A stretch of DNA of 58,161 nucleotides, from positions 1 to 58,161 of IMG/VR virus record IMGVR_UViG_3300049048_000078; one strand, written 5' to 3'. A program made the position numbers and the translations under genes. Shown here in pieces: positions 1 through 58,161 of the stretch. Numbering within the stretch: position 1 is the stretch's first letter; each line of letters begins with the position of its first letter. Source of the DNA: a virus. Under the pieces are notes generated by a model. The model saw only the letters and a program-made list of their open reading frames with translations. It made no database searches and was not told the DNA's origin.

Positions 1-350
1 ACGCCAAGGCCATCATTGCGTCCATCAAGAAGGGCGCCAAGTTCGAAGATATCGCCAAGAAGCAGTCCAAGGACCCAGGCTCCGGCGCCAAGGGTGGCGA
101 TCTGGATTGGGCCAATCCTTCCAGCTATGTGAGCGAATTCACCAACGCCCTGGTCAAGCTCGAAAAGGGCAAGATGACCGACACGCCCGTGAAGAGTCAA
201 TTCGGCTGGCACGTGATCCGTCTCGACGACATCCGCCAGGCCGAACTGCCCAAGCTGGAGGAAGTGAAGCCCCAGGTGGCGCAGCAGCTGCAGCAACAAA
301 AGCTGGCCAAGTTCCAGGAAGAGCTGCGCACCAAGGCCAAGGTCGAATAG
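1..350 (+). CDS. Peptidyl-prolyl cis-trans isomerase, parvulin (PpiC/SurA-like), C-terminal part
   Basis: This host gene enters from the left edge with its N-terminus missing. About 115 residues are visible, read from base 3 to a TAG at 348-350. The visible part has the parvulin pattern: FEDIAKKQSKDPGSGAKGGD, then FTNALVKLEKG, then the QFGWHVIRLDDI block that forms the end of the PPIase fold, followed by a lysine/glutamine-rich tail. PpiC-type proteins isomerise prolyl bonds and usually help fold periplasmic or outer-membrane proteins. A strong terminator follows about 50 bases after the stop. The gene lies outside the prophage. Whether a SurA-like N-terminal domain or signal peptide is present cannot be seen here. 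Confidence 0.93.
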   Translation, partial: AKAIIASIKKGAKFEDIAKKQSKDPGSGAKGGDLDWANPSSYVSEFTNALVKLEKGKMTDTPVKSQFGWHVIRLDDIRQAELPKLEEVKPQVAQQLQQQKLAKFQEELRTKAKVE

Positions 351-402
351 CGACTGCGGAGATTGCAGGAAGCGCCTCCATGGGCGCGCTCCTCCACCGA
401 GG

Positions 403-430
403 AAAACGCGGCCCAGGCCGCGTTTTTTTT
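403..430 (+). terminator. Rho-independent terminator after the isomerase gene
   Basis: An 8-bp GC-rich stem (AACGCGGC/GCCGCGTT) with a 2-base CA gap as drawn, which would fold with a slightly larger loop, is followed by an uninterrupted run of T on the plus strand. It ends the transcript of the peptidyl-prolyl isomerase gene. Confidence 0.85.
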
Positions 431-508
431 CGCCCGCTCACCAATGGTTGGCAACCCTGATCAGTGCCCAAACGGCGCCAGATCAACCACCCGGGCCAGC
501 GGATCATT

Positions 509-1321
509 TCAAGAACGCATCCAGACCACGCCAGTCAAAATCGCCAGCATCACCGGCTGATGCAGCATGTAATAGCTCAGGCTCCACCGCCCAAGACCCG
601 CCAGCAGTGCGCCTCCGGCAGGCAACTGCCATTGCAATAAGGCGGGACGATGCGCCAGTAACCATTGCCCGCTGGCCAGCCCCCACCACATGACTCCCAA
701 CCAGGGGAGCACGGGAACATAGTCTTCGGTGTAGGGCTTGCGTGCCACCAGGCCCAGCCAATTCAAAGCCCGGCTGTTGAACCACGGGGCCAGTTCGGCC
801 AGCGCACCGGAACCGGATAGCAGATCGTGCGCCAGAGGAGGCAACATAACGGCAACCAGCCCTGCCAGCCAGAGCCAACGGCCCCAACCCGCCGTACAGC
901 GGGCAACGACAAGCATGACCGCCATGCCATGCAGCACGCCGAAGTAGATGAAGCTTCGCGGGAACATGATGGCGGAGCCCAGCGTGACCAGCAAGGCGCA
1001 AAAAGCAATCTGCGCCCACCTCCGGCCAAACCGCGCCCAGCCCTGCCCTTGGTGCAACGCGATGGCCTGACCCAGCCCGGCGCAAAAAAGAAAAAGACTG
1101 ACGATGCCAGTGCGCTGCAGGGTCCAGAACGGATCGGTACGAAAGTCCTGGGGCCAAAACCCCAAATGGCTCAGGTCAAAGCAAAAGTGAAAGATCGTCA
1201 TCCACACCATGGCAAGACCCCGCAAGGCATCTACCAAGTCATAACGGCGCGAGGAGGTGGGGGCTGTGGCAGGGGCTAACGAAGGCATCGCACGGATCAT
1301 GGCTTTGCGCTGAGATGGCAT
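509..1321 (-). CDS. DUF1624 / heparan-alpha-glucosaminide N-acetyltransferase-like membrane protein
   Basis: A 270-residue integral membrane protein with about seven hydrophobic segments. After a short cytoplasmic N-terminus comes RYDLVDALRGLAMVWMTIFH, the signature start of the DUF1624/HGSNAT-like acyltransferase family. His residues in the first helix (FHFCFDLSHLGF) fit the family's acyl-transfer site. The C-terminal helix SLSYYMLHQPVMLAIL is also typical. Family members transfer acyl groups across the membrane, but the substrate here is unknown. Internal Met codons at residues 8 and 12 are alternative starts. This is the last host gene before the attachment site and is transcribed toward the isomerase gene. 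Confidence 0.85.
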   Translation of the reverse strand: MPSQRKAMIRAMPSLAPATAPTSSRRYDLVDALRGLAMVWMTIFHFCFDLSHLGFWPQDFRTDPFWTLQRTGIVSLFLFCAGLGQAIALHQGQGWARFGRRWAQIAFCALLVTLGSAIMFPRSFIYFGVLHGMAVMLVVARCTAGWGRWLWLAGLVAVMLPPLAHDLLSGSGALAELAPWFNSRALNWLGLVARKPYTEDYVPVLPWLGVMWWGLASGQWLLAHRPALLQWQLPAGGALLAGLGRWSLSYYMLHQPVMLAILTGVVWMRS

Positions 1322-1449
1322 GGGCGACGGGTTGCAGGAGCCAATGGCGGCAGGGAATCAATGCATCCCGCCGAATTCAACGGAATCTACCGCATTCATC
1401 GCATCCGGCAATCTACGGGCATCCGCACCAGCCCATGATGGAAATGAAA

Positions 1450-1479
1450 AAGGCCCTGCAACAGATGCTGCAGGGCCTT
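1450..1479 (-). terminator. Terminator downstream of the tRNA-Pro 3' end
   Basis: A perfect stem AAGGCCCTGCA/TGCAGGGCCTT with a short loop is followed on the minus strand by a run of five T. It sits just past the CCA end of the tRNA-Pro fragment, so it was the natural terminator of that tRNA transcript before the prophage separated the two halves. Confidence 0.8.
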
Positions 1480-1486
1480 CAAACAT

Positions 1487-1536
1487 TGGTCGGAGCGGCG
1501 GGATTCGAACTCGCGACCCTCTGCTCCCAAAGCAGC
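1487..1536 (-). other. attL: truncated 3' end of tRNA-Pro(UGG)
   Basis: Read on the minus strand, this stretch gives an anticodon loop TTTGGGA (anticodon UGG, proline), a T-arm with GTTCGAAT, the 3' acceptor strand and an encoded CCA (TGG at 1487-1489 on plus). No matching D-arm or 5' acceptor strand exists to the right, so only the 3' half is present. Phage integration into tRNA 3' ends leaves such a fragment at one end while the other end carries the intact tRNA. The crossover core therefore lies within this segment. The homology breaks in the anticodon stem near 1536, where phage DNA begins. The intact tRNA-Pro and the integrase are expected beyond the right edge of the window. Confidence 0.85.
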
Positions 1537-1630
1537 GCTGCAAACTTTGAAAATCAACAGCTTAGCGCAATTTTGTCTAACGACAGGACGCCGCGAATGG
1601 GTCTATTTTCAGACGAGCGCATGAAGCTTG

Positions 1631-1930
1631 TTAGACAGCCTTCGCCTGCAGGTGCGCAATTGTGTTCTGCCGAATCATCATCTTCACCTGCTGCTCAAAG
1701 TCGGTACGTGCCTTGTCCATGGGGCTCTGATCCACCTGCTTGCACATATGCAAATACTTAGCCAGCAGATCCTGCTTGTCCTTGGATTGCGATGTGGCAG
1801 CAAAGAGCAGCGCTGCCTGCGATTCGGCATTGAGCAAGGCCTGATTGACTTTGTCCGTCAACACAAATACCTGCTCCTTGAGCGCCTTAACTTCTTCTTG
1901 TAGCGCTTTGATCTGTTCGTCCTGTGTCAT
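1631..1930 (-). CDS. Small coiled-coil protein of unknown function
   Basis: A 99-residue soluble protein. Residues 1-60 form a strong heptad pattern (EQIKALQEEVKALKEQV, then LTDKVNQALLNAES) predicting a coiled coil. The C-terminal half is charged, with a QQVKMMIRQNTIAHL segment. I recognise no family. Its start overlaps the stop of the SRAP gene by four bases (ATGA), so the two are translationally coupled and would share the SOS-type promoter upstream of the SRAP gene. It is the last phage gene before the attachment site, the usual place for lysogenic accessory genes. Confidence 0.75.
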   Translation of the reverse strand: MTQDEQIKALQEEVKALKEQVFVLTDKVNQALLNAESQAALLFAATSQSKDKQDLLAKYLHMCKQVDQSPMDKARTDFEQQVKMMIRQNTIAHLQAKAV

Positions 1931-2604
1931 GGTCTCTCCGAAATGCCGACGGCGCCGGCATCAAAAATTTCAACCTCTGCCAGGCGCAATAAGGCCTGGG
2001 CTTCCTGTTGTGTTCCGGCAAGCCACTGGTCATAGTCGGCCGGATCCAGCGGGATCACGCTGCGCTTGTCCTGCTTGTCTGCCGCCAGTTTGGGGTCGGG
2101 CTTGTGCATGCGGCTCATCAGCGGGTGCGCGTCCGCGTTGATCGTCAGCATCGTGTAGCTCTCGTGGACCTCGCCCGTGGCCTTGTCGGTCCACGTGTTC
2201 CACAGCCCGGCAAGACCCCACGGGCGCCCGTCCATACGCCGGAACCGCCACCACACGTTCTTTCCGCTCTCCCAGTTCGGCTCGTCGAAGTCAGCGGCAG
2301 GGATGATGCAGCGCTGTCCGCGCGCCCAGGGCAGTTTGTAGCTGGCCTTGGCCGCCAGCTCCTCGCTGCGGGCGTTGTTGGTCGGGTATTTCAGGCGGGG
2401 TTCTTTCGCAAACCAAGGGATCAGGCCCCACTGGCCCACCACCAGCTCACGGCTGTAGCCAGCATCGTCCCGAGCCCGGCGGATGAACGGGCCTTTGCCA
2501 CGAGGGAACAGGGTCTGATCCCACCAGCGCACGGGGTTGCGGCTGGTGATGGACCACTCGCGCTCAATGTCCGCCACCTCGGGAGGTGTGTAGCGATTGC
2601 ACAT
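1927..2604 (-). CDS. SOS response-associated peptidase (SRAP, YedK/HMCES-type) DNA-abasic-site protein
   Basis: 225 residues. SRAP proteins cross-link to abasic sites in single-stranded DNA through Cys2 and protect them from error-prone processing. The start at 2604 gives M-C-N-R-Y, placing the catalytic Cys at position 2 after Met removal. The reading frame is open far upstream, but that start would destroy the Cys2 N-terminus. Other family residues are visible: Asn77 in NNARSE, Glu108 in DFDEP and His167 in SRMH, matching YedK Asn75, Glu105 and His160 in order and spacing. A LexA-type box lies 30 bases upstream of the start. The coiled-coil gene downstream overlaps it. It may repair or protect phage single-stranded DNA during SOS, or be a lysogenic fitness gene. 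Confidence 0.92.
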   Translation of the reverse strand: MCNRYTPPEVADIEREWSITSRNPVRWWDQTLFPRGKGPFIRRARDDAGYSRELVVGQWGLIPWFAKEPRLKYPTNNARSEELAAKASYKLPWARGQRCIIPAADFDEPNWESGKNVWWRFRRMDGRPWGLAGLWNTWTDKATGEVHESYTMLTINADAHPLMSRMHKPDPKLAADKQDKRSVIPLDPADYDQWLAGTQQEAQALLRLAEVEIFDAGAVGISERP

Positions 2605-2633
2605 GGCCTTCACTTTACACCGAAATCGCAAAC

Positions 2634-2653
2634 AACTGTATATTTGCACAGTG
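2634..2653. promoter_or_regulatory. LexA (SOS) box
   Basis: The sequence AACTGTATATTTGCACAGTG contains CTGT-N8-ACAG (2636-2651), the SOS-box form used by LexA in gamma- and beta-proteobacteria. On the minus strand a possible -10 (TATACA, 2638-2643) lies inside it, so LexA binding would block transcription of the SRAP gene. It is also 34 bases from the divergent gene at 2687 and could control both. Confidence 0.8.
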
Positions 2654-2686
2654 TTTTGCGAAGTCATCACCCTCCGCGCGTCCGGC

Positions 2687-3088
2687 ATGCGGCTGCGCCC
2701 CGCCGAATGGCCCGAGCCTGCGCGCGGGCTGCTCAGAATGCACCACATGTCGTACGCCGACTGTGCGGCGCGCCGCTCGCTGCGCCGACTGGATCTACTT
2801 GGCGAGTGGGTCTCCCACCCGATCTGCCTGCTGCACCTGTTCGAGCCCGAGCTGGTGGACTTGGTGGGCGACGGCATGCTGCTGCGGGGCCACGTCATCG
2901 AGACCCGAAACGGCCGCACCTGCGAGCATGAGCAGCTGTGGCTGGTGCGCCCCTGCAGCACAGCAGAGGGCCCGCCCCTGCCGCGCTTTGACCCGAGCAA
3001 ATGGATGCGAAAGCTGCCGGTGGAGGATCGCACCGGAAATGAACCGTCAGTGAGCGAGCAATGGCACAGGACCCACGTCAAGTACTGA
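2687..3088 (+). CDS. Hypothetical protein, divergent from SRAP
   Basis: 133 residues, starting M-R-L-R-P-A-E-W. The frame stays open further left, but an upstream start would run through the LexA box and the divergent promoter, so the internal Met is preferred. The protein is rich in Arg, Trp and Cys, with a compact basic N-terminal region (YADCAARRSLRRLDLLGEWV) and a beta-rich middle (GMLLRGHVIETRNGRTCEHEQLWLV). No signal peptide or membrane segment is seen and I recognise no family. The next gene starts inside its 3' end, indicating a small rightward operon that may share SOS control. Confidence 0.6.
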   Translation: MRLRPAEWPEPARGLLRMHHMSYADCAARRSLRRLDLLGEWVSHPICLLHLFEPELVDLVGDGMLLRGHVIETRNGRTCEHEQLWLVRPCSTAEGPPLPRFDPSKWMRKLPVEDRTGNEPSVSEQWHRTHVKY

Positions 3089-3288
3089 CCCCGTACCCCA
3101 CCCTCCTGCGCTACCCAACGTGGTACGGCAGCATGCCCGATGAGCAGGTGTTGCCTTTGGAGGCTGCGGCCTACCTGGTCGAGCAACAAACCCTCGACCG
3201 CTGGACAGTGACCGTGAAGCACACCGGCGAAGTACTCTACCGAGGCATTGGGCCTGTAGAAGTCATCGAATCTCCGGCACCTTTCTAG
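3061..3288 (+). CDS. Small hypothetical protein
   Basis: 75 residues. It overlaps the end of the preceding gene by 28 bases in another frame. It has a proline/tyrosine-rich start (LTPYPTLLRYPTWYGSMPDE), then a short helix (LPLEAAAYLVEQQ) and a beta segment ending EVLYRGIGPVEVIES. No recognisable domain, membrane segment or signal. The long overlap without an obvious ribosome site makes translation depend on coupling. Confidence 0.5.
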   Translation: MAQDPRQVLTPYPTLLRYPTWYGSMPDEQVLPLEAAAYLVEQQTLDRWTVTVKHTGEVLYRGIGPVEVIESPAPF

Positions 3289-3385
3289 TTTCACGCCGAC
3301 ATTGATGTGCCTTGCGCGGGCGCGATGGCCTACAGCGGCTTGTCGGAGCACTGGCTAAACTTTTTCCATCGAATAGGAGGCGCCC

Positions 3386-3628
3386 ATGCCCTACGCACTA
3401 CAGGTCATCACTGATCCCGACCACGCCGACAGCTACCGCTGGGTTGTACTGGCACAAGAGCCGGATGACGCCGGCCGCTTTCGCGAGCACTCGGCGTCCG
3501 ATTGCGAGTTCACCGACTGGGCTGCAGCCTTGGATGCCGGGACTTTGGCGCTGGCGGCGGCCGAGGGGCAACCCCATGAGAACGCGGCGGCCGACCCGGT
3601 CGGCGACGCGGATTGCTCAGGCCCCTGA
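3386..3628 (+). CDS. Small acidic hypothetical protein
   Basis: 80 residues, preceded by an excellent ribosome site (AGGAGG, 7 bases before ATG), which settles the start. The first half reads like a small alpha/beta domain (YALQVITDPDHADSYRWVVL) and the tail is acidic and alanine-rich. No known family. It sits 97 bases after the previous stop in a row of small plus-strand genes at the prophage edge and probably has its own translation control. Confidence 0.6.
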   Translation: MPYALQVITDPDHADSYRWVVLAQEPDDAGRFREHSASDCEFTDWAAALDAGTLALAAAEGQPHENAAADPVGDADCSGP

Positions 3629-3665
3629 AAAATAGGCCGTGTTGGGCGGCCCGTAAACTCGCCCG

Positions 3666-3929
3666 ATGGCCCATATCTACGACCAGCTCTTGGCAGCATT
3701 GAAATCGCACTGGACGGCGCACAGCAACGCGTATCCGCAAAAGTTCATCCTCTCACCGGCGGACAACGAAGTCTTGAAAGACGCCCGCGGGTCGATCAAC
3801 AAGGCTGTGACCGGAAAGGACTTCTCGGCTCACACGACCTTCATGGATGTGAAAATCGAGGTACGCGACGACTCGCCCGGGATCATGGTTGCGGTCGATG
3901 GGACCGAAACGCCACTCCCAACCCAATGA
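3666..3929 (+). CDS. Small hypothetical protein
   Basis: 87 residues: MAHIYDQLLAALKSHWTAHS followed by a region with PQKFILSPADNEVLKDARG and a C-terminal beta-strand-like DVKIEVRDDSPGIMVAVDG. The YPQKFILSP pattern suggests a small alpha/beta binding domain, but I cannot name a family. Last gene of the plus-strand edge group. A hairpin follows directly after its stop. Confidence 0.6.
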   Translation: MAHIYDQLLAALKSHWTAHSNAYPQKFILSPADNEVLKDARGSINKAVTGKDFSAHTTFMDVKIEVRDDSPGIMVAVDGTETPLPTQ

Positions 3930-3931
3930 AA

Positions 3932-3954
3932 AAGGCCCGCACGACGCGGGCCTT
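3932..3954 (-). terminator. Rho-independent terminator (minus, perhaps bidirectional)
   Basis: Stem AAGGCCCGC/GCGGGCCTT with a short loop between convergent genes. The run of T lies on the minus strand, so it mainly ends the leftward transcript that includes the lysis genes. Its position right after the plus-strand stop suggests it also slows rightward transcription. Confidence 0.75.
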
Positions 3955-3981
3955 CTCAGTTCCGCACCTGGCTGGCCAGGA

Positions 3982-4257
3982 TCAGATCGACGGGCACATC
4001 CGCCAGGAAGGGTGTACCGAGGGTCGTCGCTTGAGCACGCGACCCACGAAGGCTCGCGCCGCTACCAGCGCCACGCGCGGTTTTTCTTGGGTCGGTGGCT
4101 GGGTCTGTGCCTGAAAGGGCTCCATCCAGGCGGTCAGGAGGCGGTCGATGCCCAGGCGCGCAGCGGACACAGCACGGTCAGCAGCGGCAGAGAACGCAGA
4201 CGCGGCAGCCAGGCAGGCCACGGCCAGGACGGAAAAAAAGCGAGACGAACGGGTCAT
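3982..4257 (-). CDS. Small exported protein of unknown function
   Basis: 91 residues with a clear N-terminal signal peptide (MTRSSRFFSVLAVACLAAAS, cleavage likely after AFSAAA). The mature part of about 65 residues is basic with no recognised domain. The ribosome site GGAGATT precedes the ATG. It is the last gene of the leftward lysis-end operon, 28 bases from the terminator, where phages often place lysogenic or lysis-accessory genes. Confidence 0.55.
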   Translation of the reverse strand: MTRSSRFFSVLAVACLAAASAFSAAADRAVSAARLGIDRLLTAWMEPFQAQTQPPTQEKPRVALVAARAFVGRVLKRRPSVHPSWRMCPSI

Positions 4258-4318
4258 GTGAATCTCCAGAAGGTGATGCCGTGGCTACCGGCGAGGGCCC
4301 CTTGCCATTGCGGGGATT

Positions 4319-4507
4319 TCAGGATGGAAGACGCTCGCCCGTCTCGTAGGGCTCTCGGTCGTCCAGGCTGTTGTGCGCCCAGACATCGGGCTCCTCATCG
4401 TCCTCCACGGGCCGGCACCAGCACGTGCTCTTGAAGTCGTGCGGGCGGAGATCGTCTATCGGAGTGATGTGGATTTCCGTGGCGGTGGAGGCGAGGAGCC
4501 AGGTCAT
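4319..4507 (-). CDS. Small hypothetical phage protein
   Basis: 62 residues: MTWLLASTATEIHITPIDDL, then DFKSTCWCRPVEDDEEPDVW and an acidic tail. The start is fixed by a four-base ATGA overlap with the upstream gene. Sequences of the type CWCxPxxDDE occur in many small uncharacterised phage proteins, but I cannot assign a function. It is probably translated by coupling to the metalloprotease-like gene. Confidence 0.65.
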   Translation of the reverse strand: MTWLLASTATEIHITPIDDLRPHDFKSTCWCRPVEDDEEPDVWAHNSLDDREPYETGERLPS

Positions 4508-4875
4508 GGCATGCGGGTCTCCGAGTAGGCGCGGATCAGTCCCTTGCTGATGTGCTGGATGGCGTAGGCCTCGGGCTCCCAGCCTGGATCCTCTTCCTTG
4601 ATGTGTTCCAGGATGCGCTGCCATACGTGGACTGCCTCATGCACCAGGGCACAGACAATCTCCACAGGATCGTCGATGCCGGTACCGCATGTCACGACGA
4701 CGATTCGGTCGCCGCTTTCATCTTCGAAGGCGGAGCACGCCGCGCCAAAAGGCTTTGCTGGGTACGGCGTCGCAGCCGGCCCCATGCGCTTCATCAGACG
4801 TCTCCATGACGACTCGTCCGGGCAGAAGGCGATACGCACCGGGTACCAGCCTGCGTCGATCCAGATGGTTTTCAT
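4504..4875 (-). CDS. Small protein with a zinc-peptidase-like HExxH motif
   Basis: 123 residues from the Met at 4875 (a longer start at 4932 would add 19 unlikely residues). Near residue 85 it carries LVHEAVHVWQ, an HExxH motif like the zinc-binding helix of small metalloproteases. Upstream lies DRIVVVTCGTGIDDPVEIV and downstream EPEAYAIQHISKGLI, whose Glu could be the third zinc ligand. This pattern resembles phage proteins that nearly match the SprT/Zincin-like fold. Activity is unproven. Its stop overlaps the next gene by four bases. Confidence 0.65.
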   Translation of the reverse strand: MKTIWIDAGWYPVRIAFCPDESSWRRLMKRMGPAATPYPAKPFGAACSAFEDESGDRIVVVTCGTGIDDPVEIVCALVHEAVHVWQRILEHIKEEDPGWEPEAYAIQHISKGLIRAYSETRMP

Positions 4876-4955
4876 GGGCGTGAAGATGGGTGCCGGCCTG
4901 GCTGGGCAAACCACTTGGCCATCCCGGCGCACCGGGGCGGGCCTTGCCGACGTGA

Positions 4956-5660
4956 TCAGGTCGAGGGACCATTCAGGCAGTGCTCAAGCATCGCCTTGGC
5001 CTGCCCAAAGTGCAGGAGGTTGGTGCCCACGGGCCGCGCACCGCCGCCGGCAGGCCGGTTGAACACGATCCCGCCGTCTGGCGAGAAGTCCTCGGGGAAT
5101 TGCCAGCCGAGAAAGCGCGTCACCATTTCATCGGTGACAGCTAGCTTCTGGGCAGAACTGGCGCGCTCTCCACAGCCCAGATAGCTGCGACGAGAGCCCT
5201 TCACAGCACCGCAGTTCGCACACAACTCACCGCCGTATGAAGCGCTGACGCGCCAATCGTGAGCGATGGCGGCAACGGCTGGCTGTGTTGACGCATGCTT
5301 CGGGCGACTGAAAACTTGCCACTGCGCTTCGGCATGCGTCGCAGCCAGTTTGCTTACTTGGGCCGCAGCTTCTTCGGCTGTGCTCGCGAAGTAAACCTCG
5401 TTCTGTACATCGAAGGTGTTCACTTTCGTAATGACGAACTGAAGCTCAACAGGGCCGTGAACAGTGCCGTCGCTCGTCACGACGCGGGCGTGAGGCTCGC
5501 TCGCGCGGATGGCAAGGGCCACTTCGTCGGCGCGCGCCGGACTGTCGAATTCACCGAGCGTCCCGCATGAGGCGGCGCCTCGCGGCAAGCCGTCGCTCTC
5601 GTAGCGGGTCACAACGTAACGTGTCACCGGGCGCACCCGGATTTCAAGGGTCTTGGTCAT
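4956..5660 (-). CDS. Hypothetical phage protein with a cysteine cluster
   Basis: 234 residues. The N-terminal third is beta-rich (TLEIRVRPVTRYVVTRYESD). The middle holds helices with DEVALAIRASEP. Around residue 150 a possible metal site appears, ELCANCGAVKGSRRSYLGC. The C-terminal part includes RFLGWQFPEDFSPDGGIVF, the FLxWxLPxxFxPDxGI pattern seen in many uncharacterised phage proteins of early or accessory regions. Start overlaps the Rz stop by four bases. Confidence 0.7.
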   Translation of the reverse strand: MTKTLEIRVRPVTRYVVTRYESDGLPRGAASCGTLGEFDSPARADEVALAIRASEPHARVVTSDGTVHGPVELQFVITKVNTFDVQNEVYFASTAEEAAAQVSKLAATHAEAQWQVFSRPKHASTQPAVAAIAHDWRVSASYGGELCANCGAVKGSRRSYLGCGERASSAQKLAVTDEMVTRFLGWQFPEDFSPDGGIVFNRPAGGGARPVGTNLLHFGQAKAMLEHCLNGPST

Positions 5661-6229
5661 GGTTCACTTTCTGGCTCCGCGGAGCCTGGGAGAATCCCGG
5701 CAGCCGGCCGGGGCGGTTCCGTCAGCGCGTCGTAGTCGCGCTCGCAGGACTGGCCGGAGATGCGGGCGGCATCGGCGTACGCAGCCAGGATTCCCGCTCT
5801 TTGGTCAGCGCGGCCGAGCACGTCGGCAAGCACTCCGATGGGATCTCCGGCTGCCTCGATTGCGGGCGCAGGGCTGGGATTCGCGGTGGCTCGACGGGCG
5901 TCGGCGACAAGGGCGGCGATGCGCTGCCGCAGCCCGTCAGAAGCACGGCGAGCGCTTGCAGCGTCCGCGTTTGCAGCTGCAATTTGTGTAGCGGTTTCAC
6001 GGGCATTCCTTTCTTGGTCGGCGGCCCAGCGGGCTTCTTGCGCACGCACGGCGCGCAGGGCCTTTGCCGTCAGGTCGGCGATGTGCTGCAGGGTCTGGGC
6101 GTTCTTGGTGCGAGTGTTTGCGGCATCGAGCTGGGCGGCGTGCAGACGCACGGTTTGCGCCACCAGCAGGCCGCCCAGCACCAGGGCGGCGGCCATCCAT
6201 CCGTAGCCCTTGAGCTTGTCGAGCAGCAT
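5657..6229 (-). CDS. Rz-like i-spanin (DUF2514-type)
   Basis: 190 residues, starting at 6229. A short cytoplasmic stretch precedes a single membrane segment (WMAAALVLGGLLVAQTV, residues 9-27), followed by a long periplasmic alpha-helical region rich in Ala, Arg and Gln (LDAANTRTKNAQTLQHIADL and on). That is the i-spanin layout. Spanins fuse inner and outer membranes in the final step of lysis. A second gene in another frame inside it encodes the lipoprotein partner. Start/stop overlaps link it to the lysis genes upstream. Confidence 0.85.
   Translation of the reverse strand: MLLDKLKGYGWMAAALVLGGLLVAQTVRLHAAQLDAANTRTKNAQTLQHIADLTAKALRAVRAQEARWAADQERNARETATQIAAANADAASARRASDGLRQRIAALVADARRATANPSPAPAIEAAGDPIGVLADVLGRADQRAGILAAYADAARISGQSCERDYDALTEPPRPAAGILPGSAEPESEP
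5722..6006 (-). CDS. Rz1-like o-spanin lipoprotein, nested inside Rz
   Basis: 94 residues in a second frame fully inside the Rz gene. It starts MPVKPLHKLQLQTRTLQALA and reaches a lipobox LLTGC with Cys26. After cleavage the mature protein is short and proline-rich (SPPLSPTPVEPPRIPAL), the hallmark of Rz1 outer-membrane spanins. A start 13 codons earlier is possible but would weaken the signal peptide. Full nesting is the lambda arrangement. Confidence 0.8.
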   Translation of the reverse strand: MPVKPLHKLQLQTRTLQALAVLLTGCGSASPPLSPTPVEPPRIPALRPQSRQPEIPSECLPTCSAALTKERESWLRTPMPPASPASPASATTTR

Positions 6230-6279
6230 CACAGGCCCCTCCACCAGTACCACCACATGGCGAGCAGGATGGGGTTCAT
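6229..6279 (-). CDS. 16-codon micro-ORF in the lysis cassette
   Basis: It encodes MNPILLAMWWYWWRGL, a very hydrophobic, Trp-rich peptide. Its ATG overlaps the stop of the membrane-protein gene upstream (ATGA at 6276-6279), and its TGA overlaps the ATG of Rz (TGATG at 6227-6231). Being joined to both neighbours by coupling overlaps suggests that it is translated. It could be a tiny membrane peptide or only a relay that lets ribosomes reach Rz. Confidence 0.5.
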   Translation of the reverse strand: MNPILLAMWWYWWRGL

Positions 6280-6467
6280 GGCGAGCCCCAGCGCCGGGCG
6301 GCAACGACGATCAACGCGATCAGCACAGCTACCAGGAGCGCGGTGCATGCCCAGCCCAACGGCGTGCCCAGCAGGAACAGCAGCGCCTCGCCCCACCACG
6401 GGAGATAGAAGCCGCTTGCCAGGGCCGCACCGGGCAGCAGGGCGAGTAGCAGGAACAGCGCGCGCAT
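6276..6467 (-). CDS. Small membrane protein of the lysis cassette
   Basis: 63 residues. A signal-like N-terminus (RALFLLLALLPGAALASG) is followed by a WWGEALLFLLGTPLGWACTA segment and a second hydrophobic helix (LLVAVLIALIVVAARRW). Two membrane spans and the position between lipoprotein and spanin genes suggest a lysis-accessory role such as a second holin or antiholin, which I cannot prove. It overlaps its neighbours on both sides. Confidence 0.65.
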   Translation of the reverse strand: MRALFLLLALLPGAALASGFYLPWWGEALLFLLGTPLGWACTALLVAVLIALIVVAARRWGSP

Positions 6468-6676
6468 CAGATGCTCCCCTTCTGCCGCTGGATGCCGGCC
6501 CTGATGCCCAAGCCGTAGAAGTGCTTGGCCAAGCCCTCGATCTGGCGCTCGGACCACGGCGTGCAGCCGACGGCAGCGCACTCGGCGGCATCCTCTGCGG
6601 AGACATCCAGGCCTTTGGTGGTGGCGCAGCTCGCGCACAGAGTGGCGATAGCGATGGCGATCAGGGTCTTTTTCAT
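6467..6676 (-). CDS. Small secreted or lipoprotein of the lysis cassette
   Basis: 69 residues. The N-terminus MKKTLIAIAIATLCASCATT is a signal sequence with a Cys in lipobox position (A-S-C), although the residue at -3 (Cys) is not ideal. The mature part contains two more Cys (AAECAAVGCTPW) and a helix with LAKHFYGLGIRAG. Many phages carry a small lipoprotein like this between endolysin and spanins. Function unknown. Starts within the endolysin stop (ATGA). Confidence 0.65.
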   Translation of the reverse strand: MKKTLIAIAIATLCASCATTKGLDVSAEDAAECAAVGCTPWSERQIEGLAKHFYGLGIRAGIQRQKGSI

Positions 6677-7311
6677 GCTGGTGCTCCAAGCCGCCATGTG
6701 CGGCAGATCTCATCGTTGGAATCGCCTCGGAGCTGCAGCCCCGGCAGGACGGTGGAAACGCCTCGGACCGTGCCCCGGTTCCAGCGCGTGTTCTCGCGGC
6801 AGGCGCCCAGCCAGTCCCCCGCGTTGGCCTTGCGGCGCATCGTGCTATCGAAGAAGTTGCCCTCGCCCTTGTTGTGCAGGAAGTCGAGGAAGGTGGCCTG
6901 TTGGAATGGGTCGTAGGTTTTCCAGTACGTGAGCAGCCGCGATGCCTCCACCTCGTAGCCGAGGTAACGGCGCTTCTCCAATCGGTAGCAATCGGCTGGG
7001 CTATAGGTGCGCCCTGCCACCACCTCAGGCCCGGTCAGGCCGTTGCAGACAGTGAGCGGCTGGCCCCTGCCAAGCTTGTCCACGTAGGGCGTTCCGATGT
7101 GGCGATTGCTGGATTCGTAGAAGTTCGCCATGACCATCGCGATGCGGATGGCGTCGGAGACATCGGGGTCAGCGGCCACGGCCTGGATGTAGGTGTTGTT
7201 TTGCGCCTCGCGGGTCGCTGCCTCGTCAACAAAATGGGCCCCTACCCCGGCACCGATCAGCAGCGCCAAAGCGTTGATGCTGGTGCGCAGCTGGGCGGGG
7301 ACTTTGCTCAT
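6673..7311 (-). CDS. Phage endolysin, GH24-type lysozyme with N-terminal anchor
   Basis: 212 residues. Lysozyme-type endolysins cut the glycan strands of peptidoglycan. The likely catalytic set is Glu66 in NFYESSNR, Asp78 in YVDKLGRG and Thr87 in LTVCNG, in the order of the GH24 E-D-T triad but with longer spacing than in T4 lysozyme. A hydrophobic segment at residues 12-27 (INALALLIGAGVGAHF) could act as a SAR-type anchor or signal, so export may not need a large holin hole. The C-terminal half has WLGACRENTRWNRG, typical of the RrrD/R-like branch. It overlaps the holin gene by four bases. Confidence 0.88.
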   Translation of the reverse strand: MSKVPAQLRTSINALALLIGAGVGAHFVDEAATREAQNNTYIQAVAADPDVSDAIRIAMVMANFYESSNRHIGTPYVDKLGRGQPLTVCNGLTGPEVVAGRTYSPADCYRLEKRRYLGYEVEASRLLTYWKTYDPFQQATFLDFLHNKGEGNFFDSTMRRKANAGDWLGACRENTRWNRGTVRGVSTVLPGLQLRGDSNDEICRTWRLGAPA

Positions 7312-7631
7312 GGCTCATCCCCAAGCGCGCCAAGGTCGGTGTCGCTGTGGTGAATGGGCACACCGGTGGCGCGCATCAGTTCCATGCGCAGCTGCCTCTC
7401 GCTGTCCCTGCGCTGGGACTCGATCTCTCGGCGCCGGTCCTCGGCCGCCAGGCGCTTGTTGGCCTCGCGTTTGTAGTACCAGGTGATCAGCAGACCAATT
7501 ACTGCTACGGCAGCGCCTACGAAGGTGGCGATGTCAGCCGCTGATAGCTTTCCCACGACCGCGACAGAGCCGCCAAGGATCGTTGTCTTGTTGCCGGCGG
7601 CGCCGATGGCTTCGAGGGTTTCGGTTTTCAT
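7308..7631 (-). CDS. Putative holin
   Basis: 107 residues. It carries a hydrophobic span (AADIATFVGAAVAVIGLLIT, about residues 31-52), a weaker hydrophobic stretch before it (TILGGSVAVVG), and a long charged C-terminal helix (REANKRLAAEDRRREIESQ). That is the usual shape of small class II/III holins directly upstream of the endolysin. It is the first gene after copy 1 of the two-box late element, whose B box ends within a few bases of its ATG. Confidence 0.8.
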   Translation of the reverse strand: MKTETLEAIGAAGNKTTILGGSVAVVGKLSAADIATFVGAAVAVIGLLITWYYKREANKRLAAEDRRREIESQRRDSERQLRMELMRATGVPIHHSDTDLGALGDEP

Positions 7632-7633
7632 GA

Positions 7634-7681
7634 GCCCGGAGTGTTCCGGGCGGGTGGTGTTCCAGCGAACCCTACTGGGGG
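7634..7681 (-). promoter_or_regulatory. Two-box late element, copy 1
   Basis: Minus-strand box A CCCCCAGTAGGGTTCGC (7665-7681) and box B GGAACACT (7640-7647) are separated by 17 bases and lie just before the holin ATG. The TAG inside box A is the stop codon of the upstream gene. Box B sits in a CCGGA/TCCGG hairpin. Six more copies occur in the late region. Confidence 0.75.
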
Positions 7682-8040
7682 TTGTTCTGCGTGGCGCGCG
7701 ACGTGAATCTCGGCTCGTTGGGCGGGTGGTATTCCGTGGGGTAGTTCTTCCGCGCGAACTCCTTGATGTAGGCGTTGCGGCAGTGGCCCGGCCCCTGCCA
7801 GAAGAACAGCAGATCAATCGGCCGCATGAACAGCCGCCCGAACACCTTGCCATCGCGGTGCGCGCGGTAGCAGCGGGCACTGAGGGTTTCGTCGGCGTAG
7901 CTGATGGTGCCGTCCAAAGGCGGGATCAGTGCGTTCGCGAGCTGGTCAACGGAGATGAATACCTGCTCGCCGTAGGCCCGCAGCAGCGACAGAGCACGCT
8001 TAAGCCGCGTCTGCTGCGGCGTTAAACTGGATACCTGCAT
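7672..8040 (-). CDS. Hypothetical phage protein
   Basis: 122 residues. It begins with a helical domain (MQVSSLTPQQTRLKRALSLL) and continues with VFISVDQLANALIPPLDG and a basic FGRLFMRPIDLLFFWQGPGH segment. No known family, membrane span or signal. Its stop codon is formed by box A of the late element, and its start lies inside the 3' end of the DUF4376-like gene. Position between fibre genes and holin suggests a tail-assembly or late accessory role. Confidence 0.6.
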   Translation of the reverse strand: MQVSSLTPQQTRLKRALSLLRAYGEQVFISVDQLANALIPPLDGTISYADETLSARCYRAHRDGKVFGRLFMRPIDLLFFWQGPGHCRNAYIKEFARKNYPTEYHPPNEPRFTSRATQNNPQ

Positions 8041-8479
8041 CGAGGGCCTCCTCTTCGATAGATGGCGGCCAGCCGCCGGTGTAGTCGTAGCTGCCGGGAT
8101 CCGCGCTGGCTTCCATGGCCATGCGGTGGACCTCGGCGGCGGTGAAGATCGCGGTATCGCTGGCGGCCGTGGCCATGACGATGCCTTGCGCCAGGGCGGG
8201 CGTCATGGTCACGAACACGGGCGGGGGCGTGAAGGTGAGCGTTTTCCACTGCAGCCCGGCGGGGATGTTGCTGCCCAGAAGCACCAGGCCGAGTTGCTGC
8301 GTGCGGCTTTTCTGGTCGCTGTGGAACCAGTGCGCACCTACCTTCACGCCCAGCGCGGCGCGGCGGTCACGCTCGGCTTTGATCGCCTCCCACACTTGGG
8401 CGGCAGGCGTGAGTTGCGGCCCGCTGGGGAAGCGGACAATGACCAGCCCGCCAACGGTCTCGGTGATCGGCTGCGTCAT
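8000..8479 (-). CDS. DUF4376-type tail-associated protein
   Basis: 159 residues. The core reads AIKAERDRRAALGVKVGAHW then FHSDQKSRTQQLGLVLLG, the DUF4376 signature found next to, or fused to, phage tail fibre genes. The C-terminal half contains FVTMTPALAQGIVMATAASD and a helix with EVHRMAMEASADPG. Probably a tail-fibre assembly or tip protein. Start set by a four-base overlap with the preceding gene. Confidence 0.75.
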   Translation of the reverse strand: MTQPITETVGGLVIVRFPSGPQLTPAAQVWEAIKAERDRRAALGVKVGAHWFHSDQKSRTQQLGLVLLGSNIPAGLQWKTLTFTPPPVFVTMTPALAQGIVMATAASDTAIFTAAEVHRMAMEASADPGSYDYTGGWPPSIEEEALDAGIQFNAAADAA

Positions 8480-9102
8480 GCCACGCTCCGCAGGTGGTGA
8501 GCGACAAATGCGCTGGCGTGGCTGACGGTGGCTGTGTTGGTGACCCACACCTGCAGCGACCGGCGGAAATGCACCCCAGCAGGGTCCGGCACGGCTGTCC
8601 TGACCGCATTCGTCCCATCGCCGGGCGTTGCGGCGTACCCTAGCGCGATGAGCGCAACGCTCGCCGTGTAGGTGTCGGTCTGATCCAGCACGTTGCGCCC
8701 GTCCACCTCGATTTCCACGCGAGTCGTTCCCGTCGCTCCTTTCCAGAGCATCAGATAGCCGAGTGCCCCACGGCCGGTGACCGAAAGCACCGATGTGCGT
8801 GTGCCAACGGCAAGCGCCCCAAAGGTGCTTTTGGTGGCATTGGTCGCAATCTGGCCTGGAGTGGCGCCAGACGCGGCTAAGGCCGCAGCTTGCAGGGCAA
8901 CCGTGCGCTCATAGCTGCGCGCCACGTAGTTGGTCACATCGTCGGCAGGGTCAGTGGTGCTGCCGGTAGTGGCTGCATTCCGCTGGTACACCTCTTTGTC
9001 TGCGGGCGAGGTTACCCACTGCCATGCCGCTTGCTGGGCCGCACCGCTCACCCACAGCGGCGGCTGCAGCCCGTAGAAGCCTGCGCCTACGTATTTGGTC
9101 AT
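8476..9102 (-). CDS. Tail fibre or baseplate-like structural protein
   Basis: 208 residues, from the ATG at 9102. It begins MTKYVGAGFYGLQPPLWVSG and has a beta-rich C-terminal half (SVLSVTGRGALGYLMLWKGA, TTRVEIEVDGRNVL). No catalytic motif is visible. Small non-enzymatic beta proteins of this form commonly occur at fibre tips. The ATG overlaps the TAA of the fibre gene upstream, so both are made together. Confidence 0.6.
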   Translation of the reverse strand: MTKYVGAGFYGLQPPLWVSGAAQQAAWQWVTSPADKEVYQRNAATTGSTTDPADDVTNYVARSYERTVALQAAALAASGATPGQIATNATKSTFGALAVGTRTSVLSVTGRGALGYLMLWKGATGTTRVEIEVDGRNVLDQTDTYTASVALIALGYAATPGDGTNAVRTAVPDPAGVHFRRSLQVWVTNTATVSHASAFVAHHLRSVA

Positions 9103-9824
9103 TACGCGATCACCGTGGCGCGGTATTGGCCGGAGCTGGGCGCCGTGCCGAACGTGAGCTGCACCGTGTTGACGCCGTTGGCAACCCAATCCACCAACAC
9201 CCCGGCGTTGCTGGACACTTCTTTCACGCTGACAGCAACGTCCTGTGTATTCAGGTTGTGCGTGACGGTGATCGTGGTGGAACTGCCGTCGCCAACGTTG
9301 GCCGAGTACTTGCGGGCCGTGACTGCGGGGTCCACGGAGATAACGCCGCCGGAAATGCCGATGCCGTTGCCGGCCGTGTAACTGGTGCCGCCGCCCACTT
9401 GCGCCCAGACCAGAGCGGTGGTGCCGATAGTCACAGGGCCGTCCGTGGTCATGTTCCACTGGCTGTTTCCGTTGGTTGTGCCTTCGGATACAAACACAGC
9501 GGCCCCGACCACCTCGCTGGCCAAGTCGAAGTCCGCAGCGCGGCTCCAAGCACCCGAGGCAGCTACGTAAATTCCGTTGTCGGCGCCGGTGCTTTGGTTC
9601 TTGACCAGCACGCGGTCCCCGGCGATCACGCTCACGCCGTCGATCGTCTGCGCGCCCGACAGGGTGATGTTGGCCGTGGTGGCAGCGCGCACGGGGTCTT
9701 TCCACTTCCAGCCCTGCACAGCGGCGTCGAGCTGGGCTTTGGTCACTGCGTCTTGTGCACTGGTGCCATCGGCCAGGTTGGAGACCTTGAAGCCGTTGGC
9801 GTCGAGGGTGTTGGTGATTTTCAT
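9102..9824 (-). CDS. Phage tail fibre-like protein
   Basis: 240 residues, start at Met 9824 (MKITNTLDANGFKVSNLADG). It contains the common fibre module DGVSVIAGDRVLVKNQSTGA followed by DNGIYVAASGAWSRAADFD, known in many tail fibre and decoration proteins. The C-terminal part, SYTAGNGIGISGGVISVDP, resembles trimeric fibre shafts. The role is adsorption or fibre assembly. Which host structure is bound cannot be told. Confidence 0.8.
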   Translation of the reverse strand: MKITNTLDANGFKVSNLADGTSAQDAVTKAQLDAAVQGWKWKDPVRAATTANITLSGAQTIDGVSVIAGDRVLVKNQSTGADNGIYVAASGAWSRAADFDLASEVVGAAVFVSEGTTNGNSQWNMTTDGPVTIGTTALVWAQVGGGTSYTAGNGIGISGGVISVDPAVTARKYSANVGDGSSTTITVTHNLNTQDVAVSVKEVSSNAGVLVDWVANGVNTVQLTFGTAPSSGQYRATVIA

Positions 9825-9834
9825 GGTCGGATCC

Positions 9835-10170
9835 TCAGTTGAAATAGGCCTTGCCCGCGATGGCACCGCCGTGAGTGATTTGCACGATGTTTTCGTCCAC
9901 CCAGGTCACATCGCCAAACACCTGGCGCCCAAGGGTGTCCACAACAGAAACTGAGGGGTAACGCCCCAGGTTGTGCGCAGCGGTCCAGATTGCGAGCGGG
10001 ATGGCTTGTGTGTGCGTGTAGGTGCTGCCACCACCGGGGCCAGGCGGTCCAGGCGGGCCCTGCTCCGCAGCAGTCACGATCTCGATGACCTCGACTTCCT
10101 CAAGCAGGATCTCATCCGCAACCTCTTGCGTCAGGATCTGGACGTCCTCGACAACAACCAGGTCGGTCAT
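9835..10170 (-). CDS. Small tail protein with collagen-like linker
   Basis: 111 residues. An acidic beta-rich N-terminus (TDLVVVEDVQILTQEVADEI) leads to a short collagen-type linker (QGPPGPPGPGGG), then a C-terminal domain beginning IWTAAHNLGRYPSVSVVDTL and containing VTWVDENIVQITHGGAIAGK. The AHNLGRYPSVxVVD pattern ends many phage fibres and neck proteins. Likely a trimeric virion appendage. Confidence 0.72.
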   Translation of the reverse strand: MTDLVVVEDVQILTQEVADEILLEEVEVIEIVTAAEQGPPGPPGPGGGSTYTHTQAIPLAIWTAAHNLGRYPSVSVVDTLGRQVFGDVTWVDENIVQITHGGAIAGKAYFN

Positions 10171-10526
10171 GGCCGCGTCACCTCTGGCGAGACGGACACC
10201 GAACCTTCGGCCAAGCGGGTCACCTCCCCGCTCGGGTGCTCGATTTCCAGGTCGTAAACGCCGCCGTCCCAGGTGATCCCGGCCGTGTCCTCGTCGCTCA
10301 CGTAGAGGTCGACCGTGCCGGCCGCGCCCCCCAACGTGATGCGGTCGTTGTCGGTCGTGAGGCTCAGAAGTGGCGTTTCGGATTCGACTTCGGCGCGCAC
10401 CTGCATGCGTGCAGTGCAGCCGGTGAGGTCCACTGGCACTGCAGGCGTGCCGGCCTTCCACGTGAGCCGCTTGCGGAACGTGGCGCCCTGGTAGATCGTG
10501 AACTTGAGCTTGGCCGGCTTGGTCAT
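10167..10526 (-). CDS. BppU/DUF2479-like N-terminal-type tail protein
   Basis: 119 residues from Met 10526. The start KLKFTIYQGATFRKRLTWKA, followed by PVDLTGCTARMQVRAEVESE and an ending with GGVYDLEIEHPSGEVTRL, matches small phage baseplate or tail adaptor proteins with an immunoglobulin-like fold. It is the first gene after copy 2 of the late element, starting two bases from the B box region. The longer possible start (10553) would lie inside the element. Confidence 0.7.
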   Translation of the reverse strand: MTKPAKLKFTIYQGATFRKRLTWKAGTPAVPVDLTGCTARMQVRAEVESETPLLSLTTDNDRITLGGAAGTVDLYVSDEDTAGITWDGGVYDLEIEHPSGEVTRLAEGSVSVSPEVTRP

Positions 10527-10527
10527 G

Positions 10528-10576
10528 CCCCGCAGTGTCCCGATGCAGGACAAGCGGGGCGAACCCTACTGGGGGG
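10528..10576 (-). promoter_or_regulatory. Two-box late element, copy 2
   Basis: Minus-strand box A CCCCCCAGTAGGGTTCGC (10559-10576) and box B GGGACACT (10534-10541) are 17 bases apart, directly before the ATG at 10526 and 7 bases after the stop of the 604-residue gene. Confidence 0.75.
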
Positions 10577-10582
10577 CTTCGA

Positions 10583-12397
10583 TCAGGCGTTGACCACCTG
10601 AGTCAGGCTGGCGGACCCGCTGATGCTGGCCGAGGTGTTCACGATGTTCCAGGCCGAAGCGACGTTCTGCGACATCACCTGGGCACCGACCTTCGCTGCG
10701 TCGAGGCGGGCATCGTTGGTGTGCATCACCGCATCCTGGTTGATCTTGGCCGTCTGCAGCACGATCGAGCGCGCGCTCTCGTACTGCTTCATGTTGGCCT
10801 CCCACATGCGGGCATAGAGTTCGGCCTGGGCCTGGCTGGCCGTGACGCCGATCTTGTAGCCGTCGACCAGGATGTTCGACTGCCGGGCCGCCGCTTCCAC
10901 GCGCGCGCTTTCGGCAGAGATCAGAGAGCGGAAGCCCTCCCACTCCAGGCCCTTAGCGGACACCATGGCCTGGAACTGGGCCACCTGGACACGTGCGCGC
11001 TCTGCCTGCGCGCCAGCCTTCGCGCTGTAGGCCTGCGCCTGGGTGCGGTAGCCGTCCAGCAGCAGAGAGTCGGCGCTGATCTTCGCCTTGTGCAGTTCGA
11101 CCTTCGACATCTCGGCATTGGTCACGGCCACGAAGGCTTTCACCTGCTCGCCGGCCGTGGCCATGCGAGTGCGCTCCAGCTCCACCAGCGTCTGGGCGGC
11201 GCTGACCTGAGCTTTGAAAATCTCCACGTTCGCCATGGCCCCTTCGATCTGCACCTTGTACTGCTGGACCAGCGCGGTGTTGATCTGCGCCTTGAGTTCT
11301 TCGGCCTGCAGTAGCGCCTTGAACACCTCGACCTTGGAGAGCTCGGATTTGATCAGCGTGTCGTAGGCGCTGGCGTAGGCTTGATAGCCCGCGAGCAGGG
11401 CCTTGTAATGCTCCACCGAGCTGTTGAAGACCTGGATCTCGTTTTCTGCGAGCGCCTTGGCGGCCTCGAAAGCCAGCAATTCGATCTTGTAGGCGTGCTC
11501 CAGCAGCTGGGACTCCAGGCCGATGGCCGAGTCAATGGCGTGCTTGAGGTTGTCCTGCTCCAGCTCGGCCTGCTTGATGGCGATGTCCCGCGAGAGGCCG
11601 GAGAGCTTGTCGTAGTACTCGCGCTGCGCGTCTGCCAGCTGGCCTGCGAGGACGCCCGACGGGAGCGGGTAGCCCAGCGCCTCAGCGCCGCGCATCACTT
11701 CCGCCTGCCGCGCCAGCGCGATCTGCGTTTCCCGGTCACGGCCTCGATCAAAAATGGCTTGTTCAACGACGGGGTTGAGGCCGGTGCCACCCTGCAGGCG
11801 GGACGCGATCAGGGCCTTCACGCTGTCCATCAGCTGGGATGCGTACCCCGGCCCCCGGGTGTACTGCAGCTTGGTGGGCGCGAGGATGCTCAGCTCCGGG
11901 ATTTCGTCGAGCTTGTCGAGCCAGTCTTCGTGCAGGTTGATGCCCCCAAAGGTGTGCGTGGTCAGCGACAGCAATTCCGGCGTGTCGGGCAGCACAACGG
12001 CAGGCGCATCGGGCACGGCCACGTCCCGAATTTCGGGCAGCGTGGGCACGGTGCCGAAGTTCACTTCGGGCGCTGGGCCCGCGGTCAGGGTCGGGACCGG
12101 CACATCGAAATCATCGATCTGCACCGCGCCCAGCGTTTCATTGAAGGCGGAGGGAACGGCCCCGGGCACGTTGAACGCGATCTCCGGTACCGTGGGCATG
12201 TTGGGGATGCTGGCCAGGGTCGGCGCTGGCAGCGTCTGCCAGGTCACGCTCACGGTGGGTGGCGCGTAGATGCTCGCGTTCAGCTTGTCGATGAACGTGC
12301 CCATCTGGTCTTTGGCGGACTCCGCGAGTTCCACCGATCGGTTGTAGGCATCCTCGACGATGGATGCTGGGCCGTCAAAATCGAGTGCCATGGTCAT
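10583..12397 (-). CDS. Large helical virion protein of unknown function
   Basis: 604 residues. The N-terminal 170 residues are rich in Pro and beta segments (PTVSVTWQTLPAPTLASIPN, VPDAPAVVLPDTPELL). The remainder is almost wholly alpha-helical, with long Ala/Glu/Lys/Gln runs such as SKVEVFKALLQAEELKAQIN and AQVSAAQTLVELERTRMATA, predicting an extended coiled coil. No enzyme motif. Its place among tail genes suggests a tail-tube, fibre-shaft or ejected virion protein. The ATG overlaps the preceding stop (ATGA). An ATG two codons later is possible. Confidence 0.65.
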   Translation of the reverse strand: MTMALDFDGPASIVEDAYNRSVELAESAKDQMGTFIDKLNASIYAPPTVSVTWQTLPAPTLASIPNMPTVPEIAFNVPGAVPSAFNETLGAVQIDDFDVPVPTLTAGPAPEVNFGTVPTLPEIRDVAVPDAPAVVLPDTPELLSLTTHTFGGINLHEDWLDKLDEIPELSILAPTKLQYTRGPGYASQLMDSVKALIASRLQGGTGLNPVVEQAIFDRGRDRETQIALARQAEVMRGAEALGYPLPSGVLAGQLADAQREYYDKLSGLSRDIAIKQAELEQDNLKHAIDSAIGLESQLLEHAYKIELLAFEAAKALAENEIQVFNSSVEHYKALLAGYQAYASAYDTLIKSELSKVEVFKALLQAEELKAQINTALVQQYKVQIEGAMANVEIFKAQVSAAQTLVELERTRMATAGEQVKAFVAVTNAEMSKVELHKAKISADSLLLDGYRTQAQAYSAKAGAQAERARVQVAQFQAMVSAKGLEWEGFRSLISAESARVEAAARQSNILVDGYKIGVTASQAQAELYARMWEANMKQYESARSIVLQTAKINQDAVMHTNDARLDAAKVGAQVMSQNVASAWNIVNTSASISGSASLTQVVNA

Positions 12398-12831
12398 ACC
12401 CTCCGGGTTTTGGATTCGCGCATCAGGACCTCGATGCGATCAATGGTGAAGGCTTGGCCGTCGGGCTTTCTGAAGCCGAAGCCGAGGTAGTTCTCGCGGA
12501 TGCCGCGCCCCGGCTGGCAGCGGGACTGCCCAGGGCTGCGGACAGGGAACGAATAGGTCCAGTTCTGCGTTTCTCCGAAGACCGTGGCCTCAGCGGCGCC
12601 GGCCCCCTCCATGGAGAAATACAGCATCTCGACGTGCTTCTTCAGGGTGCTTTCTCGCAACGGAACCGGCGTCTTGATCTCGCCCACGATGGGCGCGTCG
12701 AGATCGGTGTCGCCACCGAGCAGGAACAGCCCCGTCGCCCCGCCCGCGTGGGTAGGCGTGATGCTCTGGAAATCGAAGTTCGAGTACTCAGTGACCGCGG
12801 CGCTGAGCGTATTCATGACGATGGCGTTCAT
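12394..12831 (-). CDS. Hypothetical tail-region protein
   Basis: 145 residues. It has a beta-rich composition (SAAVTEYSNFDFQSITPTHA, TGLFLLGGDTDLDAPIVGEI) and a basic C-terminus (FTIDRIEVLMRESKTRR). No family recognised. Overlaps neighbours at both ends by four bases, so it is made in fixed order with the tail proteins and is probably a structural or assembly component. Confidence 0.6.
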   Translation of the reverse strand: MNAIVMNTLSAAVTEYSNFDFQSITPTHAGGATGLFLLGGDTDLDAPIVGEIKTPVPLRESTLKKHVEMLYFSMEGAGAAEATVFGETQNWTYSFPVRSPGQSRCQPGRGIRENYLGFGFRKPDGQAFTIDRIEVLMRESKTRRV

Positions 12832-14729
12832 ACGGACAGGAGGTGGTTGTCGGACAGGGCTTTGATCTCCAGCCCGCCCGGGATTGAAAGGATGTCGCTC
12901 AGCTCTCTGGCGCCGGTGTCATCCACGACGAACACCCAGCTGCGCAGCACCTCGCGGGAGATGGCGGCCAGCTTCAGGAGGTTGACGACCAGCGCCCCCG
13001 TGAGCGGATCGGCAGCGGCGAAGGTCGAGAACGATGCGTTGTCGTCCTCCGGCACTGGTATTTCCAGCACCTGGGTGCCGTCGAACCGCACAAGGATCTG
13101 GGCGGAATAGAACTCGGAAGTGCTGAAGGCGAAGGTGCTTTCTTCAGGCGGCCGGGCGGGATCAGCGTCTGCCCAAATCTTCACTCCCGTCGTGACCGTC
13201 GCGCTCTTCACGCGGCGCGTGATCGAGAACCGCGTGATCGGATCGAAGAAGATGAAAGTGGAACCACCGCCCCCAGCGCTGGGCACTTCATAGAGGTAGG
13301 TGCCGGTCGTGGCATAAGTCACTCCCCCGCCGCTGACGCTGGTTTCCGTGTCCACGTAGTCGATGTTTTCGCGGAACTCGGCGAGCGGCGTCGTGAAGGC
13401 GACCCCGTCGATGACCAGCGTATTGCCGGGGCGATAGTTCGTCACGCGCCTGCGAAAGGTGCGCGTCGCCACCGAGCTGGTGACGCCCCCGTCGACCATC
13501 TGGTACACCGCGCGCCGGACATCGAGGTCGTCTCGGTCCTGGGTTCGGGTCGATGTGAACGCCTCGATCTCCACGTTCTGCCCTCGGAGATCAAATCCCC
13601 CTCCGCCGGTCCTGCTCCACGAGTTCGCGCCGACCTGGCGGTGATAGCTGTCCAGGTAGGTCACGAATGTGCCCGTGTACCCAGGCGGGACGACAGGCGG
13701 CTCGTTGTACGAAGTCCCGCCCGTCTCCTCCGTGGGCGTTCCGCTGACCGTGGCCGCTTTGGGCACCAGCGACGTGATGGTCAAGGAGGTGTCCGTGACG
13801 GCCAAATCGACGACAGCCGAGTCCCCGCCGCGCGAGAACATCATGCGGATCGTGTTCCCGTCAGCGCTGAAGGAGACTGAGGTCCTCACCGGTACATAGT
13901 CGTCCGGCACATCCAGCGTCGCGATGAGCTCGCCCACGGGTGACGTGCTGCTGGGCTCGTAAGGCCCGCCGTAGAGCTGCAGCTTGTGCGGTTCTTCAGA
14001 GCCAGGATCCATCAGCACCGGGACGAGCTGCATGGCCCAGGTCGTGTTGGCCGACGAGCGCCGGGCGAAAGGGATGCTCCCGATTTCGCTGCGAAACGTG
14101 GCCACGGCTTGCATGTTGCGGAAGACGAACGAGTTCTCGTCGTACACCCCGTACTGGTAGGCGGCAGCGTTGATGCCGAGCATCCCAGGGCCCCAGGCCG
14201 GCAGGTTCTCGATGGTGTCGCCCGCAATGCCCACAAAGTAACTGGCCCCAGAGCTGTTGCTGAAAACCGCCTTCCCGCCGGAGAACCCGTTCACCTTGCG
14301 CGCTCTCCACTTACCGGTGCAGACCCGCGTTCCCTTGCGGACTTCAGGGGTCAGCACATAGGGCTGCGGCGTGTTCTCGGTGCCCGACAGGATGTGCCCT
14401 GGCACTGCGCCCCCCGCCATGGTCGTGAACACGATGCCGATACCGCTGCTGCGCTGGGCGTCGTCCCCCGGCCGGGTTTGCACGGTCACGTGCGGGGTGT
14501 TCCCGATGATCGCCATGGTGTACGGTGACCCATCTGGCAGCAGGCCCTGCTCATTGGGGTTCGGCACCACAGATAGCCGGGCGCGCTCGCGAAACGAGGC
14601 GTAGGCGCCCTGCAGCTGCGCGGCCTGGACCGGAGTCAGCGGGGGGCCGTAGACGATGAGGCGTGCTGGCACCTGCCCGGTGATCGGGTTGCCTTGAGCG
14701 GTCAACGAGTAGGGGTTCCACGGCCTCAT
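12828..14729 (-). CDS. Large tail protein of unknown function
   Basis: 633 residues from the ATG at 14729 (MRPWNPYSLTAQGNPITGQV). The frame is open another 1.2 kb upstream, but that part is the shadow of the next gene, and an ATGA overlap fixes the true start. The protein is dominated by beta strands and Gly/Ser/Thr turns (SVSFSADGNTIRMMFSRGGD, SVSGGGVTYATTGTYLYEVP) without enzyme motifs. This suggests a large tail-tip or receptor-binding component. Function cannot be named from sequence. Confidence 0.65.
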   Translation of the reverse strand: MRPWNPYSLTAQGNPITGQVPARLIVYGPPLTPVQAAQLQGAYASFRERARLSVVPNPNEQGLLPDGSPYTMAIIGNTPHVTVQTRPGDDAQRSSGIGIVFTTMAGGAVPGHILSGTENTPQPYVLTPEVRKGTRVCTGKWRARKVNGFSGGKAVFSNSSGASYFVGIAGDTIENLPAWGPGMLGINAAAYQYGVYDENSFVFRNMQAVATFRSEIGSIPFARRSSANTTWAMQLVPVLMDPGSEEPHKLQLYGGPYEPSSTSPVGELIATLDVPDDYVPVRTSVSFSADGNTIRMMFSRGGDSAVVDLAVTDTSLTITSLVPKAATVSGTPTEETGGTSYNEPPVVPPGYTGTFVTYLDSYHRQVGANSWSRTGGGGFDLRGQNVEIEAFTSTRTQDRDDLDVRRAVYQMVDGGVTSSVATRTFRRRVTNYRPGNTLVIDGVAFTTPLAEFRENIDYVDTETSVSGGGVTYATTGTYLYEVPSAGGGGSTFIFFDPITRFSITRRVKSATVTTGVKIWADADPARPPEESTFAFSTSEFYSAQILVRFDGTQVLEIPVPEDDNASFSTFAAADPLTGALVVNLLKLAAISREVLRSWVFVVDDTGARELSDILSIPGGLEIKALSDNHLLSV

Positions 14730-15895
14730 TGCGGGATCGCCACGTACTGGGGGATGCCGTTGACTTCGCGAAAGGTCGCCGCGACCTCGGTGACGGCGGT
14801 GTGATAGCGGCCATACGTCAGGCGCGCAACGCTGCCTCCCGAGAAGCCCGCCACGATGGCCCCGCCGGCGATGCACAGCATGGCCTCCCCGGCAAGGCCG
14901 ACGCCGTCGCCGAGCTTGATCTTGTCCCCCGGGGCGGTGACGCCGGATCCCCGCACCACGGGCCCGATGCTCTTGGCGACGTAGACCATCTGATCGAAGG
15001 TGTCGCCGCCGAGGTAGATGAGATCCTGCTCGGTGCCCACGAAGACACCACCAGCCACAGGCTGGATCATGGTGATGTCCGCCGTGAAGGGCTTGAAGTC
15101 CCGCCATGTATTCAGGTGCGGCGCCCAGGGCATGGAAGCCCAGAGGGTCTTCCCGTCTGCCACCAGGAGACGGCCATTCCAGAAGGCGGTGATGGTGCCC
15201 ACAGGCATTGGCCGCAGACCCAGCGTGCGGCAGGGTGTGACCAACTCGCTGTTGGAGCCCGCGAAGGAGAACGTGGTGCCGACGGTCGCACCAGCAAGGT
15301 AGGCGCCCTCCCCGTCCTTGCCGCTCAAGTAGACGTTGATGGCGAAGCCGTCGCGCGCCGGCAGTGCCTCCACGCGGAATCCGCCGGACGCAATGTCGAA
15401 CGGCTCCGAACTGGTGGCAGGCCCCTCCAGCATGTCGGCCAGACGGACGTAGGTGAGGTGGTAGCGGTAGCTTCCGGCGTGCAGCGCCCCGCTTTCGGCG
15501 TCCAATGCGCCGAGCCGGTCCAGCGCCGGAATGCTCCAGTCCGTGCCAGTGAGCCCATCCGTGATGCCGTGGATCAGCCCATTGGAGAATGTGGTGCGCC
15601 CGTCCGGAAGGTCGCAGTACCAGACCCGGCTCGGCCCCAGCGCTGGGTGGATGGTGTGCCGGTCGCCATTGGGGTGAATGGCGGTCAGCGCGCTGCCCAC
15701 CGTGGCCAGCTGGTACCCGGCGGAGTTGTGCAGGTTCTTGTGGCACTGGTCGGATATCTCGCTGTATCCGGCCCGGCGCGTCACCTCTCCAGTGAGTCCG
15801 ATGTCGACGTTCACGGCGGAGACCAGGTCGGTGTCGTCCTTCCGGTGAGTCGGCGCGACGTTGTTGATCCCCGCGAAGGCCTTGAAGGTCAGCAT
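14726..15895 (-). CDS. Tail hub or DNA-stabilisation-like beta-propeller protein
   Basis: 389 residues. The N-terminus AGINNVAPTHRKDDTDLVSA VNVDIGLTGEVTRRAGY resembles P22 gp10-like and related tail closure proteins that begin with NxxP...L..A.N.D....G.L..R.G. Repeated short beta units (SALTAIHPNGDRHTIHPAL, RLLVADGKTLWASMPWAPHL, GGVFVGTEQDLIYLGGDTF) suggest a propeller. Such proteins plug the portal or join the tail. The match to gp10 is by layout only, so confidence in the exact role is low. Confidence 0.6.
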   Translation of the reverse strand: MLTFKAFAGINNVAPTHRKDDTDLVSAVNVDIGLTGEVTRRAGYSEISDQCHKNLHNSAGYQLATVGSALTAIHPNGDRHTIHPALGPSRVWYCDLPDGRTTFSNGLIHGITDGLTGTDWSIPALDRLGALDAESGALHAGSYRYHLTYVRLADMLEGPATSSEPFDIASGGFRVEALPARDGFAINVYLSGKDGEGAYLAGATVGTTFSFAGSNSELVTPCRTLGLRPMPVGTITAFWNGRLLVADGKTLWASMPWAPHLNTWRDFKPFTADITMIQPVAGGVFVGTEQDLIYLGGDTFDQMVYVAKSIGPVVRGSGVTAPGDKIKLGDGVGLAGEAMLCIAGGAIVAGFSGGSVARLTYGRYHTAVTEVAATFREVNGIPQYVAIPQ

Positions 15896-16512
15896 GTGGA
15901 CTCCCGGGAGATCGCGTGGCGCGGCAGTGTGACCGGGCGCAGGGACCGTGCACGCAGGCCCATGGCGCCCAGCGCCATCGCACCGAGCGTGACCGGGTAC
16001 AGGCTCTGGGGTGTCAGCTCGATCCCCGACAAGGCCGAGCCATGCGGCGGGAGCGTCCCTGCATAGAGGCTCTGCGCTTCCATGCTCATGCGCACGCTGT
16101 GCGCCCCCAGCGTCACGGGCCGCAGGCTTTGCACACCGGTGGCGCCCATGTTCATGCCGTGCGCGCCCAGCGCCACAGGAGCCAGTCCCGCGGCAGACAG
16201 CCCCATGCGCAACGTGATCGCCCCAATGGCGACCGGTTCGAGACTGGCGGGAGCGGGCAGCGTCAGCGCGGCGCTGATCGCATGCGCCCCCAGCGTTGCG
16301 GGGTACAGGCTCTGCGGGTACAGCACTTGATCCGCTGGCGGCATGCCGCGCAAGGCCATGTGCTGCCCGAACGAAACAACGGCATCCAGGCTGGACGCGG
16401 GCAACCGCAGGTGCAGAGTGATCGCGCCAAAGGTAACGGGCCGAAGGCTGTTCGTGGATGGAAAGCCTTCGGCGCCGTTGATCTCACTGCCGTTGATGAC
16501 GGGGTAGGTCAT
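15889..16512 (-). CDS. Tail protein made of about nine 20-residue repeats
   Basis: 207 residues. After about 20 residues the protein consists of repeats with consensus S-L-x-P-V-T-L-G-A-H-x-(I/M). Clear units include SLRPVTFGAITLHLRL, SLYPATLGAHAISAAL, SLEPVAIGAITLRMGL, LAPVALGAHGMNMG, SLRPVTLGAHSVRMSM, SLYPVTLGAMALGAMGL and SLRPVTLPRHAI. The spacing of 18-22 residues, with alternating hydrophobic positions, suggests a beta-helical or fibrous structure. I know no named family for it. It overlaps both flanking tail genes. Confidence 0.65.
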   Translation of the reverse strand: MTYPVINGSEINGAEGFPSTNSLRPVTFGAITLHLRLPASSLDAVVSFGQHMALRGMPPADQVLYPQSLYPATLGAHAISAALTLPAPASLEPVAIGAITLRMGLSAAGLAPVALGAHGMNMGATGVQSLRPVTLGAHSVRMSMEAQSLYAGTLPPHGSALSGIELTPQSLYPVTLGAMALGAMGLRARSLRPVTLPRHAISRESTC

Positions 16513-17573
16513 GGCGTGGCGGGCACTTCCACGAATGTGCCGCGAAAGTAGAAGCGGCCATGGAACACCCCGCCGACCGCCGGTGTCTCCAGGGTGAACA
16601 GCAGATCCTCCACGCCGTTGGTGGCAAGGCTGGTGAACCGGTGCCGCATGTGCGCGGCCGTGATCTGCGAGAGCTGCACGTTGTTCGCGAAGAGCGTGGG
16701 CGCTGCGCTGGTTCCGATGGAGACGTAGGGCGCGGCCGAGATCGCTCCGTACCCATCGCAGATGAAACCGATTTCATCTGGGTAGAAGCGCACGTTGCTG
16801 GGGAAGACCGTCTGCTGCACTCCGGCGGCCAAATCGGCCCCCACCCACTGCCCGATGCCGTCGACATCACCAAACTCCACGGTACCGTTCACGGCCGCAG
16901 GGAACGTCGGTTCCGCCCCCGCGCTGGTGAGCGATGGCACCGTCGCATCCATGATGTCGAGGCGGTATTGGTAGCCGTCGGGCGTTGCGGGCTGGACCAC
17001 GGAGCCGTGCACATACACGGTGTCCGTTGCCCATGCGGGCACCACACCGAGCTCAACGGAGAAGGTTCCGTTGACGGCCGCGACGGACATCACGGGCGAC
17101 ATCGCGAAGCCGTTGGGTTCCTGGGTCGCCTGCAGCACGGGATAGCCGCCGATCAGCCACGCGCTGGAGACATCGCGGCTGTCGGCGTTGATCGCGACAC
17201 CGCTCGATCCAGCGAACTTCACGCGGCTCTCTCCGATGGCCAGGCCGCCGCCGTTGTTGGCTTGGTTCTGGGCGAAGCGCGACAGCATGCCAGCCGTGAC
17301 CCGGGCTGACACCAAGGTGCCGGCCGCCCAGATCTCGGCCGTGCCCTCGACGCCGCGGGAAACGGTCAGGGCGTCCCCAGATCGGCTCGTCACTTCGGCG
17401 ATCTCGTACACACCTGGCGCGCTGGGGTTGGTCAGCGTCACGTGCTGGACATCGCCATTCGTCGGGCTCGCAAAGAGCGCACCGCCGCCGGTGGCGAGCG
17501 TCAGCGTCGTGTCGTCGGCATCCACGCCGCTTGCCAGCGTGGAGACGGCGTTGTTCGTGAAGAGGTGGCGCAT
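16509..17573 (-). CDS. Tail structural protein
   Basis: 354 residues. It starts MRHLFTNNAVSTLASGVDAD DTTLTLATGGGALF, the pattern of phage tail proteins with an N-terminal attachment domain (TLTLATGxGxLFPSP-like). A virion-type beta-rich body follows (AVNGTFSVELGVVPAWATDT; PDGYQYRLDIMDATVPSLTS). The C-terminus has GGVFHGRFYFRGTFVEV. Probably part of the tail fibre base. Start overlaps by four bases with the repeat protein downstream. Confidence 0.7.
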   Translation of the reverse strand: MRHLFTNNAVSTLASGVDADDTTLTLATGGGALFASPTNGDVQHVTLTNPSAPGVYEIAEVTSRSGDALTVSRGVEGTAEIWAAGTLVSARVTAGMLSRFAQNQANNGGGLAIGESRVKFAGSSGVAINADSRDVSSAWLIGGYPVLQATQEPNGFAMSPVMSVAAVNGTFSVELGVVPAWATDTVYVHGSVVQPATPDGYQYRLDIMDATVPSLTSAGAEPTFPAAVNGTVEFGDVDGIGQWVGADLAAGVQQTVFPSNVRFYPDEIGFICDGYGAISAAPYVSIGTSAAPTLFANNVQLSQITAAHMRHRFTSLATNGVEDLLFTLETPAVGGVFHGRFYFRGTFVEVPATP

Positions 17574-17588
17574 CGGTGCACCTGCCTA

Positions 17589-17993
17589 TCAGGGCACCAG
17601 CGAGATGATCTTGCCGGCGCCGTTGTTCCAGGGGATCTCGATGGATGCGCCATTCGTGGCCATGGGCAGGCCGGTGATCTCGTCCAGGTAGGCGATCAGG
17701 GGGGACGTGCCTGCGACACCGGTGTCCTTGTAGAGCACGGCGGCCTTGAGCGTGCTGCCGGAAGCGATGGCCCCGAAGTCCACGTCATCGGCGTCGAACA
17801 CGCCGCCGGTCACGCTTTTGTTGGCCAGGGTCTGGGCAGTGCCCACCGTGGAACCCAAATCGGACAGGAACTCGTGGGCCGTGCTGTAGGTGTAGCCGCT
17901 GGGCACCCACGCGACCTTGATGGTGTCAGAAGCGAAGTTGATCGAGGCCGAGAGGATCTTCTGGGCGCCTTTTGGGTAGAGGGTGTTGGACAT
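17589..17993 (-). CDS. Small tail structural protein
   Basis: 134 residues. It begins MSNTLYPKGAQKILSASINF and includes VAWVPSGYTYSTAHEFLSDL and KAAVLYKDTGVAGTSPLIAY. This type (YPxxKxxFLxGxInl...tvkv.lv.s.Y.yn..h..lsdl) is a recurrent small virion protein in tail fibre loci of many phages. First gene downstream of copy 3 of the late element, so it starts the 10.6-18.0 kb tail unit. Confidence 0.75.
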   Translation of the reverse strand: MSNTLYPKGAQKILSASINFASDTIKVAWVPSGYTYSTAHEFLSDLGSTVGTAQTLANKSVTGGVFDADDVDFGAIASGSTLKAAVLYKDTGVAGTSPLIAYLDEITGLPMATNGASIEIPWNNGAGKIISLVP

Positions 17994-18010
17994 CGTGCAC
18001 TCCTGTGATG

Positions 18011-18058
18011 GAGGCAGTGTTCCGAGGCGTGACGGCCCTGGCGAACCCTACTGGGGGG
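18011..18058 (-). promoter_or_regulatory. Two-box late element, copy 3
   Basis: Minus-strand box A CCCCCCAGTAGGGTTCGC (18041-18058) and box B GGAACACT (18016-18023) have 17 bases between them, 22 bases before the ATG at 17993. The small-RNA promoter starts only 7 bases away in the opposite direction. Confidence 0.75.
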
Positions 18059-18064
18059 CGTACT

Positions 18065-18093
18065 TTGCGCGTTATAGCGGTGCGCCGTACAAT
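18065..18093 (+). promoter_or_regulatory. Sigma70-type promoter of the small RNA
   Basis: -35 TTGCGC (18065-18070) and -10 TACAAT (18088-18093) with an exact 17-base spacer. It points right, opposite to the late genes, and places a transcript start near 18100. Confidence 0.6.
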
Positions 18094-18099
18094 ACCGCT

Positions 18100-18243
18100 C
18101 GTCAGCGAAATGCCGCTGGAAGCGATGGCCTGCTTGTGCCGTGTCAATGGCGGTTGCAAGACCGTTAAGTACGAGAGGTGGAGTTCGGTACCACCCCCTG
18201 CAGGATCGTCCAGACAGAAGCCCCTACTCAGGGGCTTTTGTCT
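18100..18243 (+). ncRNA. Free-standing structured small RNA, tRNA-like
   Basis: A roughly 140-nt unit between a good promoter and a strong terminator, antisense in direction to all late genes around it. A closing stem pairs CGAT(GG)CCTGC (18123-18133) with GCAGGATCG (18200-18208), followed by T-CCA. Inside are GCC/GGC with an 8-nt loop (18138-18151), a CGGT/ACCG hairpin with loop TGCAAG (18151-18164), and GGTGG/CCACC with loop AGTTCGGTA (18177-18195). The order and the GCA in a TTGCAAG context recall a degenerate tRNA-Cys, but arm spacing is not canonical. It may be a decayed phage tRNA, a tRNA mimic or another regulatory RNA. A 48-codon reading frame through it is not convincing. Confidence 0.55.
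18218..18243 (+). terminator. Terminator of the small RNA
   Basis: Stem AAGCCCC/GGGGCTT with a 6-base loop followed by TTGTCTTT on the plus strand. No plus-strand protein gene ends here, which supports a dedicated RNA transcript. The leftward neighbour's stop codon (18224-18226) lies within the hairpin. Confidence 0.75.
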
Positions 18244-19174
18244 TTCTGCCCATTAGCCCGCGCGGAACGACGGAAACCACTTCCATCTGCCCACCTGCGA
18301 CGCGCAGCGGCATCTGTGCGGTGTACCGCCGCTTCGTCAGTGGGTCGGTCAACCCATCGTTCACCAGTGCAGGCTTGTGTCCCGCGCCGGTGGGGTCGCG
18401 CACAACGCTGGACCGTGGCTCCATTGCCTGCTTTGCGAAGCGGACTACTTCATCAGGTGTGAAATTGTCCCGAGCCATCCGAGCATCCATGAGATGCGCA
18501 TGGCCGGAATCAGTCATCATCACGTCGCGCGACAGGCCCGCGGGCATGCCCTGCTGTTGTAGCGCCTTCAGTTGCCCTTCGGTCACATCGCCCAGCCGGT
18601 ACGTTCCGCTTCCCTTGCCTGCCTTCAGGTCCGCCAGCAGCCGGGCCTTGCCCTCGGGGGAAATTGCGCCCAGTTGCTCCGCCGCCGTCGCCCCGTACCG
18701 CCCGGCTGACGGCACCACGACCGGGCCCATGTCGGCCAACCGGGACAGCCCGCGCGCGCCGCCAGCCAGCGCACCTGGCACTGCCAATGAGGCCAAGGCC
18801 TCAGCTGCAGGCCGGCGCTCAGGCGTGACAAACCCGGCGGCCTCCATACCCTGGCCGATCCACTCGGACCCGCCAACTGGCGCAGGGTGCTGGTAGCCCA
18901 GCGGGCGCAGAGCTGCAGCGGCGAGATCAACGGGGGCGCCGAGCGCTGCGGCAACACCACGGTTCGCCACATCTGACAGCCCCCGCGCGACTTGCGCCTG
19001 GAAGCCGCGGTCGGTCAAGGCACCCGCGAGCGAGCTCATGCGCGCAGCCGCCGACAGCGGCGGTGGATCTGCCGGAGGTGCTGGGGGATACCCGGCTGTG
19101 GGTATTTGGTCGACGGCGGTGATCTGGTCGCGCGCGCGGCGCTGGGGCAATGTGGGCGGAGCGTCTGGGGGCAC
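18224..19174 (-). CDS. Putative internal virion or virion-associated protein
   Basis: 316 residues, using a GTG at 19174 that is preceded by AAGGA nine bases upstream. The first half is Ala/Pro/Gly-rich and helical (DRGFQAQVARGLSDVANRGV), like ejected podovirus proteins. The C-terminal 130 residues form a different domain with GHAHLMDARMARDNFTPDEV, then KPALVNDGLTDPLTKRRYTA and GGQMEVVSVVPRGLMGRK. That layout recalls small nuclease-like domains (PBECR type) carried at the ends of phage structural proteins, but no catalytic residue can be assigned with certainty. A copy of the late element precedes it. Confidence 0.6.
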   Translation of the reverse strand: MPPDAPPTLPQRRARDQITAVDQIPTAGYPPAPPADPPPLSAAARMSSLAGALTDRGFQAQVARGLSDVANRGVAAALGAPVDLAAAALRPLGYQHPAPVGGSEWIGQGMEAAGFVTPERRPAAEALASLAVPGALAGGARGLSRLADMGPVVVPSAGRYGATAAEQLGAISPEGKARLLADLKAGKGSGTYRLGDVTEGQLKALQQQGMPAGLSRDVMMTDSGHAHLMDARMARDNFTPDEVVRFAKQAMEPRSSVVRDPTGAGHKPALVNDGLTDPLTKRRYTAQMPLRVAGGQMEVVSVVPRGLMGRKTKAPE

Positions 19175-19225
19175 TGTGCTGGTCCTTGGTGAGGTGCACA
19201 GGTTGCCCCATGTCCGGTCGCCGGG

Positions 19226-19243
19226 CCAGTCCTAGTGGGGGCG
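19226..19243 (-). promoter_or_regulatory. Two-box late element, copy 7 (divergent form)
   Basis: Minus-strand CGCCCCCACTAGGACTGG resembles box A but differs at the 3' end (GACTGG rather than GGTTCGC). Its distance to the GTG at 19174 (52 bases) equals that of copy 4 from its gene. Box B is not clear. It is the weakest member. Confidence 0.4.
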
Positions 19244-19266
19244 AAAAAAACCCGCCGAAGCGGGCT
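19243..19266 (-). terminator. Terminator after the Arc-like gene
   Basis: Minus-strand stem AGCCCGC/GCGGG(T) with a TTCG tetraloop followed by seven T. It ends the leftward transcript of the 151-residue Arc-like repressor and separates it from the late unit beginning at 19174. Confidence 0.85.
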
Positions 19267-19293
19267 GAGTAACTCAGCGCTGACTTAGTCAGC
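19264..19293. repeat. Two abutting 15-bp palindromes
   Basis: GCTGAGTAACTCAGC (19264-19278) is followed without a gap by GCTGACTTAGTCAGC (19279-19293). Each is a perfect 7-1-7 palindrome and they differ at a few inner positions. They overlap the stop codon of the Arc-like gene. This could be a tandem operator or an extra RNA hairpin pair before the terminator. Confidence 0.6.
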
Positions 19294-19744
19294 TGGACTT
19301 TTTTGAGCGCTTCGGGTTCAGTGCGCGCGCCACTGAGTCACCCAACTCCCCCAGGTCTTTCGCGCCGGATTTCTCCATGAGCTCAGAGAGCGTAGCGGGC
19401 TGCGCTGAACCAGACGCACCGGGGGCCTGACCTTGCACAGCGCTCCCCCCGCCGAAGTGCACAGGCCGAAGGCTCTCCACCTGCAGTCGCTTGCTCAGCA
19501 GCGCAAGGTGCCTCATCGTGTTGTTCACTGATTTCACCGTCGCCCCGAGCTCGCCGTGCAGCAGCATTTCTGCAGTTCTGTCTGGTAGCTCGTCATCGAA
19601 AGAGGCCTGGAGGCGGGCGATGATTTCGCTGTTCATTGAGCGATTGTTTGCCTTGGCGGCTTCCGCGATCCGGTCGCGCATGCCATCAGGGAAGCGAACA
19701 ATGAATCGGTCCTGCAGCTCGCTCGGGTAGGGTTTCTTGTCCAT
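19289..19744 (-). CDS. Arc-family (ribbon-helix-helix) repressor, long form
   Basis: 151 residues. Residues 10-50 hold the Arc fold: a beta strand QDRFIVRFPDGMRDRIAEAA, then KANNRSMNSEIIARLQASF. The RFxxRFP strand contacts DNA and NRSMNSEI begins helix B. Unlike P22 Arc (53 residues) it has a 90-residue C-terminal extension with a helical segment (TVKSVNNTMRHLALLSKRL), perhaps for tetramerisation. It is divergent from a second, short Arc-like gene and an antirepressor, with repeated operator half-sites between them, as in the P22 immI region (mnt/arc/ant). Confidence 0.85.
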   Translation of the reverse strand: MDKKPYPSELQDRFIVRFPDGMRDRIAEAAKANNRSMNSEIIARLQASFDDELPDRTAEMLLHGELGATVKSVNNTMRHLALLSKRLQVESLRPVHFGGGSAVQGQAPGASGSAQPATLSELMEKSGAKDLGELGDSVARALNPKRSKKSS

Positions 19745-19756
19745 CCAAGGATCGTA

Positions 19757-19838
19757 ATGCCGACTTGGATTAATTTTTATGATTCCGACTTGACATCAAG
19801 CGGAGTTGCGCTCTATCCTTTGCATGCCAAGTCGGCAT
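19757..19838. promoter_or_regulatory. immI-type operator and promoter region
   Basis: Three copies of the half-site CCGACTTG: ATGCCGACTTGG (19757-19768), CCGACTTG (19785-19792) and, inverted, CCAAGTCGGCAT (19827-19838). The first and third form a perfect 12-bp inverted repeat. A plus promoter with -35 TTGACA (19790-19795) and -10 TATCCT (19814-19819, 18-base spacer) overlaps the middle copy. Binding by either Arc-like protein would block the antirepressor operon. Confidence 0.75.
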
Positions 19839-19849
19839 CAAGAGGATTT

Positions 19850-20020
19850 ATGAACGCCAAACCCAAAGACGGGCATCAGGTGATGCCGTATCCACTCCGG
19901 CTCCCCCCTGCGCTGCGCGAACAGTTGGCGCTGGAGGCCGCACGCAACCAACGCAGCCTCAACGGCGAAATTGTCTTTCGCCTGCAGCAGGCACCTCAAC
20001 CTCCAGGAGCACAAGCATGA
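19850..20020 (+). CDS. Short Arc-like ribbon-helix-helix protein
   Basis: 56 residues, close to P22 Arc in size. The core PYPLRLPPALREQLALEAAR then NQRSLNGEIVFRLQQA matches the beta strand, helix A and helix B of the Arc fold. The start at 19850 has AGAGGA seven bases upstream. A longer open frame would start inside the operator and is rejected. Its stop overlaps the antirepressor start (ATGA), so, like P22 Arc, it probably represses the operon it belongs to. Confidence 0.85.
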   Translation: MNAKPKDGHQVMPYPLRLPPALREQLALEAARNQRSLNGEIVFRLQQAPQPPGAQA

Positions 20021-20718
20021 GCGCCGCGGTCCCAGTGGTTGTGGAGTTTCTGGGCACCACGCTGCGGGGCGTGCTGAAAGATGGCGTCCGCTACGTGGCG
20101 CTGAAGCCCATCGTGGAAGGAATTGGCCTTGACTGGAAGAGCCAACATGCCAAGGTGGTGGCGGACGAGGTAATCGGACCAACTGTGGTGGAAATCACCA
20201 TGGTTGCCGAAGACGGCAAGAAGCGCGCAATGACCTGCATCCCCGAAGAATTTCTGCAGGGGTGGATGTTTACCGTCAGCCCAGGCAAGGTGAAAGCCTC
20301 CCTAAAGCAGAAGGTCATCCACTACAAACGCGAGTGCTACCGCGTTCTGCACGAGGCCTTCAACGCCGCATGCAGTACCGGCGGGCCGATCCGTGCTGAA
20401 TACTTGGCGGGCTATCACGAGCTGCAAGACGTGGTGGCGATCAAAGCAGCCAAATCCTCGGCGCCGTGGGCCGCCCACCTGAACGTCAACCGCGCGATCA
20501 ACAAGGCCGCAGGGATTGAAGCCGGGCAGCGCGGAGTGCTCCCACTCGGCAAGCTCGCATTCGTGTCCGTCGCCAACCAGGTGGCTTGCGCGGCGTTCTC
20601 GGCCGCCAACGATCACCACGACGGCTATGCCAACACCGTGGTTGCGCTCGGGAAGCTGACGCAGATGCTGCCGGCTTGCACCGTGCCGCTGGCGAAGAAG
20701 ATCGCGAGGAAAGCGTGA
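20017..20718 (+). CDS. Phage antirepressor with P22_AR_N domain
   Basis: 233 residues. The N-terminal domain (VPVVVEFLGTTLRGVLKDGV, RYVALKPIVEGIGLDWKSQH) is the P22 antirepressor N-terminal type. It continues with IPEEFLQGWMFTVSPGKVKA and a helical C-terminal region. P22 Ant binds and inactivates the lysogeny repressor, allowing induction of resident prophages. Here it would be held off by the two Arc-like proteins. The likely target is this phage's repressor at 46934 or that of other prophages. A GTG-started gene overlaps its stop. Confidence 0.88.
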   Translation: MSAAVPVVVEFLGTTLRGVLKDGVRYVALKPIVEGIGLDWKSQHAKVVADEVIGPTVVEITMVAEDGKKRAMTCIPEEFLQGWMFTVSPGKVKASLKQKVIHYKRECYRVLHEAFNAACSTGGPIRAEYLAGYHELQDVVAIKAAKSSAPWAAHLNVNRAINKAAGIEAGQRGVLPLGKLAFVSVANQVACAAFSAANDHHDGYANTVVALGKLTQMLPACTVPLAKKIARKA

Positions 20719-21080
20719 CCACAAAGGCGAAAGCCCCAGCGATTGGACCCGCTGAGGCTTTCTTTGAACCCCGAACCACTCACGGAACAGGAATCGATAT
20801 GGAAGGTACTACACCCAGCGCAGTAGCGCAAGCCTGCACCTTGATGCATGCTCACCTGGAGGCCCACTGCCGGGCATTTGCGCGCGTGTCCGCCAACCTG
20901 ACGCCAGCCCAGCACGAAGAGATGGTGCGCGCCGGCAGCCACATGTGGGCGCTGGTCGCAGCGATCAAAACCGACGCACTGGCGCAGTCAGCTGAGCGCG
21001 ACCGCGGGTACCAAGCTTTCAAAGCTCAACTGCTGGCCAAGCCGAAGCGCGCACGCAAGGCGCGGAAGGTTGCAGCATGA
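20715..21080 (+). CDS. Hypothetical protein of the antirepressor operon
   Basis: 121 residues from a GTG that overlaps the antirepressor stop (GTGA). An alternative ATG at 20799 with AGGA upstream would give 93 residues (MEGTTPSAVAQACTLMHAHL). The core is helical (NLTPAQHEEMVRAGSHMWAL) and the tail is basic (KPKRARKARKVAA), which could bind nucleic acid. No known family. Confidence 0.55.
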   Translation: MTTKAKAPAIGPAEAFFEPRTTHGTGIDMEGTTPSAVAQACTLMHAHLEAHCRAFARVSANLTPAQHEEMVRAGSHMWALVAAIKTDALAQSAERDRGYQAFKAQLLAKPKRARKARKVAA

Positions 21081-21298
21081 GGCCCGCGACGCAGGCCGGT
21101 GACGCGCTCACCAACCGCGACGGGAGCCGCGCTGAGGCCCCGGCCATGTCGTTCACGGCACCGTTTTGGGTTTTCGAGGACGGCAAGGCCGCTGTGAACT
21201 TCGGGGATGATGAGGTTGCGGCGCTAGCGCACTACGACCAGCTTGTGCACGAACGCCGTGTTGCACTGGGGATCACCAACCTAATCTACGTGCAGTAA
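21077..21298 (+). CDS. Small hypothetical protein of the antirepressor operon
   Basis: 73 residues, start in a four-base overlap with the preceding stop. The first 23 residues are polar. From MSFTAPFWVFEDGKAAVNFG the protein looks like a compact alpha/beta domain ending RRVALGITNLIYVQ. It is the last gene of this plus-strand operon and meets the leftward DUF2335 gene 42 bases on. The Met at residue 24 is an alternative start. Confidence 0.55.
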   Translation: MRPATQAGDALTNRDGSRAEAPAMSFTAPFWVFEDGKAAVNFGDDEVAALAHYDQLVHERRVALGITNLIYVQ

Positions 21299-21340
21299 GG
21301 CAACACAACTTTGACGGATGGCGGGACGATCTCGAACCCG

Positions 21341-21838
21341 CTATTTTTCCTGTTTGTCCCTGGACTTCATGCCCCGGACTGCTTGGATCATTCCCGCAAC
21401 AGGCAGACTTAAGAACAGTCCCGCAACCACAGCGTTACCCTTAACGATTCCAGCGTAGGCTGCGCCCGCGAGCGAAGCGAGAGCAACAATGAAACCCATT
21501 GTTTGGCCCACGTAATCACTGATGAAGGCTCCACGATGCACGTTGCGCTGCACCTGAACCATGTCATTCCGGTGCTCGATGTCTGCCTCGAGCTGACGCA
21601 ATTCCAGCGTATTACGGCTCTCCTGCTGCTTCTCAGCCATGCGCAGAATCCGCTCGGCTGCGCCGGGAAGAATTAACTCATATCCACTGAGGATCTCCGG
21701 TGCAGGGAGAGGGCCGGAATGCGTAGTAACTTGGGTGCGCTGCACCGTCGTCGTGGCGCCAGCTAGGGAAGCGCCTGCAGGCCGGGCATGAGCCAGCTTC
21801 CCTCTCGATGCCTTACCCAAGTTTCGTGGCCCCTGCAA
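21341..21838 (-). CDS. DUF2335 predicted membrane protein
   Basis: 165 residues. The segment GPLPAPEILSGYELILPGAA followed by ERILRMAEKQQESRNTLEL is the DUF2335 signature. Two membrane helices follow (QTMGFIVALASLAGAAYAGI and GNAVVAGLFLSLPVAGMIQA). The family is widespread in bacteria and prophages and has no settled role. Its place, between the ejection-protein gene and the Arc/Ant module, is the slot of sieA in P22. A superinfection-exclusion role is therefore plausible but untested. It overlaps a small gene upstream. Confidence 0.8.
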   Translation of the reverse strand: MQGPRNLGKASRGKLAHARPAGASLAGATTTVQRTQVTTHSGPLPAPEILSGYELILPGAAERILRMAEKQQESRNTLELRQLEADIEHRNDMVQVQRNVHRGAFISDYVGQTMGFIVALASLAGAAYAGIVKGNAVVAGLFLSLPVAGMIQAVRGMKSRDKQEK

Positions 21839-22037
21839 TCTGTTTGCCTACCGCTTTCCAATCCTCGGAAATTGAGCCGCGCTTTCGAGTAGGTAGCGAC
21901 TTGGGCTGGAAATGCTCCGCATTGCCATACTCCAAATCAAAGTTGCCAAAAAGGACAACGGGCGCGCCCAAGCCTTTCCAGAAACCAATCTTGAAAGCTT
22001 GCGCGCGAGTGCTGTTAGCTTTCACCAATACAGACAT
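21813..22037 (-). CDS. Small hypothetical protein upstream of DUF2335
   Basis: 74 residues (MSVLVKANSTRAQAFKIGFW, then KGLGAPVVLFGNFDLEYGNA). A good ribosome site AAGGAAA lies before the ATG. The C-terminus is basic. It overlaps the DUF2335 gene by 26 bases, so the two form a small cassette. The region is less GC-rich than the virion genes around it, consistent with an inserted accessory unit. No family recognised. Confidence 0.6.
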   Translation of the reverse strand: MSVLVKANSTRAQAFKIGFWKGLGAPVVLFGNFDLEYGNAEHFQPKSLPTRKRGSISEDWKAVGKQIAGATKLG

Positions 22038-22187
22038 TCGCGTTTCCTTAGTTCGGGTGTGAGAGACAACTTGTTGTGGAATTGTGCACCATTTGTGGAA
22101 ATTGGGTGGAATCCGATGACTTCCCGTACATGTACCTGATCTCTCCTGGGCTTTGCCGACGCGGACCCACCTGCTACATTCCAGCCC

Positions 22188-22346
22188 ATGTCCTTCCTCG
22201 GCTTCAAGTTCGGCAAACTGATCCTTTTCGGGATCGCTGCAGGGATTTGGGGCCTCTATTGCGGGCTCACCGGTCGCGACTTGAGAGGGCGACGGGTGCA
22301 GCCAGCGCAAGACCATCAAGATTCGCCAGACGATCCGCAGCGCTGA
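22188..22346 (+). CDS. Possible small membrane protein
   Basis: A 52-residue reading frame: a hydrophobic segment (KLILFGIAAGIWGLYCGLTG) and a charged C-terminus (DLRGRRVQPAQDHQDSPDDP). The topology is sensible, and the last 80 bases run antisense to the end of the large leftward virion gene. There is no clear ribosome site, so it is only a candidate. Confidence 0.3.
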   Translation: MSFLGFKFGKLILFGIAAGIWGLYCGLTGRDLRGRRVQPAQDHQDSPDDPQR

Positions 22347-23880
22347 ATCCCAGCCTCGGGCTCCCTGCTTCGGCAGCCTTCGACAACCCCCTTTGCACCG
22401 GGCCAGACAGCGACGCGGCTCTCGCAAGCGGCCGTGCCACCAAACCGGTCGCAGCCACCGGGCTGAAGCCTGTCGCGGCGCCCATGGTGCCGGCTGCCGC
22501 CCAATCAAGCGGGGACAGCTGCGGTAGCGAACCCATCTTTTCCACCGACTGCGCTGCTTTTGGAAAGGCGGTGGCCAGGTCAGCGGATGCCTTCAGACCT
22601 CCTGTCAAAACACCTTTCTTCGCGAGCTTCGCAAGAGTCTGCGCGTCGACACTGCCAGTGGTTGGGTTCAACGCCCGCTCCACGCTGTAGGTCTTCGCGA
22701 TCAGCGTGCGAGCATCGCGCAGGCCCTTAAGCAGCTCAGCCTGCCCCAGGCTTTCTGCATACGACTCCAGGCCGGATTCCAGGCGCTTGCTCAGCCCTTC
22801 GGCTGCCTTGGCCTTCGTCAGGTCTTCCGGGCTGGCACTCCGGTTGTAAGCCCTGAACCACGCCTGCGCGTCATTGCGCGCCTGTTTCAGGTCCTCGACC
22901 ATCTGCGCGGGGTTGATCTCCGGGCTGGCCGGCTTGTTGAACATCGGCTGGGCGCGTTCGGCAGGCTTGACGGGCAGTGATGCGACAGCTTTGTACGCTT
23001 GCCCGGCGTTGGCCCGGATTTCCTTGAGCAGCTCGGGCGTAATCGTCGTTTCCGGCGGCAACCCAATTTCCTTCGCGGCCAGCTGGTTCACCACCTGCTG
23101 GTTCTTCATACTGGCGTTCTGCGCAACCGAAGTCTTCCCGGCCAAGCCCTCCAGAAGGCGGTTCCCCAGCGAAGGTTTCGCCATCGTGGGCGGGACTACA
23201 AAGCCACTCTCCGCGGCGCTCTCAGCTGCTTTGCGGACTCCCGGAGCCACATCGGGACCGCGAATTGCCTGACCGACCCGCTGCATGCCGCTCGCCATGC
23301 CACGCACAACCAACGGTGTCGCCGCCCCAATGGCCGCCCCCGTCAGCGCCTGGTCCGGGTCCACCAGGCCAGCCGTCGCACCGCCAGCAATGGCACCGCC
23401 CAGCATCCGCGTGCCCATGCCCGCTCCTTGAGCGCTGAGCCCTCCCGATGCGATGGCCTCACCCAGCGGAATTGCAGCCTTCGGCAGCGCCCCAGCTGCG
23501 CCAGCGGCCTTCACGCCCGCGCCCAGGGCGCCGCCGACAGGCAGCGTGGCGGCGATCTGGCCCCCTACCCTACCCAGGCTGGCAGCGGTGTTGTCCTTGC
23601 CGTACGTGGCGTCGAATTCCTTCTTGCCAGCGGCGTTCATGTCCGCCACGCGCTGGCCCTCGCTCGTGCCGGCGATCTTGTCGAAGCCGGTGGCCAGGAG
23701 CTTGGCACCGGTGTCCACCACGTCCTTCGCACCGCGCAGGACACCAGCGCCGAAGCTCTGAAGAGCGCCAGGGGCGGGAACTGGCGGCGCTTCATCAATG
23801 AACTCGTACCGGCCGCCGGAGGCCACACCGCCCGGCTGCGGTACCGCTGGTTCGTCAATGAACTCGTATCGGCTCATCAT
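22267..23880 (-). CDS. Putative internal virion (ejection) protein
   Basis: 537 residues. It begins MSRYEFIDEP...GGRYEFIDEAPPVPAPGA, a short repeated YEFIDE motif found at the N-termini of many podovirus internal proteins. A long Gly/Ala-rich amphipathic region follows (LGRVGGQIAATLPVGGALGA, GTRMLGGAIAGGATAGLVDP), then helices with GQAYKAVASLPVKPAERA and EDLTKAKAAEGLSKRLESGL. Such proteins are packed in the head and ejected to help DNA cross the envelope. An ATGATG start overlaps the upstream stop. It occupies the position of P22 gene 16. Confidence 0.7.
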   Translation of the reverse strand: MMSRYEFIDEPAVPQPGGVASGGRYEFIDEAPPVPAPGALQSFGAGVLRGAKDVVDTGAKLLATGFDKIAGTSEGQRVADMNAAGKKEFDATYGKDNTAASLGRVGGQIAATLPVGGALGAGVKAAGAAGALPKAAIPLGEAIASGGLSAQGAGMGTRMLGGAIAGGATAGLVDPDQALTGAAIGAATPLVVRGMASGMQRVGQAIRGPDVAPGVRKAAESAAESGFVVPPTMAKPSLGNRLLEGLAGKTSVAQNASMKNQQVVNQLAAKEIGLPPETTITPELLKEIRANAGQAYKAVASLPVKPAERAQPMFNKPASPEINPAQMVEDLKQARNDAQAWFRAYNRSASPEDLTKAKAAEGLSKRLESGLESYAESLGQAELLKGLRDARTLIAKTYSVERALNPTTGSVDAQTLAKLAKKGVLTGGLKASADLATAFPKAAQSVEKMGSLPQLSPLDWAAAGTMGAATGFSPVAATGLVARPLARAASLSGPVQRGLSKAAEAGSPRLGFSAADRLANLDGLALAAPVALSSRDR

Positions 23881-26684
23881 GCGCCCTTCCATTGCGAACC
23901 GTCCCAAGTCAGTACCTGTCCGGTTTGGTTGTCTCGGATGCGCCGGCCGACGGCAATGCCCTCGGTGGGCAGCGCGTCCATCGCTGGCGGCTTGCTGGGC
24001 TGGGACGCAGCGGCCTGGGCGCCCTTGGCTTGAGCAGCATCAGCCATCGCTGATCCGCTGGGACCAGCCCTCAGCCGGGCGGTTTCTACCTGGCTGGCAA
24101 GGCGCGCCTGCTTCTCAGCAATGGTCTTCGGGTCATCGCCCGGTTGTGGGAAGTAAGACCGGCTGAGCCCCTGCAGCTGCTCGCGGGTGTACGCCGCGCC
24201 AGTGTTCAGGGTCAGGGCAGCGTCAAGGGCATCGAGCTGAGCCGCCTCCACCCGCTGCCGGTCCTCCGGTCGAATGAAGTTCGCCACGCCCTCCGGCAGG
24301 GAGTTGATGAGAGAGGTGCCGACACCTGGGCGAGTGGCGCCGGGGTTCTTAGCGCCAATCTCGTTGATCAGCTTCAATGCGTTGTCCATGCGCAGTGCGT
24401 AGCCCGCGGACTTGGCTTGGTCTTCGGTGAGCTTCGGGCCTGCCGCGCCCGCCTTGAGGCGTGCTTCTTCGAGACCCGCAAGGGCCGTGATGCCGGCGCG
24501 CGAGTTGTTCCCTCGCTCTGTGACCAAAGTGCGCGCCATGTCGTTCTGGCGGTTTGCCGCACCTTCCGCAGCGGAAGCCGCCGCCTGCAGCCCGGCGCGT
24601 TGCATGTCCCCTTGCTCCCGCATGGCTGCTTGATCCATGCCTGGCTGGGCTGCCCGCAACGCCAGATCGTTCGACAGCATGGCCTGATACGCGGACACGT
24701 CTGGCGACTCACCGCCGTGACCGCCACGGAAGCGGTTCATGCCAGCGTTGCTCCATTCGGGACGGTTCATGATGCTCAGCGCACTCGTGCGGGCGTTCTC
24801 CAGATCCTTGCGGGCCTGCCAATCGTTGCCGCTGTGGCGCACGATCGGAGCCTGCACAGATGAGGCGGCGCTGGGCAATGCCGCCATTGCCGATGCAGCG
24901 CCACGGCGGGACAGGCTTTCCGCAGCCCCCTGGTTCTGTGCGCTCACTTCACCAACTGGCAATGGTGCGGGCGAAGGCGTCGCAGCTGCACTCATCATCG
25001 TGGCCGCTCTACTCAGCGCACCATTGCCCGTCGATGCCGGAGCAGCCGGCGGTGCCGTCCCTGCATAAGCCAGGCTTCGCGGATCAGTCAGACTGTTCAT
25101 GCGCTGCGGCGTGGGCGGCGCCGGCGGTGGCGTCACCTGTGCGGCTGGTTCGAACGTTGATGGGCCGGTGGCCTGCACCCCCTGGCGCAGCTGGTCGGCG
25201 GTCGCGCGCGTCGTCTTGCCGTGGTCGGTGAGTTGAGGGTAGAAGCCGAACACGGCGCGGTCCTCGACGAGCCCGCCATCGGCATACCTGCGCGGCTGAT
25301 TGGGCATGGCTCCGAGGCGATCAGCCCAGCCCATTGGGGCGGCAGGAGCAGGCGCGGAGGCCATGCGCTGTGCTGCGCTTTGAGTTCCCACCGCGGGCTG
25401 TGCAGTGCCAGGTGCCGACGCTACGGACGACAGCGATCGAGCGGGAACGGTGCTCACCGTGCCGCGATTCGGCTGAAAACCGCTGGCCACTTGCGTGACA
25501 CTGGCGTCCTGCGTGGCCGCCGCCGCGTCCCCGAAGCTGTTCCGGGCCGTGGCTGGTGCTGGTGCCGGCGGCATCCCTGCCTCGACAGTGGCGCGCGACG
25601 ATTGGCCCGATGCCGCGAGCTTGGCCGCGTTGCTGGCCGCGTAGGGGTTGGGGTCGTACGTCGTGCTGCGTGGATCGGAGAAGCCGGTCATGCGGGTAGC
25701 GGCCGCGAGGTTGCTGCCCAGGGCGGGCTGCGCAGGTGCAGGCGCCGGGGCCGGCGCAGTGGTGCCAAAGGTGTCGGTCGCCGAAGTGCGGACCTGCGTG
25801 GTGCCGGGGTCGCGCGCTACGGCCGCGGCATCGCCGAAGCTATTGGGACGGGTCGGGTCAACGACGCCGCCATCTGCGAAGCCCTGGGCCATGCCACCCT
25901 GGGCCTGCCGCTGCCGTTCACGCTCCATGGCAAGTGAGTCGGACTGCGCTTGGCTGGCCGCTGCCTCTTGTTGCGCCACGGCCAGCGCCGCGTTCCGCCG
26001 CCCAAGGCGCTCACGCTCCATCTGGTCGAACCCAGCCACTACCCCGCCATCAGCGTAGAGCTGTTCCGGCGCCTGCGCCATGCGCTCCGCAGCGCCTGGG
26101 GCGAAGCCACGGGCCTCCGCCACTTCCGCGTCGGTCTGGCCTCCATCCACGCCGTTCACTGGGGTGTGCGTGGCGTCCTTCATGGCTTTGAGCACCGCTG
26201 CACCAATGGCCATGACCTGCTCGGGCGGGACTTCGAATTCACCGTTCGACAGGCGCACGGGCACGGTGCCCATCTTCTCCAGTGCGCTGGGGCCGATCTC
26301 GGCCGTGCTGTCGGCCGGCATGATGAACGTGCCGGGCTCGGCTTCAGTGGCGATGCTGTCGCTGGTCCCGGTGCCAGGGCCGCGCACCAGACCACCCTTG
26401 GCCAGGTACTGCGGCTGCTGTTGCTTGTAGCCCATGGCCTCCATGCGGGGGATCATGGCTTGCAGCTGCGCGGCGCGGGTGTCGGTTGCGGGCGCTGCAG
26501 CCACGGCCGGAGCTGGTGCTGGGGTCGCCTGCGGGTAGCCCATCGCGGCCATCTTCGGGATCAGGTCGCGCAGGCCGGAGAGGCCTCGGGCGCCGAAGCC
26601 TACTTGGCCGCCGTCGGCGAGGTGCTGGGGGTTGGTTGCGCGGTGCGCGAGACCGCGCTGCGCCGGGGGCTGGAAGCCTTGCAT
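23877..26684 (-). CDS. Large internal virion protein with ADGG(x)V repeats
   Basis: 935 residues, rich in Ala, Pro and Gln. Short motifs of the form (A/L)(D/K)GG(L/V/Q)V recur five times (LADGGQVGF, LAKGGLVRG, YADGGVVAG, FADGGVVDP, YADGGLVED). Low-complexity PAPAPAP linkers separate them. NSFGDAAA with nearby SxTQVxS is also duplicated. The last 200 residues are helical (SAGYALRMDNALKLINEIGA). ADGGxV motifs are common in phage ejection and tape-like proteins. No lysozyme motif is seen. Copy 4 of the late element lies before the ATG. Confidence 0.65.
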   Translation of the reverse strand: MQGFQPPAQRGLAHRATNPQHLADGGQVGFGARGLSGLRDLIPKMAAMGYPQATPAPAPAVAAAPATDTRAAQLQAMIPRMEAMGYKQQQPQYLAKGGLVRGPGTGTSDSIATEAEPGTFIMPADSTAEIGPSALEKMGTVPVRLSNGEFEVPPEQVMAIGAAVLKAMKDATHTPVNGVDGGQTDAEVAEARGFAPGAAERMAQAPEQLYADGGVVAGFDQMERERLGRRNAALAVAQQEAAASQAQSDSLAMERERQRQAQGGMAQGFADGGVVDPTRPNSFGDAAAVARDPGTTQVRTSATDTFGTTAPAPAPAPAQPALGSNLAAATRMTGFSDPRSTTYDPNPYAASNAAKLAASGQSSRATVEAGMPPAPAPATARNSFGDAAAATQDASVTQVASGFQPNRGTVSTVPARSLSSVASAPGTAQPAVGTQSAAQRMASAPAPAAPMGWADRLGAMPNQPRRYADGGLVEDRAVFGFYPQLTDHGKTTRATADQLRQGVQATGPSTFEPAAQVTPPPAPPTPQRMNSLTDPRSLAYAGTAPPAAPASTGNGALSRAATMMSAAATPSPAPLPVGEVSAQNQGAAESLSRRGAASAMAALPSAASSVQAPIVRHSGNDWQARKDLENARTSALSIMNRPEWSNAGMNRFRGGHGGESPDVSAYQAMLSNDLALRAAQPGMDQAAMREQGDMQRAGLQAAASAAEGAANRQNDMARTLVTERGNNSRAGITALAGLEEARLKAGAAGPKLTEDQAKSAGYALRMDNALKLINEIGAKNPGATRPGVGTSLINSLPEGVANFIRPEDRQRVEAAQLDALDAALTLNTGAAYTREQLQGLSRSYFPQPGDDPKTIAEKQARLASQVETARLRAGPSGSAMADAAQAKGAQAAASQPSKPPAMDALPTEGIAVGRRIRDNQTGQVLTWDGSQWKGA

Positions 26685-26704
26685 GGATGGCCTTTCGGAT
26701 CAAT

Positions 26705-26752
26705 GCAGGCAGTCTCCTTTCGCGCGGGGCGCGCGTCGAACCCTACTGGGGG
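26705..26752 (-). promoter_or_regulatory. Two-box late element, copy 4
   Basis: Minus-strand box A CCCCCAGTAGGGTTCGA (26736-26752) and box B GGAGACT (26711-26717) are 18 bases apart, before the 935-residue gene and 6 bases after the adaptor gene's stop. Confidence 0.7.
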
Positions 26753-26757
26753 CGCTG

Positions 26758-27435
26758 TCAGGCGATGGGGCCGGGGTTCAGGCCCTGGCCGTTGCGCACC
26801 CATGCCTCATTGCGGCCGCTGGCCTTGCGGCCGAACTCAGCCTCGAACCGGGCCAGCGCTACGGCCGCCTTGCCGTCGTTGTGCAGGTCGGTGTCTTCGC
26901 GGCTGTAGGCTCGGTACAGCATCCAGTCCACCAGTCCGCGATGCAGTTCCGGACGGATCTCCGGCTTGTCAAAGTCGTTGCGCAGCGGCTTGAGCGGCAG
27001 GCGCTGGACCGTGAGGCGGATCGTCCCGGCGTCCTTCGGCCGTGGCCACAGGTGCAACGCACCGGTTGTCATACCCTCCACTAGATGCGTGGGGCGGCTC
27101 CGGCTGGTGTCGTCTTGCCACGCGGGAAAGATGCTGTCCATGACCTCATCCGACACCAGAGCCACGTCCTGCCCGTCAACGCGGGCACGGATGATGCGCA
27201 CGATCCTGGGGTCGATGGTGGCGATTTCTTCATCTGCGGCGATGGCCACTGTGCACATCGGAGAAGAGGAGTCGCGCAGCAGTTCGCTGCGCCGGCATGC
27301 CTCTTCCTGGGCCTCATTGACATAGATCGTGAGCAGATCGTCCTTGCAAAACACATCGCTGTCCCCACCACCCACGGACTTGATCTGGTCCATGGACTGG
27401 GCCCGATACAGCGCGATCAGCTCTTCCAGGTTCAT
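26758..27435 (-). CDS. Head-tail adaptor protein (DUF6682-like)
   Basis: 225 residues. It opens MNLEELIALYRAQSMDQIKS, followed by FCKDDLLTIYVNEAQEEACR RSELLRDSS, the pattern of phage adaptor proteins (P22 gp4/DUF6682-like) that extend the portal. Then PRIVRIIRARVDGQDVALVS and ALHLWPRPKDAGTIRLTVQR form the central domain. In short-tailed phages the adaptor ring joins portal and tail. The gene order capsid, two small head genes, adaptor, internal proteins agrees. Confidence 0.78.
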   Translation of the reverse strand: MNLEELIALYRAQSMDQIKSVGGGDSDVFCKDDLLTIYVNEAQEEACRRSELLRDSSSPMCTVAIAADEEIATIDPRIVRIIRARVDGQDVALVSDEVMDSIFPAWQDDTSRSRPTHLVEGMTTGALHLWPRPKDAGTIRLTVQRLPLKPLRNDFDKPEIRPELHRGLVDWMLYRAYSREDTDLHNDGKAAVALARFEAEFGRKASGRNEAWVRNGQGLNPGPIA

Positions 27436-27449
27436 GGCCGTCGATCAGG

Positions 27450-27896
27450 TCAGGAAGCCAATACAGCGCGCAGCCAGGCGGACCCGCGCGGGTTGTCGTC
27501 ACGGTTGACGATGAAGGGATAGCGCAGGCTCTTGACCTGCTTCAGAACGTTCATGGCTTCGCCTTTGCGTTCGTCCAAGTCTTGGTCGTAACCGGTTTCC
27601 TTGGCGCGCGCCAACCGCTCCACATACTTGCGCTTCACCACAATGGGAACATCGCGGCGGAACATCTGCGTGACGCCGTTGACGGCCACATGCACATAGG
27701 GAGCTTCGTTGTCCTTGCCGGACGATTGGACTGTCACCATCACAGGCTCGTTCATGAAGGCCTCCAGCTCGGCGTCTTTCATGGTGACCGGGTTGGCGAT
27801 GACTTCCGGCGAAAACTCCTGCACCACGCCGAACTCCATCGTGTTCTCGGTGCCCAGATATTCGTTGGTGGAGTCCACCTCGGTTTTGCGGCTCAT
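27450..27896 (-). CDS. Conserved head-region protein
   Basis: 148 residues from the ATG at 27896. It has an acidic N-terminus (MSRKTEVDSTNEYLGTENTM) and a domain with VMVTVQSSGKDNEAPYVHVA VNGV then MFRRDVPIVVKRKYVERLAR. The phrase HVAVNGVxxxxxRDVPxxVKRKYVExLAR occurs in conserved small head proteins of this phage type. It lies between the 122-residue head protein and the adaptor and is probably a virion or assembly component. Confidence 0.68.
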   Translation of the reverse strand: MSRKTEVDSTNEYLGTENTMEFGVVQEFSPEVIANPVTMKDAELEAFMNEPVMVTVQSSGKDNEAPYVHVAVNGVTQMFRRDVPIVVKRKYVERLARAKETGYDQDLDERKGEAMNVLKQVKSLRYPFIVNRDDNPRGSAWLRAVLAS

Positions 27897-27954
27897 GTTC
27901 TCGATCTCCTGAGGGAATGTGGCGCCCCAGCGAGTGCCGGGGCGCGATGCGGCA

Positions 27955-28323
27955 TCAGCCGCGGGCTTCGTAGACACAGGTCTTGGAAGCCAGGATGGCG
28001 GCCAGGGTGGCGTTCTGCAGCACACGGAAGCCGTGCTCGTCCACCGTGATGCCCCCGTTGCCTGCCCCGGTTTCGAGGGTGCGGGTGCCGGCGGCAACGG
28101 TCTTCAGGCAGCTGTTGGCATCCATGCCCTCGAACCACTCGACTTCGACGCGGTCGGTCAAGTTGACCCAGCGCACATAGCGCGGCTTGAAGCCGGTCTC
28201 CACGCGGGTCGAGTCAGTCGCCGTGATGGCGGTGGCGTCGTAAACCACCTTGCCCTGGGCAAGTGCGGGCGAGTCCTGCTTGTCGGAGTTGATGCGGGTC
28301 TGGCCCGCGGTGTTGTCGGCCAT
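27955..28323 (-). CDS. Putative head decoration protein
   Basis: 122 residues. The N-terminus is polar, followed by a beta-rich domain (GKVVYDATAITATDSTRVET, YVRWVNLTDRVEVEWFEGMD) ending FRVLQNATLAAILASKTCVY. Its size and position directly downstream of the capsid gene suggest a decoration or capsid-stabilising protein. A hairpin lies between the capsid stop and this gene. No named family can be assigned. Confidence 0.6.
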   Translation of the reverse strand: MADNTAGQTRINSDKQDSPALAQGKVVYDATAITATDSTRVETGFKPRYVRWVNLTDRVEVEWFEGMDANSCLKTVAAGTRTLETGAGNGGITVDEHGFRVLQNATLAAILASKTCVYEARG

Positions 28324-28354
28324 GATGGCTCCTTGATGTGGGGGGTGTTAAATG

Positions 28355-28380
28355 CGAGAGAAGGGCCGAAGCCCTTTCTC
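28355..28380 (-). terminator. Possible terminator or processing hairpin after the capsid gene
   Basis: Minus-strand stem GAGAAAGGGC/GCCCTTCTC with a TTCG tetraloop, 9 bases past the capsid stop. The T-run is interrupted (CTTCTCTC), so it may only reduce read-through. That would help make capsid mRNA more abundant than downstream messages. Confidence 0.5.
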
Positions 28381-28389
28381 TGTCTAGCC

Positions 28390-29433
28390 TTACAGCGCGG
28401 TCACGCCCGCTTCAGCGACGGCCATCCAGCCTTCGTTGAGCATGGTGCAGGCCATGTAGAACTTGGCGCCGACGTAGCCGCGTTGGCCCAGCGGATCGCT
28501 CTTGTCCTTTTGGCCGGGTGGGATGTACGTGGGGTCGAGCGAATCGCCACCACGCAGCGCCAGCTGGCCCCAGGCATCAGCGCCAACCATGATGAACGGG
28601 TACACGTCCACCTTGGAAGCGCCCACGCTGGACAGCCCGGTCGAGCCCACGTCAGCGCCTGCACCCAGGTAGGGAGCCAGCTCCGGCGACGTGATGAAAC
28701 GGAAGTTCTCCACACTGCCGATTTCGTGCGGGCTCACAGGCTTGCGGGTGCCGTATTCCGACACGTGGATGAAGCCGACCAGGTCGCGTACATCGGCTTC
28801 GGCGTCCGAATGGACGAACACCAGGTAGGCCGCTTCCACGGGCTGGGTGTCGATGTCCACCGAAGGCGCCAGGATCTGCGTGATGCGCTTGGCATGGTTG
28901 GCCTGCAGGTTGCGACTGACCTTGCGCAGCAGCGACAGCGTGATCTTCGCGTTGACGCTGGCACGGGTGGAGCCGCCGCCGCCGTAATACACGTTCGTGC
29001 AAGCCTTCAGCACGCCGTAGCGGATCATTTCGCGCACCAGGGCGATGCGCTCTCCGCACTGCTGCTTCATTTCGGCAGGCGCGTCGTCCTCGTAGGTGTC
29101 CGCGGTCTGGTCGGTGAGCTGGTAGAGGCAGCCGTACTGCTTCAGCGTCACCGTGATGTCCTGCGGCACCAACGTGTCGGCCGTAGGCGTGACGCCCTCG
29201 GTCAGCTCGTGCGTGGCAGGATCAGCCGACGGGCGGTTGATGGTGTTGTAGTTCGTGGCCGCGGCGCCGTAGGGCAGATACCGGCGGTGCACGATGGTCT
29301 TGCCCGAGTTCTTGGGCATGCCACGTTGCTGGCCGGTGATGCCCAGGACTTCGGCGGGCACGGCGTGGGCGAGGATGTCGCCCTTCAGCTTGCCGATCCG
29401 GGCGGCTGGGCTGGTGCTGGAAAATTGAGCCAT
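28390..29433 (-). CDS. N4-gp56-type major capsid protein
   Basis: 347 residues. The start MAQFSSTSPAARIGKLKGDI followed by LGITGQQRGMPKNSGKTIVHRRYLPYG matches the N4 gp56 family of HK97-fold capsid proteins. Further family landmarks are HELTEGVTPTADTLVPQDIT and VTLKQYGCLYQLTDQTADTY, and near the end VDVYPFIMVGADAWGQLAL. It is the shell-forming protein. The scaffold gene lies 25 bases upstream. A stem-loop follows its stop. Confidence 0.9.
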   Translation of the reverse strand: MAQFSSTSPAARIGKLKGDILAHAVPAEVLGITGQQRGMPKNSGKTIVHRRYLPYGAAATNYNTINRPSADPATHELTEGVTPTADTLVPQDITVTLKQYGCLYQLTDQTADTYEDDAPAEMKQQCGERIALVREMIRYGVLKACTNVYYGGGGSTRASVNAKITLSLLRKVSRNLQANHAKRITQILAPSVDIDTQPVEAAYLVFVHSDAEADVRDLVGFIHVSEYGTRKPVSPHEIGSVENFRFITSPELAPYLGAGADVGSTGLSSVGASKVDVYPFIMVGADAWGQLALRGGDSLDPTYIPPGQKDKSDPLGQRGYVGAKFYMACTMLNEGWMAVAEAGVTAL

Positions 29434-29458
29434 TTGGTTCTCCTTGGGGCCGTGCTAC

Positions 29459-30394
29459 TCAGCGCCGACCCATGGTGGCCGCAAAAGCGGCACGCATTGC
29501 TTCGTCTTCGGTTGGCGCGGCCTGGGGACGCGGCGCGTTCCCCGAAGGCGTCAGCGCCCGTTCCAAGCGGTTGCGACCCTGCGTCTGGCGCGTCTCCCGC
29601 GCTGCGCTTTCGGTGTCGTACTTGCTGACAATCCCGCCCAACTCATCCGCCGACATCGTGTTTTCATACGTGTCTCGGACATCGTCGGGCTGGCGGGCCA
29701 GCCACAGCTTGAAATCGGGCGTCACGACCTTTTCGCGCCAGCCCTTGTGCACGCGGTCCATCACCGCCAGTTCAACTGCCCAGGCGTCTTGCCCGGCCTG
29801 CACTGGAACCTGCGCACCCGTGGCCTCGGTGTGCGCCTGTTCAGCCGGTGGGGCTGCTTCTTGGGTAGATTGCGGGGTGATCCCCAATGCCTTCACGTAC
29901 GCGGCGAACTCGGGATAGTCCTGCTCGAACTGCTGGAGTTCAGGTGGCAGCTGTCGCACCTGTTGGGGCGCGGGCGTGGCGACTGGCACGGCTTGTTGAA
30001 GCCTGCGGTTCAGATCACCGATGCTGCCGTGGGCTTTGTCCAACTGCTTGCGCAGGCTGTCCACGTCGGCTGCGTTGCTGAGCAGGCGCCGCAGCTCGCT
30101 GCGCTTGAGGCCGTCGAGCAGCACCGGGTCTTCCTCAGCTGCGGGCGAGTCAGCAGGCTTTTCGCCCGCTTGTTCGCCGCTGGCCTCGGTTGCACCTGGT
30201 GCCGCGCCGCTGGTTTCTGGCGCATTGGCTGGCGTTTCGCCGTTCCCTTCGGGCGCCGTGCCGGTTCCACCCGCGTCGCCGGCCGCAGCATCGTTCGATG
30301 CGACAGTGGGCGAAGCTGGGATTCCGGAGACGCTGGCGAAGGCCTGCTCGAAAGCTGCCTGCTCTTCTGCCTGTTCCTGCTCACGTACGTTCAT
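29459..30394 (-). CDS. Scaffolding protein
   Basis: 311 residues, located directly upstream of the capsid gene. It has an acidic Ala/Glu/Pro-rich N-terminal half (EQEQAEEQAAFEQAFASVSG, PADSPAAEEDPVLLDG), a coiled-coil stretch (DSLRKQLDKAHGSIGDLNRR LQQ) and a basic C-terminus, all typical of phage scaffolds that guide shell assembly and then leave. A helix with FEQDYPEFAAYVKAL is conserved in related scaffolds. No protease motif is visible. Confidence 0.8.
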   Translation of the reverse strand: MNVREQEQAEEQAAFEQAFASVSGIPASPTVASNDAAAGDAGGTGTAPEGNGETPANAPETSGAAPGATEASGEQAGEKPADSPAAEEDPVLLDGLKRSELRRLLSNAADVDSLRKQLDKAHGSIGDLNRRLQQAVPVATPAPQQVRQLPPELQQFEQDYPEFAAYVKALGITPQSTQEAAPPAEQAHTEATGAQVPVQAGQDAWAVELAVMDRVHKGWREKVVTPDFKLWLARQPDDVRDTYENTMSADELGGIVSKYDTESAARETRQTQGRNRLERALTPSGNAPRPQAAPTEDEAMRAAFAATMGRR

Positions 30395-30424
30395 GCGTCA
30401 TGCACTCCTGATTGCATGCCGAGG

Positions 30425-30634
30425 TCAGTAGCCACCAACGTCGGCGATAGGCGCCGGGGCCGGGGTTTCCAGCGCCAGCAGTTCTTTCCAAGCCGCAATC
30501 CGGCCGCGTGTTTCAGCGGTGCGAATGGCGTCCATTGACGGGCTGTCGTTCTTCTCTCGCAGCGTGGCGATCTGCTTCTGTGCATGCGCACTCACAGCAC
30601 GCCACGTGGGGGAGTTGAGGTCGAGGCCCTTCAT
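30425..30634 (-). CDS. Small conserved phage protein before the scaffold
   Basis: 69 residues: MKGLDLNSPTWRAVSAHAQK then QIATLREKNDSPSMDAIRTA ETRGRIAAWKELLALE. The pattern SPxWxAVxxxAxxxIxxLRxxN...D...TAxLRGRIxxLKxLLAL is seen in small proteins encoded near portal genes of many phages. Role unknown. Its position between portal and scaffold suggests head assembly. First gene after copy 5 of the late element. Confidence 0.72.
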   Translation of the reverse strand: MKGLDLNSPTWRAVSAHAQKQIATLREKNDSPSMDAIRTAETRGRIAAWKELLALETPAPAPIADVGGY

Positions 30635-30635
30635 G

Positions 30636-30684
30636 GCTCTGCAGTTTTCAAGAATGGGAGCAAACCGGCGAACCCTACTGGGGG
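30636..30684 (-). promoter_or_regulatory. Two-box late element, copy 5
   Basis: Minus-strand box A CCCCCAGTAGGGTTCGC (30668-30684) and a B-like box GAAAACTG (30643-30650) are 17 bases apart, directly before the ATG at 30634 and 7 bases after the portal stop. Confidence 0.72.
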
Positions 30685-30691
30685 TGGCCGC

Positions 30692-32881
30692 TCAACGCAC
30701 GCCATCCGCCTCGGGTGTCTCGATGCCCTCCTGAACCCCCAGCTCGGGGCTGGTAGGCGTCAGCGGGTCGGTGTTTGACGGCACGGAAACTGGCTCCGGC
30801 TGGGTCATAGCGGCCTCGGCCAATTGAGGAACGATGGTCCCGCCGTTGCGATCCACCACACCCACAGATGCGGCGAGCTCGTCTGCCAAGGGTGCGACGC
30901 CTGGGTTCGTCGCCAGCACTTGGCCGGTTTGGACACCGCTGTAGAGGGTCTCCATGTCCGTGTTCGACTTCTCCGACTCGACTTTGCTTGCCTGAGCTTC
31001 CAGGAGCTTGGCCTTCGCCACTGCCACCGGATCCGGAGCGACCTGCTGGCGCTGCGCCTTCTGCTCGTCGGAAAGCTGGAAGCGCTTGGGGTCCAGGCGC
31101 TGGCCCTTGCACAGCTCGGCAGCCAGTTTTGCTGGATCAAGCTCGTACGCCGGGTCCTTGGCGACCTGCAGCAGCGACATCAGGAATTGCTGCTGGGCGT
31201 CGCGCTCCACCAGGGCAGAAGATGCGCGCACGTCGATCTCGAAGTCGCCCTTGATGCTCTCGTCGTCGCTGTAGCTCATCATCCAGTCGAAATACCGCTG
31301 GATGTGCGGGCGGGTCATGTAGTCGTCGAACCGCTTGGCCAGGCGGCGCAGGACGCTGGTCGCGTTGTTGTTCTGCATCTGCATGCCGCCCAGGGTGTTG
31401 GGTGCATCGCCGCGGATGCCCTGCAGCATGGCGGGCATGCCGGTGGTGTCCTCGGCCATCTTCATGGCGAAGTTGATGATGTTCATCAACTCGTTCTGGA
31501 CACTGGAAACAGTGAAGCTGGCGAAAGCCTTGGTCACATCGGTAACATCCGAACCGGCCTCCGCGCGCCAGAGTTTTCCGGGCCGTAGCGTCCAGTGTCC
31601 GTCTTGCGGCGTGATCCCATTGCCAATCACGACTTGGGGGGCGGCCGATAAACCGCTGTTGTCCATCATGGCGCGCGTGGCGCCGTTGAGCATGCGCTGC
31701 ACAGTGCGGATTTGGCGGGCGATGCCAACCCCCCATGGCATGCCGGGGCGGCGCTGCCACGCCAGCACGTCGTACGGGAACTGGCCGTCTTCCTGCGGGC
31801 TGAGCACTACCTTCACCAGGCGGTCGTTGATCATCACCGCCATGGTGGGCATCCGGTCTTCATCGCCCTCTTCCAGCTCCACACCGAAGCGCGCCAGGTA
31901 CTCGCGGGCGGCGTGGCCGTAGAAGATCCACATCTCGAACTCGTCGTCGCTGGCGCGGTAGACGGCTTCGGTGCCTTCGCGGGTGCGGGCAGGGCCCTCG
32001 CGCAGCACGGCCAGGAGTTCGGCCTGGTCGTAGCTCTCGTCTGCCAGCATCTCCTTGAGTTGGCGGCGGCCGATGAACTCGCGCTCCCAGGTGTAGCTTC
32101 CGTTGTGGATGTTCTCGCCGCACGCTGGGTCCGGGAAGAAGTTCCAGCAGTCGATGCGCTTGGAGCCTGGCTTGATGTCGTCGATCTTGATGAACTCGGT
32201 CAGGCCGGTCACGGGGTCTTTGCGCGTCATCCGCGCAGTGCGCTGTACCGGAAACGGCCCCTTCAACACACCCGAGCCGATCCGGGCCGAGTCTTCGATG
32301 ACTTGGCGCACCTCGCCGTGCCAGTTGCTCTCGACCAGAGGATCTTCGATGGCGCGCTGCAGCCGCTCGGCCGCCTCCTGCGCCTGCGCCTGCTTCTCCT
32401 CAATGGCGTAGCGCGCCTCCACGGGATGCTGCATCCCCATGGCCTGTGCGAGCTTGGTCAACTGCGCGGGGCTCAGTTCGGGGAGGGGCGTCGGCTTGAT
32501 CTCCCAGGCCCTGTCGTCGGTCGGCAGCAGCATATCGGCTACCCGTGCGCTGGCTGCGTCCACATAGGGCCGCGTGATGTTCAGGAAGACCACAGACCGC
32601 GACGGCCCCTGTTCTTTGGCCGGCGTGCCGATCAGCGCGGACTTGCGGCTGCGATAGAGCTGGTTGGCGTTCTGGAAGGCACGGTTCGCATCGTCGATGC
32701 CTTGGTAGTGCTCTTCATCCTCGGTCCATTCCTCCTCGATGCCAGAGCCAGCACGGCCCGCAATGGCCTCGCGGCGCTTGGAAAGGAGCGTCAGAACGAA
32801 CTCGCCGCGGATGTCGCGCAGTGGTTCGCCGGATTCTTTGGCCTGGGGCATGCCGCCCCCTTGCAGTTCGGTGGCGTGCAT
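30692..32881 (-). CDS. Portal protein
   Basis: 729 residues, large for a portal and in the size range of P22 gp1 and related podovirus portals. Recognisable parts: EHYQGIDDANRAFQNANQLY RSRKSALIGTPAKEQGPSRS, then DAASARVADMLLPTDDRAWE, a stem region with YDVLAWQRRPGMPWGVGIAR and a wing with MQNNNATSVLRRLAKRFDDY. The last 120 residues are helical with Gln/Ala. A second ATG at 32851 has a stronger ribosome site (AAGGGGG) and may be the true start. The portal ring is the DNA entry and exit channel and docks the terminase, whose genes lie directly upstream. Confidence 0.85.
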   Translation of the reverse strand: MHATELQGGGMPQAKESGEPLRDIRGEFVLTLLSKRREAIAGRAGSGIEEEWTEDEEHYQGIDDANRAFQNANQLYRSRKSALIGTPAKEQGPSRSVVFLNITRPYVDAASARVADMLLPTDDRAWEIKPTPLPELSPAQLTKLAQAMGMQHPVEARYAIEEKQAQAQEAAERLQRAIEDPLVESNWHGEVRQVIEDSARIGSGVLKGPFPVQRTARMTRKDPVTGLTEFIKIDDIKPGSKRIDCWNFFPDPACGENIHNGSYTWEREFIGRRQLKEMLADESYDQAELLAVLREGPARTREGTEAVYRASDDEFEMWIFYGHAAREYLARFGVELEEGDEDRMPTMAVMINDRLVKVVLSPQEDGQFPYDVLAWQRRPGMPWGVGIARQIRTVQRMLNGATRAMMDNSGLSAAPQVVIGNGITPQDGHWTLRPGKLWRAEAGSDVTDVTKAFASFTVSSVQNELMNIINFAMKMAEDTTGMPAMLQGIRGDAPNTLGGMQMQNNNATSVLRRLAKRFDDYMTRPHIQRYFDWMMSYSDDESIKGDFEIDVRASSALVERDAQQQFLMSLLQVAKDPAYELDPAKLAAELCKGQRLDPKRFQLSDEQKAQRQQVAPDPVAVAKAKLLEAQASKVESEKSNTDMETLYSGVQTGQVLATNPGVAPLADELAASVGVVDRNGGTIVPQLAEAAMTQPEPVSVPSNTDPLTPTSPELGVQEGIETPEADGVR

Positions 32882-32882
32882 G

Positions 32883-33647
32883 TCAGTACCCTACTTCTCT
32901 ATCCAGTGGAGCCCAGCCGCCGCCGGTCTGGCGGGGCGGTGCTGGGCGGGTGATGGCCTTGCGCTTCATCATCAGCGCGTATCGGCTCGCGCTCATCAGG
33001 TCGTCCAGCTTCTTGACCACCTTGCCGTCCTTGCGGTGGTACAGCTTGAACTCTTGGAACCAGTCGCCGAGGTGGGAGAACACTTTCCAGCGGCCAGTCT
33101 GCATGCGCTCCAGCATCTCCATCAGGCCGGCCTCAACCCCATTGGAGCCGTCTTCGAAGGTCGCGCGGTCTTTGAGCATCAGCAGGCCCGCCGCAGCGTA
33201 TTGCTTGGCCAACTGCTCGCCAGAGCCTTTGTCGTGCTGTTCTCCGTCGTGCGGCCACGCCGTCGGCACCCAGACGCCCCAGGCCTTCATGGTGGTGGCG
33301 TGAATCACGGGCACCGCCTGGCTGCGGCGGTGTGCTTGGACGACGTAGATGCAGTCGTTGTCGCGGTCCCAGGCCAACTGCACACCCGCCGTCGGGTGGT
33401 CCCAACCGAAGTCGATACCGTTGATGCGCGCCCAGTGCGCGGGGATGGGGAACGGGGCAACCTTGATCGCATCCTCCTCGATGGGGAAGATGCGGCCGCT
33501 GCCGAGCGTGGGAATGCCCTTCGCCCGGGCTTCACGCTCATGCGGCGGCGAGCTGTCCCACAGCTCCTTCTTGGTCTTGGCGTCCAGGTGGGGCACATCG
33601 TCCCAGCCGGCGGTAACCAAGTAGCGCGTTGCGGTGACCGCTGGCAT
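32883..33647 (-). CDS. Terminase large subunit, nuclease part (separate gene)
   Basis: 254 residues. YLVTAGWDDVPHLDAKTKKE then SSPPHEREARAKGIPTLGSG is the linker region of large terminases, and INGIDFGWDHPTAGVQLAW begins the RNase-H-fold nuclease with the first catalytic Asp. KKLDDLMSASRYALM near the C-terminus carries the last acidic residue. This half cuts the concatemer. In related phages it is fused to the ATPase. Here it starts at an ATG overlapping the ATPase stop (TGATG), with AGAGGAGG 7 bases upstream. Confidence 0.85.
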   Translation of the reverse strand: MPAVTATRYLVTAGWDDVPHLDAKTKKELWDSSPPHEREARAKGIPTLGSGRIFPIEEDAIKVAPFPIPAHWARINGIDFGWDHPTAGVQLAWDRDNDCIYVVQAHRRSQAVPVIHATTMKAWGVWVPTAWPHDGEQHDKGSGEQLAKQYAAAGLLMLKDRATFEDGSNGVEAGLMEMLERMQTGRWKVFSHLGDWFQEFKLYHRKDGKVVKKLDDLMSASRYALMMKRKAITRPAPPRQTGGGWAPLDREVGY

Positions 33648-34372
33648 CAGGCGGCCTCCTCTTTGGACTCGGGCTCAAGGAACATCAGCACTGTGCCCGA
33701 CGTGCCCTCCAGCGGCGTGAAGGTGATGTAGACGATCCCGTTGGTGGTGGCGGTGCGGATCAGGCACTCGCTGTAGATCTCCAGGGGCGGCTCCTCGTCC
33801 AGCCATATGCCGTGTCGCTCCGTGCCCTCGAAGCTACCCCTCCCTTGCTGGTAGGACTTCAACCCCAGCTCCGACCATTTGCCGGAGACATGCTGGACCA
33901 GCACCGTGTCAGCCAAGTCGGAGACGCCCTGCTTCCATGCGATCTTCCCGATCGAGTCCCCGTAGATCAGGCCAGTGCCCGCGAAGTGCTTCTCTGGGCC
34001 AGTGCCGCGCACGGGGCCGAACAGCTTGCGCTGCACGATGTCCCGCGTCGTTTCATTGGTCTTGCCAGCCGCCCAGAACTGAACCGGATGTTCGAACCGC
34101 CGGCCCTGCCACCAATCCGGGTAGCGGCCGGTGAGGTGCAGCGCCGTCTCGTACCCGCCCATGCCCTCGGTCTTGCCGACACGGTTGGCGGCCATCGCGC
34201 ACCGCTCCCGGTATTTCGCCCCGGCCTCGAAGAATTCCATGTGCTTGGGGTAGAGCTCGCGCCGTAGCGGCCCCGTCTCCGGGTACATGTCATCGATCTT
34301 GCGGCGCGACAGCGCCTTGTCGATCTCGTCCAACATGGCTTGGCGCAGGGCTGGGTTCAGGTCAGCCACCAT
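33647..34372 (-). CDS. Terminase large subunit, ATPase part (separate gene)
   Basis: 241 residues. A Walker A-type motif ANRVGKTEG lies near residue 62, and the Walker B-like HGIWLDEEPP near 195 supplies the acidic pair. GIVYITFTPLEGTSGTVLMF is the coupling motif before the usual nuclease domain, but the reading frame ends after EPESKEEAA. The motor half that pumps DNA into the head is thus complete without the nuclease. It overlaps the small-subunit gene by 11 bases. A frameshift of a once-fused gene is possible, but the strong ribosome site of the next cistron argues for a working two-gene form. Confidence 0.85.
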   Translation of the reverse strand: MVADLNPALRQAMLDEIDKALSRRKIDDMYPETGPLRRELYPKHMEFFEAGAKYRERCAMAANRVGKTEGMGGYETALHLTGRYPDWWQGRRFEHPVQFWAAGKTNETTRDIVQRKLFGPVRGTGPEKHFAGTGLIYGDSIGKIAWKQGVSDLADTVLVQHVSGKWSELGLKSYQQGRGSFEGTERHGIWLDEEPPLEIYSECLIRTATTNGIVYITFTPLEGTSGTVLMFLEPESKEEAA

Positions 34373-35060
34373 TGAGCAGCGCCTCCCGCATGCGCTTGAG
34401 CTCGTCGGTCGCCATGTCTGCCAGGGTGCTGGGCTGTCGCTCCGCCTTGTCGTCCAAACCGAACGCCCGGCGCTCCGCCACCTGAAGCTTGTCGAAGGTG
34501 TCGGACAGCTGTTTGATGCAGGAGATCCGCACACCCAGGGACAGCGCTCGCTGAACACGGGCTTTGGCAGCGGCCAGGTCAGCGGGCTCAGCGTGCGGCC
34601 CAGCGAGAACCTTCGCCATCGCCTCCTGTTCCGTCGGTGTCGCGGCCTGGAGTTCGGCAAGCATTCCAGCGGCAACTGCGCGGGCCTCGGAGAGGTCTTT
34701 CCGGTGTGCCCGGATGACCCTGGTGTTCATCTCTGCCGCAACAAGGACCGTTTCCGTTACATCCTTTTGCGCTTCGATTACCGTTTCGCGCAACAAAGCT
34801 GCGTCAGTGGCCTGCTTGATTACCTCGCGAAGGTCCTTGCTCCAAGCGTGCTCCTTGGACTTCCGGCTGATCTGGGCATACGAAACGCCGTGTTTCGCTT
34901 CAAGCTCTCGGAGCGTGAAATGGCCGGTTCGGTAGTCGCGCTCGACGGCTTCCCAGTCCACTTTGTGCCGCCCACGGGGCTTCTCCCCGGGCTGCTTGTT
35001 GCGCTTCGGGGTCTCTTGCGTCGGGTTTTGCGCTTCCTGTTGCGGGCCATGTTTCGCCAT
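34362..35060 (-). CDS. Terminase small subunit
   Basis: 232 residues. After a basic Pro-rich tail comes a helix-turn-helix (YRTGHFTLRELEAKHGVSYA, QISRKSKEHAWSKDLREVIK) of the kind that binds the packaging site. A long helical domain (TVLVAAEMNTRVIRAHRKDL, AAKARVQRALSLGVRISCIK) then forms the ring, ending with a segment that probably contacts the large subunit. Family lengths are commonly 150-230. It is first in the packaging-head operon, directly after copy 6 of the late element. Confidence 0.85.
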   Translation of the reverse strand: MAKHGPQQEAQNPTQETPKRNKQPGEKPRGRHKVDWEAVERDYRTGHFTLRELEAKHGVSYAQISRKSKEHAWSKDLREVIKQATDAALLRETVIEAQKDVTETVLVAAEMNTRVIRAHRKDLSEARAVAAGMLAELQAATPTEQEAMAKVLAGPHAEPADLAAAKARVQRALSLGVRISCIKQLSDTFDKLQVAERRAFGLDDKAERQPSTLADMATDELKRMREALLNGG

Positions 35061-35110
35061 AGCCCGGAGTGTTCCGAGCCGGGCGCCATGCGGCGAACCC
35101 TAGTGGGGGG
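35061..35110 (-). promoter_or_regulatory. Two-box late element, copy 6
   Basis: Minus-strand box A CCCCCCACTAGGGTTCGC (35093-35110) and box B GGAACACT (35069-35076), separated by 16 bases, directly before the terminase small-subunit ATG. Box B again lies in CGGAACACTCCGGGCT, nearly identical to copy 1. As the first late operon this is the best place for a late promoter. Confidence 0.75.
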
Positions 35111-35199
35111 CGAAATAGGGCCGCAGAGCCGTTTCAGGTTTCCTGCCGCACAGTCTCCCCAGCGGCAGCACTCCGCAAGGCCGCACAGGAGAGAACACC

Positions 35200-35405
35200 A
35201 TGAACCGAATCGTCCGCCTCGCCCGCGCCGGGAAGACCACTTGGGATGTCACCGAGCTTGCCGCTGACCCCACCCTGTTACCGCCATCCGCGAGGCCTAC
35301 GCGGCGGGGTTGATCCTTGAGCCGGTGGTGGGGCCGCGCTCCAAAGGGCGCTACACCTGCGGGGTGCCGCTGTCAGTGCATGTGCCGGGGCTGGCGCCGG
35401 AATGA
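35200..35405 (+). pseudogene. Frameshifted small phage gene
   Basis: A good ribosome site (CAGGAGAG) precedes ATG 35200, giving MNRIVRLARAGKTTWDVTEL AADPTL. The frame then breaks near 35278. A shift of one base restores TAIREAYAAGLILEP VVGPRSKGRYTCGVPLSVHV to a TGA at 35405. CTGTTACCGCC probably lost one A from CTGTTAACCGCC. The intact product would be about 67 residues, with a compact alpha-beta pattern. It is the only plus-strand gene between the early and late minus-strand operons. Confidence 0.55.
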
Positions 35406-35643
35406 GTACGACCAACTCAGCGTCACAGGTCTTCCAGCTCCACCCCAGCGATCCAGCTTCCCAGCCGGAGGCGCGCAGCCCGGGTCTTCCTGCGGATCGC
35501 GCTTCCCTATTTGCAGGAGCCCACCGGTGCAATGCAAACCACGAATTCGCCTGGAGAGACGTGGACCCGAACCTCGACCAACCCAACGGCACCCAGAGCA
35601 AGGAGGATGAAAACGGCGGTTGCAATGCTTCGGAGTGCAGACT
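35406..35643. other. Stretch without a convincing gene
   Basis: Several overlapping open frames exist on both strands, one starting in a four-base overlap with the frameshifted gene's stop (ATG 35402), but none shows a protein-like sequence or ribosome site that I trust. It is probably a spacer between the end of the early operon and the late region. Confidence 0.4.
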
Positions 35644-36249
35644 TCATTGGCGTTGCCCCAGCAGATCCATCTGCCTCTCATCCTTCGGCTGCTTCAGCGC
35701 CGCGACTTCCCGTTTCAGCTGCTTGACCTCCAGCGCCAGCTCGGCGGTCCGCATCAGCGCCTTGTTGCTCATCTCCAGATCATCGAACCGGCGCGCGAAG
35801 CCGGCAAAGAGCATGGCATGCCGGTCCACCTCGGTCGGAGTGAACTCGGCATACACATCCCCCATTTCCCACTTCACCCGGCCATCGGGGAGCGGGGTCA
35901 GGCTCTGCACGCGCTCCGGCGGGTACAGGGGCACCACCTCGATGAGCCCGCCCCCGGCCTTGATGACCTTGCCGCCATCCTCCAGGCGCTTCACGCACTC
36001 GTCGATCTGCTCGTAGCTCAGGCCCGTGACCTCTCTAAGGTTCCGGCGGGTGATCAGACGGCCGTCGTTCGCCATCTGCAGGATGGTTTCCCAGACGATG
36101 GGGCCGATGGGCCGCTTCGGCTGGGGGGCTTCGATGGTCTCGATGGTGTCAAGGGTTTCGGTCATCATCATCTCCCGGTAAACTTCGGATTGCTCAGGTC
36201 CTTGACCGGGATTGCCGCCTTCGGGCGGCTTTCCTTTTTCTGGCGTCAT
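35644..36249 (-). CDS. Winged-helix protein at the end of the early operon
   Basis: 201 residues with the start at 36249 (ATGA overlap). A start at 36165, with GGGAG upstream, would give 173 residues and avoid a hairpin in the 5' part. The core PIGPIVWETILQMANDGRLI, then TRRNLREVTGLSYEQIDECV KRLEDGGKVIKAG, is a winged helix-turn-helix. A long C-terminal coiled coil follows (LEMSNKALMRTAELALEVKQ LKREVAALKQ). Being the last early gene next to the late operon, it is a good candidate for a regulator of late transcription. Confidence 0.65.
   Translation of the reverse strand: MTPEKGKPPEGGNPGQGPEQSEVYREMMMTETLDTIETIEAPQPKRPIGPIVWETILQMANDGRLITRRNLREVTGLSYEQIDECVKRLEDGGKVIKAGGGLIEVVPLYPPERVQSLTPLPDGRVKWEMGDVYAEFTPTEVDRHAMLFAGFARRFDDLEMSNKALMRTAELALEVKQLKREVAALKQPKDERQMDLLGQRQ
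36214..36239 (+). terminator. Terminator-like hairpin on the plus strand
   Basis: Stem GCCGCC/GGCGGC closed by TTCG and followed by TTTCCTTTTT. It would end rightward transcription entering from the frameshifted plus-strand gene. It lies in the first codons of the winged-helix gene if the longer start is used, which is an argument for the shorter one. Confidence 0.5.
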
Positions 36250-36500
36250 GGCGTTCCCCCGCGCAGCTTCTTCAGCCGCTGGTATTCGGCAAAGACGGCC
36301 TTGTGCCCTGCCTCCGCGCCCTCTTCCCCGAACACCGCCACCAGTTCCCCTTGGTAGCCGGGCGTCCGCTGGCGGTCCTGCAGAGATCTCCAGAACTGAG
36401 GGCCGTTGGCCAGGGCGCGGACCTTGCAGCCTTGGCAGCTGCCGTGGTAGCCAGCCCAGACGGCATCGGTTGCGGCGCGGGTGCAGTCTGGACAGGTCAT
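36246..36500 (-). CDS. Small zinc-ribbon phage protein
   Basis: 84 residues. MTCPDCTRAATDAVWAGYHG SCQGCKVRALA has two CxxC pairs 20 residues apart, a likely structural zinc site. A helical region follows (YQGELVAVFGEEGAEAGHKA VFAEYQRLKKLRG). The pattern C-P-x-C...G-C-x-x-C-x-x-R-x-x-A is frequent in small proteins of phage nin-like regions. Overlaps both neighbours by four bases. Confidence 0.7.
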   Translation of the reverse strand: MTCPDCTRAATDAVWAGYHGSCQGCKVRALANGPQFWRSLQDRQRTPGYQGELVAVFGEEGAEAGHKAVFAEYQRLKKLRGGTP

Positions 36501-36985
36501 GCGGTGACGATCTCCACGTCGTGCGGCTGGCGGCGGCCTGCCAAGATGTCGTGAATTCGCTGCTCGGTTTTCCGGTGGGCGCGGATCATGGTTCGGGCGG
36601 AGAGGACCGCTATCACTTCGCTGTAGTCCTCCAGCACGGCTCGCACGGCCTGCATCCCGGTCCCCGAGAGCCGCAGCGGTCCGCCAGCCCTGTGGCGCTT
36701 GCCTGCTTCCGCCAGGGCGGTGATGGCATCCATCAGCAGGCCCTGCGCGTCCTCCACCTCTCCGAGCTCGATCAGCGTCTCCATCAGGTTCACGGCGTCC
36801 GAACACACGCGCCAGGCGCTGGTGTCCGGGTTGGGGTGCTGCTCCAGGTCGCGCAGACCATCCCACATGTTGGTGAGCTGGTGCGTGCGCCATTCCTCCG
36901 GCAGCGGCTCGGTGGGGCTGGCGCTGATTTCGTGCATCAGCGTGTAGTGCCGCGTGCGTGCGGCCGGGTGCTTGCGCTTCTTCAT
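36497..36985 (-). CDS. Hypothetical helical protein of the nin-like region
   Basis: 162 residues, all-helical, starting MKKRKHPAARTRHYTLMHEI. It includes HQLTNMWDGLRDLEQHPNPD TSAWRVCSDAVNLMETLIEL and ARTMIRAHRKTEQRIHDILA. The layout is common in uncharacterised proteins encoded between RusA-type genes and the late region. No catalytic motif. Coupled to its neighbours by ATGA overlaps. Confidence 0.62.
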   Translation of the reverse strand: MKKRKHPAARTRHYTLMHEISASPTEPLPEEWRTHQLTNMWDGLRDLEQHPNPDTSAWRVCSDAVNLMETLIELGEVEDAQGLLMDAITALAEAGKRHRAGGPLRLSGTGMQAVRAVLEDYSEVIAVLSARTMIRAHRKTEQRIHDILAGRRQPHDVEIVTA

Positions 36986-37344
36986 GGCCGTGCTCCCAGT
37001 GCGAAGACGCTGTTGGGCTGCGTGCGAAGGGCCATGGCCACCGATTCGGTCGGCGTGTACACCGGAGCAGGTGGCCGCGGCGCAGCGGGGCGCGGGACGT
37101 GCACCGGTCGCTCTTGGATCTTGTCCCTCCAGCCTTCGACGGGCCTGTAGACCATGGGGCGCTGCGTGCGGTCCACGGTCATGAGGCGCAGACCCACGGC
37201 GCGACTGCAGTACTTTGCGGCGTTGCTCTTCTCGACTCCACCTTCCATGTGGGGGCGGATCTGGGGAGCGGTGGCTCCGCCCATGCTCTCGGCAATGGTG
37301 AGCACTTCGCGGATGCGGTCTCCGATGGGGCGGCCGGCGGTCAT
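36982..37344 (-). CDS. Winged-helix-like protein of the nin-like region
   Basis: 120 residues from Met 37344. RPIGDRIREVLTIAESMGGA TAPQIRPHMEGGVEKSNAAK YCSRAVGLRLMTVD resembles a small winged helix in which a recognition helix follows TAPQI. The C-terminal half is proline-rich (PVHVPRPAAPRPPAPVYTP). It could bind DNA, but its target is unknown. The longer open frame upstream has no protein-like features. Confidence 0.6.
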   Translation of the reverse strand: MTAGRPIGDRIREVLTIAESMGGATAPQIRPHMEGGVEKSNAAKYCSRAVGLRLMTVDRTQRPMVYRPVEGWRDKIQERPVHVPRPAAPRPPAPVYTPTESVAMALRTQPNSVFALGARP

Positions 37345-37610
37345 GCGCCCTCCTTCTGGCCTCTGGCGCGGATGGCGTCGGCGCACTGGGCGGCAGCGGA
37401 TGGGGCAACCATGTGGAATGACCACTGAGCCCGGACGCTGTCACACACCTGCGCACACTCCTCCCGCTCCGCATCGGTGCCATCACGCAGCCCAGCTGCA
37501 TACGCCCGATGGAGGGCCGAAACCAGCTTGGGCACATCCTCGGTGGGCACCTGAATTCCAAGCTCTCTGGCAATCTGCGCTGCTGGAAAAGACTGTTCAA
37601 AGTGGCTCAT
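37341..37610 (-). CDS. Small hypothetical protein
   Basis: 89 residues: MSHFEQSFPAAQIARELGIQ VPTEDVPKLVSALHRAYAAG LRDGT, then EREECAQVCDSVRAQW and CADAIRARGQKEG. The end pattern (EREECAxVCD...CAxAIRARG) recurs in phage proteins of the ead/Ea22-like or nin-region type. Function unknown. The start is supported by a purine-rich ribosome site. Confidence 0.65.
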   Translation of the reverse strand: MSHFEQSFPAAQIARELGIQVPTEDVPKLVSALHRAYAAGLRDGTDAEREECAQVCDSVRAQWSFHMVAPSAAAQCADAIRARGQKEGA

Positions 37611-37632
37611 GCTTCCACCTCTTGACTGTTCC

Positions 37633-37839
37633 TCATACGCCTCCCTTCTTGCCTGAGACGCGGACGTCTGCAATGGAGGCCGCAGTAGCCATTGCGGCCC
37701 GCTCCTTTGTCGCAGCCTTCTCAGCCACCAGAGCGGCGAAGTCCCTGAAGCAAAGTCGGTCGCGCAAACCAAACGACTCCCAATCGAAGCCCGCCTGTTC
37801 CGCAAGTGAGACGAGCTCGGTCTCCGTGAACTCAGTCAT
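37633..37839 (-). CDS. Small hypothetical protein
   Basis: 68 residues: MTEFTETELVSLAEQAGFDW ESFGLRDRLCFRDFAALVAE KAA. It resembles small helical proteins that occur beside the previous gene type in phages (the phrase L..LAE.AGF). No catalytic feature. Its start codon is 8 bases inside the 3' end of the 53-residue gene upstream. Confidence 0.6.
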   Translation of the reverse strand: MTEFTETELVSLAEQAGFDWESFGLRDRLCFRDFAALVAEKAATKERAAMATAASIADVRVSGKKGGV

Positions 37840-37993
37840 CGCATTCCTCTATGTAGAAGTGATCGATATGAACTGCGGGGCTCCCGTCCAGGGCAGGTGT
37901 CTGCTTCTGCTCTAAAAACATCCGCAGCGCGTATTCCTCCGTTGGGTTTGCGGGCTTCAATACCAGTAAGCCCTTTTCAATTTCTGCTTTCAT
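37832..37993 (-). CDS. Very small hypothetical protein
   Basis: 53 residues: MKAEIEKGLLVLKPANPTEE YALRMFLEQKQTP, then DGSPAVHIDHFYIEE. An ideal ribosome site (AGGAGTGAACT before ATG) makes this a real gene despite its size. The pattern LKPxNPTExYALRxFL is found in small phage proteins without known role. It overlaps the HNH gene's end by 17 bases. Confidence 0.68.
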   Translation of the reverse strand: MKAEIEKGLLVLKPANPTEEYALRMFLEQKQTPALDGSPAVHIDHFYIEECDD

Positions 37994-38543
37994 AGTTCAC
38001 TCCTGAATTAATAGCTGCTTGCGCTTTCGTATCAAGCGCTGCCAGCGGAAACGGATACTTTTTCGGCCAGATCCCCATGGCGTGGATCTGCCGCTGTGTG
38101 TCGGCCACCCAGGCTTGCTCGATCAGGCGCCGGGCTTCCTTTCCGAAGAGCGCTCCTTGATCGAAAAGGCTGTGGCATCCACGCTGGCCCGGCCGGTCCG
38201 CGCAGAGGGGGAAGGTCTGCAAGTCGCAGGCTTTCATGGCCATGCCTTTGCCGCTGTTGGCGTGGGCGGCCTGGCTGAAACCCCAGATGCCGCAGTGCAT
38301 GCAGGGGAGCTGGGCCACCAGGCGGAGGTAGGCCTTGCTGCGGATGGGCGCATCCTTGGGCGCGGCGGCGGGCGTGGCAGCTATTGGCTGCGGCGCGCGA
38401 AAGGCCCCGGGGGCTGCGGTGGGTGTGGCGCGCACGCGGTCTGCGTCACGCGGCTCGCGGCGGGGTGCGCGGTCGCGAGCGCGCTGGGCCGTGGTGGGCG
38501 CGGCGCGCAGCCAAGCGGTGCGCTTTATGGGGGTGCGCTTCAT
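37977..38543 (-). CDS. YbcO/Ref-like HNH nuclease
   Basis: 188 residues. A basic, Arg/Pro-rich, disordered N-terminus of about 75 residues leads to a zinc/HNH domain: LPCMHCGIWGFSQAAHANSG KGMAMKACDLQTFPLCADRP, then GCHSLFDQG. The AAHxNxGKGMxxKAxD...LC...CHxxxDQG order is that of the YbcO/DUF1364 and P1 Ref group. Ref is a RecA-dependent nuclease, and YbcO-type genes lie in lambda nin regions next to rusA, as here. It likely acts in recombination during replication. Confidence 0.8.
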   Translation of the reverse strand: MKRTPIKRTAWLRAAPTTAQRARDRAPRREPRDADRVRATPTAAPGAFRAPQPIAATPAAAPKDAPIRSKAYLRLVAQLPCMHCGIWGFSQAAHANSGKGMAMKACDLQTFPLCADRPGQRGCHSLFDQGALFGKEARRLIEQAWVADTQRQIHAMGIWPKKYPFPLAALDTKAQAAINSGVNYESRN

Positions 38544-38812
38544 TCGACACTCCCCACGTTGCCGCCGGGAATGGTGGGGTTCCACGGCCCAGGGATATGC
38601 CACGTCTCGGTCGGCAGCGGCATCATCGTCAGGAACTGCACATACGCCTCGCCGCGCTTGGACAGCCGCACGCAGTCCACATTGACCGGCTCCTGAACCA
38701 GCCCCTCTGCCCGGAACCAATGCAGCGCGTCGCTCGCCGCATGGCTGGGGTACGGGAATGGAGTCGGGCTGCAGTGGAAGTGCAGCATCATCTGGATTTG
38801 CAGCGGGGTCAT
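38540..38812 (-). CDS. Small hypothetical phage protein
   Basis: 90 residues: MTPLQIQMMLHFHCSPTPFP, then ASDALHWFRAEGLVQEPVNV DCVRLSKRGEAYVQFLTMMP LP. The pattern resembles a small winged helix (LQIxMMLHFHC...P.A...AL..F...GLI......Y.LT.KG..Y...L...P.P), common in phage early regions. It may bind nucleic acid, which is untested. Overlaps neighbours by four bases. Confidence 0.72.
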   Translation of the reverse strand: MTPLQIQMMLHFHCSPTPFPYPSHAASDALHWFRAEGLVQEPVNVDCVRLSKRGEAYVQFLTMMPLPTETWHIPGPWNPTIPGGNVGSVE

Positions 38813-39354
38813 TCCTGCCCGCCCTTCTCCCGGTCAGCCAGCACGCTCTCCAGCATGGCACCACGGCGCGCGGGCGGCAGGTGGCCCCACAGCTTCTCCT
38901 GTGCGGCCGGGGTGCGCAGGTACGCCAGCATGGCTTCGTGCAGCTCCCGCATCTCGTCGTCGCTACATTTTTCGTAGCTGGTCGAGCGCGGCACGGCTAC
39001 CAATCCGCCCTTACCGTCATGCTCCCAGTTCACGAACGCGGCGCCCGTCTTCAACCACGCGCGCAATGCTGGGAGGTTCAAGAAGGCGTCCTGGCTATCA
39101 AACAGGCGCTGCTCGATGGCCATGTGGCGGCGGTGGAAGTCGCTGGAGCGCTCCACCAGGTTGTCGAGCTGGAACAGCTGGCCGGGTGCGGCGTTCCAGA
39201 AACGGGACCACAGGCGGCGCCAGCGGCCTTCGTTCTGCTCGTCGGCTCCACGGAAGCAGTCGAACAGGAAGCGGCGGATGATCGACCGCTCGAACTCGCT
39301 GAAGCCGTCCAGGGGGTGGCGCTTCACGAGCATGATGGATGCGGGTTTGGTCAT
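38809..39354 (-). CDS. DUF1367-like phage protein
   Basis: 181 residues. The segment VERSSDFHRRHMAIEQRLFD SQDAFLNLPALRAWLKTGAA FVNW, then VAVPRSTSYEKCSDDEMREL HEAMLAYL, resembles the DUF1367 group, in which FHRKFF and a C-terminal helix (F..lY..al.v..) are conserved. DUF1367 genes lie beside rusA and ybcO in lambda-like phages. Their molecular role is not established. The assignment is by pattern and context. Confidence 0.55.
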   Translation of the reverse strand: MTKPASIMLVKRHPLDGFSEFERSIIRRFLFDCFRGADEQNEGRWRRLWSRFWNAAPGQLFQLDNLVERSSDFHRRHMAIEQRLFDSQDAFLNLPALRAWLKTGAAFVNWEHDGKGGLVAVPRSTSYEKCSDDEMRELHEAMLAYLRTPAAQEKLWGHLPPARRGAMLESVLADREKGGQE

Positions 39355-39866
39355 GCTGCGGACCCCTCCCAGTCCAAGTTGAACGTTGGCACGGCCTGGC
39401 GCTGGCCCGGGTGGTTCACGTCCCAAATCTTGGTGCCCATCAGCTGCGCCAGCTTCTCCGCGCACGCCCAGGTCAACCCGTCGTTGTAGGAGGTCTGGAC
39501 GAAGTACGGCAACTGCTCGGGCAGCATGTCCGGGTCGTCGTCCAGGATGGCGTAGCACTCCACCTTTGGGTGCGCTTCCAGCCAAGCCGCAATCTCCTTG
39601 CCACGCGGCCCCAGCATCTGCGGCGTCCGATCGAGCAACGGAATGCCCAAGGCGTTGCCGATCTCGCGCCATTCAGGATCAGCGCGCCAGGAACTGGAGA
39701 GCACCACCTGGGCGCCAGCGCGTGCCGCGATGCCGCGCACCAAGCGGACCGCGATCTCGTCGAAACGGCCTCGGTGATCGGCCGCGTGATGCGGCAGGCC
39801 GCCGTACGCCACCGCGCTCCGATGGCTGTTCAGCACGCCGTCAATGTCAAGAAAAATGACTTTCAT
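39351..39866 (-). CDS. HAD-superfamily phosphatase-like protein
   Basis: 171 residues. FLDIDGVLN at residues 5-13 contains the nucleophile Asp7 and acid/base Asp9 of HAD enzymes. VVLSSSWR supplies motif II, and CYAILDDDPDM the acidic motif IV. The pattern (DIDGVLN, SSSWR, ILDD) is that of the HAD domain used in RNA-repair-like proteins and many phage proteins. The substrate is unknown. A nucleotide or RNA end is possible. Overlaps both neighbours. Confidence 0.82.
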   Translation of the reverse strand: MKVIFLDIDGVLNSHRSAVAYGGLPHHAADHRGRFDEIAVRLVRGIAARAGAQVVLSSSWRADPEWREIGNALGIPLLDRTPQMLGPRGKEIAAWLEAHPKVECYAILDDDPDMLPEQLPYFVQTSYNDGLTWACAEKLAQLMGTKIWDVNHPGQRQAVPTFNLDWEGSAA

Positions 39867-40015
39867 GCAAGCACCTTGGAAATTCTGAAAAGGACACCGC
39901 CCAACTCGATCCGCTGCCCCACCCGGAAGAACAGAGGCGCAGTCCGCTCGCCGTCAATACGGACGGTGGTAGTGCGCCACTTGCCGCGGCCGGGGGGGAC
40001 GAGGATCAGGGTCAT
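39863..40015 (-). CDS. Very small hypothetical protein
   Basis: 50 residues: MTLILVPPGRGKWRTTTVRI DGERTAPLFFRVGQRIELGG VLFRISKVLA, an all-beta mini-domain. Start and stop overlap the RusA and HAD genes by four bases each, so it is a coupled cistron. No function can be assigned. Confidence 0.68.
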   Translation of the reverse strand: MTLILVPPGRGKWRTTTVRIDGERTAPLFFRVGQRIELGGVLFRISKVLA

Positions 40016-40476
40016 GCTTCGGTGGGCTCCAGCAGGTTCCCCTGCCCTTCACACATCAACTGCGCCGGCTCAATGACCACCAGCACGCGCGGCGTGTCGC
40101 TGAAACCCTTGCGGCATTCCCGGTACACAGCCACTTGGCTGTCGTCCACCCAGGTGATGCCGTTCAGGCCGTCCTTGATGGCCTTCACCACGTTGTCGAG
40201 GTCCGGCTTTTTGGTGTGCAACTCGGTGCCGGCGCGCGCGGCGGCCTGGCGCTTCTTCGGCCAGCTCGGCGGGATCGGAAAGAAGGCGTGCACCGTGAGG
40301 GCCACAGCGCCCTCCAGCGGCGGGCGGCCGGCCATGGCCTGCTGGCCGAAGATCGCGACGCGGGCCTCGTACTTCTCGGTCTTGGCTGGCGTGTAGAGGC
40401 GGGCGTGGCCGCCCACCATGGCGGCCCGGGGGCGGGCCTTGGCGACGGGGTCGCCGGGAATTTCGAACGTGACCAT
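40012..40476 (-). CDS. rusA: RusA-family Holliday junction resolvase
   Basis: 154 residues. The fold begins FEIPGDPVAKARPRAAMVGG. The catalytic segment KKPDLDNVVKAIKDGLNGIT WVDDSQV (residues 89-115) holds the acidic residues Asp92, Asp94, Asp111 and Asp112 that bind metal in RusA. RusA dimers cut four-way junctions made by recombination and stalled forks. The gene sits beside DnaB- and YbcO-like genes as in lambdoid nin regions. Confidence 0.92.
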   Translation of the reverse strand: MVTFEIPGDPVAKARPRAAMVGGHARLYTPAKTEKYEARVAIFGQQAMAGRPPLEGAVALTVHAFFPIPPSWPKKRQAAARAGTELHTKKPDLDNVVKAIKDGLNGITWVDDSQVAVYRECRKGFSDTPRVLVVIEPAQLMCEGQGNLLEPTEA

Positions 40477-40478
40477 GA

Positions 40479-41171
40479 TCAGCGGGCGTCCGATTCGAGG
40501 GCCGCGTCCTGCGCCTGGGCGTCGCTGTCGGCATTGCCGCCTTGGACGAACAGATCCTCAGCCGTGAGCTTCTGGGGCTCATCGGCGTCGAAGGGCATGG
40601 GGTTCTCCATCGGCTCGGCCGATTCCTCGACCTGCTCCACGGCGGGCGGGATCAGGCGGATGGCGATCAGGTCCTGCTCCAGCAGCGCCAGCTTGCCGCA
40701 GGTTTCCTGGTCCAGGCGGTCGCCCATGTACTGGCACTGCCAGCTCAGGTGCACCGTGCCGCCCTCCTTCGTCTCGATCACGCGCTTCACGACCTTCACG
40801 CAGTCGAAGACCATCTTGCTGCGCTCGTCGTTGAGGCCGTATTCGACTTCGAGCTCGTATCCCGCCAGCTTGGCCTTCTTGTCGTCCAGAGCGAACTTGC
40901 CGCCGTTGAGGCGCGGGAATTTCAGGTTCGGCAGCGTCTCCGGCAGGTCGGCGATCTCGACCTGGCCGTTGGCGGCGTCGTTGTTGCAGTACAGCGCCTC
41001 GCGCAGGCCGGGCACGATGATGTCCAGCGTGCTGTTGGGCACGTCGACCGACATATTCAGGTCGACCGCTTGGCGGTGATCGTCGCCGTGCAACTCCTTG
41101 CGGAAGTTGACGTGCGAGAGTGTGACGTCCGTGGGGGTGCGGAAGGCGAATTCGGATTTCTGGGTGGTCAT
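40479..41171 (-). CDS. Conserved phage replication-region protein of unknown function
   Basis: 230 residues. It starts with a beta-rich domain: MTTQKSEFAFRTPTDVTLSH VNFRKELHGDDHRQAVDLNM SVDVPNSTLD. A middle part has GGKFALDDKKAKLAGYELEV and VHLSWQCQYMGDRLDQE. An acidic C-terminal tail (ESAEPMENPMPFDADEPQKL) recalls the tails of single-stranded DNA-binding proteins. Position between DnaB and RusA would suit a replication accessory factor. I recognise no family. Confidence 0.65.
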   Translation of the reverse strand: MTTQKSEFAFRTPTDVTLSHVNFRKELHGDDHRQAVDLNMSVDVPNSTLDIIVPGLREALYCNNDAANGQVEIADLPETLPNLKFPRLNGGKFALDDKKAKLAGYELEVEYGLNDERSKMVFDCVKVVKRVIETKEGGTVHLSWQCQYMGDRLDQETCGKLALLEQDLIAIRLIPPAVEQVEESAEPMENPMPFDADEPQKLTAEDLFVQGGNADSDAQAQDAALESDAR

Positions 41172-41211
41172 CGGTCAGGTCCTCTCGGTGGTTGGGGTTG
41201 GTGGTTGGGTG

Positions 41212-42594
41212 TCAAAACTCTTCGGCGGGTGCGTGGGCGGCCATGGAGCGGCCCTTGCCTGGGCTGGCGCGGCTCAGCGGCTCGCCGCTGTCCGTCCATT
41301 GCTGGAATCCGCCGTCGAACGCCAGCGCGGCGCTGCCGATGCGGCCCTGGCGGTTCTTGGCGAAATCGGCTTCGACGACCTTGCCGCCGAAGTCGCTGAT
41401 GTGGTTCAGGCTCAGCAACATCACGACGTCAGCGTCTTCTTCGATGGCGCCGGACTCCTTCAGGTCGGAGAGCTGCGGCTTGCCGCCGATGCGCGCTTCC
41501 AGGCCTCGGCTGAGCTGGCTCAGCGCCAGCACGGTGATGCCGAGCTGCTTGGCCAAGGTCTTCAGCCCGCGGCTGATTTCCTCGATCTGGTGGTGGCGCT
41601 TGTCCTGGGTCTTGCGGGAGCCGCAGAGCTGGATGTAGTCCAGGACCAGCAACTTGATGCCGTGCTGGCGCACCAGCGCGCGGGCCTTGGCGGAGATGTC
41701 GGTCAGCGTCAGCGCTGGCTGGTCATCCAGGTACAGCGGCAGCTGTTGCAGCCGGTCCACGGCCTCGGTGAGGCGCGACCACTCGCAGTCCCTCAGATGG
41801 CCGGTGATGATGTTGTCCAGGAGGATCTGGCCCACGTTGCTGCCGATGCGGTCCATCAGGTCCGCCTTGGGCATCTCGAGCGAGAGGAACGCGGCGCCGT
41901 GGCCGGCCTGTGCGAGGTTGATGCAGAACTGCATGGCCAGCGACGATTTGCCCACGGCAGGCCGTGCCGCCAGGATGATCAGCTTGCCGGGTCGGAAGCC
42001 ACCGTTGAGCCGCTTGTTGATGCTGGGGATGCCGCAGGAAATGCCGGGCTCGATGTCGCCGCGATGCAATGCCTCGACCCGTTGGCTCAGGTCCAGGGCC
42101 ATGTCGCCCACGGGAACCGGCAGCTGCGCACCGCGGTTGATAGCCACGGCCTGCAGCTTGGCCTGGGCCTTGTCCAGGCGCTCGCCCACCGACAGCCCCG
42201 GCTCCACCGCGATGTCGCGCACATCGTTGGCGGCCTCCATGAGCCCGCGCATCAGCGCCCGCTCGGCGATCACTTCGGCATAGCGCCTCGCGCTGCCAAC
42301 GCTGAGCGCCGTCTGCGCGATGTCGTTCAAGCTGGCCAGCGTCACGTCTTCCGCCTGGCCGGTGGCCTGCAGGTGGACCAGCACGCTCACCACGTCGCAG
42401 GGCTTGCCAGCGATGACCAAGGCGCCGATCGCGGAGTAGATCCGGCCGTTGGCCTGGGCGAAGAAGTGCTTCGGCTCCAGCAGGTCGCCCACGGCATCCC
42501 ACACGGCAGGGTTCAGCATCAAGGCACCGAGGACCGCAGATTCGGCTTCCGGAGACCAGGGCAGCACGCTGGCGTCGAGGTCATGCGGGTGCAT
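41212..42594 (-). CDS. Replicative DNA helicase, DnaB-type
   Basis: 460 residues, the size of bacterial DnaB. The N-terminal domain starts PWSPEAESAVLGALMLNPAV (DnaB primase-interaction fold). The helicase domain has Walker A AARPAVGKSSLAMQ near residue 212, FLSLEMPKADLMDRI, Walker B LLVLDYIQL near 315, and the ending LSQLSRGLEARIGGKPQLSD LKESGAIEEDAD with the arginine finger region. It unwinds DNA at the phage fork and is loaded by the initiator encoded just upstream, whose gene it overlaps by 14 bases. Confidence 0.93.
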   Translation of the reverse strand: MHPHDLDASVLPWSPEAESAVLGALMLNPAVWDAVGDLLEPKHFFAQANGRIYSAIGALVIAGKPCDVVSVLVHLQATGQAEDVTLASLNDIAQTALSVGSARRYAEVIAERALMRGLMEAANDVRDIAVEPGLSVGERLDKAQAKLQAVAINRGAQLPVPVGDMALDLSQRVEALHRGDIEPGISCGIPSINKRLNGGFRPGKLIILAARPAVGKSSLAMQFCINLAQAGHGAAFLSLEMPKADLMDRIGSNVGQILLDNIITGHLRDCEWSRLTEAVDRLQQLPLYLDDQPALTLTDISAKARALVRQHGIKLLVLDYIQLCGSRKTQDKRHHQIEEISRGLKTLAKQLGITVLALSQLSRGLEARIGGKPQLSDLKESGAIEEDADVVMLLSLNHISDFGGKVVEADFAKNRQGRIGSAALAFDGGFQQWTDSGEPLSRASPGKGRSMAAHAPAEEF

Positions 42595-43579
42595 GGCTGG
42601 CCTCCTCCTGCTGCTGGCGCTGCGCCTGGCGCGTTTCGAGCACCTGCTTGCGCTGCAGGCCCTTCGACGACCACTGCACGCCGTTCTCAGGCGACACGTG
42701 CCACAGGCCAAACCAGCTGTCCTTCACGCTGTTCGCGAAGGTGGCGGCCCAGTCCTTGTACTTTTTGCCGCGGTACTGCGGGTCCTCGGTGTAGCGCTCC
42801 TTGAACGCCACCCAGGCGATCTGCAGCATCTCCTCGGTGATCCCGGCATCGGCCGCCCAGGCGCGGATGGCGTGATCGTCGGGAACGGCCTTGACATGCT
42901 GCTCCCGGCAGTTGGCAAGGTACGTCGCCAGGGTGATCAACTCGCGAGCCGTGCGCTTTGCAGGAGCGGGAGGGGGTGGCGGCGCGTCGACGCCCCCCTC
43001 TGAACGAAGTGAAGAGGGGTTATTACTCTTCTCTTCTCTTCTCTTATCTGTGGTGACGCCGTCACGTGACGCGTCACGTTTTTCTGTGACGGCGTCACGT
43101 GACGGGGCTTGTGACGACGTTGCGGATTCCGCTTTAAGGCGTTCCCGGTACTCTTTGGCGCGCTCGGCCTGGGTCTTTGCCTTGGTGGAACGGCTTTCCT
43201 TCACGGTGTTGTGCTCGTGAAAGTTGGGGAAGCAAACCCCGTCTTCGGTCTCCACCAGCCAGCCTACGGTCTCCATTGCGTGTCCGAAGCCGGGCACGCC
43301 TGCCATCGCGTCGACCTCGAACAACGTTGTTTTGTGCAGGATTCCGTCTTCTGCAGCGCACTCGTTGACCATCGCCCACAACGGAACCAGAGCCCCGACC
43401 GTGACGCGCGTCACGACCGTCACGTGACGCAGCGTGACGGCGCGTGACGATTCGGGTGTGACGTCGGTGTGGCCATACCAGTCCAGAAAATCGGGATCGG
43501 CCAGCAACGCGCGAGCCATGGCGATGACCCTTGGGTTGGTGGGTAGGCTGCCACGCATGCGAATCCAGGACTCAGCCAT
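42581..43579 (-). CDS. Phage replication initiator (lambda O-like in role)
   Basis: 332 residues. The N-terminal part (MAESWIRMRGSLPTNPRVIA MARAL, then LRHVTVVTRVTVGALVPLWA) is typical of initiators that begin with W(I/V)K(V)R..L..dPRV. A variable, charged middle (TKAKTQAERAKEYRERLKAE, then Pro-rich) holds the coding part of DNA repeats. The C-terminal third (IRAWAADAGITEEMLQIAWV AFKERYTEDPQYRGKKYKDW) resembles DnaT-type primosome domains. Two clusters of GTGACG/CGTCAC repeats inside the gene point to an internal origin, as in lambda O. Confidence 0.8.
   Translation of the reverse strand: MAESWIRMRGSLPTNPRVIAMARALLADPDFLDWYGHTDVTPESSRAVTLRHVTVVTRVTVGALVPLWAMVNECAAEDGILHKTTLFEVDAMAGVPGFGHAMETVGWLVETEDGVCFPNFHEHNTVKESRSTKAKTQAERAKEYRERLKAESATSSQAPSRDAVTEKRDASRDGVTTDKRREEKSNNPSSLRSEGGVDAPPPPPAPAKRTARELITLATYLANCREQHVKAVPDDHAIRAWAADAGITEEMLQIAWVAFKERYTEDPQYRGKKYKDWAATFANSVKDSWFGLWHVSPENGVQWSSKGLQRKQVLETRQAQRQQQEEASHAPA
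43015..43115. other. Candidate origin: iteron cluster A and adjacent pyrimidine tract
   Basis: A 30-base tract of TTATTACTCTTCTCTTCTC type (43020-43050) is followed by overlapping GTGACG/CGTCAC palindromes: GGTGACGCCGTCACGTGACG, CGTCACG, GTGACGGCGTCACGTGACGG and GTGACGACG. Iterons beside an easily melted tract inside the initiator gene are the hallmark of lambda-type origins. It lies where the initiator protein's variable middle is encoded. Confidence 0.6.
43400..43462. repeat. Iteron cluster B
   Basis: A second run of the same repeat: GTGACGCGCGTCACG, CGTCACGTGACG, GTGACGGCGCGTGACG and GTGTGACGTC within 63 bases, in the N-terminal coding part of the initiator gene. It encodes the VTLRHVTVVTRVTVG stretch. 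It may bind extra initiator for control of its own expression or looping to cluster A. Confidence 0.55.
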
Positions 43580-43883
43580 GAGACAGACCCCTCTCCGCTT
43601 CCAGCCGCGCCACCACAGCCGGAGAGCGGCCCTTGATCAGCTCGACCATGCGCGCTTGGTGCCGCGTTGCCGATGCATGCGCGTCGAAGTTGCCGGTGCG
43701 AGACCACACCGACATCTCGACCTGCAGCATCAGGCCTTCGACCTGGATCAGCCATTCGCGCTCTTGGTCGACTGCGGACAGCGGCATCGCGTCGCGGCCG
43801 AAGTCAACGGCCAGCACGGGCGCCACGTGGGGCGCGGGTTGCCCTGGATCGAGCACCAGGGCCGACGTGAGGGTGGTGTTCAT
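43572..43883 (-). CDS. Hypothetical early protein
   Basis: 103 residues. MNTTLTSALVLDPGQPAPHV APVLAVDFGRDAMPLSAVDQ, then EREWLIQVEGLMLQVEMSVW SRTGNF and a basic C-terminus. The mixture of a loose N-terminus with a helical middle does not match a family that I know. Located between the N6 methyltransferase and the initiator, overlapping both. Confidence 0.6.
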   Translation of the reverse strand: MNTTLTSALVLDPGQPAPHVAPVLAVDFGRDAMPLSAVDQEREWLIQVEGLMLQVEMSVWSRTGNFDAHASATRHQARMVELIKGRSPAVVARLEAERGLSHG

Positions 43884-44806
43884 AAAGCCATCCTTGCTTT
43901 GCGCTCGACCGCCGCTTTGCGGTCCAGCCGTTGGCGTCGCGTCTTGGGCGCCTGGGCGCTCACAGCGAATTCGGTATCGGCGAAGAGGCCGCCTTGCGGT
44001 GCCTGTGCGGAATGGACAGCCGAGGCATTCCACGTCCGTTCGGACTCGCTCCATGCGTCCATTTCGGCCTGGAGCGCCGGCAGTTCAGAGAAGTCGCAGC
44101 ACACCACCTCGCAGATCGGGCTAACGCCCTTCCACTCGCTGACGTAAATGGAGGTGTCGATGCCACAGCTCGGCTGCATGTCGATGCCGGTCTGTTGCCA
44201 GAACTTGCGGCACTTGTCGGTCTCTTCCTGGCGGTAGCACTGCGCGCCCGAATAGCGGAACGGCGCCGACATCTGCGGCAGGATGAACACGCCGTACTCG
44301 GCCACACGCGAGGCGAGCTCGATCACCTTGTATTCAAACTGGCCACCGGTGTAGCGCCCCTTGAACTCGTCGCCTTTGATGGCGCCGAAGGGGGGATTGC
44401 TGATCGCGAAGGTGTAGCGGCCCAAGTCGGCCTTGAACACGTCGGATTCGATCCAGTGAGCGGATGGCATCACGCGCTTGCCCACCACCACGTACTCGTG
44501 GCAGAACTCGACGCAGGTGATGTCCATGCCGCGGTACTCGCAGGCGAAGGACAGCATGCCGATGCCGGCGCACAGATCAACGATGGAGCAATCGGCGCCC
44601 CGCGCGTAATCAACCTCGATGGACAGGTCGCGCGCCAGGTCGAAGGGTGTGAAAAAAGCACCCGCCAGAGCATTGAGCTGGCCTTGTGCCTCAAAGTAGT
44701 TGTCCAGGATGAACTTGCGCTCTTCCCAGGTCAGCGACTTGTCGCTGTGCACCAAGTCCATGGCCTGCAGGTGCAGCTTGGACTGTTGCTTCGTGAGCTT
44801 GGTCAA
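43880..44806 (-). CDS. N6-adenine DNA methyltransferase-like protein
   Basis: 308 residues. The AdoMet motif I is DLCAGIG (residues 77-83), preceded by FFTPFDLARDL (motif X region). The catalytic motif IV NPPF lies at residues 137-140. This order (X-I-IV) is that of gamma-type adenine methyltransferases. The protein is shorter than full restriction-modification enzymes and lacks an obvious large target-recognition domain. A lone phage methyltransferase like this could protect phage DNA from host restriction. Coupled to flanking early genes. Confidence 0.85.
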   Translation of the reverse strand: MTKLTKQQSKLHLQAMDLVHSDKSLTWEERKFILDNYFEAQGQLNALAGAFFTPFDLARDLSIEVDYARGADCSIVDLCAGIGMLSFACEYRGMDITCVEFCHEYVVVGKRVMPSAHWIESDVFKADLGRYTFAISNPPFGAIKGDEFKGRYTGGQFEYKVIELASRVAEYGVFILPQMSAPFRYSGAQCYRQEETDKCRKFWQQTGIDMQPSCGIDTSIYVSEWKGVSPICEVVCCDFSELPALQAEMDAWSESERTWNASAVHSAQAPQGGLFADTEFAVSAQAPKTRRQRLDRKAAVERKARMAL

Positions 44807-44997
44807 GCTGCCACCTCTTCCACGTGCCGCGCCAAGTGCAATTCAGCCTCGCGCTCCCGGTACGCCTCGTTGAAGGTGTCCCAGTTCTTCGAGCCGATGC
44901 AGTAGTCATTGGCCTCTCGGACAGGAATGTGCTGCTCGGCTGCAGCGCGGGCTGCGGCCTTGATGTCGTCGTCGGTCAGCAAGCGGATATGGGCCAT
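44803..44997 (-). CDS. Small hypothetical early protein
   Basis: 64 residues: MAHIRLLTDDDIKAAARAAA EQHIPVREANDYCIGSKNWD TFNEAYREREAELHLAR. A short acidic helical protein with the phrase DIxxAA..A......AN.Y..GS..W..F...Y in common with other small phage early proteins. No known function. ATG overlaps the TAA of the gene upstream. Confidence 0.62.
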   Translation of the reverse strand: MAHIRLLTDDDIKAAARAAAEQHIPVREANDYCIGSKNWDTFNEAYREREAELHLARHVEEVAA

Positions 44998-45260
44998 TAC
45001 TTGGTCCCTCCCTTGCTGATCGCAGCGCGGCGATCAGCGCTTGCTTGGCCGCGCTCGCGGTTTTCAAGGGTGATAGAGCCCAGCACGCGCGGCGCGATGC
45101 TGACCGTGGGCCGGCCGTTGACATCCAGCGCGCGCTGAACGTTGCCCTCGAAGGGAGCGGCGCTGCGATTGGTGCGGCGCGGGCACGCTGCGGGGATGTC
45201 CAAATCTGGTCCACGAGGGCGGACCGATTCAAAAGCGTTGGGGACTTTGGAGGTGGTCAT
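44997..45260 (-). CDS. Small hypothetical early protein
   Basis: 87 residues, basic and with little secondary structure: MTTSKVPNAFESVRPRGPDL DIPAACPRRTNRSAAPFEGN, then PTVSIAPRVLGSITLENRER. It may bind nucleic acid or another protein. No family recognised. Coupled to neighbours by overlaps of one to four bases. Confidence 0.58.
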   Translation of the reverse strand: MTTSKVPNAFESVRPRGPDLDIPAACPRRTNRSAAPFEGNVQRALDVNGRPTVSIAPRVLGSITLENRERGQASADRRAAISKGGTK

Positions 45261-45634
45261 GCGGCACCCAGCCCTTCCATCTCGCGCATCATTTCGGCCA
45301 TCTTTGCCCGCATGGCCTGCAGCTTCTTGCTGCTGTCGTTGCGGGCATCGGCGGCCAGAAAGCGCTCAATCAGGTACATCACGGGCGCTGTGTCGCCGGT
45401 CTTCTCGATGTAGCGCTCAAGGGCATCCACGCTGAAATTGCGGCTCGGGTCTTCCGACAGCTGCACGGACAGGTTGCTGGGCGCTTGGTCCAGGTCGATG
45501 GCTACGCGCTTCAGGCCGCGCTGGTACACGCCGGTGGCGATGCACTCACGCAGGGAGCCGTAGCGCTCAGCAAGGCCTGGCTCAAAGTTCAGCGTCAGCT
45601 GGTCTTTGGAGGCACTGATAACGCTTGATGGCAT
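45257..45634 (-). CDS. CII-like phage regulatory protein
   Basis: 125 residues. YGSLRECIATGVYQRGLKRV AIDLDQAPSNLSVQLSEDPS RNFSVDALERYIEKTGDTAP VMYLIERFL has the arrangement of phage CII/CP76-type regulators: helix-turn-helix (AxDLDxxPSNLSxxLS), then D.LE.Y...TGDT.P..YL. The C-terminal coiled coil (SSKKLQAMRAKMAEMMREME) could mediate oligomerisation. CII proteins switch on lysogeny promoters. Three TATC units at ten-base spacing precede its start. Confidence 0.6.
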   Translation of the reverse strand: MPSSVISASKDQLTLNFEPGLAERYGSLRECIATGVYQRGLKRVAIDLDQAPSNLSVQLSEDPSRNFSVDALERYIEKTGDTAPVMYLIERFLAADARNDSSKKLQAMRAKMAEMMREMEGLGAA

Positions 45635-45636
45635 GT

Positions 45637-45664
45637 GTTATCTCCGGGTATCACTGGTTATCAA
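45637..45664 (-). promoter_or_regulatory. Promoter with three helically phased repeats before the CII-like gene
   Basis: Minus-strand -35 TTGATA (45659-45664) and -10 GATAAC (45637-45642), 16-base spacer, only two bases from the ATG. GATA units recur exactly every ten bases (plus-strand TATC at 45639, 45649, 45659), one face of the helix. The message may be leaderless. The repeats look like a small operator. Confidence 0.5.
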
Positions 45665-45891
45665 TGGCGGGCCGAACAATCGGCGCCATGAACACGAATC
45701 GAGAAACGCCCAGCACCGATGCGCTGAGCAGAGGTGAAGAAAAGCCCGCCGACGCCAGCGGCGCCGACGGGAAAGCCCGTGCAGGACTGAGAGAGCACGG
45801 GGGAGGAAAACGGGGTTGGGAGCCGGACTGGGACGGCTGGCTGGCTGAGAAGGCGGCGCGGCGCGCGGCAGCCCAGGGTGGCTGGCATGGC
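45665..45891. other. Intergenic stretch between the BRO and CII-like genes
   Basis: About 230 bases without a gene I trust. A leftward frame (start 45888) and a rightward frame (start 45688) both have coding-like GC at third positions, but no ribosome site settles either. The stretch probably carries leader or attenuation signals of the early operon. Confidence 0.4.
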
Positions 45892-46572
45892 TCAGCCTTC
45901 TGCCTTGGCGGGCTCGGCTGCGGTGGCGGGCAACGCACAGCCATGGGCAAGACGCCAGTCCATTGCGTACTGCACCAACATGGGCTTACGCGACTCATAG
46001 GGAACGTCGCGGGCGATCAAGATGCCGTTGCGTTCCTCCAGATGAGCGAGCAGAGACAGGTCGCTCTGTGGCAGCGTGTCGCGCTCCAAGCCCTTGAATT
46101 CGCCGCACAGCACATAGTTGATGAGGCGTGCTTCATTGCTGTAGTGGTGGCGCGCGGTGGACTTGCCATGGTCTGCGCGCGAGAGCCTCAGCAGCTCGGC
46201 CATCACTTTGTAGCTGGCGGCGCATTGGTGGCGTTCGCGGCGCCAGTCAGCTTGGTACTGACCAGTTTTGCGGATGCTGGGCAGCACCGTGCCAGTCACC
46301 CACTTGCGGAAGCGCTTGGCCTCGGGCTTGCGGCTTCCGAGGATTGCTGCGTACAAGCCGGACTCGTTGATGACGGTGACGCCGCGCGGGCCAAAACCTA
46401 CGATTCGTCGGTTTTGCTTTTCGTCGTTGTCCAGACGGCGCGTCATGGCCTCGGCATCGCCATAGTCCAGCGCCTTGGCAATCTCCATAGCCACAAACCA
46501 AGGCTCGCCGTCGATCAGGGTCGCACTGATGCTGGTGTGCTCATCGAAATGGAAGAGCTGGATGGAGGTCAT
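45892..46572 (-). CDS. BRO-N family antirepressor
   Basis: 226 residues. The N-terminal BRO domain is clear: IQLFHFDEHTSISATLIDGE PWFVAMEIAKALDYGDAEAM TRRLDNDEKQNRR, then VTVINESGLYAAILGSRKPE AKRFRKWVTGTVLPSIRKTG QYQ. A second domain follows, with SYKVMAELLRLSRADHGKST and a C-terminal helical part. Phage BRO-N proteins act as antirepressors or early regulators. Lying directly behind the Cro-like gene, it would be expressed first on induction and could lower CI activity. It is the second antirepressor gene of this prophage. Confidence 0.88.
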   Translation of the reverse strand: MTSIQLFHFDEHTSISATLIDGEPWFVAMEIAKALDYGDAEAMTRRLDNDEKQNRRIVGFGPRGVTVINESGLYAAILGSRKPEAKRFRKWVTGTVLPSIRKTGQYQADWRRERHQCAASYKVMAELLRLSRADHGKSTARHHYSNEARLINYVLCGEFKGLERDTLPQSDLSLLAHLEERNGILIARDVPYESRKPMLVQYAMDWRLAHGCALPATAAEPAKAEG

Positions 46573-46847
46573 GCCGCCTCCCCTGCCACCGTTGCAGCCA
46601 AGTCGAGCAACGGGCGCCCCTTGGGATGCGGCCACTGCGGATCGGCCACGCGCGACCAGTTCGCTTCAGGACAAAGATCCTCGACGGCAACGGAGCCCAA
46701 AGTTGCATGCTCAATTGCTGGAGCGCGATCAATCGGCGTTGGGCGCACACCGTTCGCCCACTGGCCGACAAGTTGGGCCGGGACGCCCAGAGTGACTGCA
46801 AGTTGTGACTTGCGCCCCCGTTCCGCGGTGTATTCATGGAGCTTCAT
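46569..46847 (-). CDS. Cro-like repressor, YdaS type
   Basis: 92 residues with a start at 46847. An ATG three codons earlier overlaps the -10 and is unlikely to be transcribed. MKLHEYTAERGRKSQLAVTL GVPAQLVGQWANGVRPTPID RAPAIEHATLG is the helix-turn-helix of YdaS-like Cro proteins. It is divergent from the CI-like gene with three shared operators between them, the lambda cro/cI geometry. The predicted transcript start falls on or near its ATG, so the message may be leaderless. Confidence 0.82.
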   Translation of the reverse strand: MKLHEYTAERGRKSQLAVTLGVPAQLVGQWANGVRPTPIDRAPAIEHATLGSVAVEDLCPEANWSRVADPQWPHPKGRPLLDLAATVAGEAA

Positions 46848-46854
46848 AAGCGCC

Positions 46855-46925
46855 ATCTTAAGCGCAACGCTTATTTTTAGTCAAGCGCCGCGCTTCTTCA
46901 TCTTTTTAAGCGCTCCGCTTCTAAT
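46855..46925. promoter_or_regulatory. OR-like operators with divergent promoters
   Basis: Three 13-bp operators of consensus AAGCG(C)NNCGCTT: 46860-46872, 46883-46895 and 46908-46920, spaced 23 and 25 bases. Leftward promoter: -35 TTGACT (46879-46884), -10 TAAGAT (46855-46860), 18-base spacer. Rightward promoter toward the CI-like gene: weak -35 near 46897, -10 TCTAAT (46920-46925), nine bases from the ATG at 46934. The same operators recur at 49845-49901. Confidence 0.82.
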
Positions 46926-46933
46926 CACTTCCA

Positions 46934-47353
46934 ATGAAGACCGTCGCTGAGATCCGTCGAGAAAAGTTAGAAATGCTGGCGCAGGAACTGGGGACAGTTG
47001 ATGCTGTTGCGGAGAAGGCAGGTACCTCGGCGGTCTATCTGAGCCAGATCAAAAATCGTGCGGTGGACTCGAAGACCGGGCGCCCACGAGAAATGGGAAC
47101 CACCCTCGCTCGCAAGCTCGAGAGTGGTTGTGGGAAGCCACCAGGATGGATGGATACAGACCCAAGTCCTGCGAAAGAAGCTTCAAGCGCAGCCATAGCT
47201 CTGCAGGAATGGGCTGAAACGGCTAGCCCTCGCTCACGCGAAGTAATAGACCAGCTCCGAATGCTGGCGCAAAAGAATGCACTGGGGGATGAAGAGTGGG
47301 ATCTGATCAGCCAACTAGCACTGCGCTTTCAGTTGAAAGCGAAGAAGAAATAG
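46934..47353 (+). CDS. CI-like lysogeny repressor without protease domain
   Basis: 139 residues. The N-terminal domain (VAEIRREKLEMLAQELGTVD AVAEKAGTSAVYLSQIKNRA) is a helix-turn-helix of the lambda-repressor type. The remainder (helices with SRPREMG-like linker, then EVIDQLRMLAQKNALGDEEW DLISQLALRF) has no Ala-Gly cleavage site or S24 Ser/Lys pair. It therefore should not be cut by RecA. Release may depend on the two antirepressors. It lies between OR-like and OL-like operators. Its 3' end is overlapped by 58 bases by the kinase gene. Confidence 0.82.
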   Translation: MKTVAEIRREKLEMLAQELGTVDAVAEKAGTSAVYLSQIKNRAVDSKTGRPREMGTTLARKLESGCGKPPGWMDTDPSPAKEASSAAIALQEWAETASPRSREVIDQLRMLAQKNALGDEEWDLISQLALRFQLKAKKK

Positions 47354-48195
47354 GCTCTGCCAACGACAGCACTTTCGGCCTGGCGCCAAAACCTGTCAGG
47401 GTGCTGCGGTTGAACCGTGGTGCCGAACGCATAGAGCGCGCGCGTGAGGAAAGCAAGGACGACGAGCTCTGGCTGGGCAGCGCTTACGACCCGAATGACG
47501 CCGACAGCGACGATATCGGCGTTTATGTTCGCATTGCCAACCCCATGCCCGTGGTCGCAGAACTGATGTGTGCGGTGATCGGCCGCTCCTTGGGCCTCCC
47601 TGTCCCCGAGCCTTTTCTGGTGAGCATTGACAAGGGGGGGCTTTCCGACTCTCGCCTGCTCCCCCAAGAGAAACCTGCCCTTGCCTTCGCCAGCCTGAAT
47701 GTGGGCGGGCAAACCTTCAGCCAGCTGCTACGCGGAGACAGCCCCACGATGCGGGCAATGCTCATGAAGTGGGAGCATATGATTCCAGTGGCCACCTTCG
47801 ACGAGTGGATGGCAAACAGAGACCGGAACCTCAGCAACATCCTCTTCGTGGCAAATGTGCTGTGGATCATCGACCACGCAGAGGCCTTCCATGGCAAAGC
47901 ACGCGGCCTGTTCGGGCTGTCCGAACTGATCGAAGATCCGAGTTCCAACGTCCTAGGGGACATCCTTGCCAAGTGCACCCCCGCTGAGTGCGCTGTTCAT
48001 TTGGAGGCGGCCCAGTCGTGGCTTTCCAAAACAGCCTTTCAAGTCGACATTCAGGAGGCTGCTACGTGTGCTGACATCGATCACTGGCAGACAGCCGAAC
48101 AGAAGGCGGAATTGCTAGACTTCGTCACCCAACGACTCACCCTCACGCACCGTCTGCTATGCACCCGTCTGGGCCACCCTCAGTTACTCCCTTGA
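47296..48195 (+). CDS. HipA-like protein kinase
   Basis: 299 residues, beginning inside the repressor gene in another frame. KPVRVLRLNRGAERIERAR then DDIGVYVRIANPMPVVAELM CAVIGRSLGLPVPEPFLVSI is the N-lobe pattern of the HipA-like (PF20613-type) kinases. The catalytic loop is FDEWMANRDRNLSNILF (about residues 168-184) and the metal-binding motif is WIIDHAEAF (about 191-199). Such kinases phosphorylate unknown proteins, and HipA itself inactivates a tRNA synthetase. The deep overlap with the repressor means it is made in the lysogen. The first 40 residues may not all be translated if a later start is used. Confidence 0.8.
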   Translation: MGSDQPTSTALSVESEEEIGSANDSTFGLAPKPVRVLRLNRGAERIERAREESKDDELWLGSAYDPNDADSDDIGVYVRIANPMPVVAELMCAVIGRSLGLPVPEPFLVSIDKGGLSDSRLLPQEKPALAFASLNVGGQTFSQLLRGDSPTMRAMLMKWEHMIPVATFDEWMANRDRNLSNILFVANVLWIIDHAEAFHGKARGLFGLSELIEDPSSNVLGDILAKCTPAECAVHLEAAQSWLSKTAFQVDIQEAATCADIDHWQTAEQKAELLDFVTQRLTLTHRLLCTRLGHPQLLP

Positions 48196-49064
48196 TTCAC
48201 GCGATCTCCGCCAGGAGCGGGCGTGTCTCCGGCCAACGGGCGGTCATCGAGTTCTCCCCAAAACTGGTCTCTATTGAGAAGCTGTGCGCCGGCGTCGTCT
48301 TGCGCACAGACGGCGGGGATGTCGTCACTGGCTGCGCGCTGGACAAGCGCAAGCTTTCACATGCCTTCGGTGAGCCTGGAGTGGCGCTGTTCGAGATCGC
48401 CAATGTGCTCTGCGAGTCGTTGGCCATGCATTGGCGATCCACTGGGAGCGCCGAGGGATGGGTGCCCCCCTTTGAAGGTGCCAAGATCGCGCGCCTGAGC
48501 GAGTTCACCGCTAAGGATGCCGCGTCGGCAATCGCCCAGATCAACGACCACCACAGCACATTGAATACCCTCCTCCATGGGTACGAGATCACGGAAATTT
48601 CTCGTGCAACCAACATCGTGGAGCGAGTCCGCGGCGCGGTGAAGCGCGATGCCAATGCGCGGCACCTGGAGAAGCGTTTCAACCGGGTGCTGACCGTAGG
48701 CGCAGGAGCGGCGCCGATGCGGGTCGACTTCCTCGGTCAGAACTTTGCGTGCTACTTCATCCAGATCGTACGCAGCCCGCGCCACGGGGAGATGAACACG
48801 GAGCGCGCCCTTGGCAAGATCTACGAATTGGAGTTACTCCGTAAATTTGTCCACAAGCCTAAGAAGAGCCTTGGGCTGCTCGATGAAGAGCGTCCCCAGG
48901 CCTTCGAACTTGTGATGGTGGGCGACCGCAACAATGCCATTCAGCAGCGCATCGTGTACCAGATCGAGGCAATGGCTGACAGAAGCGCCGTTCGGGCTCG
49001 GCTGCTCCCAGACCCGACGACCGCTGCGGCGCATGTCTCAGATCGTGAGCGCCTGGCCGCGTAG
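48159..49064 (+). CDS. Partner of the HipA-like kinase (DUF3037-like N-terminus)
   Basis: 301 residues, starting 37 bases inside the kinase gene. The segment QRAVIEFSPKLVSIEKLCAG VVLRTDGGDV resembles the start of DUF3037 proteins (R.Y.P....E..N.GVVL), which often follow HipA-like kinases in bacteria. The rest is longer than that family: a helical middle with VERVRGAVKRDANARHLEKR and a C-terminal domain with ARHGEMNTERALGKIYELEL-like sequence (NTERALGKIYELELLRKFVH). No catalytic motif is recognised. It probably modulates, or is a target of, the kinase. The family link is only a pattern match. Confidence 0.65.
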   Translation: MHPSGPPSVTPLIHAISARSGRVSGQRAVIEFSPKLVSIEKLCAGVVLRTDGGDVVTGCALDKRKLSHAFGEPGVALFEIANVLCESLAMHWRSTGSAEGWVPPFEGAKIARLSEFTAKDAASAIAQINDHHSTLNTLLHGYEITEISRATNIVERVRGAVKRDANARHLEKRFNRVLTVGAGAAPMRVDFLGQNFACYFIQIVRSPRHGEMNTERALGKIYELELLRKFVHKPKKSLGLLDEERPQAFELVMVGDRNNAIQQRIVYQIEAMADRSAVRARLLPDPTTAAAHVSDRERLAA

Positions 49065-49344
49065 CCTCGGCACTGTTGCTGCATCCGTCGTTCTGAGCGT
49101 GGCGCTGGTCCCTGCGCATGCTCGAATCGAGCGAGACCGCGCCCAGGTGCGCGCGTTCCGCGCTGAGCACCCCTGCCCCGCCACGGGCCGCACGCGCGGC
49201 GCCTGCCCGGGCTGGCACGTCGATCATGTGATTGCGCTGTGCGCTGGAGGTCCAGATAGGCCAAGCAACATGCAGTGGATCACGCGAGAGGACCACCGCT
49301 TCAAAACGCTGGTGGATGTGAGGGAATGCCGGAAGGCCCGCTAA
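49033..49344 (+). CDS. Exported HNH nuclease
   Basis: 103 residues. A signal peptide (about residues 8-31, LGTVAASVVLSVALVPAHA) is followed by FRAEHPCPATGRTRGACPG, then WHVDHVIALCAGGPDRPSNM QWITRE, an HNH motif with DH as metal/catalytic pair and N-M-Q-W as its second part. Two Cys before the motif suggest a disulfide or metal. Many beta-proteobacteria and prophages encode small periplasmic HNH proteins like this. A role in degrading incoming DNA would fit superinfection exclusion. Overlaps the preceding gene by 32 bases. Confidence 0.8.
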   Translation: MSQIVSAWPRSLGTVAASVVLSVALVPAHARIERDRAQVRAFRAEHPCPATGRTRGACPGWHVDHVIALCAGGPDRPSNMQWITREDHRFKTLVDVRECRKAR

Positions 49345-49543
49345 CTTCACCCATGCCTTCGCCAGCAGGGATGAACCCAGCAGAAGGGCCAAGCAGCTTC
49401 AGACTTTGCTTGATGCTCTTCACCTTTTTCTGCGCGTCGTTATCGTCAACGGCATAGAAGTTCAGCGCCCACTTCAAGCCGTCATGCTCGTATTCAAGGG
49501 CATAAAGTGTCTGGGCGTTCCACCCGCGAATGTGTTCTTTCAT
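49301..49543 (-). CDS. Small hypothetical protein, antisense to the operon end
   Basis: 80 residues: MKEHIRGWNAQTLYALEYEH DGLKWALNFYAVDDNDAQKK VKSIKQSLKLLG. A good ribosome site (AGGAG, 6 bases before ATG) and a protein-like core support it. The last 20 residues are loose and overlap the HNH gene on the opposite strand. Proteins of this look are scattered in beta-proteobacteria without function. Divergent from the DUF1508 gene, 11 bases away. Confidence 0.6.
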   Translation of the reverse strand: MKEHIRGWNAQTLYALEYEHDGLKWALNFYAVDDNDAQKKVKSIKQSLKLLGPSAGFIPAGEGMGEVSGPSGIPSHPPAF

Positions 49544-49554
49544 GAAGGGCTCCT

Positions 49555-49764
49555 ATGAAATTCGAGTACTACAACACTGGTCCGAAAGGCCTGCTGGCTG
49601 CGGCTTCCGGCGAAAGAGGAAGCTGGCGTTGGCGCTTTGTTGCGAACAACGGAGAGACCGTTGCCAGCGGCGAGGCTTACGTGAACAAAGCTGATTGCTT
49701 GAGAGCGATTGCACTGCTCAAGTCCACTCACGCACTTACGCCGGTGGTCGAAACGAACAGCTAA
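49555..49764 (+). CDS. DUF1508 (YegP-like) small protein
   Basis: 69 residues. GSWRWRFVANNGETVASGEA YVNKADCLRAIALLKS is the DUF1508 domain (WRWRL.A.NGe.ia.s..Y..k..c..aI..v...), a small beta-beta-alpha fold. One copy is present, while E. coli YegP has two. Function unknown in the family, stress-linked expression is reported for some members. It sits between the lysogeny operon and the OL region, ending in a strong terminator. Confidence 0.8.
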   Translation: MKFEYYNTGPKGLLAAASGERGSWRWRFVANNGETVASGEAYVNKADCLRAIALLKSTHALTPVVETNS

Positions 49765-49784
49765 GACCGCCACAGCACAAACCC

Positions 49785-49810
49785 AAAACCGCCCATGAGG
49801 CGGTTTTTTT
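49785..49810 (+). terminator. Terminator after the DUF1508 gene
   Basis: Stem AAAACCGCC/GGCGGTTTT with loop CATGA and a run of seven T. It ends the rightward lysogeny transcripts 35 bases before the OL-like operators, isolating them from PL. Confidence 0.88.
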
Positions 49811-49844
49811 GTCGCCCCGCCCAGGCTAGGCCCGGGATACAGTT

Positions 49845-49906
49845 TAGCGCCACGCCTAAATATATGAAGCGCCACGCTTGACTTTATTAAGCGCTACGCT
49901 TACAGT
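49845..49906 (+). promoter_or_regulatory. OL-like operators with early promoter PL
   Basis: Three operators like those at 46.9 kb: TAGCGCCACGCCTA (49845-49858, weaker), AAGCGCCACGCTT (49867-49879) and AAGCGCTACGCTT (49889-49901), spaced about 22 bases. A strong rightward promoter has -35 TTGACT (49878-49883) and -10 TACAGT (49901-49906), 17-base spacer, overlapped by the second and third operators. The shared operators make this the second arm of a lambda-type switch. Confidence 0.85.
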
Positions 49907-49944
49907 ACATCCCAACGCACCACCCAACCCCGGGCCGGTGCGGT

Positions 49945-50156
49945 GGAGAGAGCAGATAGGTGTGGCGGCGACGAAGCACGGGAAACCTGCAACGGGGTCG
50001 CAAGACAGCCGAGAAGCCGGGAGTCGATACCCGGGGAAGATTTGGAGTCCATGCCCCAGGCGGCGCGAAAGCGCGGGAGGCATGGCTTGTGGGGCACGTC
50101 AGACAGTGCCATAGCCGGGAATGGCCGTCCGGCCCACACCTACCTGCTCTCTCTCC
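49945..50156 (+). ncRNA. Large structured leader RNA of the PL operon
   Basis: A 212-nt unit closed by a long stem: 49945-49965 pairs with 50134-50156 (about 20 pairs, one mismatch, one 2-nt bulge). Inside are five further helices in a row: GCGAC/GTCGC (49968-50001), CCGGG/CCCGG (50017-50034), CCATGCC/GGCATGG (50049-50085) enclosing GCGC-GAAA-GCGC with a GNRA tetraloop (50063-50074), GGCAC/GTGCC (50093-50110) and CCGG/CCGG (50115-50132). It begins about 30 bases after the PL start and ends 18 bases before the first gene. No long reading frame fits. By position it could be a processive antitermination RNA (put-like), a riboregulator or a trans-acting RNA. Confidence 0.7.
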
Positions 50157-50174
50157 GATCAACAAGGAGAGACC

Positions 50175-50366
50175 ATGCAGAACATTCACCCGACGATGCG
50201 CCCGTTCGTGGCGCCCTGGGCTCCAAAGGAGCCGGTAGACCCGCTCCAGGCCGCCCGCGCCGAAGACTGGGCAGCGGTCCAGCAGGCCGAAGCCCAAGAC
50301 CCTCGCCTGCTGCGCGCCCTGCGTGATCAGCAGCAGTACCTGCAGAACACGGGGGTGTTGTCGTGA
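50175..50366 (+). CDS. Small hypothetical early protein
   Basis: 63 residues: MQNIHPTMRPFVAPWAPKEP, then an acidic helical tail (AEDWAAVQQAEAQDPRLLRA LRDQQQYLQNTG). Ribosome site AAGGAGAG lies 6 bases before the ATG, right after the structured leader. First protein of the PL operon. It might be a small early regulator or antitermination factor, but nothing in the sequence proves it. Confidence 0.62.
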   Translation: MQNIHPTMRPFVAPWAPKEPVDPLQAARAEDWAAVQQAEAQDPRLLRALRDQQQYLQNTGVLS

Positions 50367-50674
50367 AGGCACTTCGTGAATCGTTGGCGCGAGTGCGCGA
50401 AACGTGCCCTGCAGTTGACGGAGCTGCCAGCGCCTTTGCAAGCGCGGTCGAGAGCGACATCCGAATGCACTTGGATGTCCTGGTGACCAGCGTGAAAGTG
50501 CAGACAACCACTCTCCGCGACGCATTCATTGAAGCGCTGAACGAGCGCAATGAGGCCCGCGAAGAGCGCGACGCTGCACAAGCAGAAGTCGAATCCCTGC
50601 AGACCCAATTGGCCGAGCGCGACGCCCAGATTCAAGAACTGCGCGCTCAGATCCATGCACTGGAGGCCGCATGA
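50363..50674 (+). CDS. Small coiled-coil early protein
   Basis: 103 residues. Residues 1-50 are helical (MKALRESLARVRETCPAVDG), and residues 55-103 are a strong coiled coil (NERNEAREERDAAQAEVESL QTQLAERDAQIQELRAQIHA). Such short coiled-coil proteins occur in early operons without known role. Start and stop overlap neighbours. Confidence 0.62.
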   Translation: MKALRESLARVRETCPAVDGAASAFASAVESDIRMHLDVLVTSVKVQTTTLRDAFIEALNERNEAREERDAAQAEVESLQTQLAERDAQIQELRAQIHALEAA

Positions 50675-51039
50675 ACACCCCCCTCACCCCCCGCGACATC
50701 GCCGCCATGACGGCGCACGCCGCTGGCATCAAGGCTGAGAACGTGGCGCCGGTCATGCCGACCCTGCATGTGTTCTCGCAATACGCGGAGATCGAACTGC
50801 GTACCGCCGATGGGCGAACCGTCGCTGTTCTCAGCCAGCACTTCGCAAACATCGCCCGCCGTCTGGCGGCCTGCTGGAACGCTGCTGGTGACACGCCCAC
50901 GGAGACGCTGGAGTCCTGCGCGCATTGGTCCGACATCGTGAAGTCGCCATTGAGCCACCGCCAGCACATCCCAGCTGAGGCAGCCGCTGTCGGCGCTGCG
51001 CTGGATTCCGAATCTCTTGAACAAGGCGAGGTGCTGTGA
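50671..51039 (+). CDS. Hypothetical early protein
   Basis: 122 residues. A middle part, LHVFSQYAEIELRTADGRTV AVLSQHFANIARRLAACWNA, is alpha/beta and may be the folded core. The ends are loose. Phrases such as (L.LTR.F..NA.RI.ACVNA.AG) are seen in unrelated phage proteins. No function assigned. Ends in a TGATG overlap with the next gene. Confidence 0.6.
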   Translation: MNTPLTPRDIAAMTAHAAGIKAENVAPVMPTLHVFSQYAEIELRTADGRTVAVLSQHFANIARRLAACWNAAGDTPTETLESCAHWSDIVKSPLSHRQHIPAEAAAVGAALDSESLEQGEVL

Positions 51040-51278
51040 TGCCCCCACTTGAAAACATCAAATTCGCCGCTGCCGTCCTGGCGGTCGTGCTCGCCCTGGG
51101 CTGCGGCCATTACTTGGACGGTGCCCCATCCGACATGCAGGCTGAAGAAGCCACGGCCGCCAGCTTGCGCGATGCGCTCGCCCAGGCCCAAGCCGAGCGG
51201 CCTGACCTGTGGACGCCAGAGCGCCGTGCACGCGCCGCAGCGGCTGCTGGGCTGGTGGCACGGGGAGTGCAGCCATGA
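51039..51278 (+). CDS. Small membrane or lipoprotein, early region
   Basis: 79 residues. One hydrophobic segment (IKFAAAVLAVVLALGCGHYL) ends with L-G-C, which may be a lipobox or part of an anchor. The remainder is helical and Ala-rich (ATAASLRDALAQAQAERPDL). Early phage membrane proteins can act in exclusion or host takeover, but no homologue is recognised. Overlaps the next gene by four bases. Confidence 0.58.
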   Translation: MPPLENIKFAAAVLAVVLALGCGHYLDGAPSDMQAEEATAASLRDALAQAQAERPDLWTPERRARAAAAAGLVARGVQP

Positions 51279-52240
51279 GCGCAAACACCAAGATCGAATG
51301 GTGCGACCACACCTTTAACCCCTGGGAAGGCTGCCAGGAGACTAGCCCGGGTTGCAAAAACTGCTACGCCGAGGCACGCAACGCCCGCTTCGGCGGCGGC
51401 ACAGCCATCAACTTCGGCCCAGGCGCACCCCGCCGCCGCACCAGTGCCGCCAACTGGGCAATGCCCAAGCGCTGGAACGCCCAGGCCGACGCCTTCCTGG
51501 CCCAGCACGGCCGCCGCCAGCGGGTGTTCTGCGCCTCGCTGGCCGACGTGTTCGACAACGCGGTGGACCCGCAGTGGCGCGCCGACCTGTTCAGCCTGAT
51601 CCAGCAAACCCCCAACCTTGACTGGCTGCTGCTCACCAAGCGCATCGGGAACGTGCGTGGAATGCTCGCCGAACTGGCCCACGGCAGCGACCCCGACCTG
51701 ACGTTGCTGGACATGATGCCGCTGCCCAATGTGTGGCTGGGCGCGACCATCGTGAACCAGACCGAGGCCGACCGCGACATCCGCAAGCTGCTGGATGTGC
51801 CCGCGCGCGTGCGTTTCCTGAGCATGGAGCCACTGCTGGGCCCCGTGTCGTTCGAAGGTCTGTTCGCCGACCCGCACGACGTGCGCGACGGCACCAACAT
51901 GGTGGAGGCACTGGACTGGGTCATCGTCGGCGGCGAAAGCGGTCCTGGCGCCCGACCCATGCACCCCGACTGGGCCCGCAGCCTGCGCGACCAGTGCGAG
52001 GCCGCTTGCACGCCTTTCCTGTTCAAGCAGTGGGGCGAGTGGACTCCTGGCGAGAACGTTGAGCGCCAGCGCGGGACTGTGGATACCGCCTTCCTCCTTG
52101 AGGACGGCTGGCACATCTGCCCGCTGAACCTAGCGACCGATGACGGCCATATCGACGATGAGCCAGACCTCTATCGGGTCGGCAAGAAGGAGGCCGGCCG
52201 CCTGCTGGACGGCCGTACACACGACGACTTCCCAACATGA
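51275..52240 (+). CDS. Phage Gp37/Gp68 family protein (DUF5131)
   Basis: 321 residues. The start TKIEWCDHTFNPWEGCQETS PGCKNCYAEA carries the three-Cys cluster of the Gp37/Gp68 (DUF5131) family. Family landmarks also include CASLADVFDNAVDP, WLLLTKRIGNV, LPNVWLGATIVNQTEAD and LDWVIVGGESGPGARPMHPD WARSLRDQC. The CxxxxxGCxxCYA cluster resembles iron-sulfur ligands of radical SAM-type proteins. Activity in the family is unknown. Found in many phages and mycobacteriophages near replication genes. Confidence 0.9.
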   Translation: MSANTKIEWCDHTFNPWEGCQETSPGCKNCYAEARNARFGGGTAINFGPGAPRRRTSAANWAMPKRWNAQADAFLAQHGRRQRVFCASLADVFDNAVDPQWRADLFSLIQQTPNLDWLLLTKRIGNVRGMLAELAHGSDPDLTLLDMMPLPNVWLGATIVNQTEADRDIRKLLDVPARVRFLSMEPLLGPVSFEGLFADPHDVRDGTNMVEALDWVIVGGESGPGARPMHPDWARSLRDQCEAACTPFLFKQWGEWTPGENVERQRGTVDTAFLLEDGWHICPLNLATDDGHIDDEPDLYRVGKKEAGRLLDGRTHDDFPT

Positions 52241-52329
52241 AAGCCGGCCTCGCCTTCTCCGCCTGGCTCCTGGCCACTTCCGCTGCCCTCGCCTTCTACA
52301 TGGCGTGGGTGCATCAGCCCTTTCTCTGA
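52237..52329 (+). CDS. Tiny membrane protein (30 residues)
   Basis: MKAGLAFSAWLLATSAALAF YMAWVHQPFL: one membrane helix and little else. Its ATG overlaps the stop of the Gp37/Gp68 gene (ATGA) and the stop lies 23 bases before recT, in the operon's path. Size alone makes it uncertain. Confidence 0.5.
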   Translation: MKAGLAFSAWLLATSAALAFYMAWVHQPFL

Positions 52330-52352
52330 CACCTGAACCACTGAGGACCCAC

Positions 52353-53360
52353 ATGACCGCATCTACAACCACCGAACAACACGCGCTTGCCCTCAGCGGC
52401 GCCAGCAGCACAGGCCTGGTGCTCAGCAACGACACCATGGAGAAGGCCTTCCGCATGGCAGAGCTCATGGCTTCCGGCAAGAGCACGGTGCCCCGTCACC
52501 TGCAAGGTAGCCCGGCGGACTGCATGGCAGTCACGCTGCAAGCGCTGCAGTGGAACATGTCGCCCTTCGCGGTGGCGCAAAAGACTCACATCGTGAACGG
52601 CACGCTCGGCTACGAGGCGCAGCTGGTGAATGCAGTGCTGCAGTCCACTGGCGCCATCGTGGGCGAGTTCGAGTACGAATACCAGGGCACCGGGAACGAG
52701 CTGCAGTGCCGTGTCGGCGCGATCCCTCGCGGCAAGGGCGCAATCAAGTGGGGCGAGTGGCTGTCCATCAAGGACGTCACCACCAAGAACTCCCCGCTGT
52801 GGAAGACGAACCCCAAGCAACAGATGGGGTACCTGCAGGTCAAGAACTGGGCCCGCGCATTCAAGCCGGGCGCCATTTTGGGGGTCTACACCCCAGACGA
52901 GCTGGAAGTCTCCGGAGGCATCAAGGACATGGGCCCCGCCGACGAGGTGAAGCCGGAGCTCACCCCCTACCCCGCCGAGCAGTTCGCCGCAAACCTGCCG
53001 AAGTGGCGCGAGGTCATCCAGGGCGCCCGCAAGACGGCAGACGACCTGATCGCCTTCACGGAATCGCGCAACCCCAACACGCCGATGACCGAAGAGCAGA
53101 AGGCCACGTTGCGCGGCTTCAAGCCGGTGAAGAACGCGGCGGCCACCGATGTGCAGCCCAAGGGCGAAGCAGCAGCGCCAGCAGCTGAGCCGGGCCCCGC
53201 CATCACCTTCGGCGAGGCGAACGACAAGTTGAACGCCGCGAAGGATGTGGACGCCCTGAACGTGGCCGCCGACCTGATCGCCCAGGTGGCGGACGCACAG
53301 CAGCAGGCCGAGCTGAACGCGATTTACGAACAACGCAAGTTCGCGCTCGAAGCCGAGTAA
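52353..53360 (+). CDS. recT: RecT-family single-strand annealing recombinase
   Basis: 335 residues. Core RecT features: a helix before MAELMASGKSTVPRHLQGSP ADCMAVTLQALQWNMSPFAV AQKTHIVNGTLGYEAQLVNA VLQ, then EWLSIKDVTTKNSPLWKTNP KQQMGYLQVKNWARAF and the end VYTPDEL. RecT coats single strands and anneals them, working with the exonuclease encoded two genes on. The last 80 residues are a flexible tail with low-complexity Ala/Pro. Ribosome site GAGGA precedes the ATG. Confidence 0.93.
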   Translation: MTASTTTEQHALALSGASSTGLVLSNDTMEKAFRMAELMASGKSTVPRHLQGSPADCMAVTLQALQWNMSPFAVAQKTHIVNGTLGYEAQLVNAVLQSTGAIVGEFEYEYQGTGNELQCRVGAIPRGKGAIKWGEWLSIKDVTTKNSPLWKTNPKQQMGYLQVKNWARAFKPGAILGVYTPDELEVSGGIKDMGPADEVKPELTPYPAEQFAANLPKWREVIQGARKTADDLIAFTESRNPNTPMTEEQKATLRGFKPVKNAAATDVQPKGEAAAPAAEPGPAITFGEANDKLNAAKDVDALNVAADLIAQVADAQQQAELNAIYEQRKFALEAE

Positions 53361-53873
53361 GTGGAGATTGCTGTGGATATGGAACGTATCAAGCGAATGC
53401 TCAGCTACGAGCCCTCCACCGGAGTGTTCACGTGGCTCTGCAACCGCAAGGGCGGCAGCGCTCGAGTGGGTGCCGTTGCTGGATGTCGGCGATCGGACGG
53501 TTATGTGCACATCGTCATTGATAGCGAGCGCAACTATGCGCACCGCCTGGCATGGCAGATGGCCGTTGGACCCATCCCAGCTGGGATGGAAATTGACCAC
53601 ATTGACCACGACCCAAGCAACAACACGCTGAACAACCTACGACTCGTCACGAAGGCGGGGAACCGAAGGAACCGCTCCCGCGATTCACGTAACACGTCGG
53701 GAGTCAACGGCGTGTTTTGGGCTGCGCATGCAAAAGCCTGGAGCGCACAGATTCGCGTCGACCGCAAAACGCACCACATCGGCTACTTCAAGGATTTGGA
53801 AGCCGCTGCGACAGCGAGAAAAAAGGCAGAGGCCGAGTTCGGCTTTCACGAAAACCACGGGAAGAAATCATGA
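53361..53873 (+). CDS. HNH endonuclease with AP2 DNA-binding domain
   Basis: 170 residues, using a GTG at 53361 (an ATG at 53379 is possible). The N-terminal part LSYEPSTGVFTWLCNRKGGS and YAHRLAWQMAVGPIPAGMEI DHIDHDPSNNTLNNLRLVTK is the HNH core of phage free-standing endonucleases. SGVNGVFWAAHAKAWSAQIR VDRKTHHIGYFKDLEAAATA is an AP2-type DNA-binding domain. It lies between recT and the exonuclease with no gap, a typical site for a homing-type selfish gene. It overlaps the exonuclease start by four bases. Confidence 0.9.
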   Translation: MEIAVDMERIKRMLSYEPSTGVFTWLCNRKGGSARVGAVAGCRRSDGYVHIVIDSERNYAHRLAWQMAVGPIPAGMEIDHIDHDPSNNTLNNLRLVTKAGNRRNRSRDSRNTSGVNGVFWAAHAKAWSAQIRVDRKTHHIGYFKDLEAAATARKKAEAEFGFHENHGKKS

Positions 53874-55705
53874 CACCACTGAAAAGCGCCCCTCAAGGGT
53901 CCAGCGCATGGCACGCCGCCCGCGCGCAGCACTTCTGCGCATCCGAAGCCTCCGCCGCCATGGGGGCCTCCAAGTACACGACCCGCGACGCGCTCCTGCA
54001 CCAGAAAGCGACAGGCGTGACGGAAGAGGTCACGCCCGCTAAGCAGGCCCTGTTCGATGCCGGGCACGAAGCGGAAGCCCTGGCCCGCCCCATCGCCGAA
54101 CGCATCGCTGGCGTTGAGCTTTCACCGATCGTGGGTACGCTTGAAATCGACGGCATGAAGCTGCTCGCCAGCTTCGACGGCATCGACCTGATGGACGAGG
54201 TCATCTGGGAGAATAAGCTGCTGAACGCCTCGCTGGTCGAGCAGGTGAAGGCTGGCGAGCTCGACCAGCACTATTGGGCCCAACTGGAACACCAGCTCCT
54301 GGTCAGCGGGGCGCATCGCGCTCTGTTCACCACCAGTGATGGCACGGAGGATGGCACACACCACCTCTGGTATGAGTCAGTGCCCGAGCGCCGTGCGCAG
54401 CTGATCGGCGCATGGAAGCAGTTTGCGGCCGATCTGGTCGCCTACGTGGCCCCCGAGGCAAAGCCCGCCCCCGTGGTCGCCGCCCCCATGGAAACACTGC
54501 CCGCAGTCTCCGTTCGCGTGGACGGCCAGCTCGCCATCATCTCCAACCTGCCCGCCTTCGGCACCGCGCTGCGCAACTTCATCGACCGCATCCCGGCCAA
54601 GCCCAGCACCGACCAGGAATTCGCCGACACCGAAGCCGCCTGCAAGGCGCTGAAGCAGACCGAAGACGCGCTGGAAGCCGCAGAGAGCAACGCCCTCGCG
54701 CAGCTGGCCGACGTGGACACCATGCGCCGCTTCGTGGCCGACTACCGGGCCCTGGCGCGCACGACGCGGCTGCAGCGGGAAAAGCTGGTGGCGCAGCGCA
54801 AGGAGGAAATCCGGGGCGAAATCGTGGCCGGTGGCGTCACCGCGCTGCGCGAGCACATCGCCGCCCTGAACACCCGCCTTGGCAAGACCTACATGCCCCA
54901 GGTGGCTGCCGACTTCCAGGGCGCCATCAGGGGCAAGCGCACCGTGGACAGCCTGCGCGGCGCGGTGAACGATGAGCTGGCCCGCGCCAAGATCGCGGCC
55001 AACGAGATCGCAGCCCGCATCCAGCTGAACCTGAACACCCTGCGCGAGCACGCCGCAGAGCATGTGTTCCTGTTCGCCGATGCCCCGCAGTTGGTCATGA
55101 AGGCCAACGACGACCTGCTGGTGCTGATCAAGTCGCGCATCGGAGACCACGAAGCAAAGAAGGCCGCCGAGTTGGAAGCCGAGCGCGAGCGCATCCGCGC
55201 CGAAGAGCAGGCCAAGGCACAGCGCGAAGCCCGCGAGGCCGAAGCAAAGCGCGAGCGGGAGCGCCAGGAAGAACAGCGCCAGCAGGCTCTGGAGGCTGAG
55301 CGCGAAGCTCAAGCCGGTATCGCTGCAGCGCGCGCCGAAGAGGCATTGCCCGCCCCGCTGCTGGACGACCTGTCGAGCTTGGCCAAGGACCTGAAGGACG
55401 ACATCGTCTCCAACATCGACGCCGAACAGGCCATCAGCGCGGCCCAGCGCACGGCAGCTGCTGCGCAAGTGGTCGCCCCGCTGCGCCCCGCCGCCGTCGC
55501 GCCGACCACGCCGCCCTCGCTCAAGCTGGGCCAGATCGCCGAGCGCTTGGGCTTCGCGCTGTCCGCCGACTTCCTGCGCGGCCTGGGCTTTGAGCCTGCC
55601 GCGAAGGTTGGCGCGCATGGGGTCTACCACGAGGCCCAGTTCCCCCACATGTTGGCCGCCCTGGTGCGCCACATCGAGGGCGTGCAGGCCAAGGCCGCCG
55701 CCTGA
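53870..55705 (+). CDS. YqaJ-type phage exonuclease with long C-terminal extension
   Basis: 611 residues, almost three times a lambda Exo (226). The YqaJ domain occupies about residues 1-200: GSSAWHAARAQHFCASEASA AMG, then LFDAGHEAEALARPIAERIA (catalytic Glu helix), LLASFDGIDL and VIWENKLLN (the acidic and Lys residues of the PD-(D/E)xK site). Residues 215-430 are helical and 430-490 form a dense Glu/Arg/Ala coiled coil (ELEAERERIRAEEQAKAQRE). A final small domain (LKLGQIAERLGFALSADFLR) resembles a helix-turn-helix. It makes 3' single strands for RecT. The extension may link the two or bind host factors. Confidence 0.88.
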   Translation: MTPLKSAPQGSSAWHAARAQHFCASEASAAMGASKYTTRDALLHQKATGVTEEVTPAKQALFDAGHEAEALARPIAERIAGVELSPIVGTLEIDGMKLLASFDGIDLMDEVIWENKLLNASLVEQVKAGELDQHYWAQLEHQLLVSGAHRALFTTSDGTEDGTHHLWYESVPERRAQLIGAWKQFAADLVAYVAPEAKPAPVVAAPMETLPAVSVRVDGQLAIISNLPAFGTALRNFIDRIPAKPSTDQEFADTEAACKALKQTEDALEAAESNALAQLADVDTMRRFVADYRALARTTRLQREKLVAQRKEEIRGEIVAGGVTALREHIAALNTRLGKTYMPQVAADFQGAIRGKRTVDSLRGAVNDELARAKIAANEIAARIQLNLNTLREHAAEHVFLFADAPQLVMKANDDLLVLIKSRIGDHEAKKAAELEAERERIRAEEQAKAQREAREAEAKRERERQEEQRQQALEAEREAQAGIAAARAEEALPAPLLDDLSSLAKDLKDDIVSNIDAEQAISAAQRTAAAAQVVAPLRPAAVAPTTPPSLKLGQIAERLGFALSADFLRGLGFEPAAKVGAHGVYHEAQFPHMLAALVRHIEGVQAKAAA

Positions 55706-55735
55706 TCAACGCGCCCCCAAGCACCGAAAGCACAC

Positions 55736-57640
55736 ATGAGCACTGCAGAAATTCGCCACTTCCACCTGTTCTGCGGCCTGGGCGGCGGCGCCAAAGGCTT
55801 CAACCAGGCCCGGCCGCGCGTTGGCAACATGGTCGCGCAGTTCCGCTGCATCGGCGGCATCGATGTGGACGCGGCCAGCATCCGCGACTTCGGGCGCCTC
55901 ACAGGTGTGCCCGGCACTGTGCTGGACCTGTTCGACCGGGACCAGTACCGGGACTTCCACGGCGCTGAGCCGCCGGCCGACTGGCGCGAGGCGGGCACGG
56001 CCGATATCCACCGTGCGGCCGGCGGCGAGCGTCCGCACATCGTCTTCCTCAGCGCGCCGTGCAAAGGGTTCTCCGGCCTCTTGTCCGAGGGCAAGAGCAA
56101 GACCGACAAGTACCAAGCCCTGAACCGCCTCACCGTGCGCGGCGTCTGGCTGATGCTCGAGGCATGGCGCAACGACCCGCCGGAGCTGATCATTTTCGAG
56201 AACGTGCCCCGCATCGCTACACGCGGCCGGCACCTGCTTGACCAGATCGTCGACCTGCTCCGCGCCTATGGCTACGCGGTGGCAGAAACCACCCACGACT
56301 GCGGCGAGCTGGGCGGCCTGGCTCAGAGCCGCAAGCGCTTCCTGCTGGTGGGCCGCCACATCGAGAAGGTGCCGCCCTTCCTGTACGAGCCCCACAGCCG
56401 CCCGCTGCGCGCTGTGGGCGATGTGCTCGGCCGCATGCTGTTGCCCGGCGACCTGCGCGGCGGCCCCATGCACCGAATCCCCGCGCTGCAGTGGAAGACC
56501 TGGGTGCGCCTGGCCTTTGTCGAGGCCGGCAGCGACTGGCGCTCCCTCAACCGTCTGGCGGTCGAGAACGGCCAGCTGCGCGACTACCTGATCGTGCCCG
56601 AGAACCGGAACAGCGGCTTCCTGGGCGTGGGCCGCTGGGATTCACCGCGCGGGACCGTCACCGGCCGAAGCCTGCCCAACAACGGTGACTTTGCCATCGC
56701 AGACCCGCGCCAACAGCTCTACGCCGCCGGCTATGGGGTCACCCCATGGGGCGCTGCCAGCGGCGCGGTGGCTGGCGAGTCCCTCCCCTCCAATGGCAAG
56801 TTCGCCGTGCAAGACCCACGCTTCGTGCAGTCGGCAAAGTGGAAGGATGGCCAGGCGCTGGGCGTGCGCACCTGGGACGAGCACACCGGCGCCATCGCTG
56901 GCCAGCAGTCGCCGGGCCAGGGCGCGTACAGCGTCGCGGACCCGCGCCACACCGGCCCCGCGAAGCACTCGAACGAGTTCCGCATCGTGCGCTGGGACAA
57001 GGCTGCGATGGCCGTCACCAGTGCCCACGGCACGGGCCAAGCCGTGGCCGACCCGCGCGGTGGTCCAGATCCTGACTTGCTGCATGGCAAGTACCCCATC
57101 ACCGGCTGGGACGAAACCGCGCGCACCGTGATCGGTGGAAACGCCAACGGCGCGTTCGCTGTGGCCGATCCCCGCAGCGGCATGCAGCGCGGCAAGGGCG
57201 ACAACTACCTCACTGCCGGCCACTACGGCGTCGTGCCCTGGACCGGCCCATCGGGCGCAGTGAGCGCAGCTGCTGGCCACGACAACGGCCGCTGGAGCGT
57301 GGCCGATCCACGGATGCCGGAGCCCGGCGAAAAGCTGGTTTGCCGCATCACGGCCGAGGACGGCACGTGGCACCGCCCCTTCACCACGCTGGAGCTGGCC
57401 GCGCTGCAGTCGCTGGTGGACCCGGAAGAGCTGCTGGAACTTGACGGGCTCAGCGACCAAGCATGGAGAGAGCGCATTGGAAACGCAGTGCCCAGCTCGG
57501 CGGCCGAGGCCATCGCGCACGTCATGGGCGAGACGCTGCTGCTGGCATGGTCTGGCGAAACATTCCTGCTGTCGGCCCAGCCCATCTGGGTGCGGCCGAT
57601 TGCGCTGGGCGTGGCCATGGGGAGCAGACATGAGCAATGA
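55736..57640 (+). CDS. C5-cytosine DNA methyltransferase with six internal repeats
   Basis: 634 residues. Motif I FHLFCGLGGGAKGF is at residues 9-22. Motif IV SAPCKGFSG has the catalytic Cys near 109. Motif VI ENVPR is near 155. Motif VIII AQSRKRFLLVG follows, and motif X RIGNAVPSSAAEAIA lies near the C-terminus. Between VIII and X, at about 290-530, the usual target-recognition domain is replaced by six repeats of roughly 37 residues with consensus (Y/F)xVxxWD..xGAVxGxxxxNGxFAVADPR. DNA specificity is probably set by this array. A lone phage enzyme like this would protect phage DNA. It ends 11 bases inside the next gene. Confidence 0.88.
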   Translation: MSTAEIRHFHLFCGLGGGAKGFNQARPRVGNMVAQFRCIGGIDVDAASIRDFGRLTGVPGTVLDLFDRDQYRDFHGAEPPADWREAGTADIHRAAGGERPHIVFLSAPCKGFSGLLSEGKSKTDKYQALNRLTVRGVWLMLEAWRNDPPELIIFENVPRIATRGRHLLDQIVDLLRAYGYAVAETTHDCGELGGLAQSRKRFLLVGRHIEKVPPFLYEPHSRPLRAVGDVLGRMLLPGDLRGGPMHRIPALQWKTWVRLAFVEAGSDWRSLNRLAVENGQLRDYLIVPENRNSGFLGVGRWDSPRGTVTGRSLPNNGDFAIADPRQQLYAAGYGVTPWGAASGAVAGESLPSNGKFAVQDPRFVQSAKWKDGQALGVRTWDEHTGAIAGQQSPGQGAYSVADPRHTGPAKHSNEFRIVRWDKAAMAVTSAHGTGQAVADPRGGPDPDLLHGKYPITGWDETARTVIGGNANGAFAVADPRSGMQRGKGDNYLTAGHYGVVPWTGPSGAVSAAAGHDNGRWSVADPRMPEPGEKLVCRITAEDGTWHRPFTTLELAALQSLVDPEELLELDGLSDQAWRERIGNAVPSSAAEAIAHVMGETLLLAWSGETFLLSAQPIWVRPIALGVAMGSRHEQ

Positions 57641-58161
57641 CAAGGAACGCGAGGAGCGCGACTGGTGGCGCAAGCCTGCAGACGAAATTGAGGCGCGAGT
57701 AGCGGCCTCTGGCAGCCAGGAGGCAATGCGCTGCTACACAGACATGCGCGCGCTCTTGCAAGAGGTGGCACGCGCATCTCTGGCAGCAAGTGCGAGGAGT
57801 GAGCCTGTGTCGTTCACGGCCGAGCATGTGGCCTACATCAACCGGTACGGCGGTCGGTGCCGCGACTGCGCCGACGAGAACGGCGTTTGCCCTGGGCGCG
57901 GGCTGCCTTGTGAAGGCGCGCCGAAGGCAATCCAGTTCGTGCTGGAGGCGCTGGCGTATGGGATCAACAACGGCTATATCAGCGCTCGTGTCCACCCCTC
58001 TCCACCAGAGGGAATGGTGGGAGGGTGGAGGCCGATTGAGACGGCTCCGAAAGGTGATGAATTTTTAGTGTGGGGAAAATACTTTGCATATGCTTTTTTG
58101 GTAAGTGTGCGCCAAGAAAAATTTGTGACAGCAGGGAAGGTTGTTATCACCAGTGCCACTC
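57630..58161 (+). CDS. Early protein with DUF551-like end, cut by the window edge
   Basis: The frame starts at ATG 57630 and remains open to the last base, so at least 177 residues are encoded and the stop is outside. The N-terminal half is helical (MSNDKEREERDWWRKPADEI, MRCYTDMRALLQEVARASLA). In the middle, GGRCRDCADENGVCPGRGLP C has four Cys that may bind a metal. GGWRPIETAPKGDEFLVW is the start of a DUF551-like domain common in phage early genes. From about 58050 the base composition becomes AT-rich, so the C-terminal part may be a recent acquisition. Confidence 0.72.
   Translation, partial: MSNDKEREERDWWRKPADEIEARVAASGSQEAMRCYTDMRALLQEVARASLAASARSEPVSFTAEHVAYINRYGGRCRDCADENGVCPGRGLPCEGAPKAIQFVLEALAYGINNGYISARVHPSPPEGMVGGWRPIETAPKGDEFLVWGKYFAYAFLVSVRQEKFVTAGKVVITSAT

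What the first reader, a model, noticed from the sequence alone, without database searches (positions are those of the whole stretch)
7634..35110. Seven copies of a two-box element at the heads of late transcription units
Seen: on the minus strand, box A (CCCCCAGTAGGGTTCGC) and box B (GGAACACT) recur with a spacer of 16-18 bases directly before genes at 7631, 10526, 17993, 26684, 30634 and 35060, plus a weaker copy before 19174. Distances from box A to the start codon fall into two groups (33-34 and 48-52). Neither box looks like a standard -35 or -10. The constant, promoter-like spacing and the positions only at operon heads suggest phage-specific late promoters or activator sites. Box A can also form a CCC/GGG hairpin, so an RNA-level role is possible.
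Basis: partly seen in the sequence, partly recalled or inferred. Interest (0 to 1): 0.74.

Follow-up and report, generated by a model that had tools for sequence, protein, structure and literature searches.

The report
Phage late promoters making leaderless messages
A repeated DNA switch stands in front of the virion and lysis genes of a large family of bacterial viruses; the pattern fits a promoter worked by one small phage DNA-binding protein, and at about 60% of copies the message seems to start right at the first codon, with no ribosome-binding leader.

Summary
The repeat is real and, on sequence evidence, is a family of phage late promoters. Six strong copies, all on the minus strand, head the late units at 35060, 30634, 26684, 17993, 10526 and 7631 (0.21 expected by chance for box A); the seventh, before 19174, is degenerate. 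Across F116-like temperate podoviruses I collected 181 distinct sites. Aligned on box A alone, box B resolves into a -10-like element (xAxxxT). In 58 sites not used to define it, both key bases were present in 52. Box A (CCC-N4/5-GGG-TTCG) is centred near -42, where class II activators sit. Start codons are bimodal: in 108 of 155 assignable sites they lie 6-10 nt after the -10 T, where transcription should begin (leaderless mRNA; Shine-Dalgarno in 5 of 108, against 30 of 47 in the rest). Candidate activator: ORF 35644-36168, PHROG 8117 (winged helix, coiled coil), the only non-structural window gene shared by nearly all site-bearing phages; of 81 loci fetched by this protein alone, 73 carry the site. 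In 23 of 32 diverse homologues its tail carries a beta-sliding-clamp-binding motif, hinting at replication-coupled late transcription, as in T4 but built differently. No transcript or binding data exist.

The parts
35093..35109 (-). Box A (activator site plus -35 region) of the terminase small subunit unit
   Evidence: matrix score 46.6
35068..35073 (-). -10-like element AACACT; ATG at 35060 follows 8 nt after its last T (leaderless class)
30668..30684 (-). Box A before 30634 (69-aa ORF)
   Evidence: score 35.8
30643..30648 (-). -10-like element AAAACT; ATG at 30634, 9 nt after the T (leaderless class)
26736..26752 (-). Box A before 26684 (935-aa ORF)
   Evidence: score 33.2
26711..26716 (-). 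-10-like element GAGACT; ATG at 26684, leadered class
18041..18057 (-). Box A before 17993 (134-aa ORF, PHROG 644)
   Evidence: score 44.6
18016..18021 (-). -10-like element AACACT; ATG at 17993 preceded by AGGAG, leadered class
10559..10575 (-). Box A before 10526 (119-aa ORF)
   Evidence: score 45.9
10534..10539 (-). -10-like element GACACT; ATG at 10526, 8 nt after the T (leaderless class)
7665..7681 (-). Box A before the holin gene 7631
   Evidence: score 48.3
7640..7645 (-). -10-like element AACACT; ATG at 7631, 9 nt after the T (leaderless class)
19225..19241 (-). Degenerate seventh copy before 19174 (left half of box A only)
   Evidence: score 7.0; control maximum 9.4
35644..36168 (-). 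Candidate late activator (PHROG 8117): winged helix, beta strands, coiled coil, C-terminal QMDLL tail; most likely start is one of the ATGs near 36168

Best explanation
Each element is a late promoter for host RNA polymerase. The phage protein of PHROG 8117 (35644-36168) binds as a dimer to the CCC-N4/5-GGG dyad centred near -42, next to the TTCG at the -35 position, and recruits polymerase to a weak -10 (xAxxxT, lacking the usual T at -12). Transcription starts about 8 nt after the -10 T, preferably at an A. In about two thirds of assignable sites across the family, and four of six in the window, this is at or within about 2 nt of the ATG, so the first gene of the unit would be translated from a leaderless mRNA; the others carry a short leader, usually with a Shine-Dalgarno sequence. 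The activator gene lies upstream of the first late unit on the same strand and would turn on all late units together. Shown: element, spacing, phage-wide conservation, gene co-occurrence, start-codon geometry, predicted fold. Inferred: promoter function, binding, start sites, leaderless translation, activation rather than repression.
For: Enrichment in the window. 84 sites in the window, related IMG/VR records and Acidovorax phage AP1, on one strand per phage. Aligned on box A alone, A at +37 and T at +41 are each 94%; hold-out: 52 of 58 unseen sites have both, with 58 hits on the gene strand against 1 on the other. Footprint over nine site pairs: box A 93% identical, -10 region 69%, spacer 28%, upstream 28%. 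Selected by protein only: 73 of 81 loci have a site scoring at least 14; reversed control of 2.68 Mb has none above 9.4. In 299 genomes of one bacterial family, site and protein coincide in 6 genomes (Fisher P 6e-7). The gene is the only widely shared non-structural one. Model: winged helix with pLDDT near 90 and a long helix; nearest PDB folds are winged-helix domains, many of them DNA-binding regulators. Leaderless class: 108 sites, ATG 6-10 nt after the -10 T, pyrimidine before it in 100, Shine-Dalgarno in 5; leadered class 30 of 47 with one, and A at the same start position in 29 of 47 although no start codon was assigned there.
Against: No 5'-end, binding or expression data. The -12 T is nearly absent (2%), which is odd for a sigma-70 -10. 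Eight of 81 loci lack a site above threshold, although at least three of these show a diverged one. Co-occurrence is partly inherited with the phage backbone. G009 has sites but no gene found (a 30-kb fragment), and the G012 homologue lacks the coiled coil. A repressor would bind the same place. PHROG 8117 has no tested function.
Confidence: 0.8

Rival explanations
1. Box A is a repressor operator: the protein, or another factor, keeps late genes off in the lysogen by occluding the -35 region.
For: A site overlapping the -35 region suits a repressor as well.
Against: The promoters have no good -35 and a poor -10, so a bare promoter should be weak. The gene lies at the end of the early genes next to the terminase genes; in F116 it is gene 37, well apart from the annotated repressor gene 29. 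Footprints hold the -10 as well as box A.
Confidence: 0.08
2. The element is read by a different polymerase or sigma factor: a phage sigma-like protein or RNA polymerase, with PHROG 8117 serving another purpose such as replication initiation.
For: -12 T missing; weak RepL similarity (E 0.017, below cut-off); clamp-like tail typical of replication proteins.
Against: No sigma or RNA polymerase domain among the Pfam-scanned early-region ORFs. Sites are spread over late operon heads with a fixed -10, unlike an origin. -11A/-7T are the host -10 hallmarks.
Confidence: 0.09
3. RNA-level element: a CCC/GGG hairpin or another signal in the transcript that controls translation or termination.
For: In the leaderless class inverted repeats span the -10 more often than expected: 6 pairs or more in 27% against 8% in shuffles.
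Against: Box A arms are invariant, so there is no covariation; spacing to the -10 is exact; the repeats are absent from the leadered class and differ in register, with only weak signal at any single register.
Confidence: 0.03

Closest known systems
Phage Mu Mor/C-activated middle and late promoters (PMC4390567)
   Same: Phage-coded small dimeric activator; dyad site centred at -43.5 replacing the -35, with a recognisable -10; host sigma-70 polymerase
   Different: No relation of sequence found or tested; here one regulator heads six units, the dyad is CCC/GGG followed by TTCG, and about two thirds of starts are leaderless
P2/P4 Ogr/Delta late promoters (own knowledge)
   Same: One early phage activator turns on several late operons, each with its own site
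   Different: P2 sites lie near -55 and the activator is a zinc-binding protein; here near -42 and a winged helix
T4 late transcription with gp33, gp55 and sliding clamp gp45 (PMC7892883, PMC2988020)
   Same: C-terminal sliding-clamp-binding motif on a late-transcription protein
   Different: [quoted passage not shown] here a sequence-specific DNA-binding protein and presumably the host beta clamp; clamp binding is only predicted

Membership tests
Activator-dependent phage late promoters (Mu Mor/C-like architecture) | Dyad site replacing or overlapping the -35, centred near -41 to -44 | tested here: met
   CCC-N4/5-GGG arms: outer pairs complementary in 89-99% of 181 sites for the centre at index 6.0 (70-99% for 6.5), i.e. 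-42 or -41.5
Activator-dependent phage late promoters (Mu Mor/C-like architecture) | Recognisable -10 at fixed distance | tested here: met
   A+37/T+41 in 52 of 58 hold-out sites; -12 T missing
Activator-dependent phage late promoters (Mu Mor/C-like architecture) | Phage-coded DNA-binding activator required for transcription | not testable with these tools
   Candidate by co-occurrence only
Mor/C protein family | Sequence or fold of Mor/C | tested here: not met
   PHROG 8117 only, function unknown; no Mor/C among Pfam hits of the window protein or in the top 50 PDB matches
Leaderless mRNA | Start codon at or within a few nt of the 5' end, no Shine-Dalgarno | tested here: inconclusive
   Geometry and missing Shine-Dalgarno met; the 5' end itself was not measured
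Beta-sliding-clamp-binding proteins | C-terminal QLxLF-type motif (PMC4549789) | tested here: met
   23 of 32 nonredundant homologues, shuffled mean 3.8, maximum 10; some subgroups lack it; binding untested
T4-type sliding-clamp-activated late transcription | gp55-like sigma and gp33 coactivator | tested here: not met
   No such domains in the scanned early-region ORFs

The most novel reading that the evidence does not exclude
Late transcription in this phage family is coupled to replication by tethering the site-specific activator to the host beta clamp, an independent invention of what T4 does, and it feeds largely leaderless late mRNAs.
Probability: 0.3. Interest if true: 0.85.

Novelty: new variant of a known kind. 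Interest (0 to 1): 0.62.

Why it matters
It would give a function to PHROG 8117, an uncharacterised protein family, and a late-gene switch to F116-like podoviruses in Comamonas, Delftia, Variovorax, Acidovorax, Pseudomonas and probably Shewanella, for which no late promoter was found in the literature searched. It predicts leaderless mRNA as a regular design for virion and lysis genes in Gram-negative phages, and offers a testable second case of clamp-linked late transcription. The matrix locates late units and corrects start codons in these phages.

Tried and rejected
Hairpin promoter around the -10 (as for N4 virion polymerase): a single-register test gave only weak signal (best adjacent-to-loop register z 2.4 in all sites, 1.5 nonredundant); the free-register excess is limited to the leaderless class; kept as an unexplained observation. 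Sigma-54 reading (GG-N10-GC): fits one site by eye, not the others. Consensus sigma-70 scan: its two hits between 16500 and 36400 do not overlap any site. Box B as Shine-Dalgarno: GGA is not kept, and leadered copies have a separate Shine-Dalgarno. The seventh copy: its gene is not the orthologue of the G007 gene that has a site. Searches of a literature library for the motif letters, F116 late promoters and Acidovorax phage AP1 gave nothing relevant. One alignment was too divergent for both collection scans; a tighter one worked.

Full report
Observation. Box A is found six times in the window, always on the minus strand and always before a late gene (0.21 expected). Box B as a word is not enriched. 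Aligning the copies and their relatives on box A shows why: the constant part of box B is an A and a T at fixed positions +37 and +41. The seventh copy is degenerate (scores 7.0).

What the window is. Protein families and relatives show a temperate podovirus-like prophage: terminase small subunit, a split large terminase, a portal of the HMO-2011/F116 type, holin and lysozyme on the minus strand; DnaB, RusA, RecT and YqaJ; a P22-like Arc/Ant cassette inside the late region. The nearest named relative is Acidovorax phage AP1; more distant relatives are Pseudomonas phage F116 and its kin.

Conservation of the element. A scan of IMG/VR gave 42 stretches, most of them related phages. In the 23 records searched with up to 2 mismatches, all sites lie on one strand of each phage and reversed controls are nearly empty. 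A matrix built from these sites and applied to loci fetched only by the protein found sites in 73 of 81 loci, with no control hit above 9.4 in 2.68 Mb at a threshold of 14; some of these loci come from contigs already used to build the matrix, which is why the hold-out below was done. Three of the other eight show a clearly diverged site on inspection. In unseen sites the A/T pair holds in 52 of 58. Over nine site pairs between the window and its closest relatives, box A is 93% identical while its surroundings are at 28%. AP1 has five sites before the corresponding units. F116 has one strong site, 2 nt after the stop of its homologue (gene 37) and before the terminase small subunit. A Shewanella phage shows the same box with TAAGG. 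Whole bacterial genomes carry the full pattern rarely and mostly in clusters; in 299 genomes, pattern and protein coincide (6 of 10 pattern genomes; P 6e-7), and both genomes with several sites have the protein.

Geometry. With the -10 T at -7, TTCG falls at -36 to -33 and the dyad CCC-N4/5-GGG is centred at -42 or -41.5, the place of class II activators and close to Mor on the Mu middle promoter (-43.5, PMC4390567). The -10 keeps -11A and -7T but has T at -12 in only 2% of sites, so it should be weak without help (inference).

Start codons. In 155 of 181 sites a start codon could be assigned. In 108 it lies 6-10 nt after the -10 T, mostly 8; 100 of these have a pyrimidine just before the codon, 5 have a Shine-Dalgarno sequence of 4 bases or more, and 65 have an in-frame stop inside the promoter, so no upstream start is possible there. 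Of the other 47, 30 have a Shine-Dalgarno, and 29 have A at the same expected start position though no start codon was assigned there. Together this points to transcription starting at that A, and hence to leaderless mRNA in the first class. This is inference until 5' ends are mapped.

The regulator. Of the predicted genes in the window, 35644-36168 is the only non-structural one found in most site-bearing records (16 of 18; other early genes at most 7). It lies upstream of the terminase small subunit gene. It belongs to PHROG 8117, function unknown. The AlphaFold model has a confident winged helix, a beta part, a long helix and a tail; the best PDB matches are winged-helix domains such as DtxR and AraR, with no match to the whole protein. 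The tail carries QMDLL; related forms (QLDLL, QAQLF, QVALPL and others) occur in 23 of 32 nonredundant homologues against 3.8 in shuffled tails. This fits the C-terminal beta-clamp motif QLxLF (PMC4549789). Some subgroups lack it (for example L179, L189), yet still have box A, so clamp binding cannot be essential everywhere.

Mechanism and limits. I commit to class II-like activation by PHROG 8117 at host-polymerase promoters (0.8 for late promoters with an activator site; somewhat less for this protein being the activator; about 0.75 for leaderless starts given that they are promoters; 0.3 for clamp-coupled late transcription). No experiment supports any step yet.

Noticed in passing
32883-34372 (-): The large terminase is split in two ORFs (ATPase part 33647-34372, nuclease part 32883-33647) joined by TGATG with GAGGAGG before the second ATG. 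The two parts also lie in different frames in G002, G007 and G018, so it is not a sequencing error.
   Followed up: partly
19289-20718: A P22 immI-like cassette (Arc repressor, Ant-like P22_AR_N protein) sits inside the late region; the degenerate seventh element lies at its edge.
   Followed up: no
G009, G018 and G019 (sites at 13192, 25185 and 37563): ORFs of 3136, 3170 and 2463 aa begin 7 nt after the -10 T of a site: very large proteins predicted from leaderless messages.
   Followed up: no
-10 regions of leaderless-class sites, e.g. G001:54238: Inverted repeats of differing sequence span the -10 in about a quarter of leaderless-class sites, more than in shuffles, and not in the leadered class. 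Unexplained.
   Followed up: partly
L179, L185, L189, L200, L207: A subgroup of homologues ends without the clamp motif and its sites read TTTCC instead of TTCGC after GGG: possible co-variation of protein and site.
   Followed up: no
AY625898 22776-22851; OM049504 18320: Annotated starts of the terminase small subunit in F116 and AP1 differ from the ATG placed by the promoter and are probably wrong.
   Followed up: partly
1-1500: Probable host flank: an HGSNAT-type membrane acyltransferase gene at 509-1300.
   Followed up: no

What the first reader, a model, noticed from the sequence alone, without database searches (positions are those of the whole stretch)
49945..50156. A 212-nt, multi-helix RNA domain in the leader of the PL early operon
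Seen: a near-perfect long-range inverted repeat (49945-49965 with 50134-50156) encloses five consecutive internal hairpins, one capped by a GAAA tetraloop. The unit starts about 30 bases after a strong, operator-controlled promoter and ends 18 bases before the first gene. Known: lambdoid phages place antitermination signals (nut, or put in HK022) in exactly this leader. No N-like gene is recognisable here. Inference: this may be a cis-acting antitermination RNA much larger than put, or a trans-acting RNA made as soon as CI is lifted. I do not recognise it as any known class.
Basis: partly seen in the sequence, partly recalled or inferred. Interest (0 to 1): 0.82.

Follow-up and report, generated by a model that had tools for sequence, protein, structure and literature searches.

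The report
New modular RNA in phage leaders
A group of temperate phages of Comamonadaceae-type bacteria carries a previously uncatalogued, intricately folded RNA, usually near the start of the phage's early messenger, where it probably helps the polymerase or the message get past stop signals; its fold is shown by comparison of relatives, its job is not.

Summary
The 212-nt domain belongs to a new structured-RNA family found in 13 phage/prophage records. The nine-member alignment has 97.6% of base-pair cells paired, 19 of 46 pairs with compensatory double changes, and a covariation score of 0.425 against 0.145 shuffled. The closing helix P1 differs in sequence between lineages yet is near-perfectly complementary in each. 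Rfam has no match. No reading frame is open through the family.

In the window it lies between an operator-flanked PL and gene 1. In five relatives much the same leader (four of them 88-100% identical) follows unrelated promoters; in four others the RNA sits between early genes. In eleven of twelve relatives a co-directional intrinsic terminator lies about 17-28 nt before a downstream gene. Other RNA cores occupy the same P1 'sockets'.

Mechanism is inferred. Most likely it is a cis-acting leader RNA affecting transcript elongation, antitermination-like as in HK022 put but unrelated in architecture. Against this, the window has no boxA and no detectable co-directional terminator downstream, and there is no second copy for PR. 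A trans-acting RNA and translational control remain open.

The parts
49843..49860 (.). imperfect third operator (TTTAGCGCCACGCCTAAA)
   Evidence: read from the sequence
49867..49879 (.). operator AAGCGCCACGCTT
   Evidence: same element three times at 46860-46920 upstream of the repressor gene 46934-47353
49889..49901 (.). operator AAGCGCTACGCTT inside PL
49878..49906 (+). PL promoter, TTGACT-17-TACAGT
   Evidence: the only sigma70-like promoter found in 49800-58161
49916..49942 (+). 5' leader hairpin CGCACC...GGTGCG
   Evidence: folds; similar 5' hairpins CGCAGC...GCTGCG in several relatives
49945..49965 (+). P1, 5' strand of closing helix
   Evidence: 8 of the 12 inner pairs show double changes
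49968..50001 (+). P2 (49968-49972/49997-50001) with P2a GAAA hairpin 49976-49990
   Evidence: P2 100% paired, GCGAC/GUCGC vs GCACC/GGUGC
50005..50012 (+). junction ACAGCCGA, largely conserved and unpaired
   Evidence: alignment A4
50017..50034 (+). P3 (50017-50021/50030-50034)
   Evidence: CCGGG/CCCGG vs CGAGG/CCUCG
50024..50046 (+). pseudoknot: P3 loop 50024-50027 with 50043-50046
   Evidence: 92% of cells paired, three of four pairs with double changes; in the window itself 3 of 4 pairs form
50049..50085 (+). P4 (50049-50053/50081-50085) with P4a GCGC-GAAA-GCGC 50063-50074
50093..50110 (+). P5 GGCAC-GUCAGACA-GUGCC, nearly invariant
   Evidence: hardly any covariation because almost invariant
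50114..50133 (+). P6 GCCGGG...UCCGGC next to P1'
   Evidence: C-G to A-U or G-U in one pair
50134..50156 (+). P1, 3' strand
50150..50172 (+). SD-covering hairpin TCTCTCC/GGAGAGA, alternative partner of outer P1
   Evidence: MFE of the full leader, SD core unpaired probability near 0; no matching pairing seen by eye in other R1-bearing leaders
50175..50366 (+). first gene of the early operon, 63 aa, no family

Best explanation
Shown: this is one member of a new family of about 190-210-nt phage RNAs. A long closing helix, variable in sequence, encloses P2, P3 with a loop pseudoknot, P4, P5 and P6, always in the sense direction relative to the early genes. Inferred: in the window it is transcribed at once when repression of PL is lifted and acts in cis as a leader RNA. 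Its conserved P5-P6 half and junctions would bind the elongation machinery (RNA polymerase or a host elongation factor) so that the complex reads through terminators and polarity sites between the early genes, much as HK022 put does, but with a different RNA. P1 would act as a clamp whose sequence does not matter as long as it pairs. The RNA-family part is about 0.97 certain; the confidence below is for the antitermination-type mechanism.
For: Family and fold: 97.6% of cells paired, 19 pairs with double changes, covariation 0.425 vs 0.145 shuffled and at most 0.075 when slid; 13 distinct rows give 97.2% and 22 pairs; CM scores 123-223 bits in 13 records. Position: in the PL leader in the window and directly behind candidate PL promoters in five relatives. 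Same leader under different control: G403, G404, G406, G411 have promoters 27-40% identical but leader plus RNA 88-100% identical; G404, G406 and G411 (L050, L052, L057) come from one genome, IMG taxon 641228489. A trans silencer of the same specificity in three co-resident prophages would be odd, which favours a cis or host-directed role. Terminators: intrinsic terminators end about 17-28 nt before the start codon of a downstream gene in 11 of 12 relatives, leaving little room for a promoter, so those genes probably need read-through. The gene behind the RNA differs between lineages, so the RNA is not tied to one product. PMC9378689: lambdoid early genes are typically preceded by terminators, and put RNAs alone suffice for read-through.
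Against: No co-directional intrinsic terminator was found in the window from the RNA to the end of the record. One strong copy per phage and none in the PR operon, unlike putL/putR. In G407/G139, G408, L082 and L083 the RNA lies after the first early genes. Five relatives also have a boxA-like element (TGGTCTTTAACAA, 12 of 13 to the rrn consensus) in front of the RNA, which could be the actual antitermination signal. Phages with related repressors do without the RNA, as does one sharing an early gene. No transcript or activity data exist.
Confidence: 0.42

Rival explanations
1. A trans-acting stable RNA: the leader is released by processing or by the terminator at its end and binds a host factor (decoy, sponge or host takeover). 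The early operon is merely its promoter.
For: Complex, highly conserved core with pseudoknot and near-invariant P5; in Delftia-type phages the leader ends in a strong intrinsic terminator about 190-400 nt after the RNA, which would release it; the RNA also occurs at other places in the early region; different cores share the same P1 types, as expected of specificity modules under diversifying selection.
Against: In the window no terminator follows the RNA. Never found on its own promoter in the loci read. No RNA-seq could be consulted.
Confidence: 0.27
2. Translational control of gene 1: P1 formation and the SD hairpin 50150-50172 compete, so folding of the domain (perhaps with a ligand) exposes or hides the ribosome site.
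For: SD core of gene 1 predicted fully paired with the outer 3' arm of P1; several relatives with related repressors and short leaders cover the SD with a short hairpin.
Against: The competing pairing is not evident in the leaders of G407, G408, L082, L083, and in the Delftia-type phages hundreds of nt separate RNA and gene; the controlled gene is different in each lineage.
Confidence: 0.13
3. A mainly structural or selfish insert: P1-closed RNA cassettes that shuffle between leaders by homologous recombination and at most protect the messenger from RNases or Rho.
For: P1 types A-D are shared by different cores, and one core sits in at least five P1 types; L082 has neighbouring spacers with and without the RNA but the same SD-proximal sequence.
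Against: Strong maintenance of pairs and of unpaired sequence across lineages implies selection for a specific function; always one orientation.
Confidence: 0.15

Closest known systems
HK022 put RNA (putL/putR)
   Same: structured RNA just downstream of PL in a lambda-like early leader; no obvious N-like gene; early genes of relatives stand behind terminators (PMC9378689)
   Different: put is about 70 nt with two stem-loops and exists for PL and PR; this is 190-210 nt, closed by a long P1, five internal helices plus a pseudoknot, one copy, sometimes placed between early genes; its sequence was not compared directly with put
lambda nut (boxA/boxB with N) and rrn boxA leader
   Same: early leader position; five relatives carry a boxA-like element between a 5' hairpin and the RNA
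   Different: the window has no boxA (best 8 of 13) and no N-like gene was recognised; the R1 domain is not a boxB hairpin
ornate phage/bacterial RNAs such as GOLLD and ROOL
   Same: elaborate structured RNAs, some phage-borne, function unsettled (PMC12286853)
   Different: those are several times larger (size from memory); no Rfam match here

Membership tests
HK022 put | about 70 nt, two stem-loops | tested here: not met
   five helices plus pseudoknot inside a long P1; put description from PMC9378689
HK022 put | copies behind both PL and PR | tested here: not met
   single strong CM match in each record searched, both strands
HK022 put | read-through without a phage protein, via the beta' zinc-binding domain | not testable with these tools
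   needs reporter and RNAP mutants
lambda nut | boxA in the leader | tested here: not met
   best 8 of 13 upstream of the window RNA; 12 of 13 in five relatives
lambda nut | N-like arginine-rich protein | tested here: inconclusive
   no N family hit among ten neighbouring proteins; N proteins diverge quickly
any Rfam 15 family | match to a covariance model | tested here: not met
   0 at gathering threshold; nothing credible on the domain by E-value
metabolite riboswitch | conserved aptamer ahead of one functional class of genes with an expression platform | tested here: not met
   downstream genes differ by lineage; the window's SD pairing not seen in other members' leaders
protein-coding gene | open frame through the element | tested here: not met
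   no frame open in all members, indels of 1, 2 and 14 nt

The most novel reading that the evidence does not exclude
Phages related through their leaders carry interchangeable RNA cores in conserved closing-helix sockets of the early transcript. The R1 core described here is one allele of a modular RNA system with its own way of acting on the host transcription machinery or on a host target, unrelated to nut, put or any known phage RNA.
Probability: 0.35. Interest if true: 0.9.

Novelty: new variant of a known kind. Interest (0 to 1): 0.74.

Why it matters
Cis-acting RNAs that by themselves change the elongating polymerase are very few; put is the best-known phage example. A larger, pseudoknotted RNA in early leaders of betaproteobacterial phages, kept constant under changing promoters, would be a second and independent solution, and is directly testable with terminator reporters. 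If it acts in trans, it is a new phage RNA with a host target. Either way it adds a missing family to RNA databases.

Tried and rejected
Translated frame: rejected. Rfam families: rejected. Relationship to the roughly 390-680-nt Burkholderia-type PL leaders (L021, L023-L025, L028): the covariance model finds no R1 core there, so at most the same style of leader. A shared UCARGC hairpin-loop motif in the P6 position of the other cores looked suggestive but is not enriched (9 observed, 9 expected). SD switch as the family-wide function: no matching pairing seen in other members. Gene-1 protein as bait found nothing; the 122-aa early protein led to one phage without the RNA. Broad genome search: one of about 400 genomes at family level (twice) and at order level, each time the same genome, so the family looks rare and narrow. 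Phage and plasmid record collections: no blastn match covering the element.

Full report
1. Observation. The inverted repeat 49945-49965 / 50134-50156 exists and is the dominant long-range repeat of this part of the window. The region folds with z = -3.75 against dinucleotide shuffles. The same operator occurs three times upstream of the repressor gene at 46934, so the OL/OR-like layout is sound.

2. The RNA has relatives. A blastn search of 401 genomes of one family found one homologue, in which both P1 arms had changed almost completely yet remained complementary. Conserved strings from that pair found nine, three and twelve stretches in viral contigs; one of the three (L058) is not a member. 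In all there are 13 records with strong members, counting the window and counting L044/L053 once because they hold the same RNA: window, L049-L057, L059, L082, L083.

3. Structure. On a nine-sequence alignment of 195 columns, 46 pairs including the pseudoknot give 97.6% paired cells, 19 pairs with double changes and a covariation score of 0.425; shuffles give 0.145 and slid versions at most 0.075. The model-fitted 14-row alignment gives the same picture with 22 such pairs (it leans towards the structure by construction, and its last row is a weak match). P1, P2, P3, the pseudoknot, P4, P4a and P6 each have at least one double change; P5 is almost invariant. The pseudoknot is complete in L044 (CUAGC/GCUAG) and L049 (UUGAU/AUCAG), with 3 of 4 pairs in the window. 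P2a is missing in the Delftia-type subgroup.

4. Context. In G403, G404, G406, G410 and G411 the RNA lies 86-160 nt behind the start of a conserved leader that follows candidate PL promoters of unrelated sequence. Leader plus RNA are 88-100% identical between G403, G404, G406 and G411, and 69-77% to G410. Three of these prophages come from one genome. In G405 it is the second of two tandem P1-closed modules. In G409 and G412 it lies ahead of early genes but the promoter was not identified. In G407/G139, G408, L082 and L083 it lies between early genes. Always the RNA strand is that of the genes that follow. In eleven of the twelve relatives a strong intrinsic terminator stands about 17-28 nt before the start codon of a downstream gene; in G412 the distance is 83 nt with a promoter-like stretch between. 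In the window no such terminator was found.

5. Sockets and cores. The same P1 sequences enclose different cores: GAGGGCTACAGAGAGATGCGG encloses R1 in five phages and a 238-nt core, only weakly matched by the model, in G405; CTGGTGTGATTTG encloses R1 in G405 and a 74-nt core in G410; GCCATCATTGAAGCGG (with variants) encloses R1 in G409 and G412 and cores of 93-145 nt elsewhere; the GATTGCTTTGATGGGCGG type encloses R1 in four records and another core in G408. This is a direct reading of the sequences; why they swap is unknown.

6. Mechanism. The location, constancy under exchanged promoters, indifference to the gene behind it and the terminators ahead of relatives' genes point to an effect on the transcript or the polymerase rather than on one gene. 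Put from HK022 is the closest working analogue but membership fails on size, architecture and copy number. Against antitermination stand the lack of a window terminator, the missing PR copy, the mid-operon positions and the boxA-like element in five relatives, which may carry the antitermination role by itself. I therefore give antitermination-type cis action 0.42, trans RNA 0.27, translational control 0.13 and structural or selfish cassette 0.15.

7. Window peculiarity. The outer P1 3' arm can instead pair with the SD (50150-50156 with 50166-50172), and this is the predicted minimum-energy state of the whole leader. Several phages with related repressors and short leaders also hide the first SD in a hairpin, so early-gene translation may be damped in this lineage, separately from the R1 domain.

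8. Limits. No expression data; short-calibrated E-values; family sampled by exact patterns, so more divergent members are under-counted; five of the 13 records share one closely related leader, so the number of independent lineages is smaller than 13; the host name of IMG taxon 641228489 is from memory (Delftia acidovorans) and was not checked; whether papers outside the open-access library describe this RNA is unknown (searches listed none).

Noticed in passing
L019, L021-L025, L028, L029, L032 (leaders starting near 9874 in L019 and 10840-10900 in the others): PL leaders of Burkholderia-type phages begin with one or two hairpins followed by a boxA-like CGCTCTYTAAC (perfect CGCTCTTTAACAA in L028; L024 has the variant CGTTCTTTAACAA) about 50 nt in; several have very long structured untranslated leaders (about 390-680 nt), a likely nut-like signal not examined further.
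   Followed up: partly
L003, L004, L012, L013, L014, L026, L035: Short PL leaders in phages with related repressors pair their 5' end with the SD of the first gene (e.g. L012 CCTCTCC...GGAGAGG), a recurrent SD-hiding hairpin.
   Followed up: partly
G405 -248..-11 and +1377..1521, G408 -524..-322, G410 +188..261 and +1668..1760, G407 +728..847 (relative to the R1 RNA): Other P1-closed RNA cores in the same closing-helix types, mostly uncharacterised.
   Followed up: partly
L032 14321-14503: Strong Rfam match to RT-15 RNA (RF03018, 167 bits) in a Burkholderia-type phage.
   Followed up: no
window 47296-49064: HipA_2-like kinase gene and a phrog_21150 gene directly after the repressor gene, in the immunity region.
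   Followed up: no
window 51276-52240: DUF5131 / phrog_2045 protein in the early operon; a DUF1508 gene precedes PL at 49555-49764, and G404 has a similar-looking protein in the same place.
   Followed up: no
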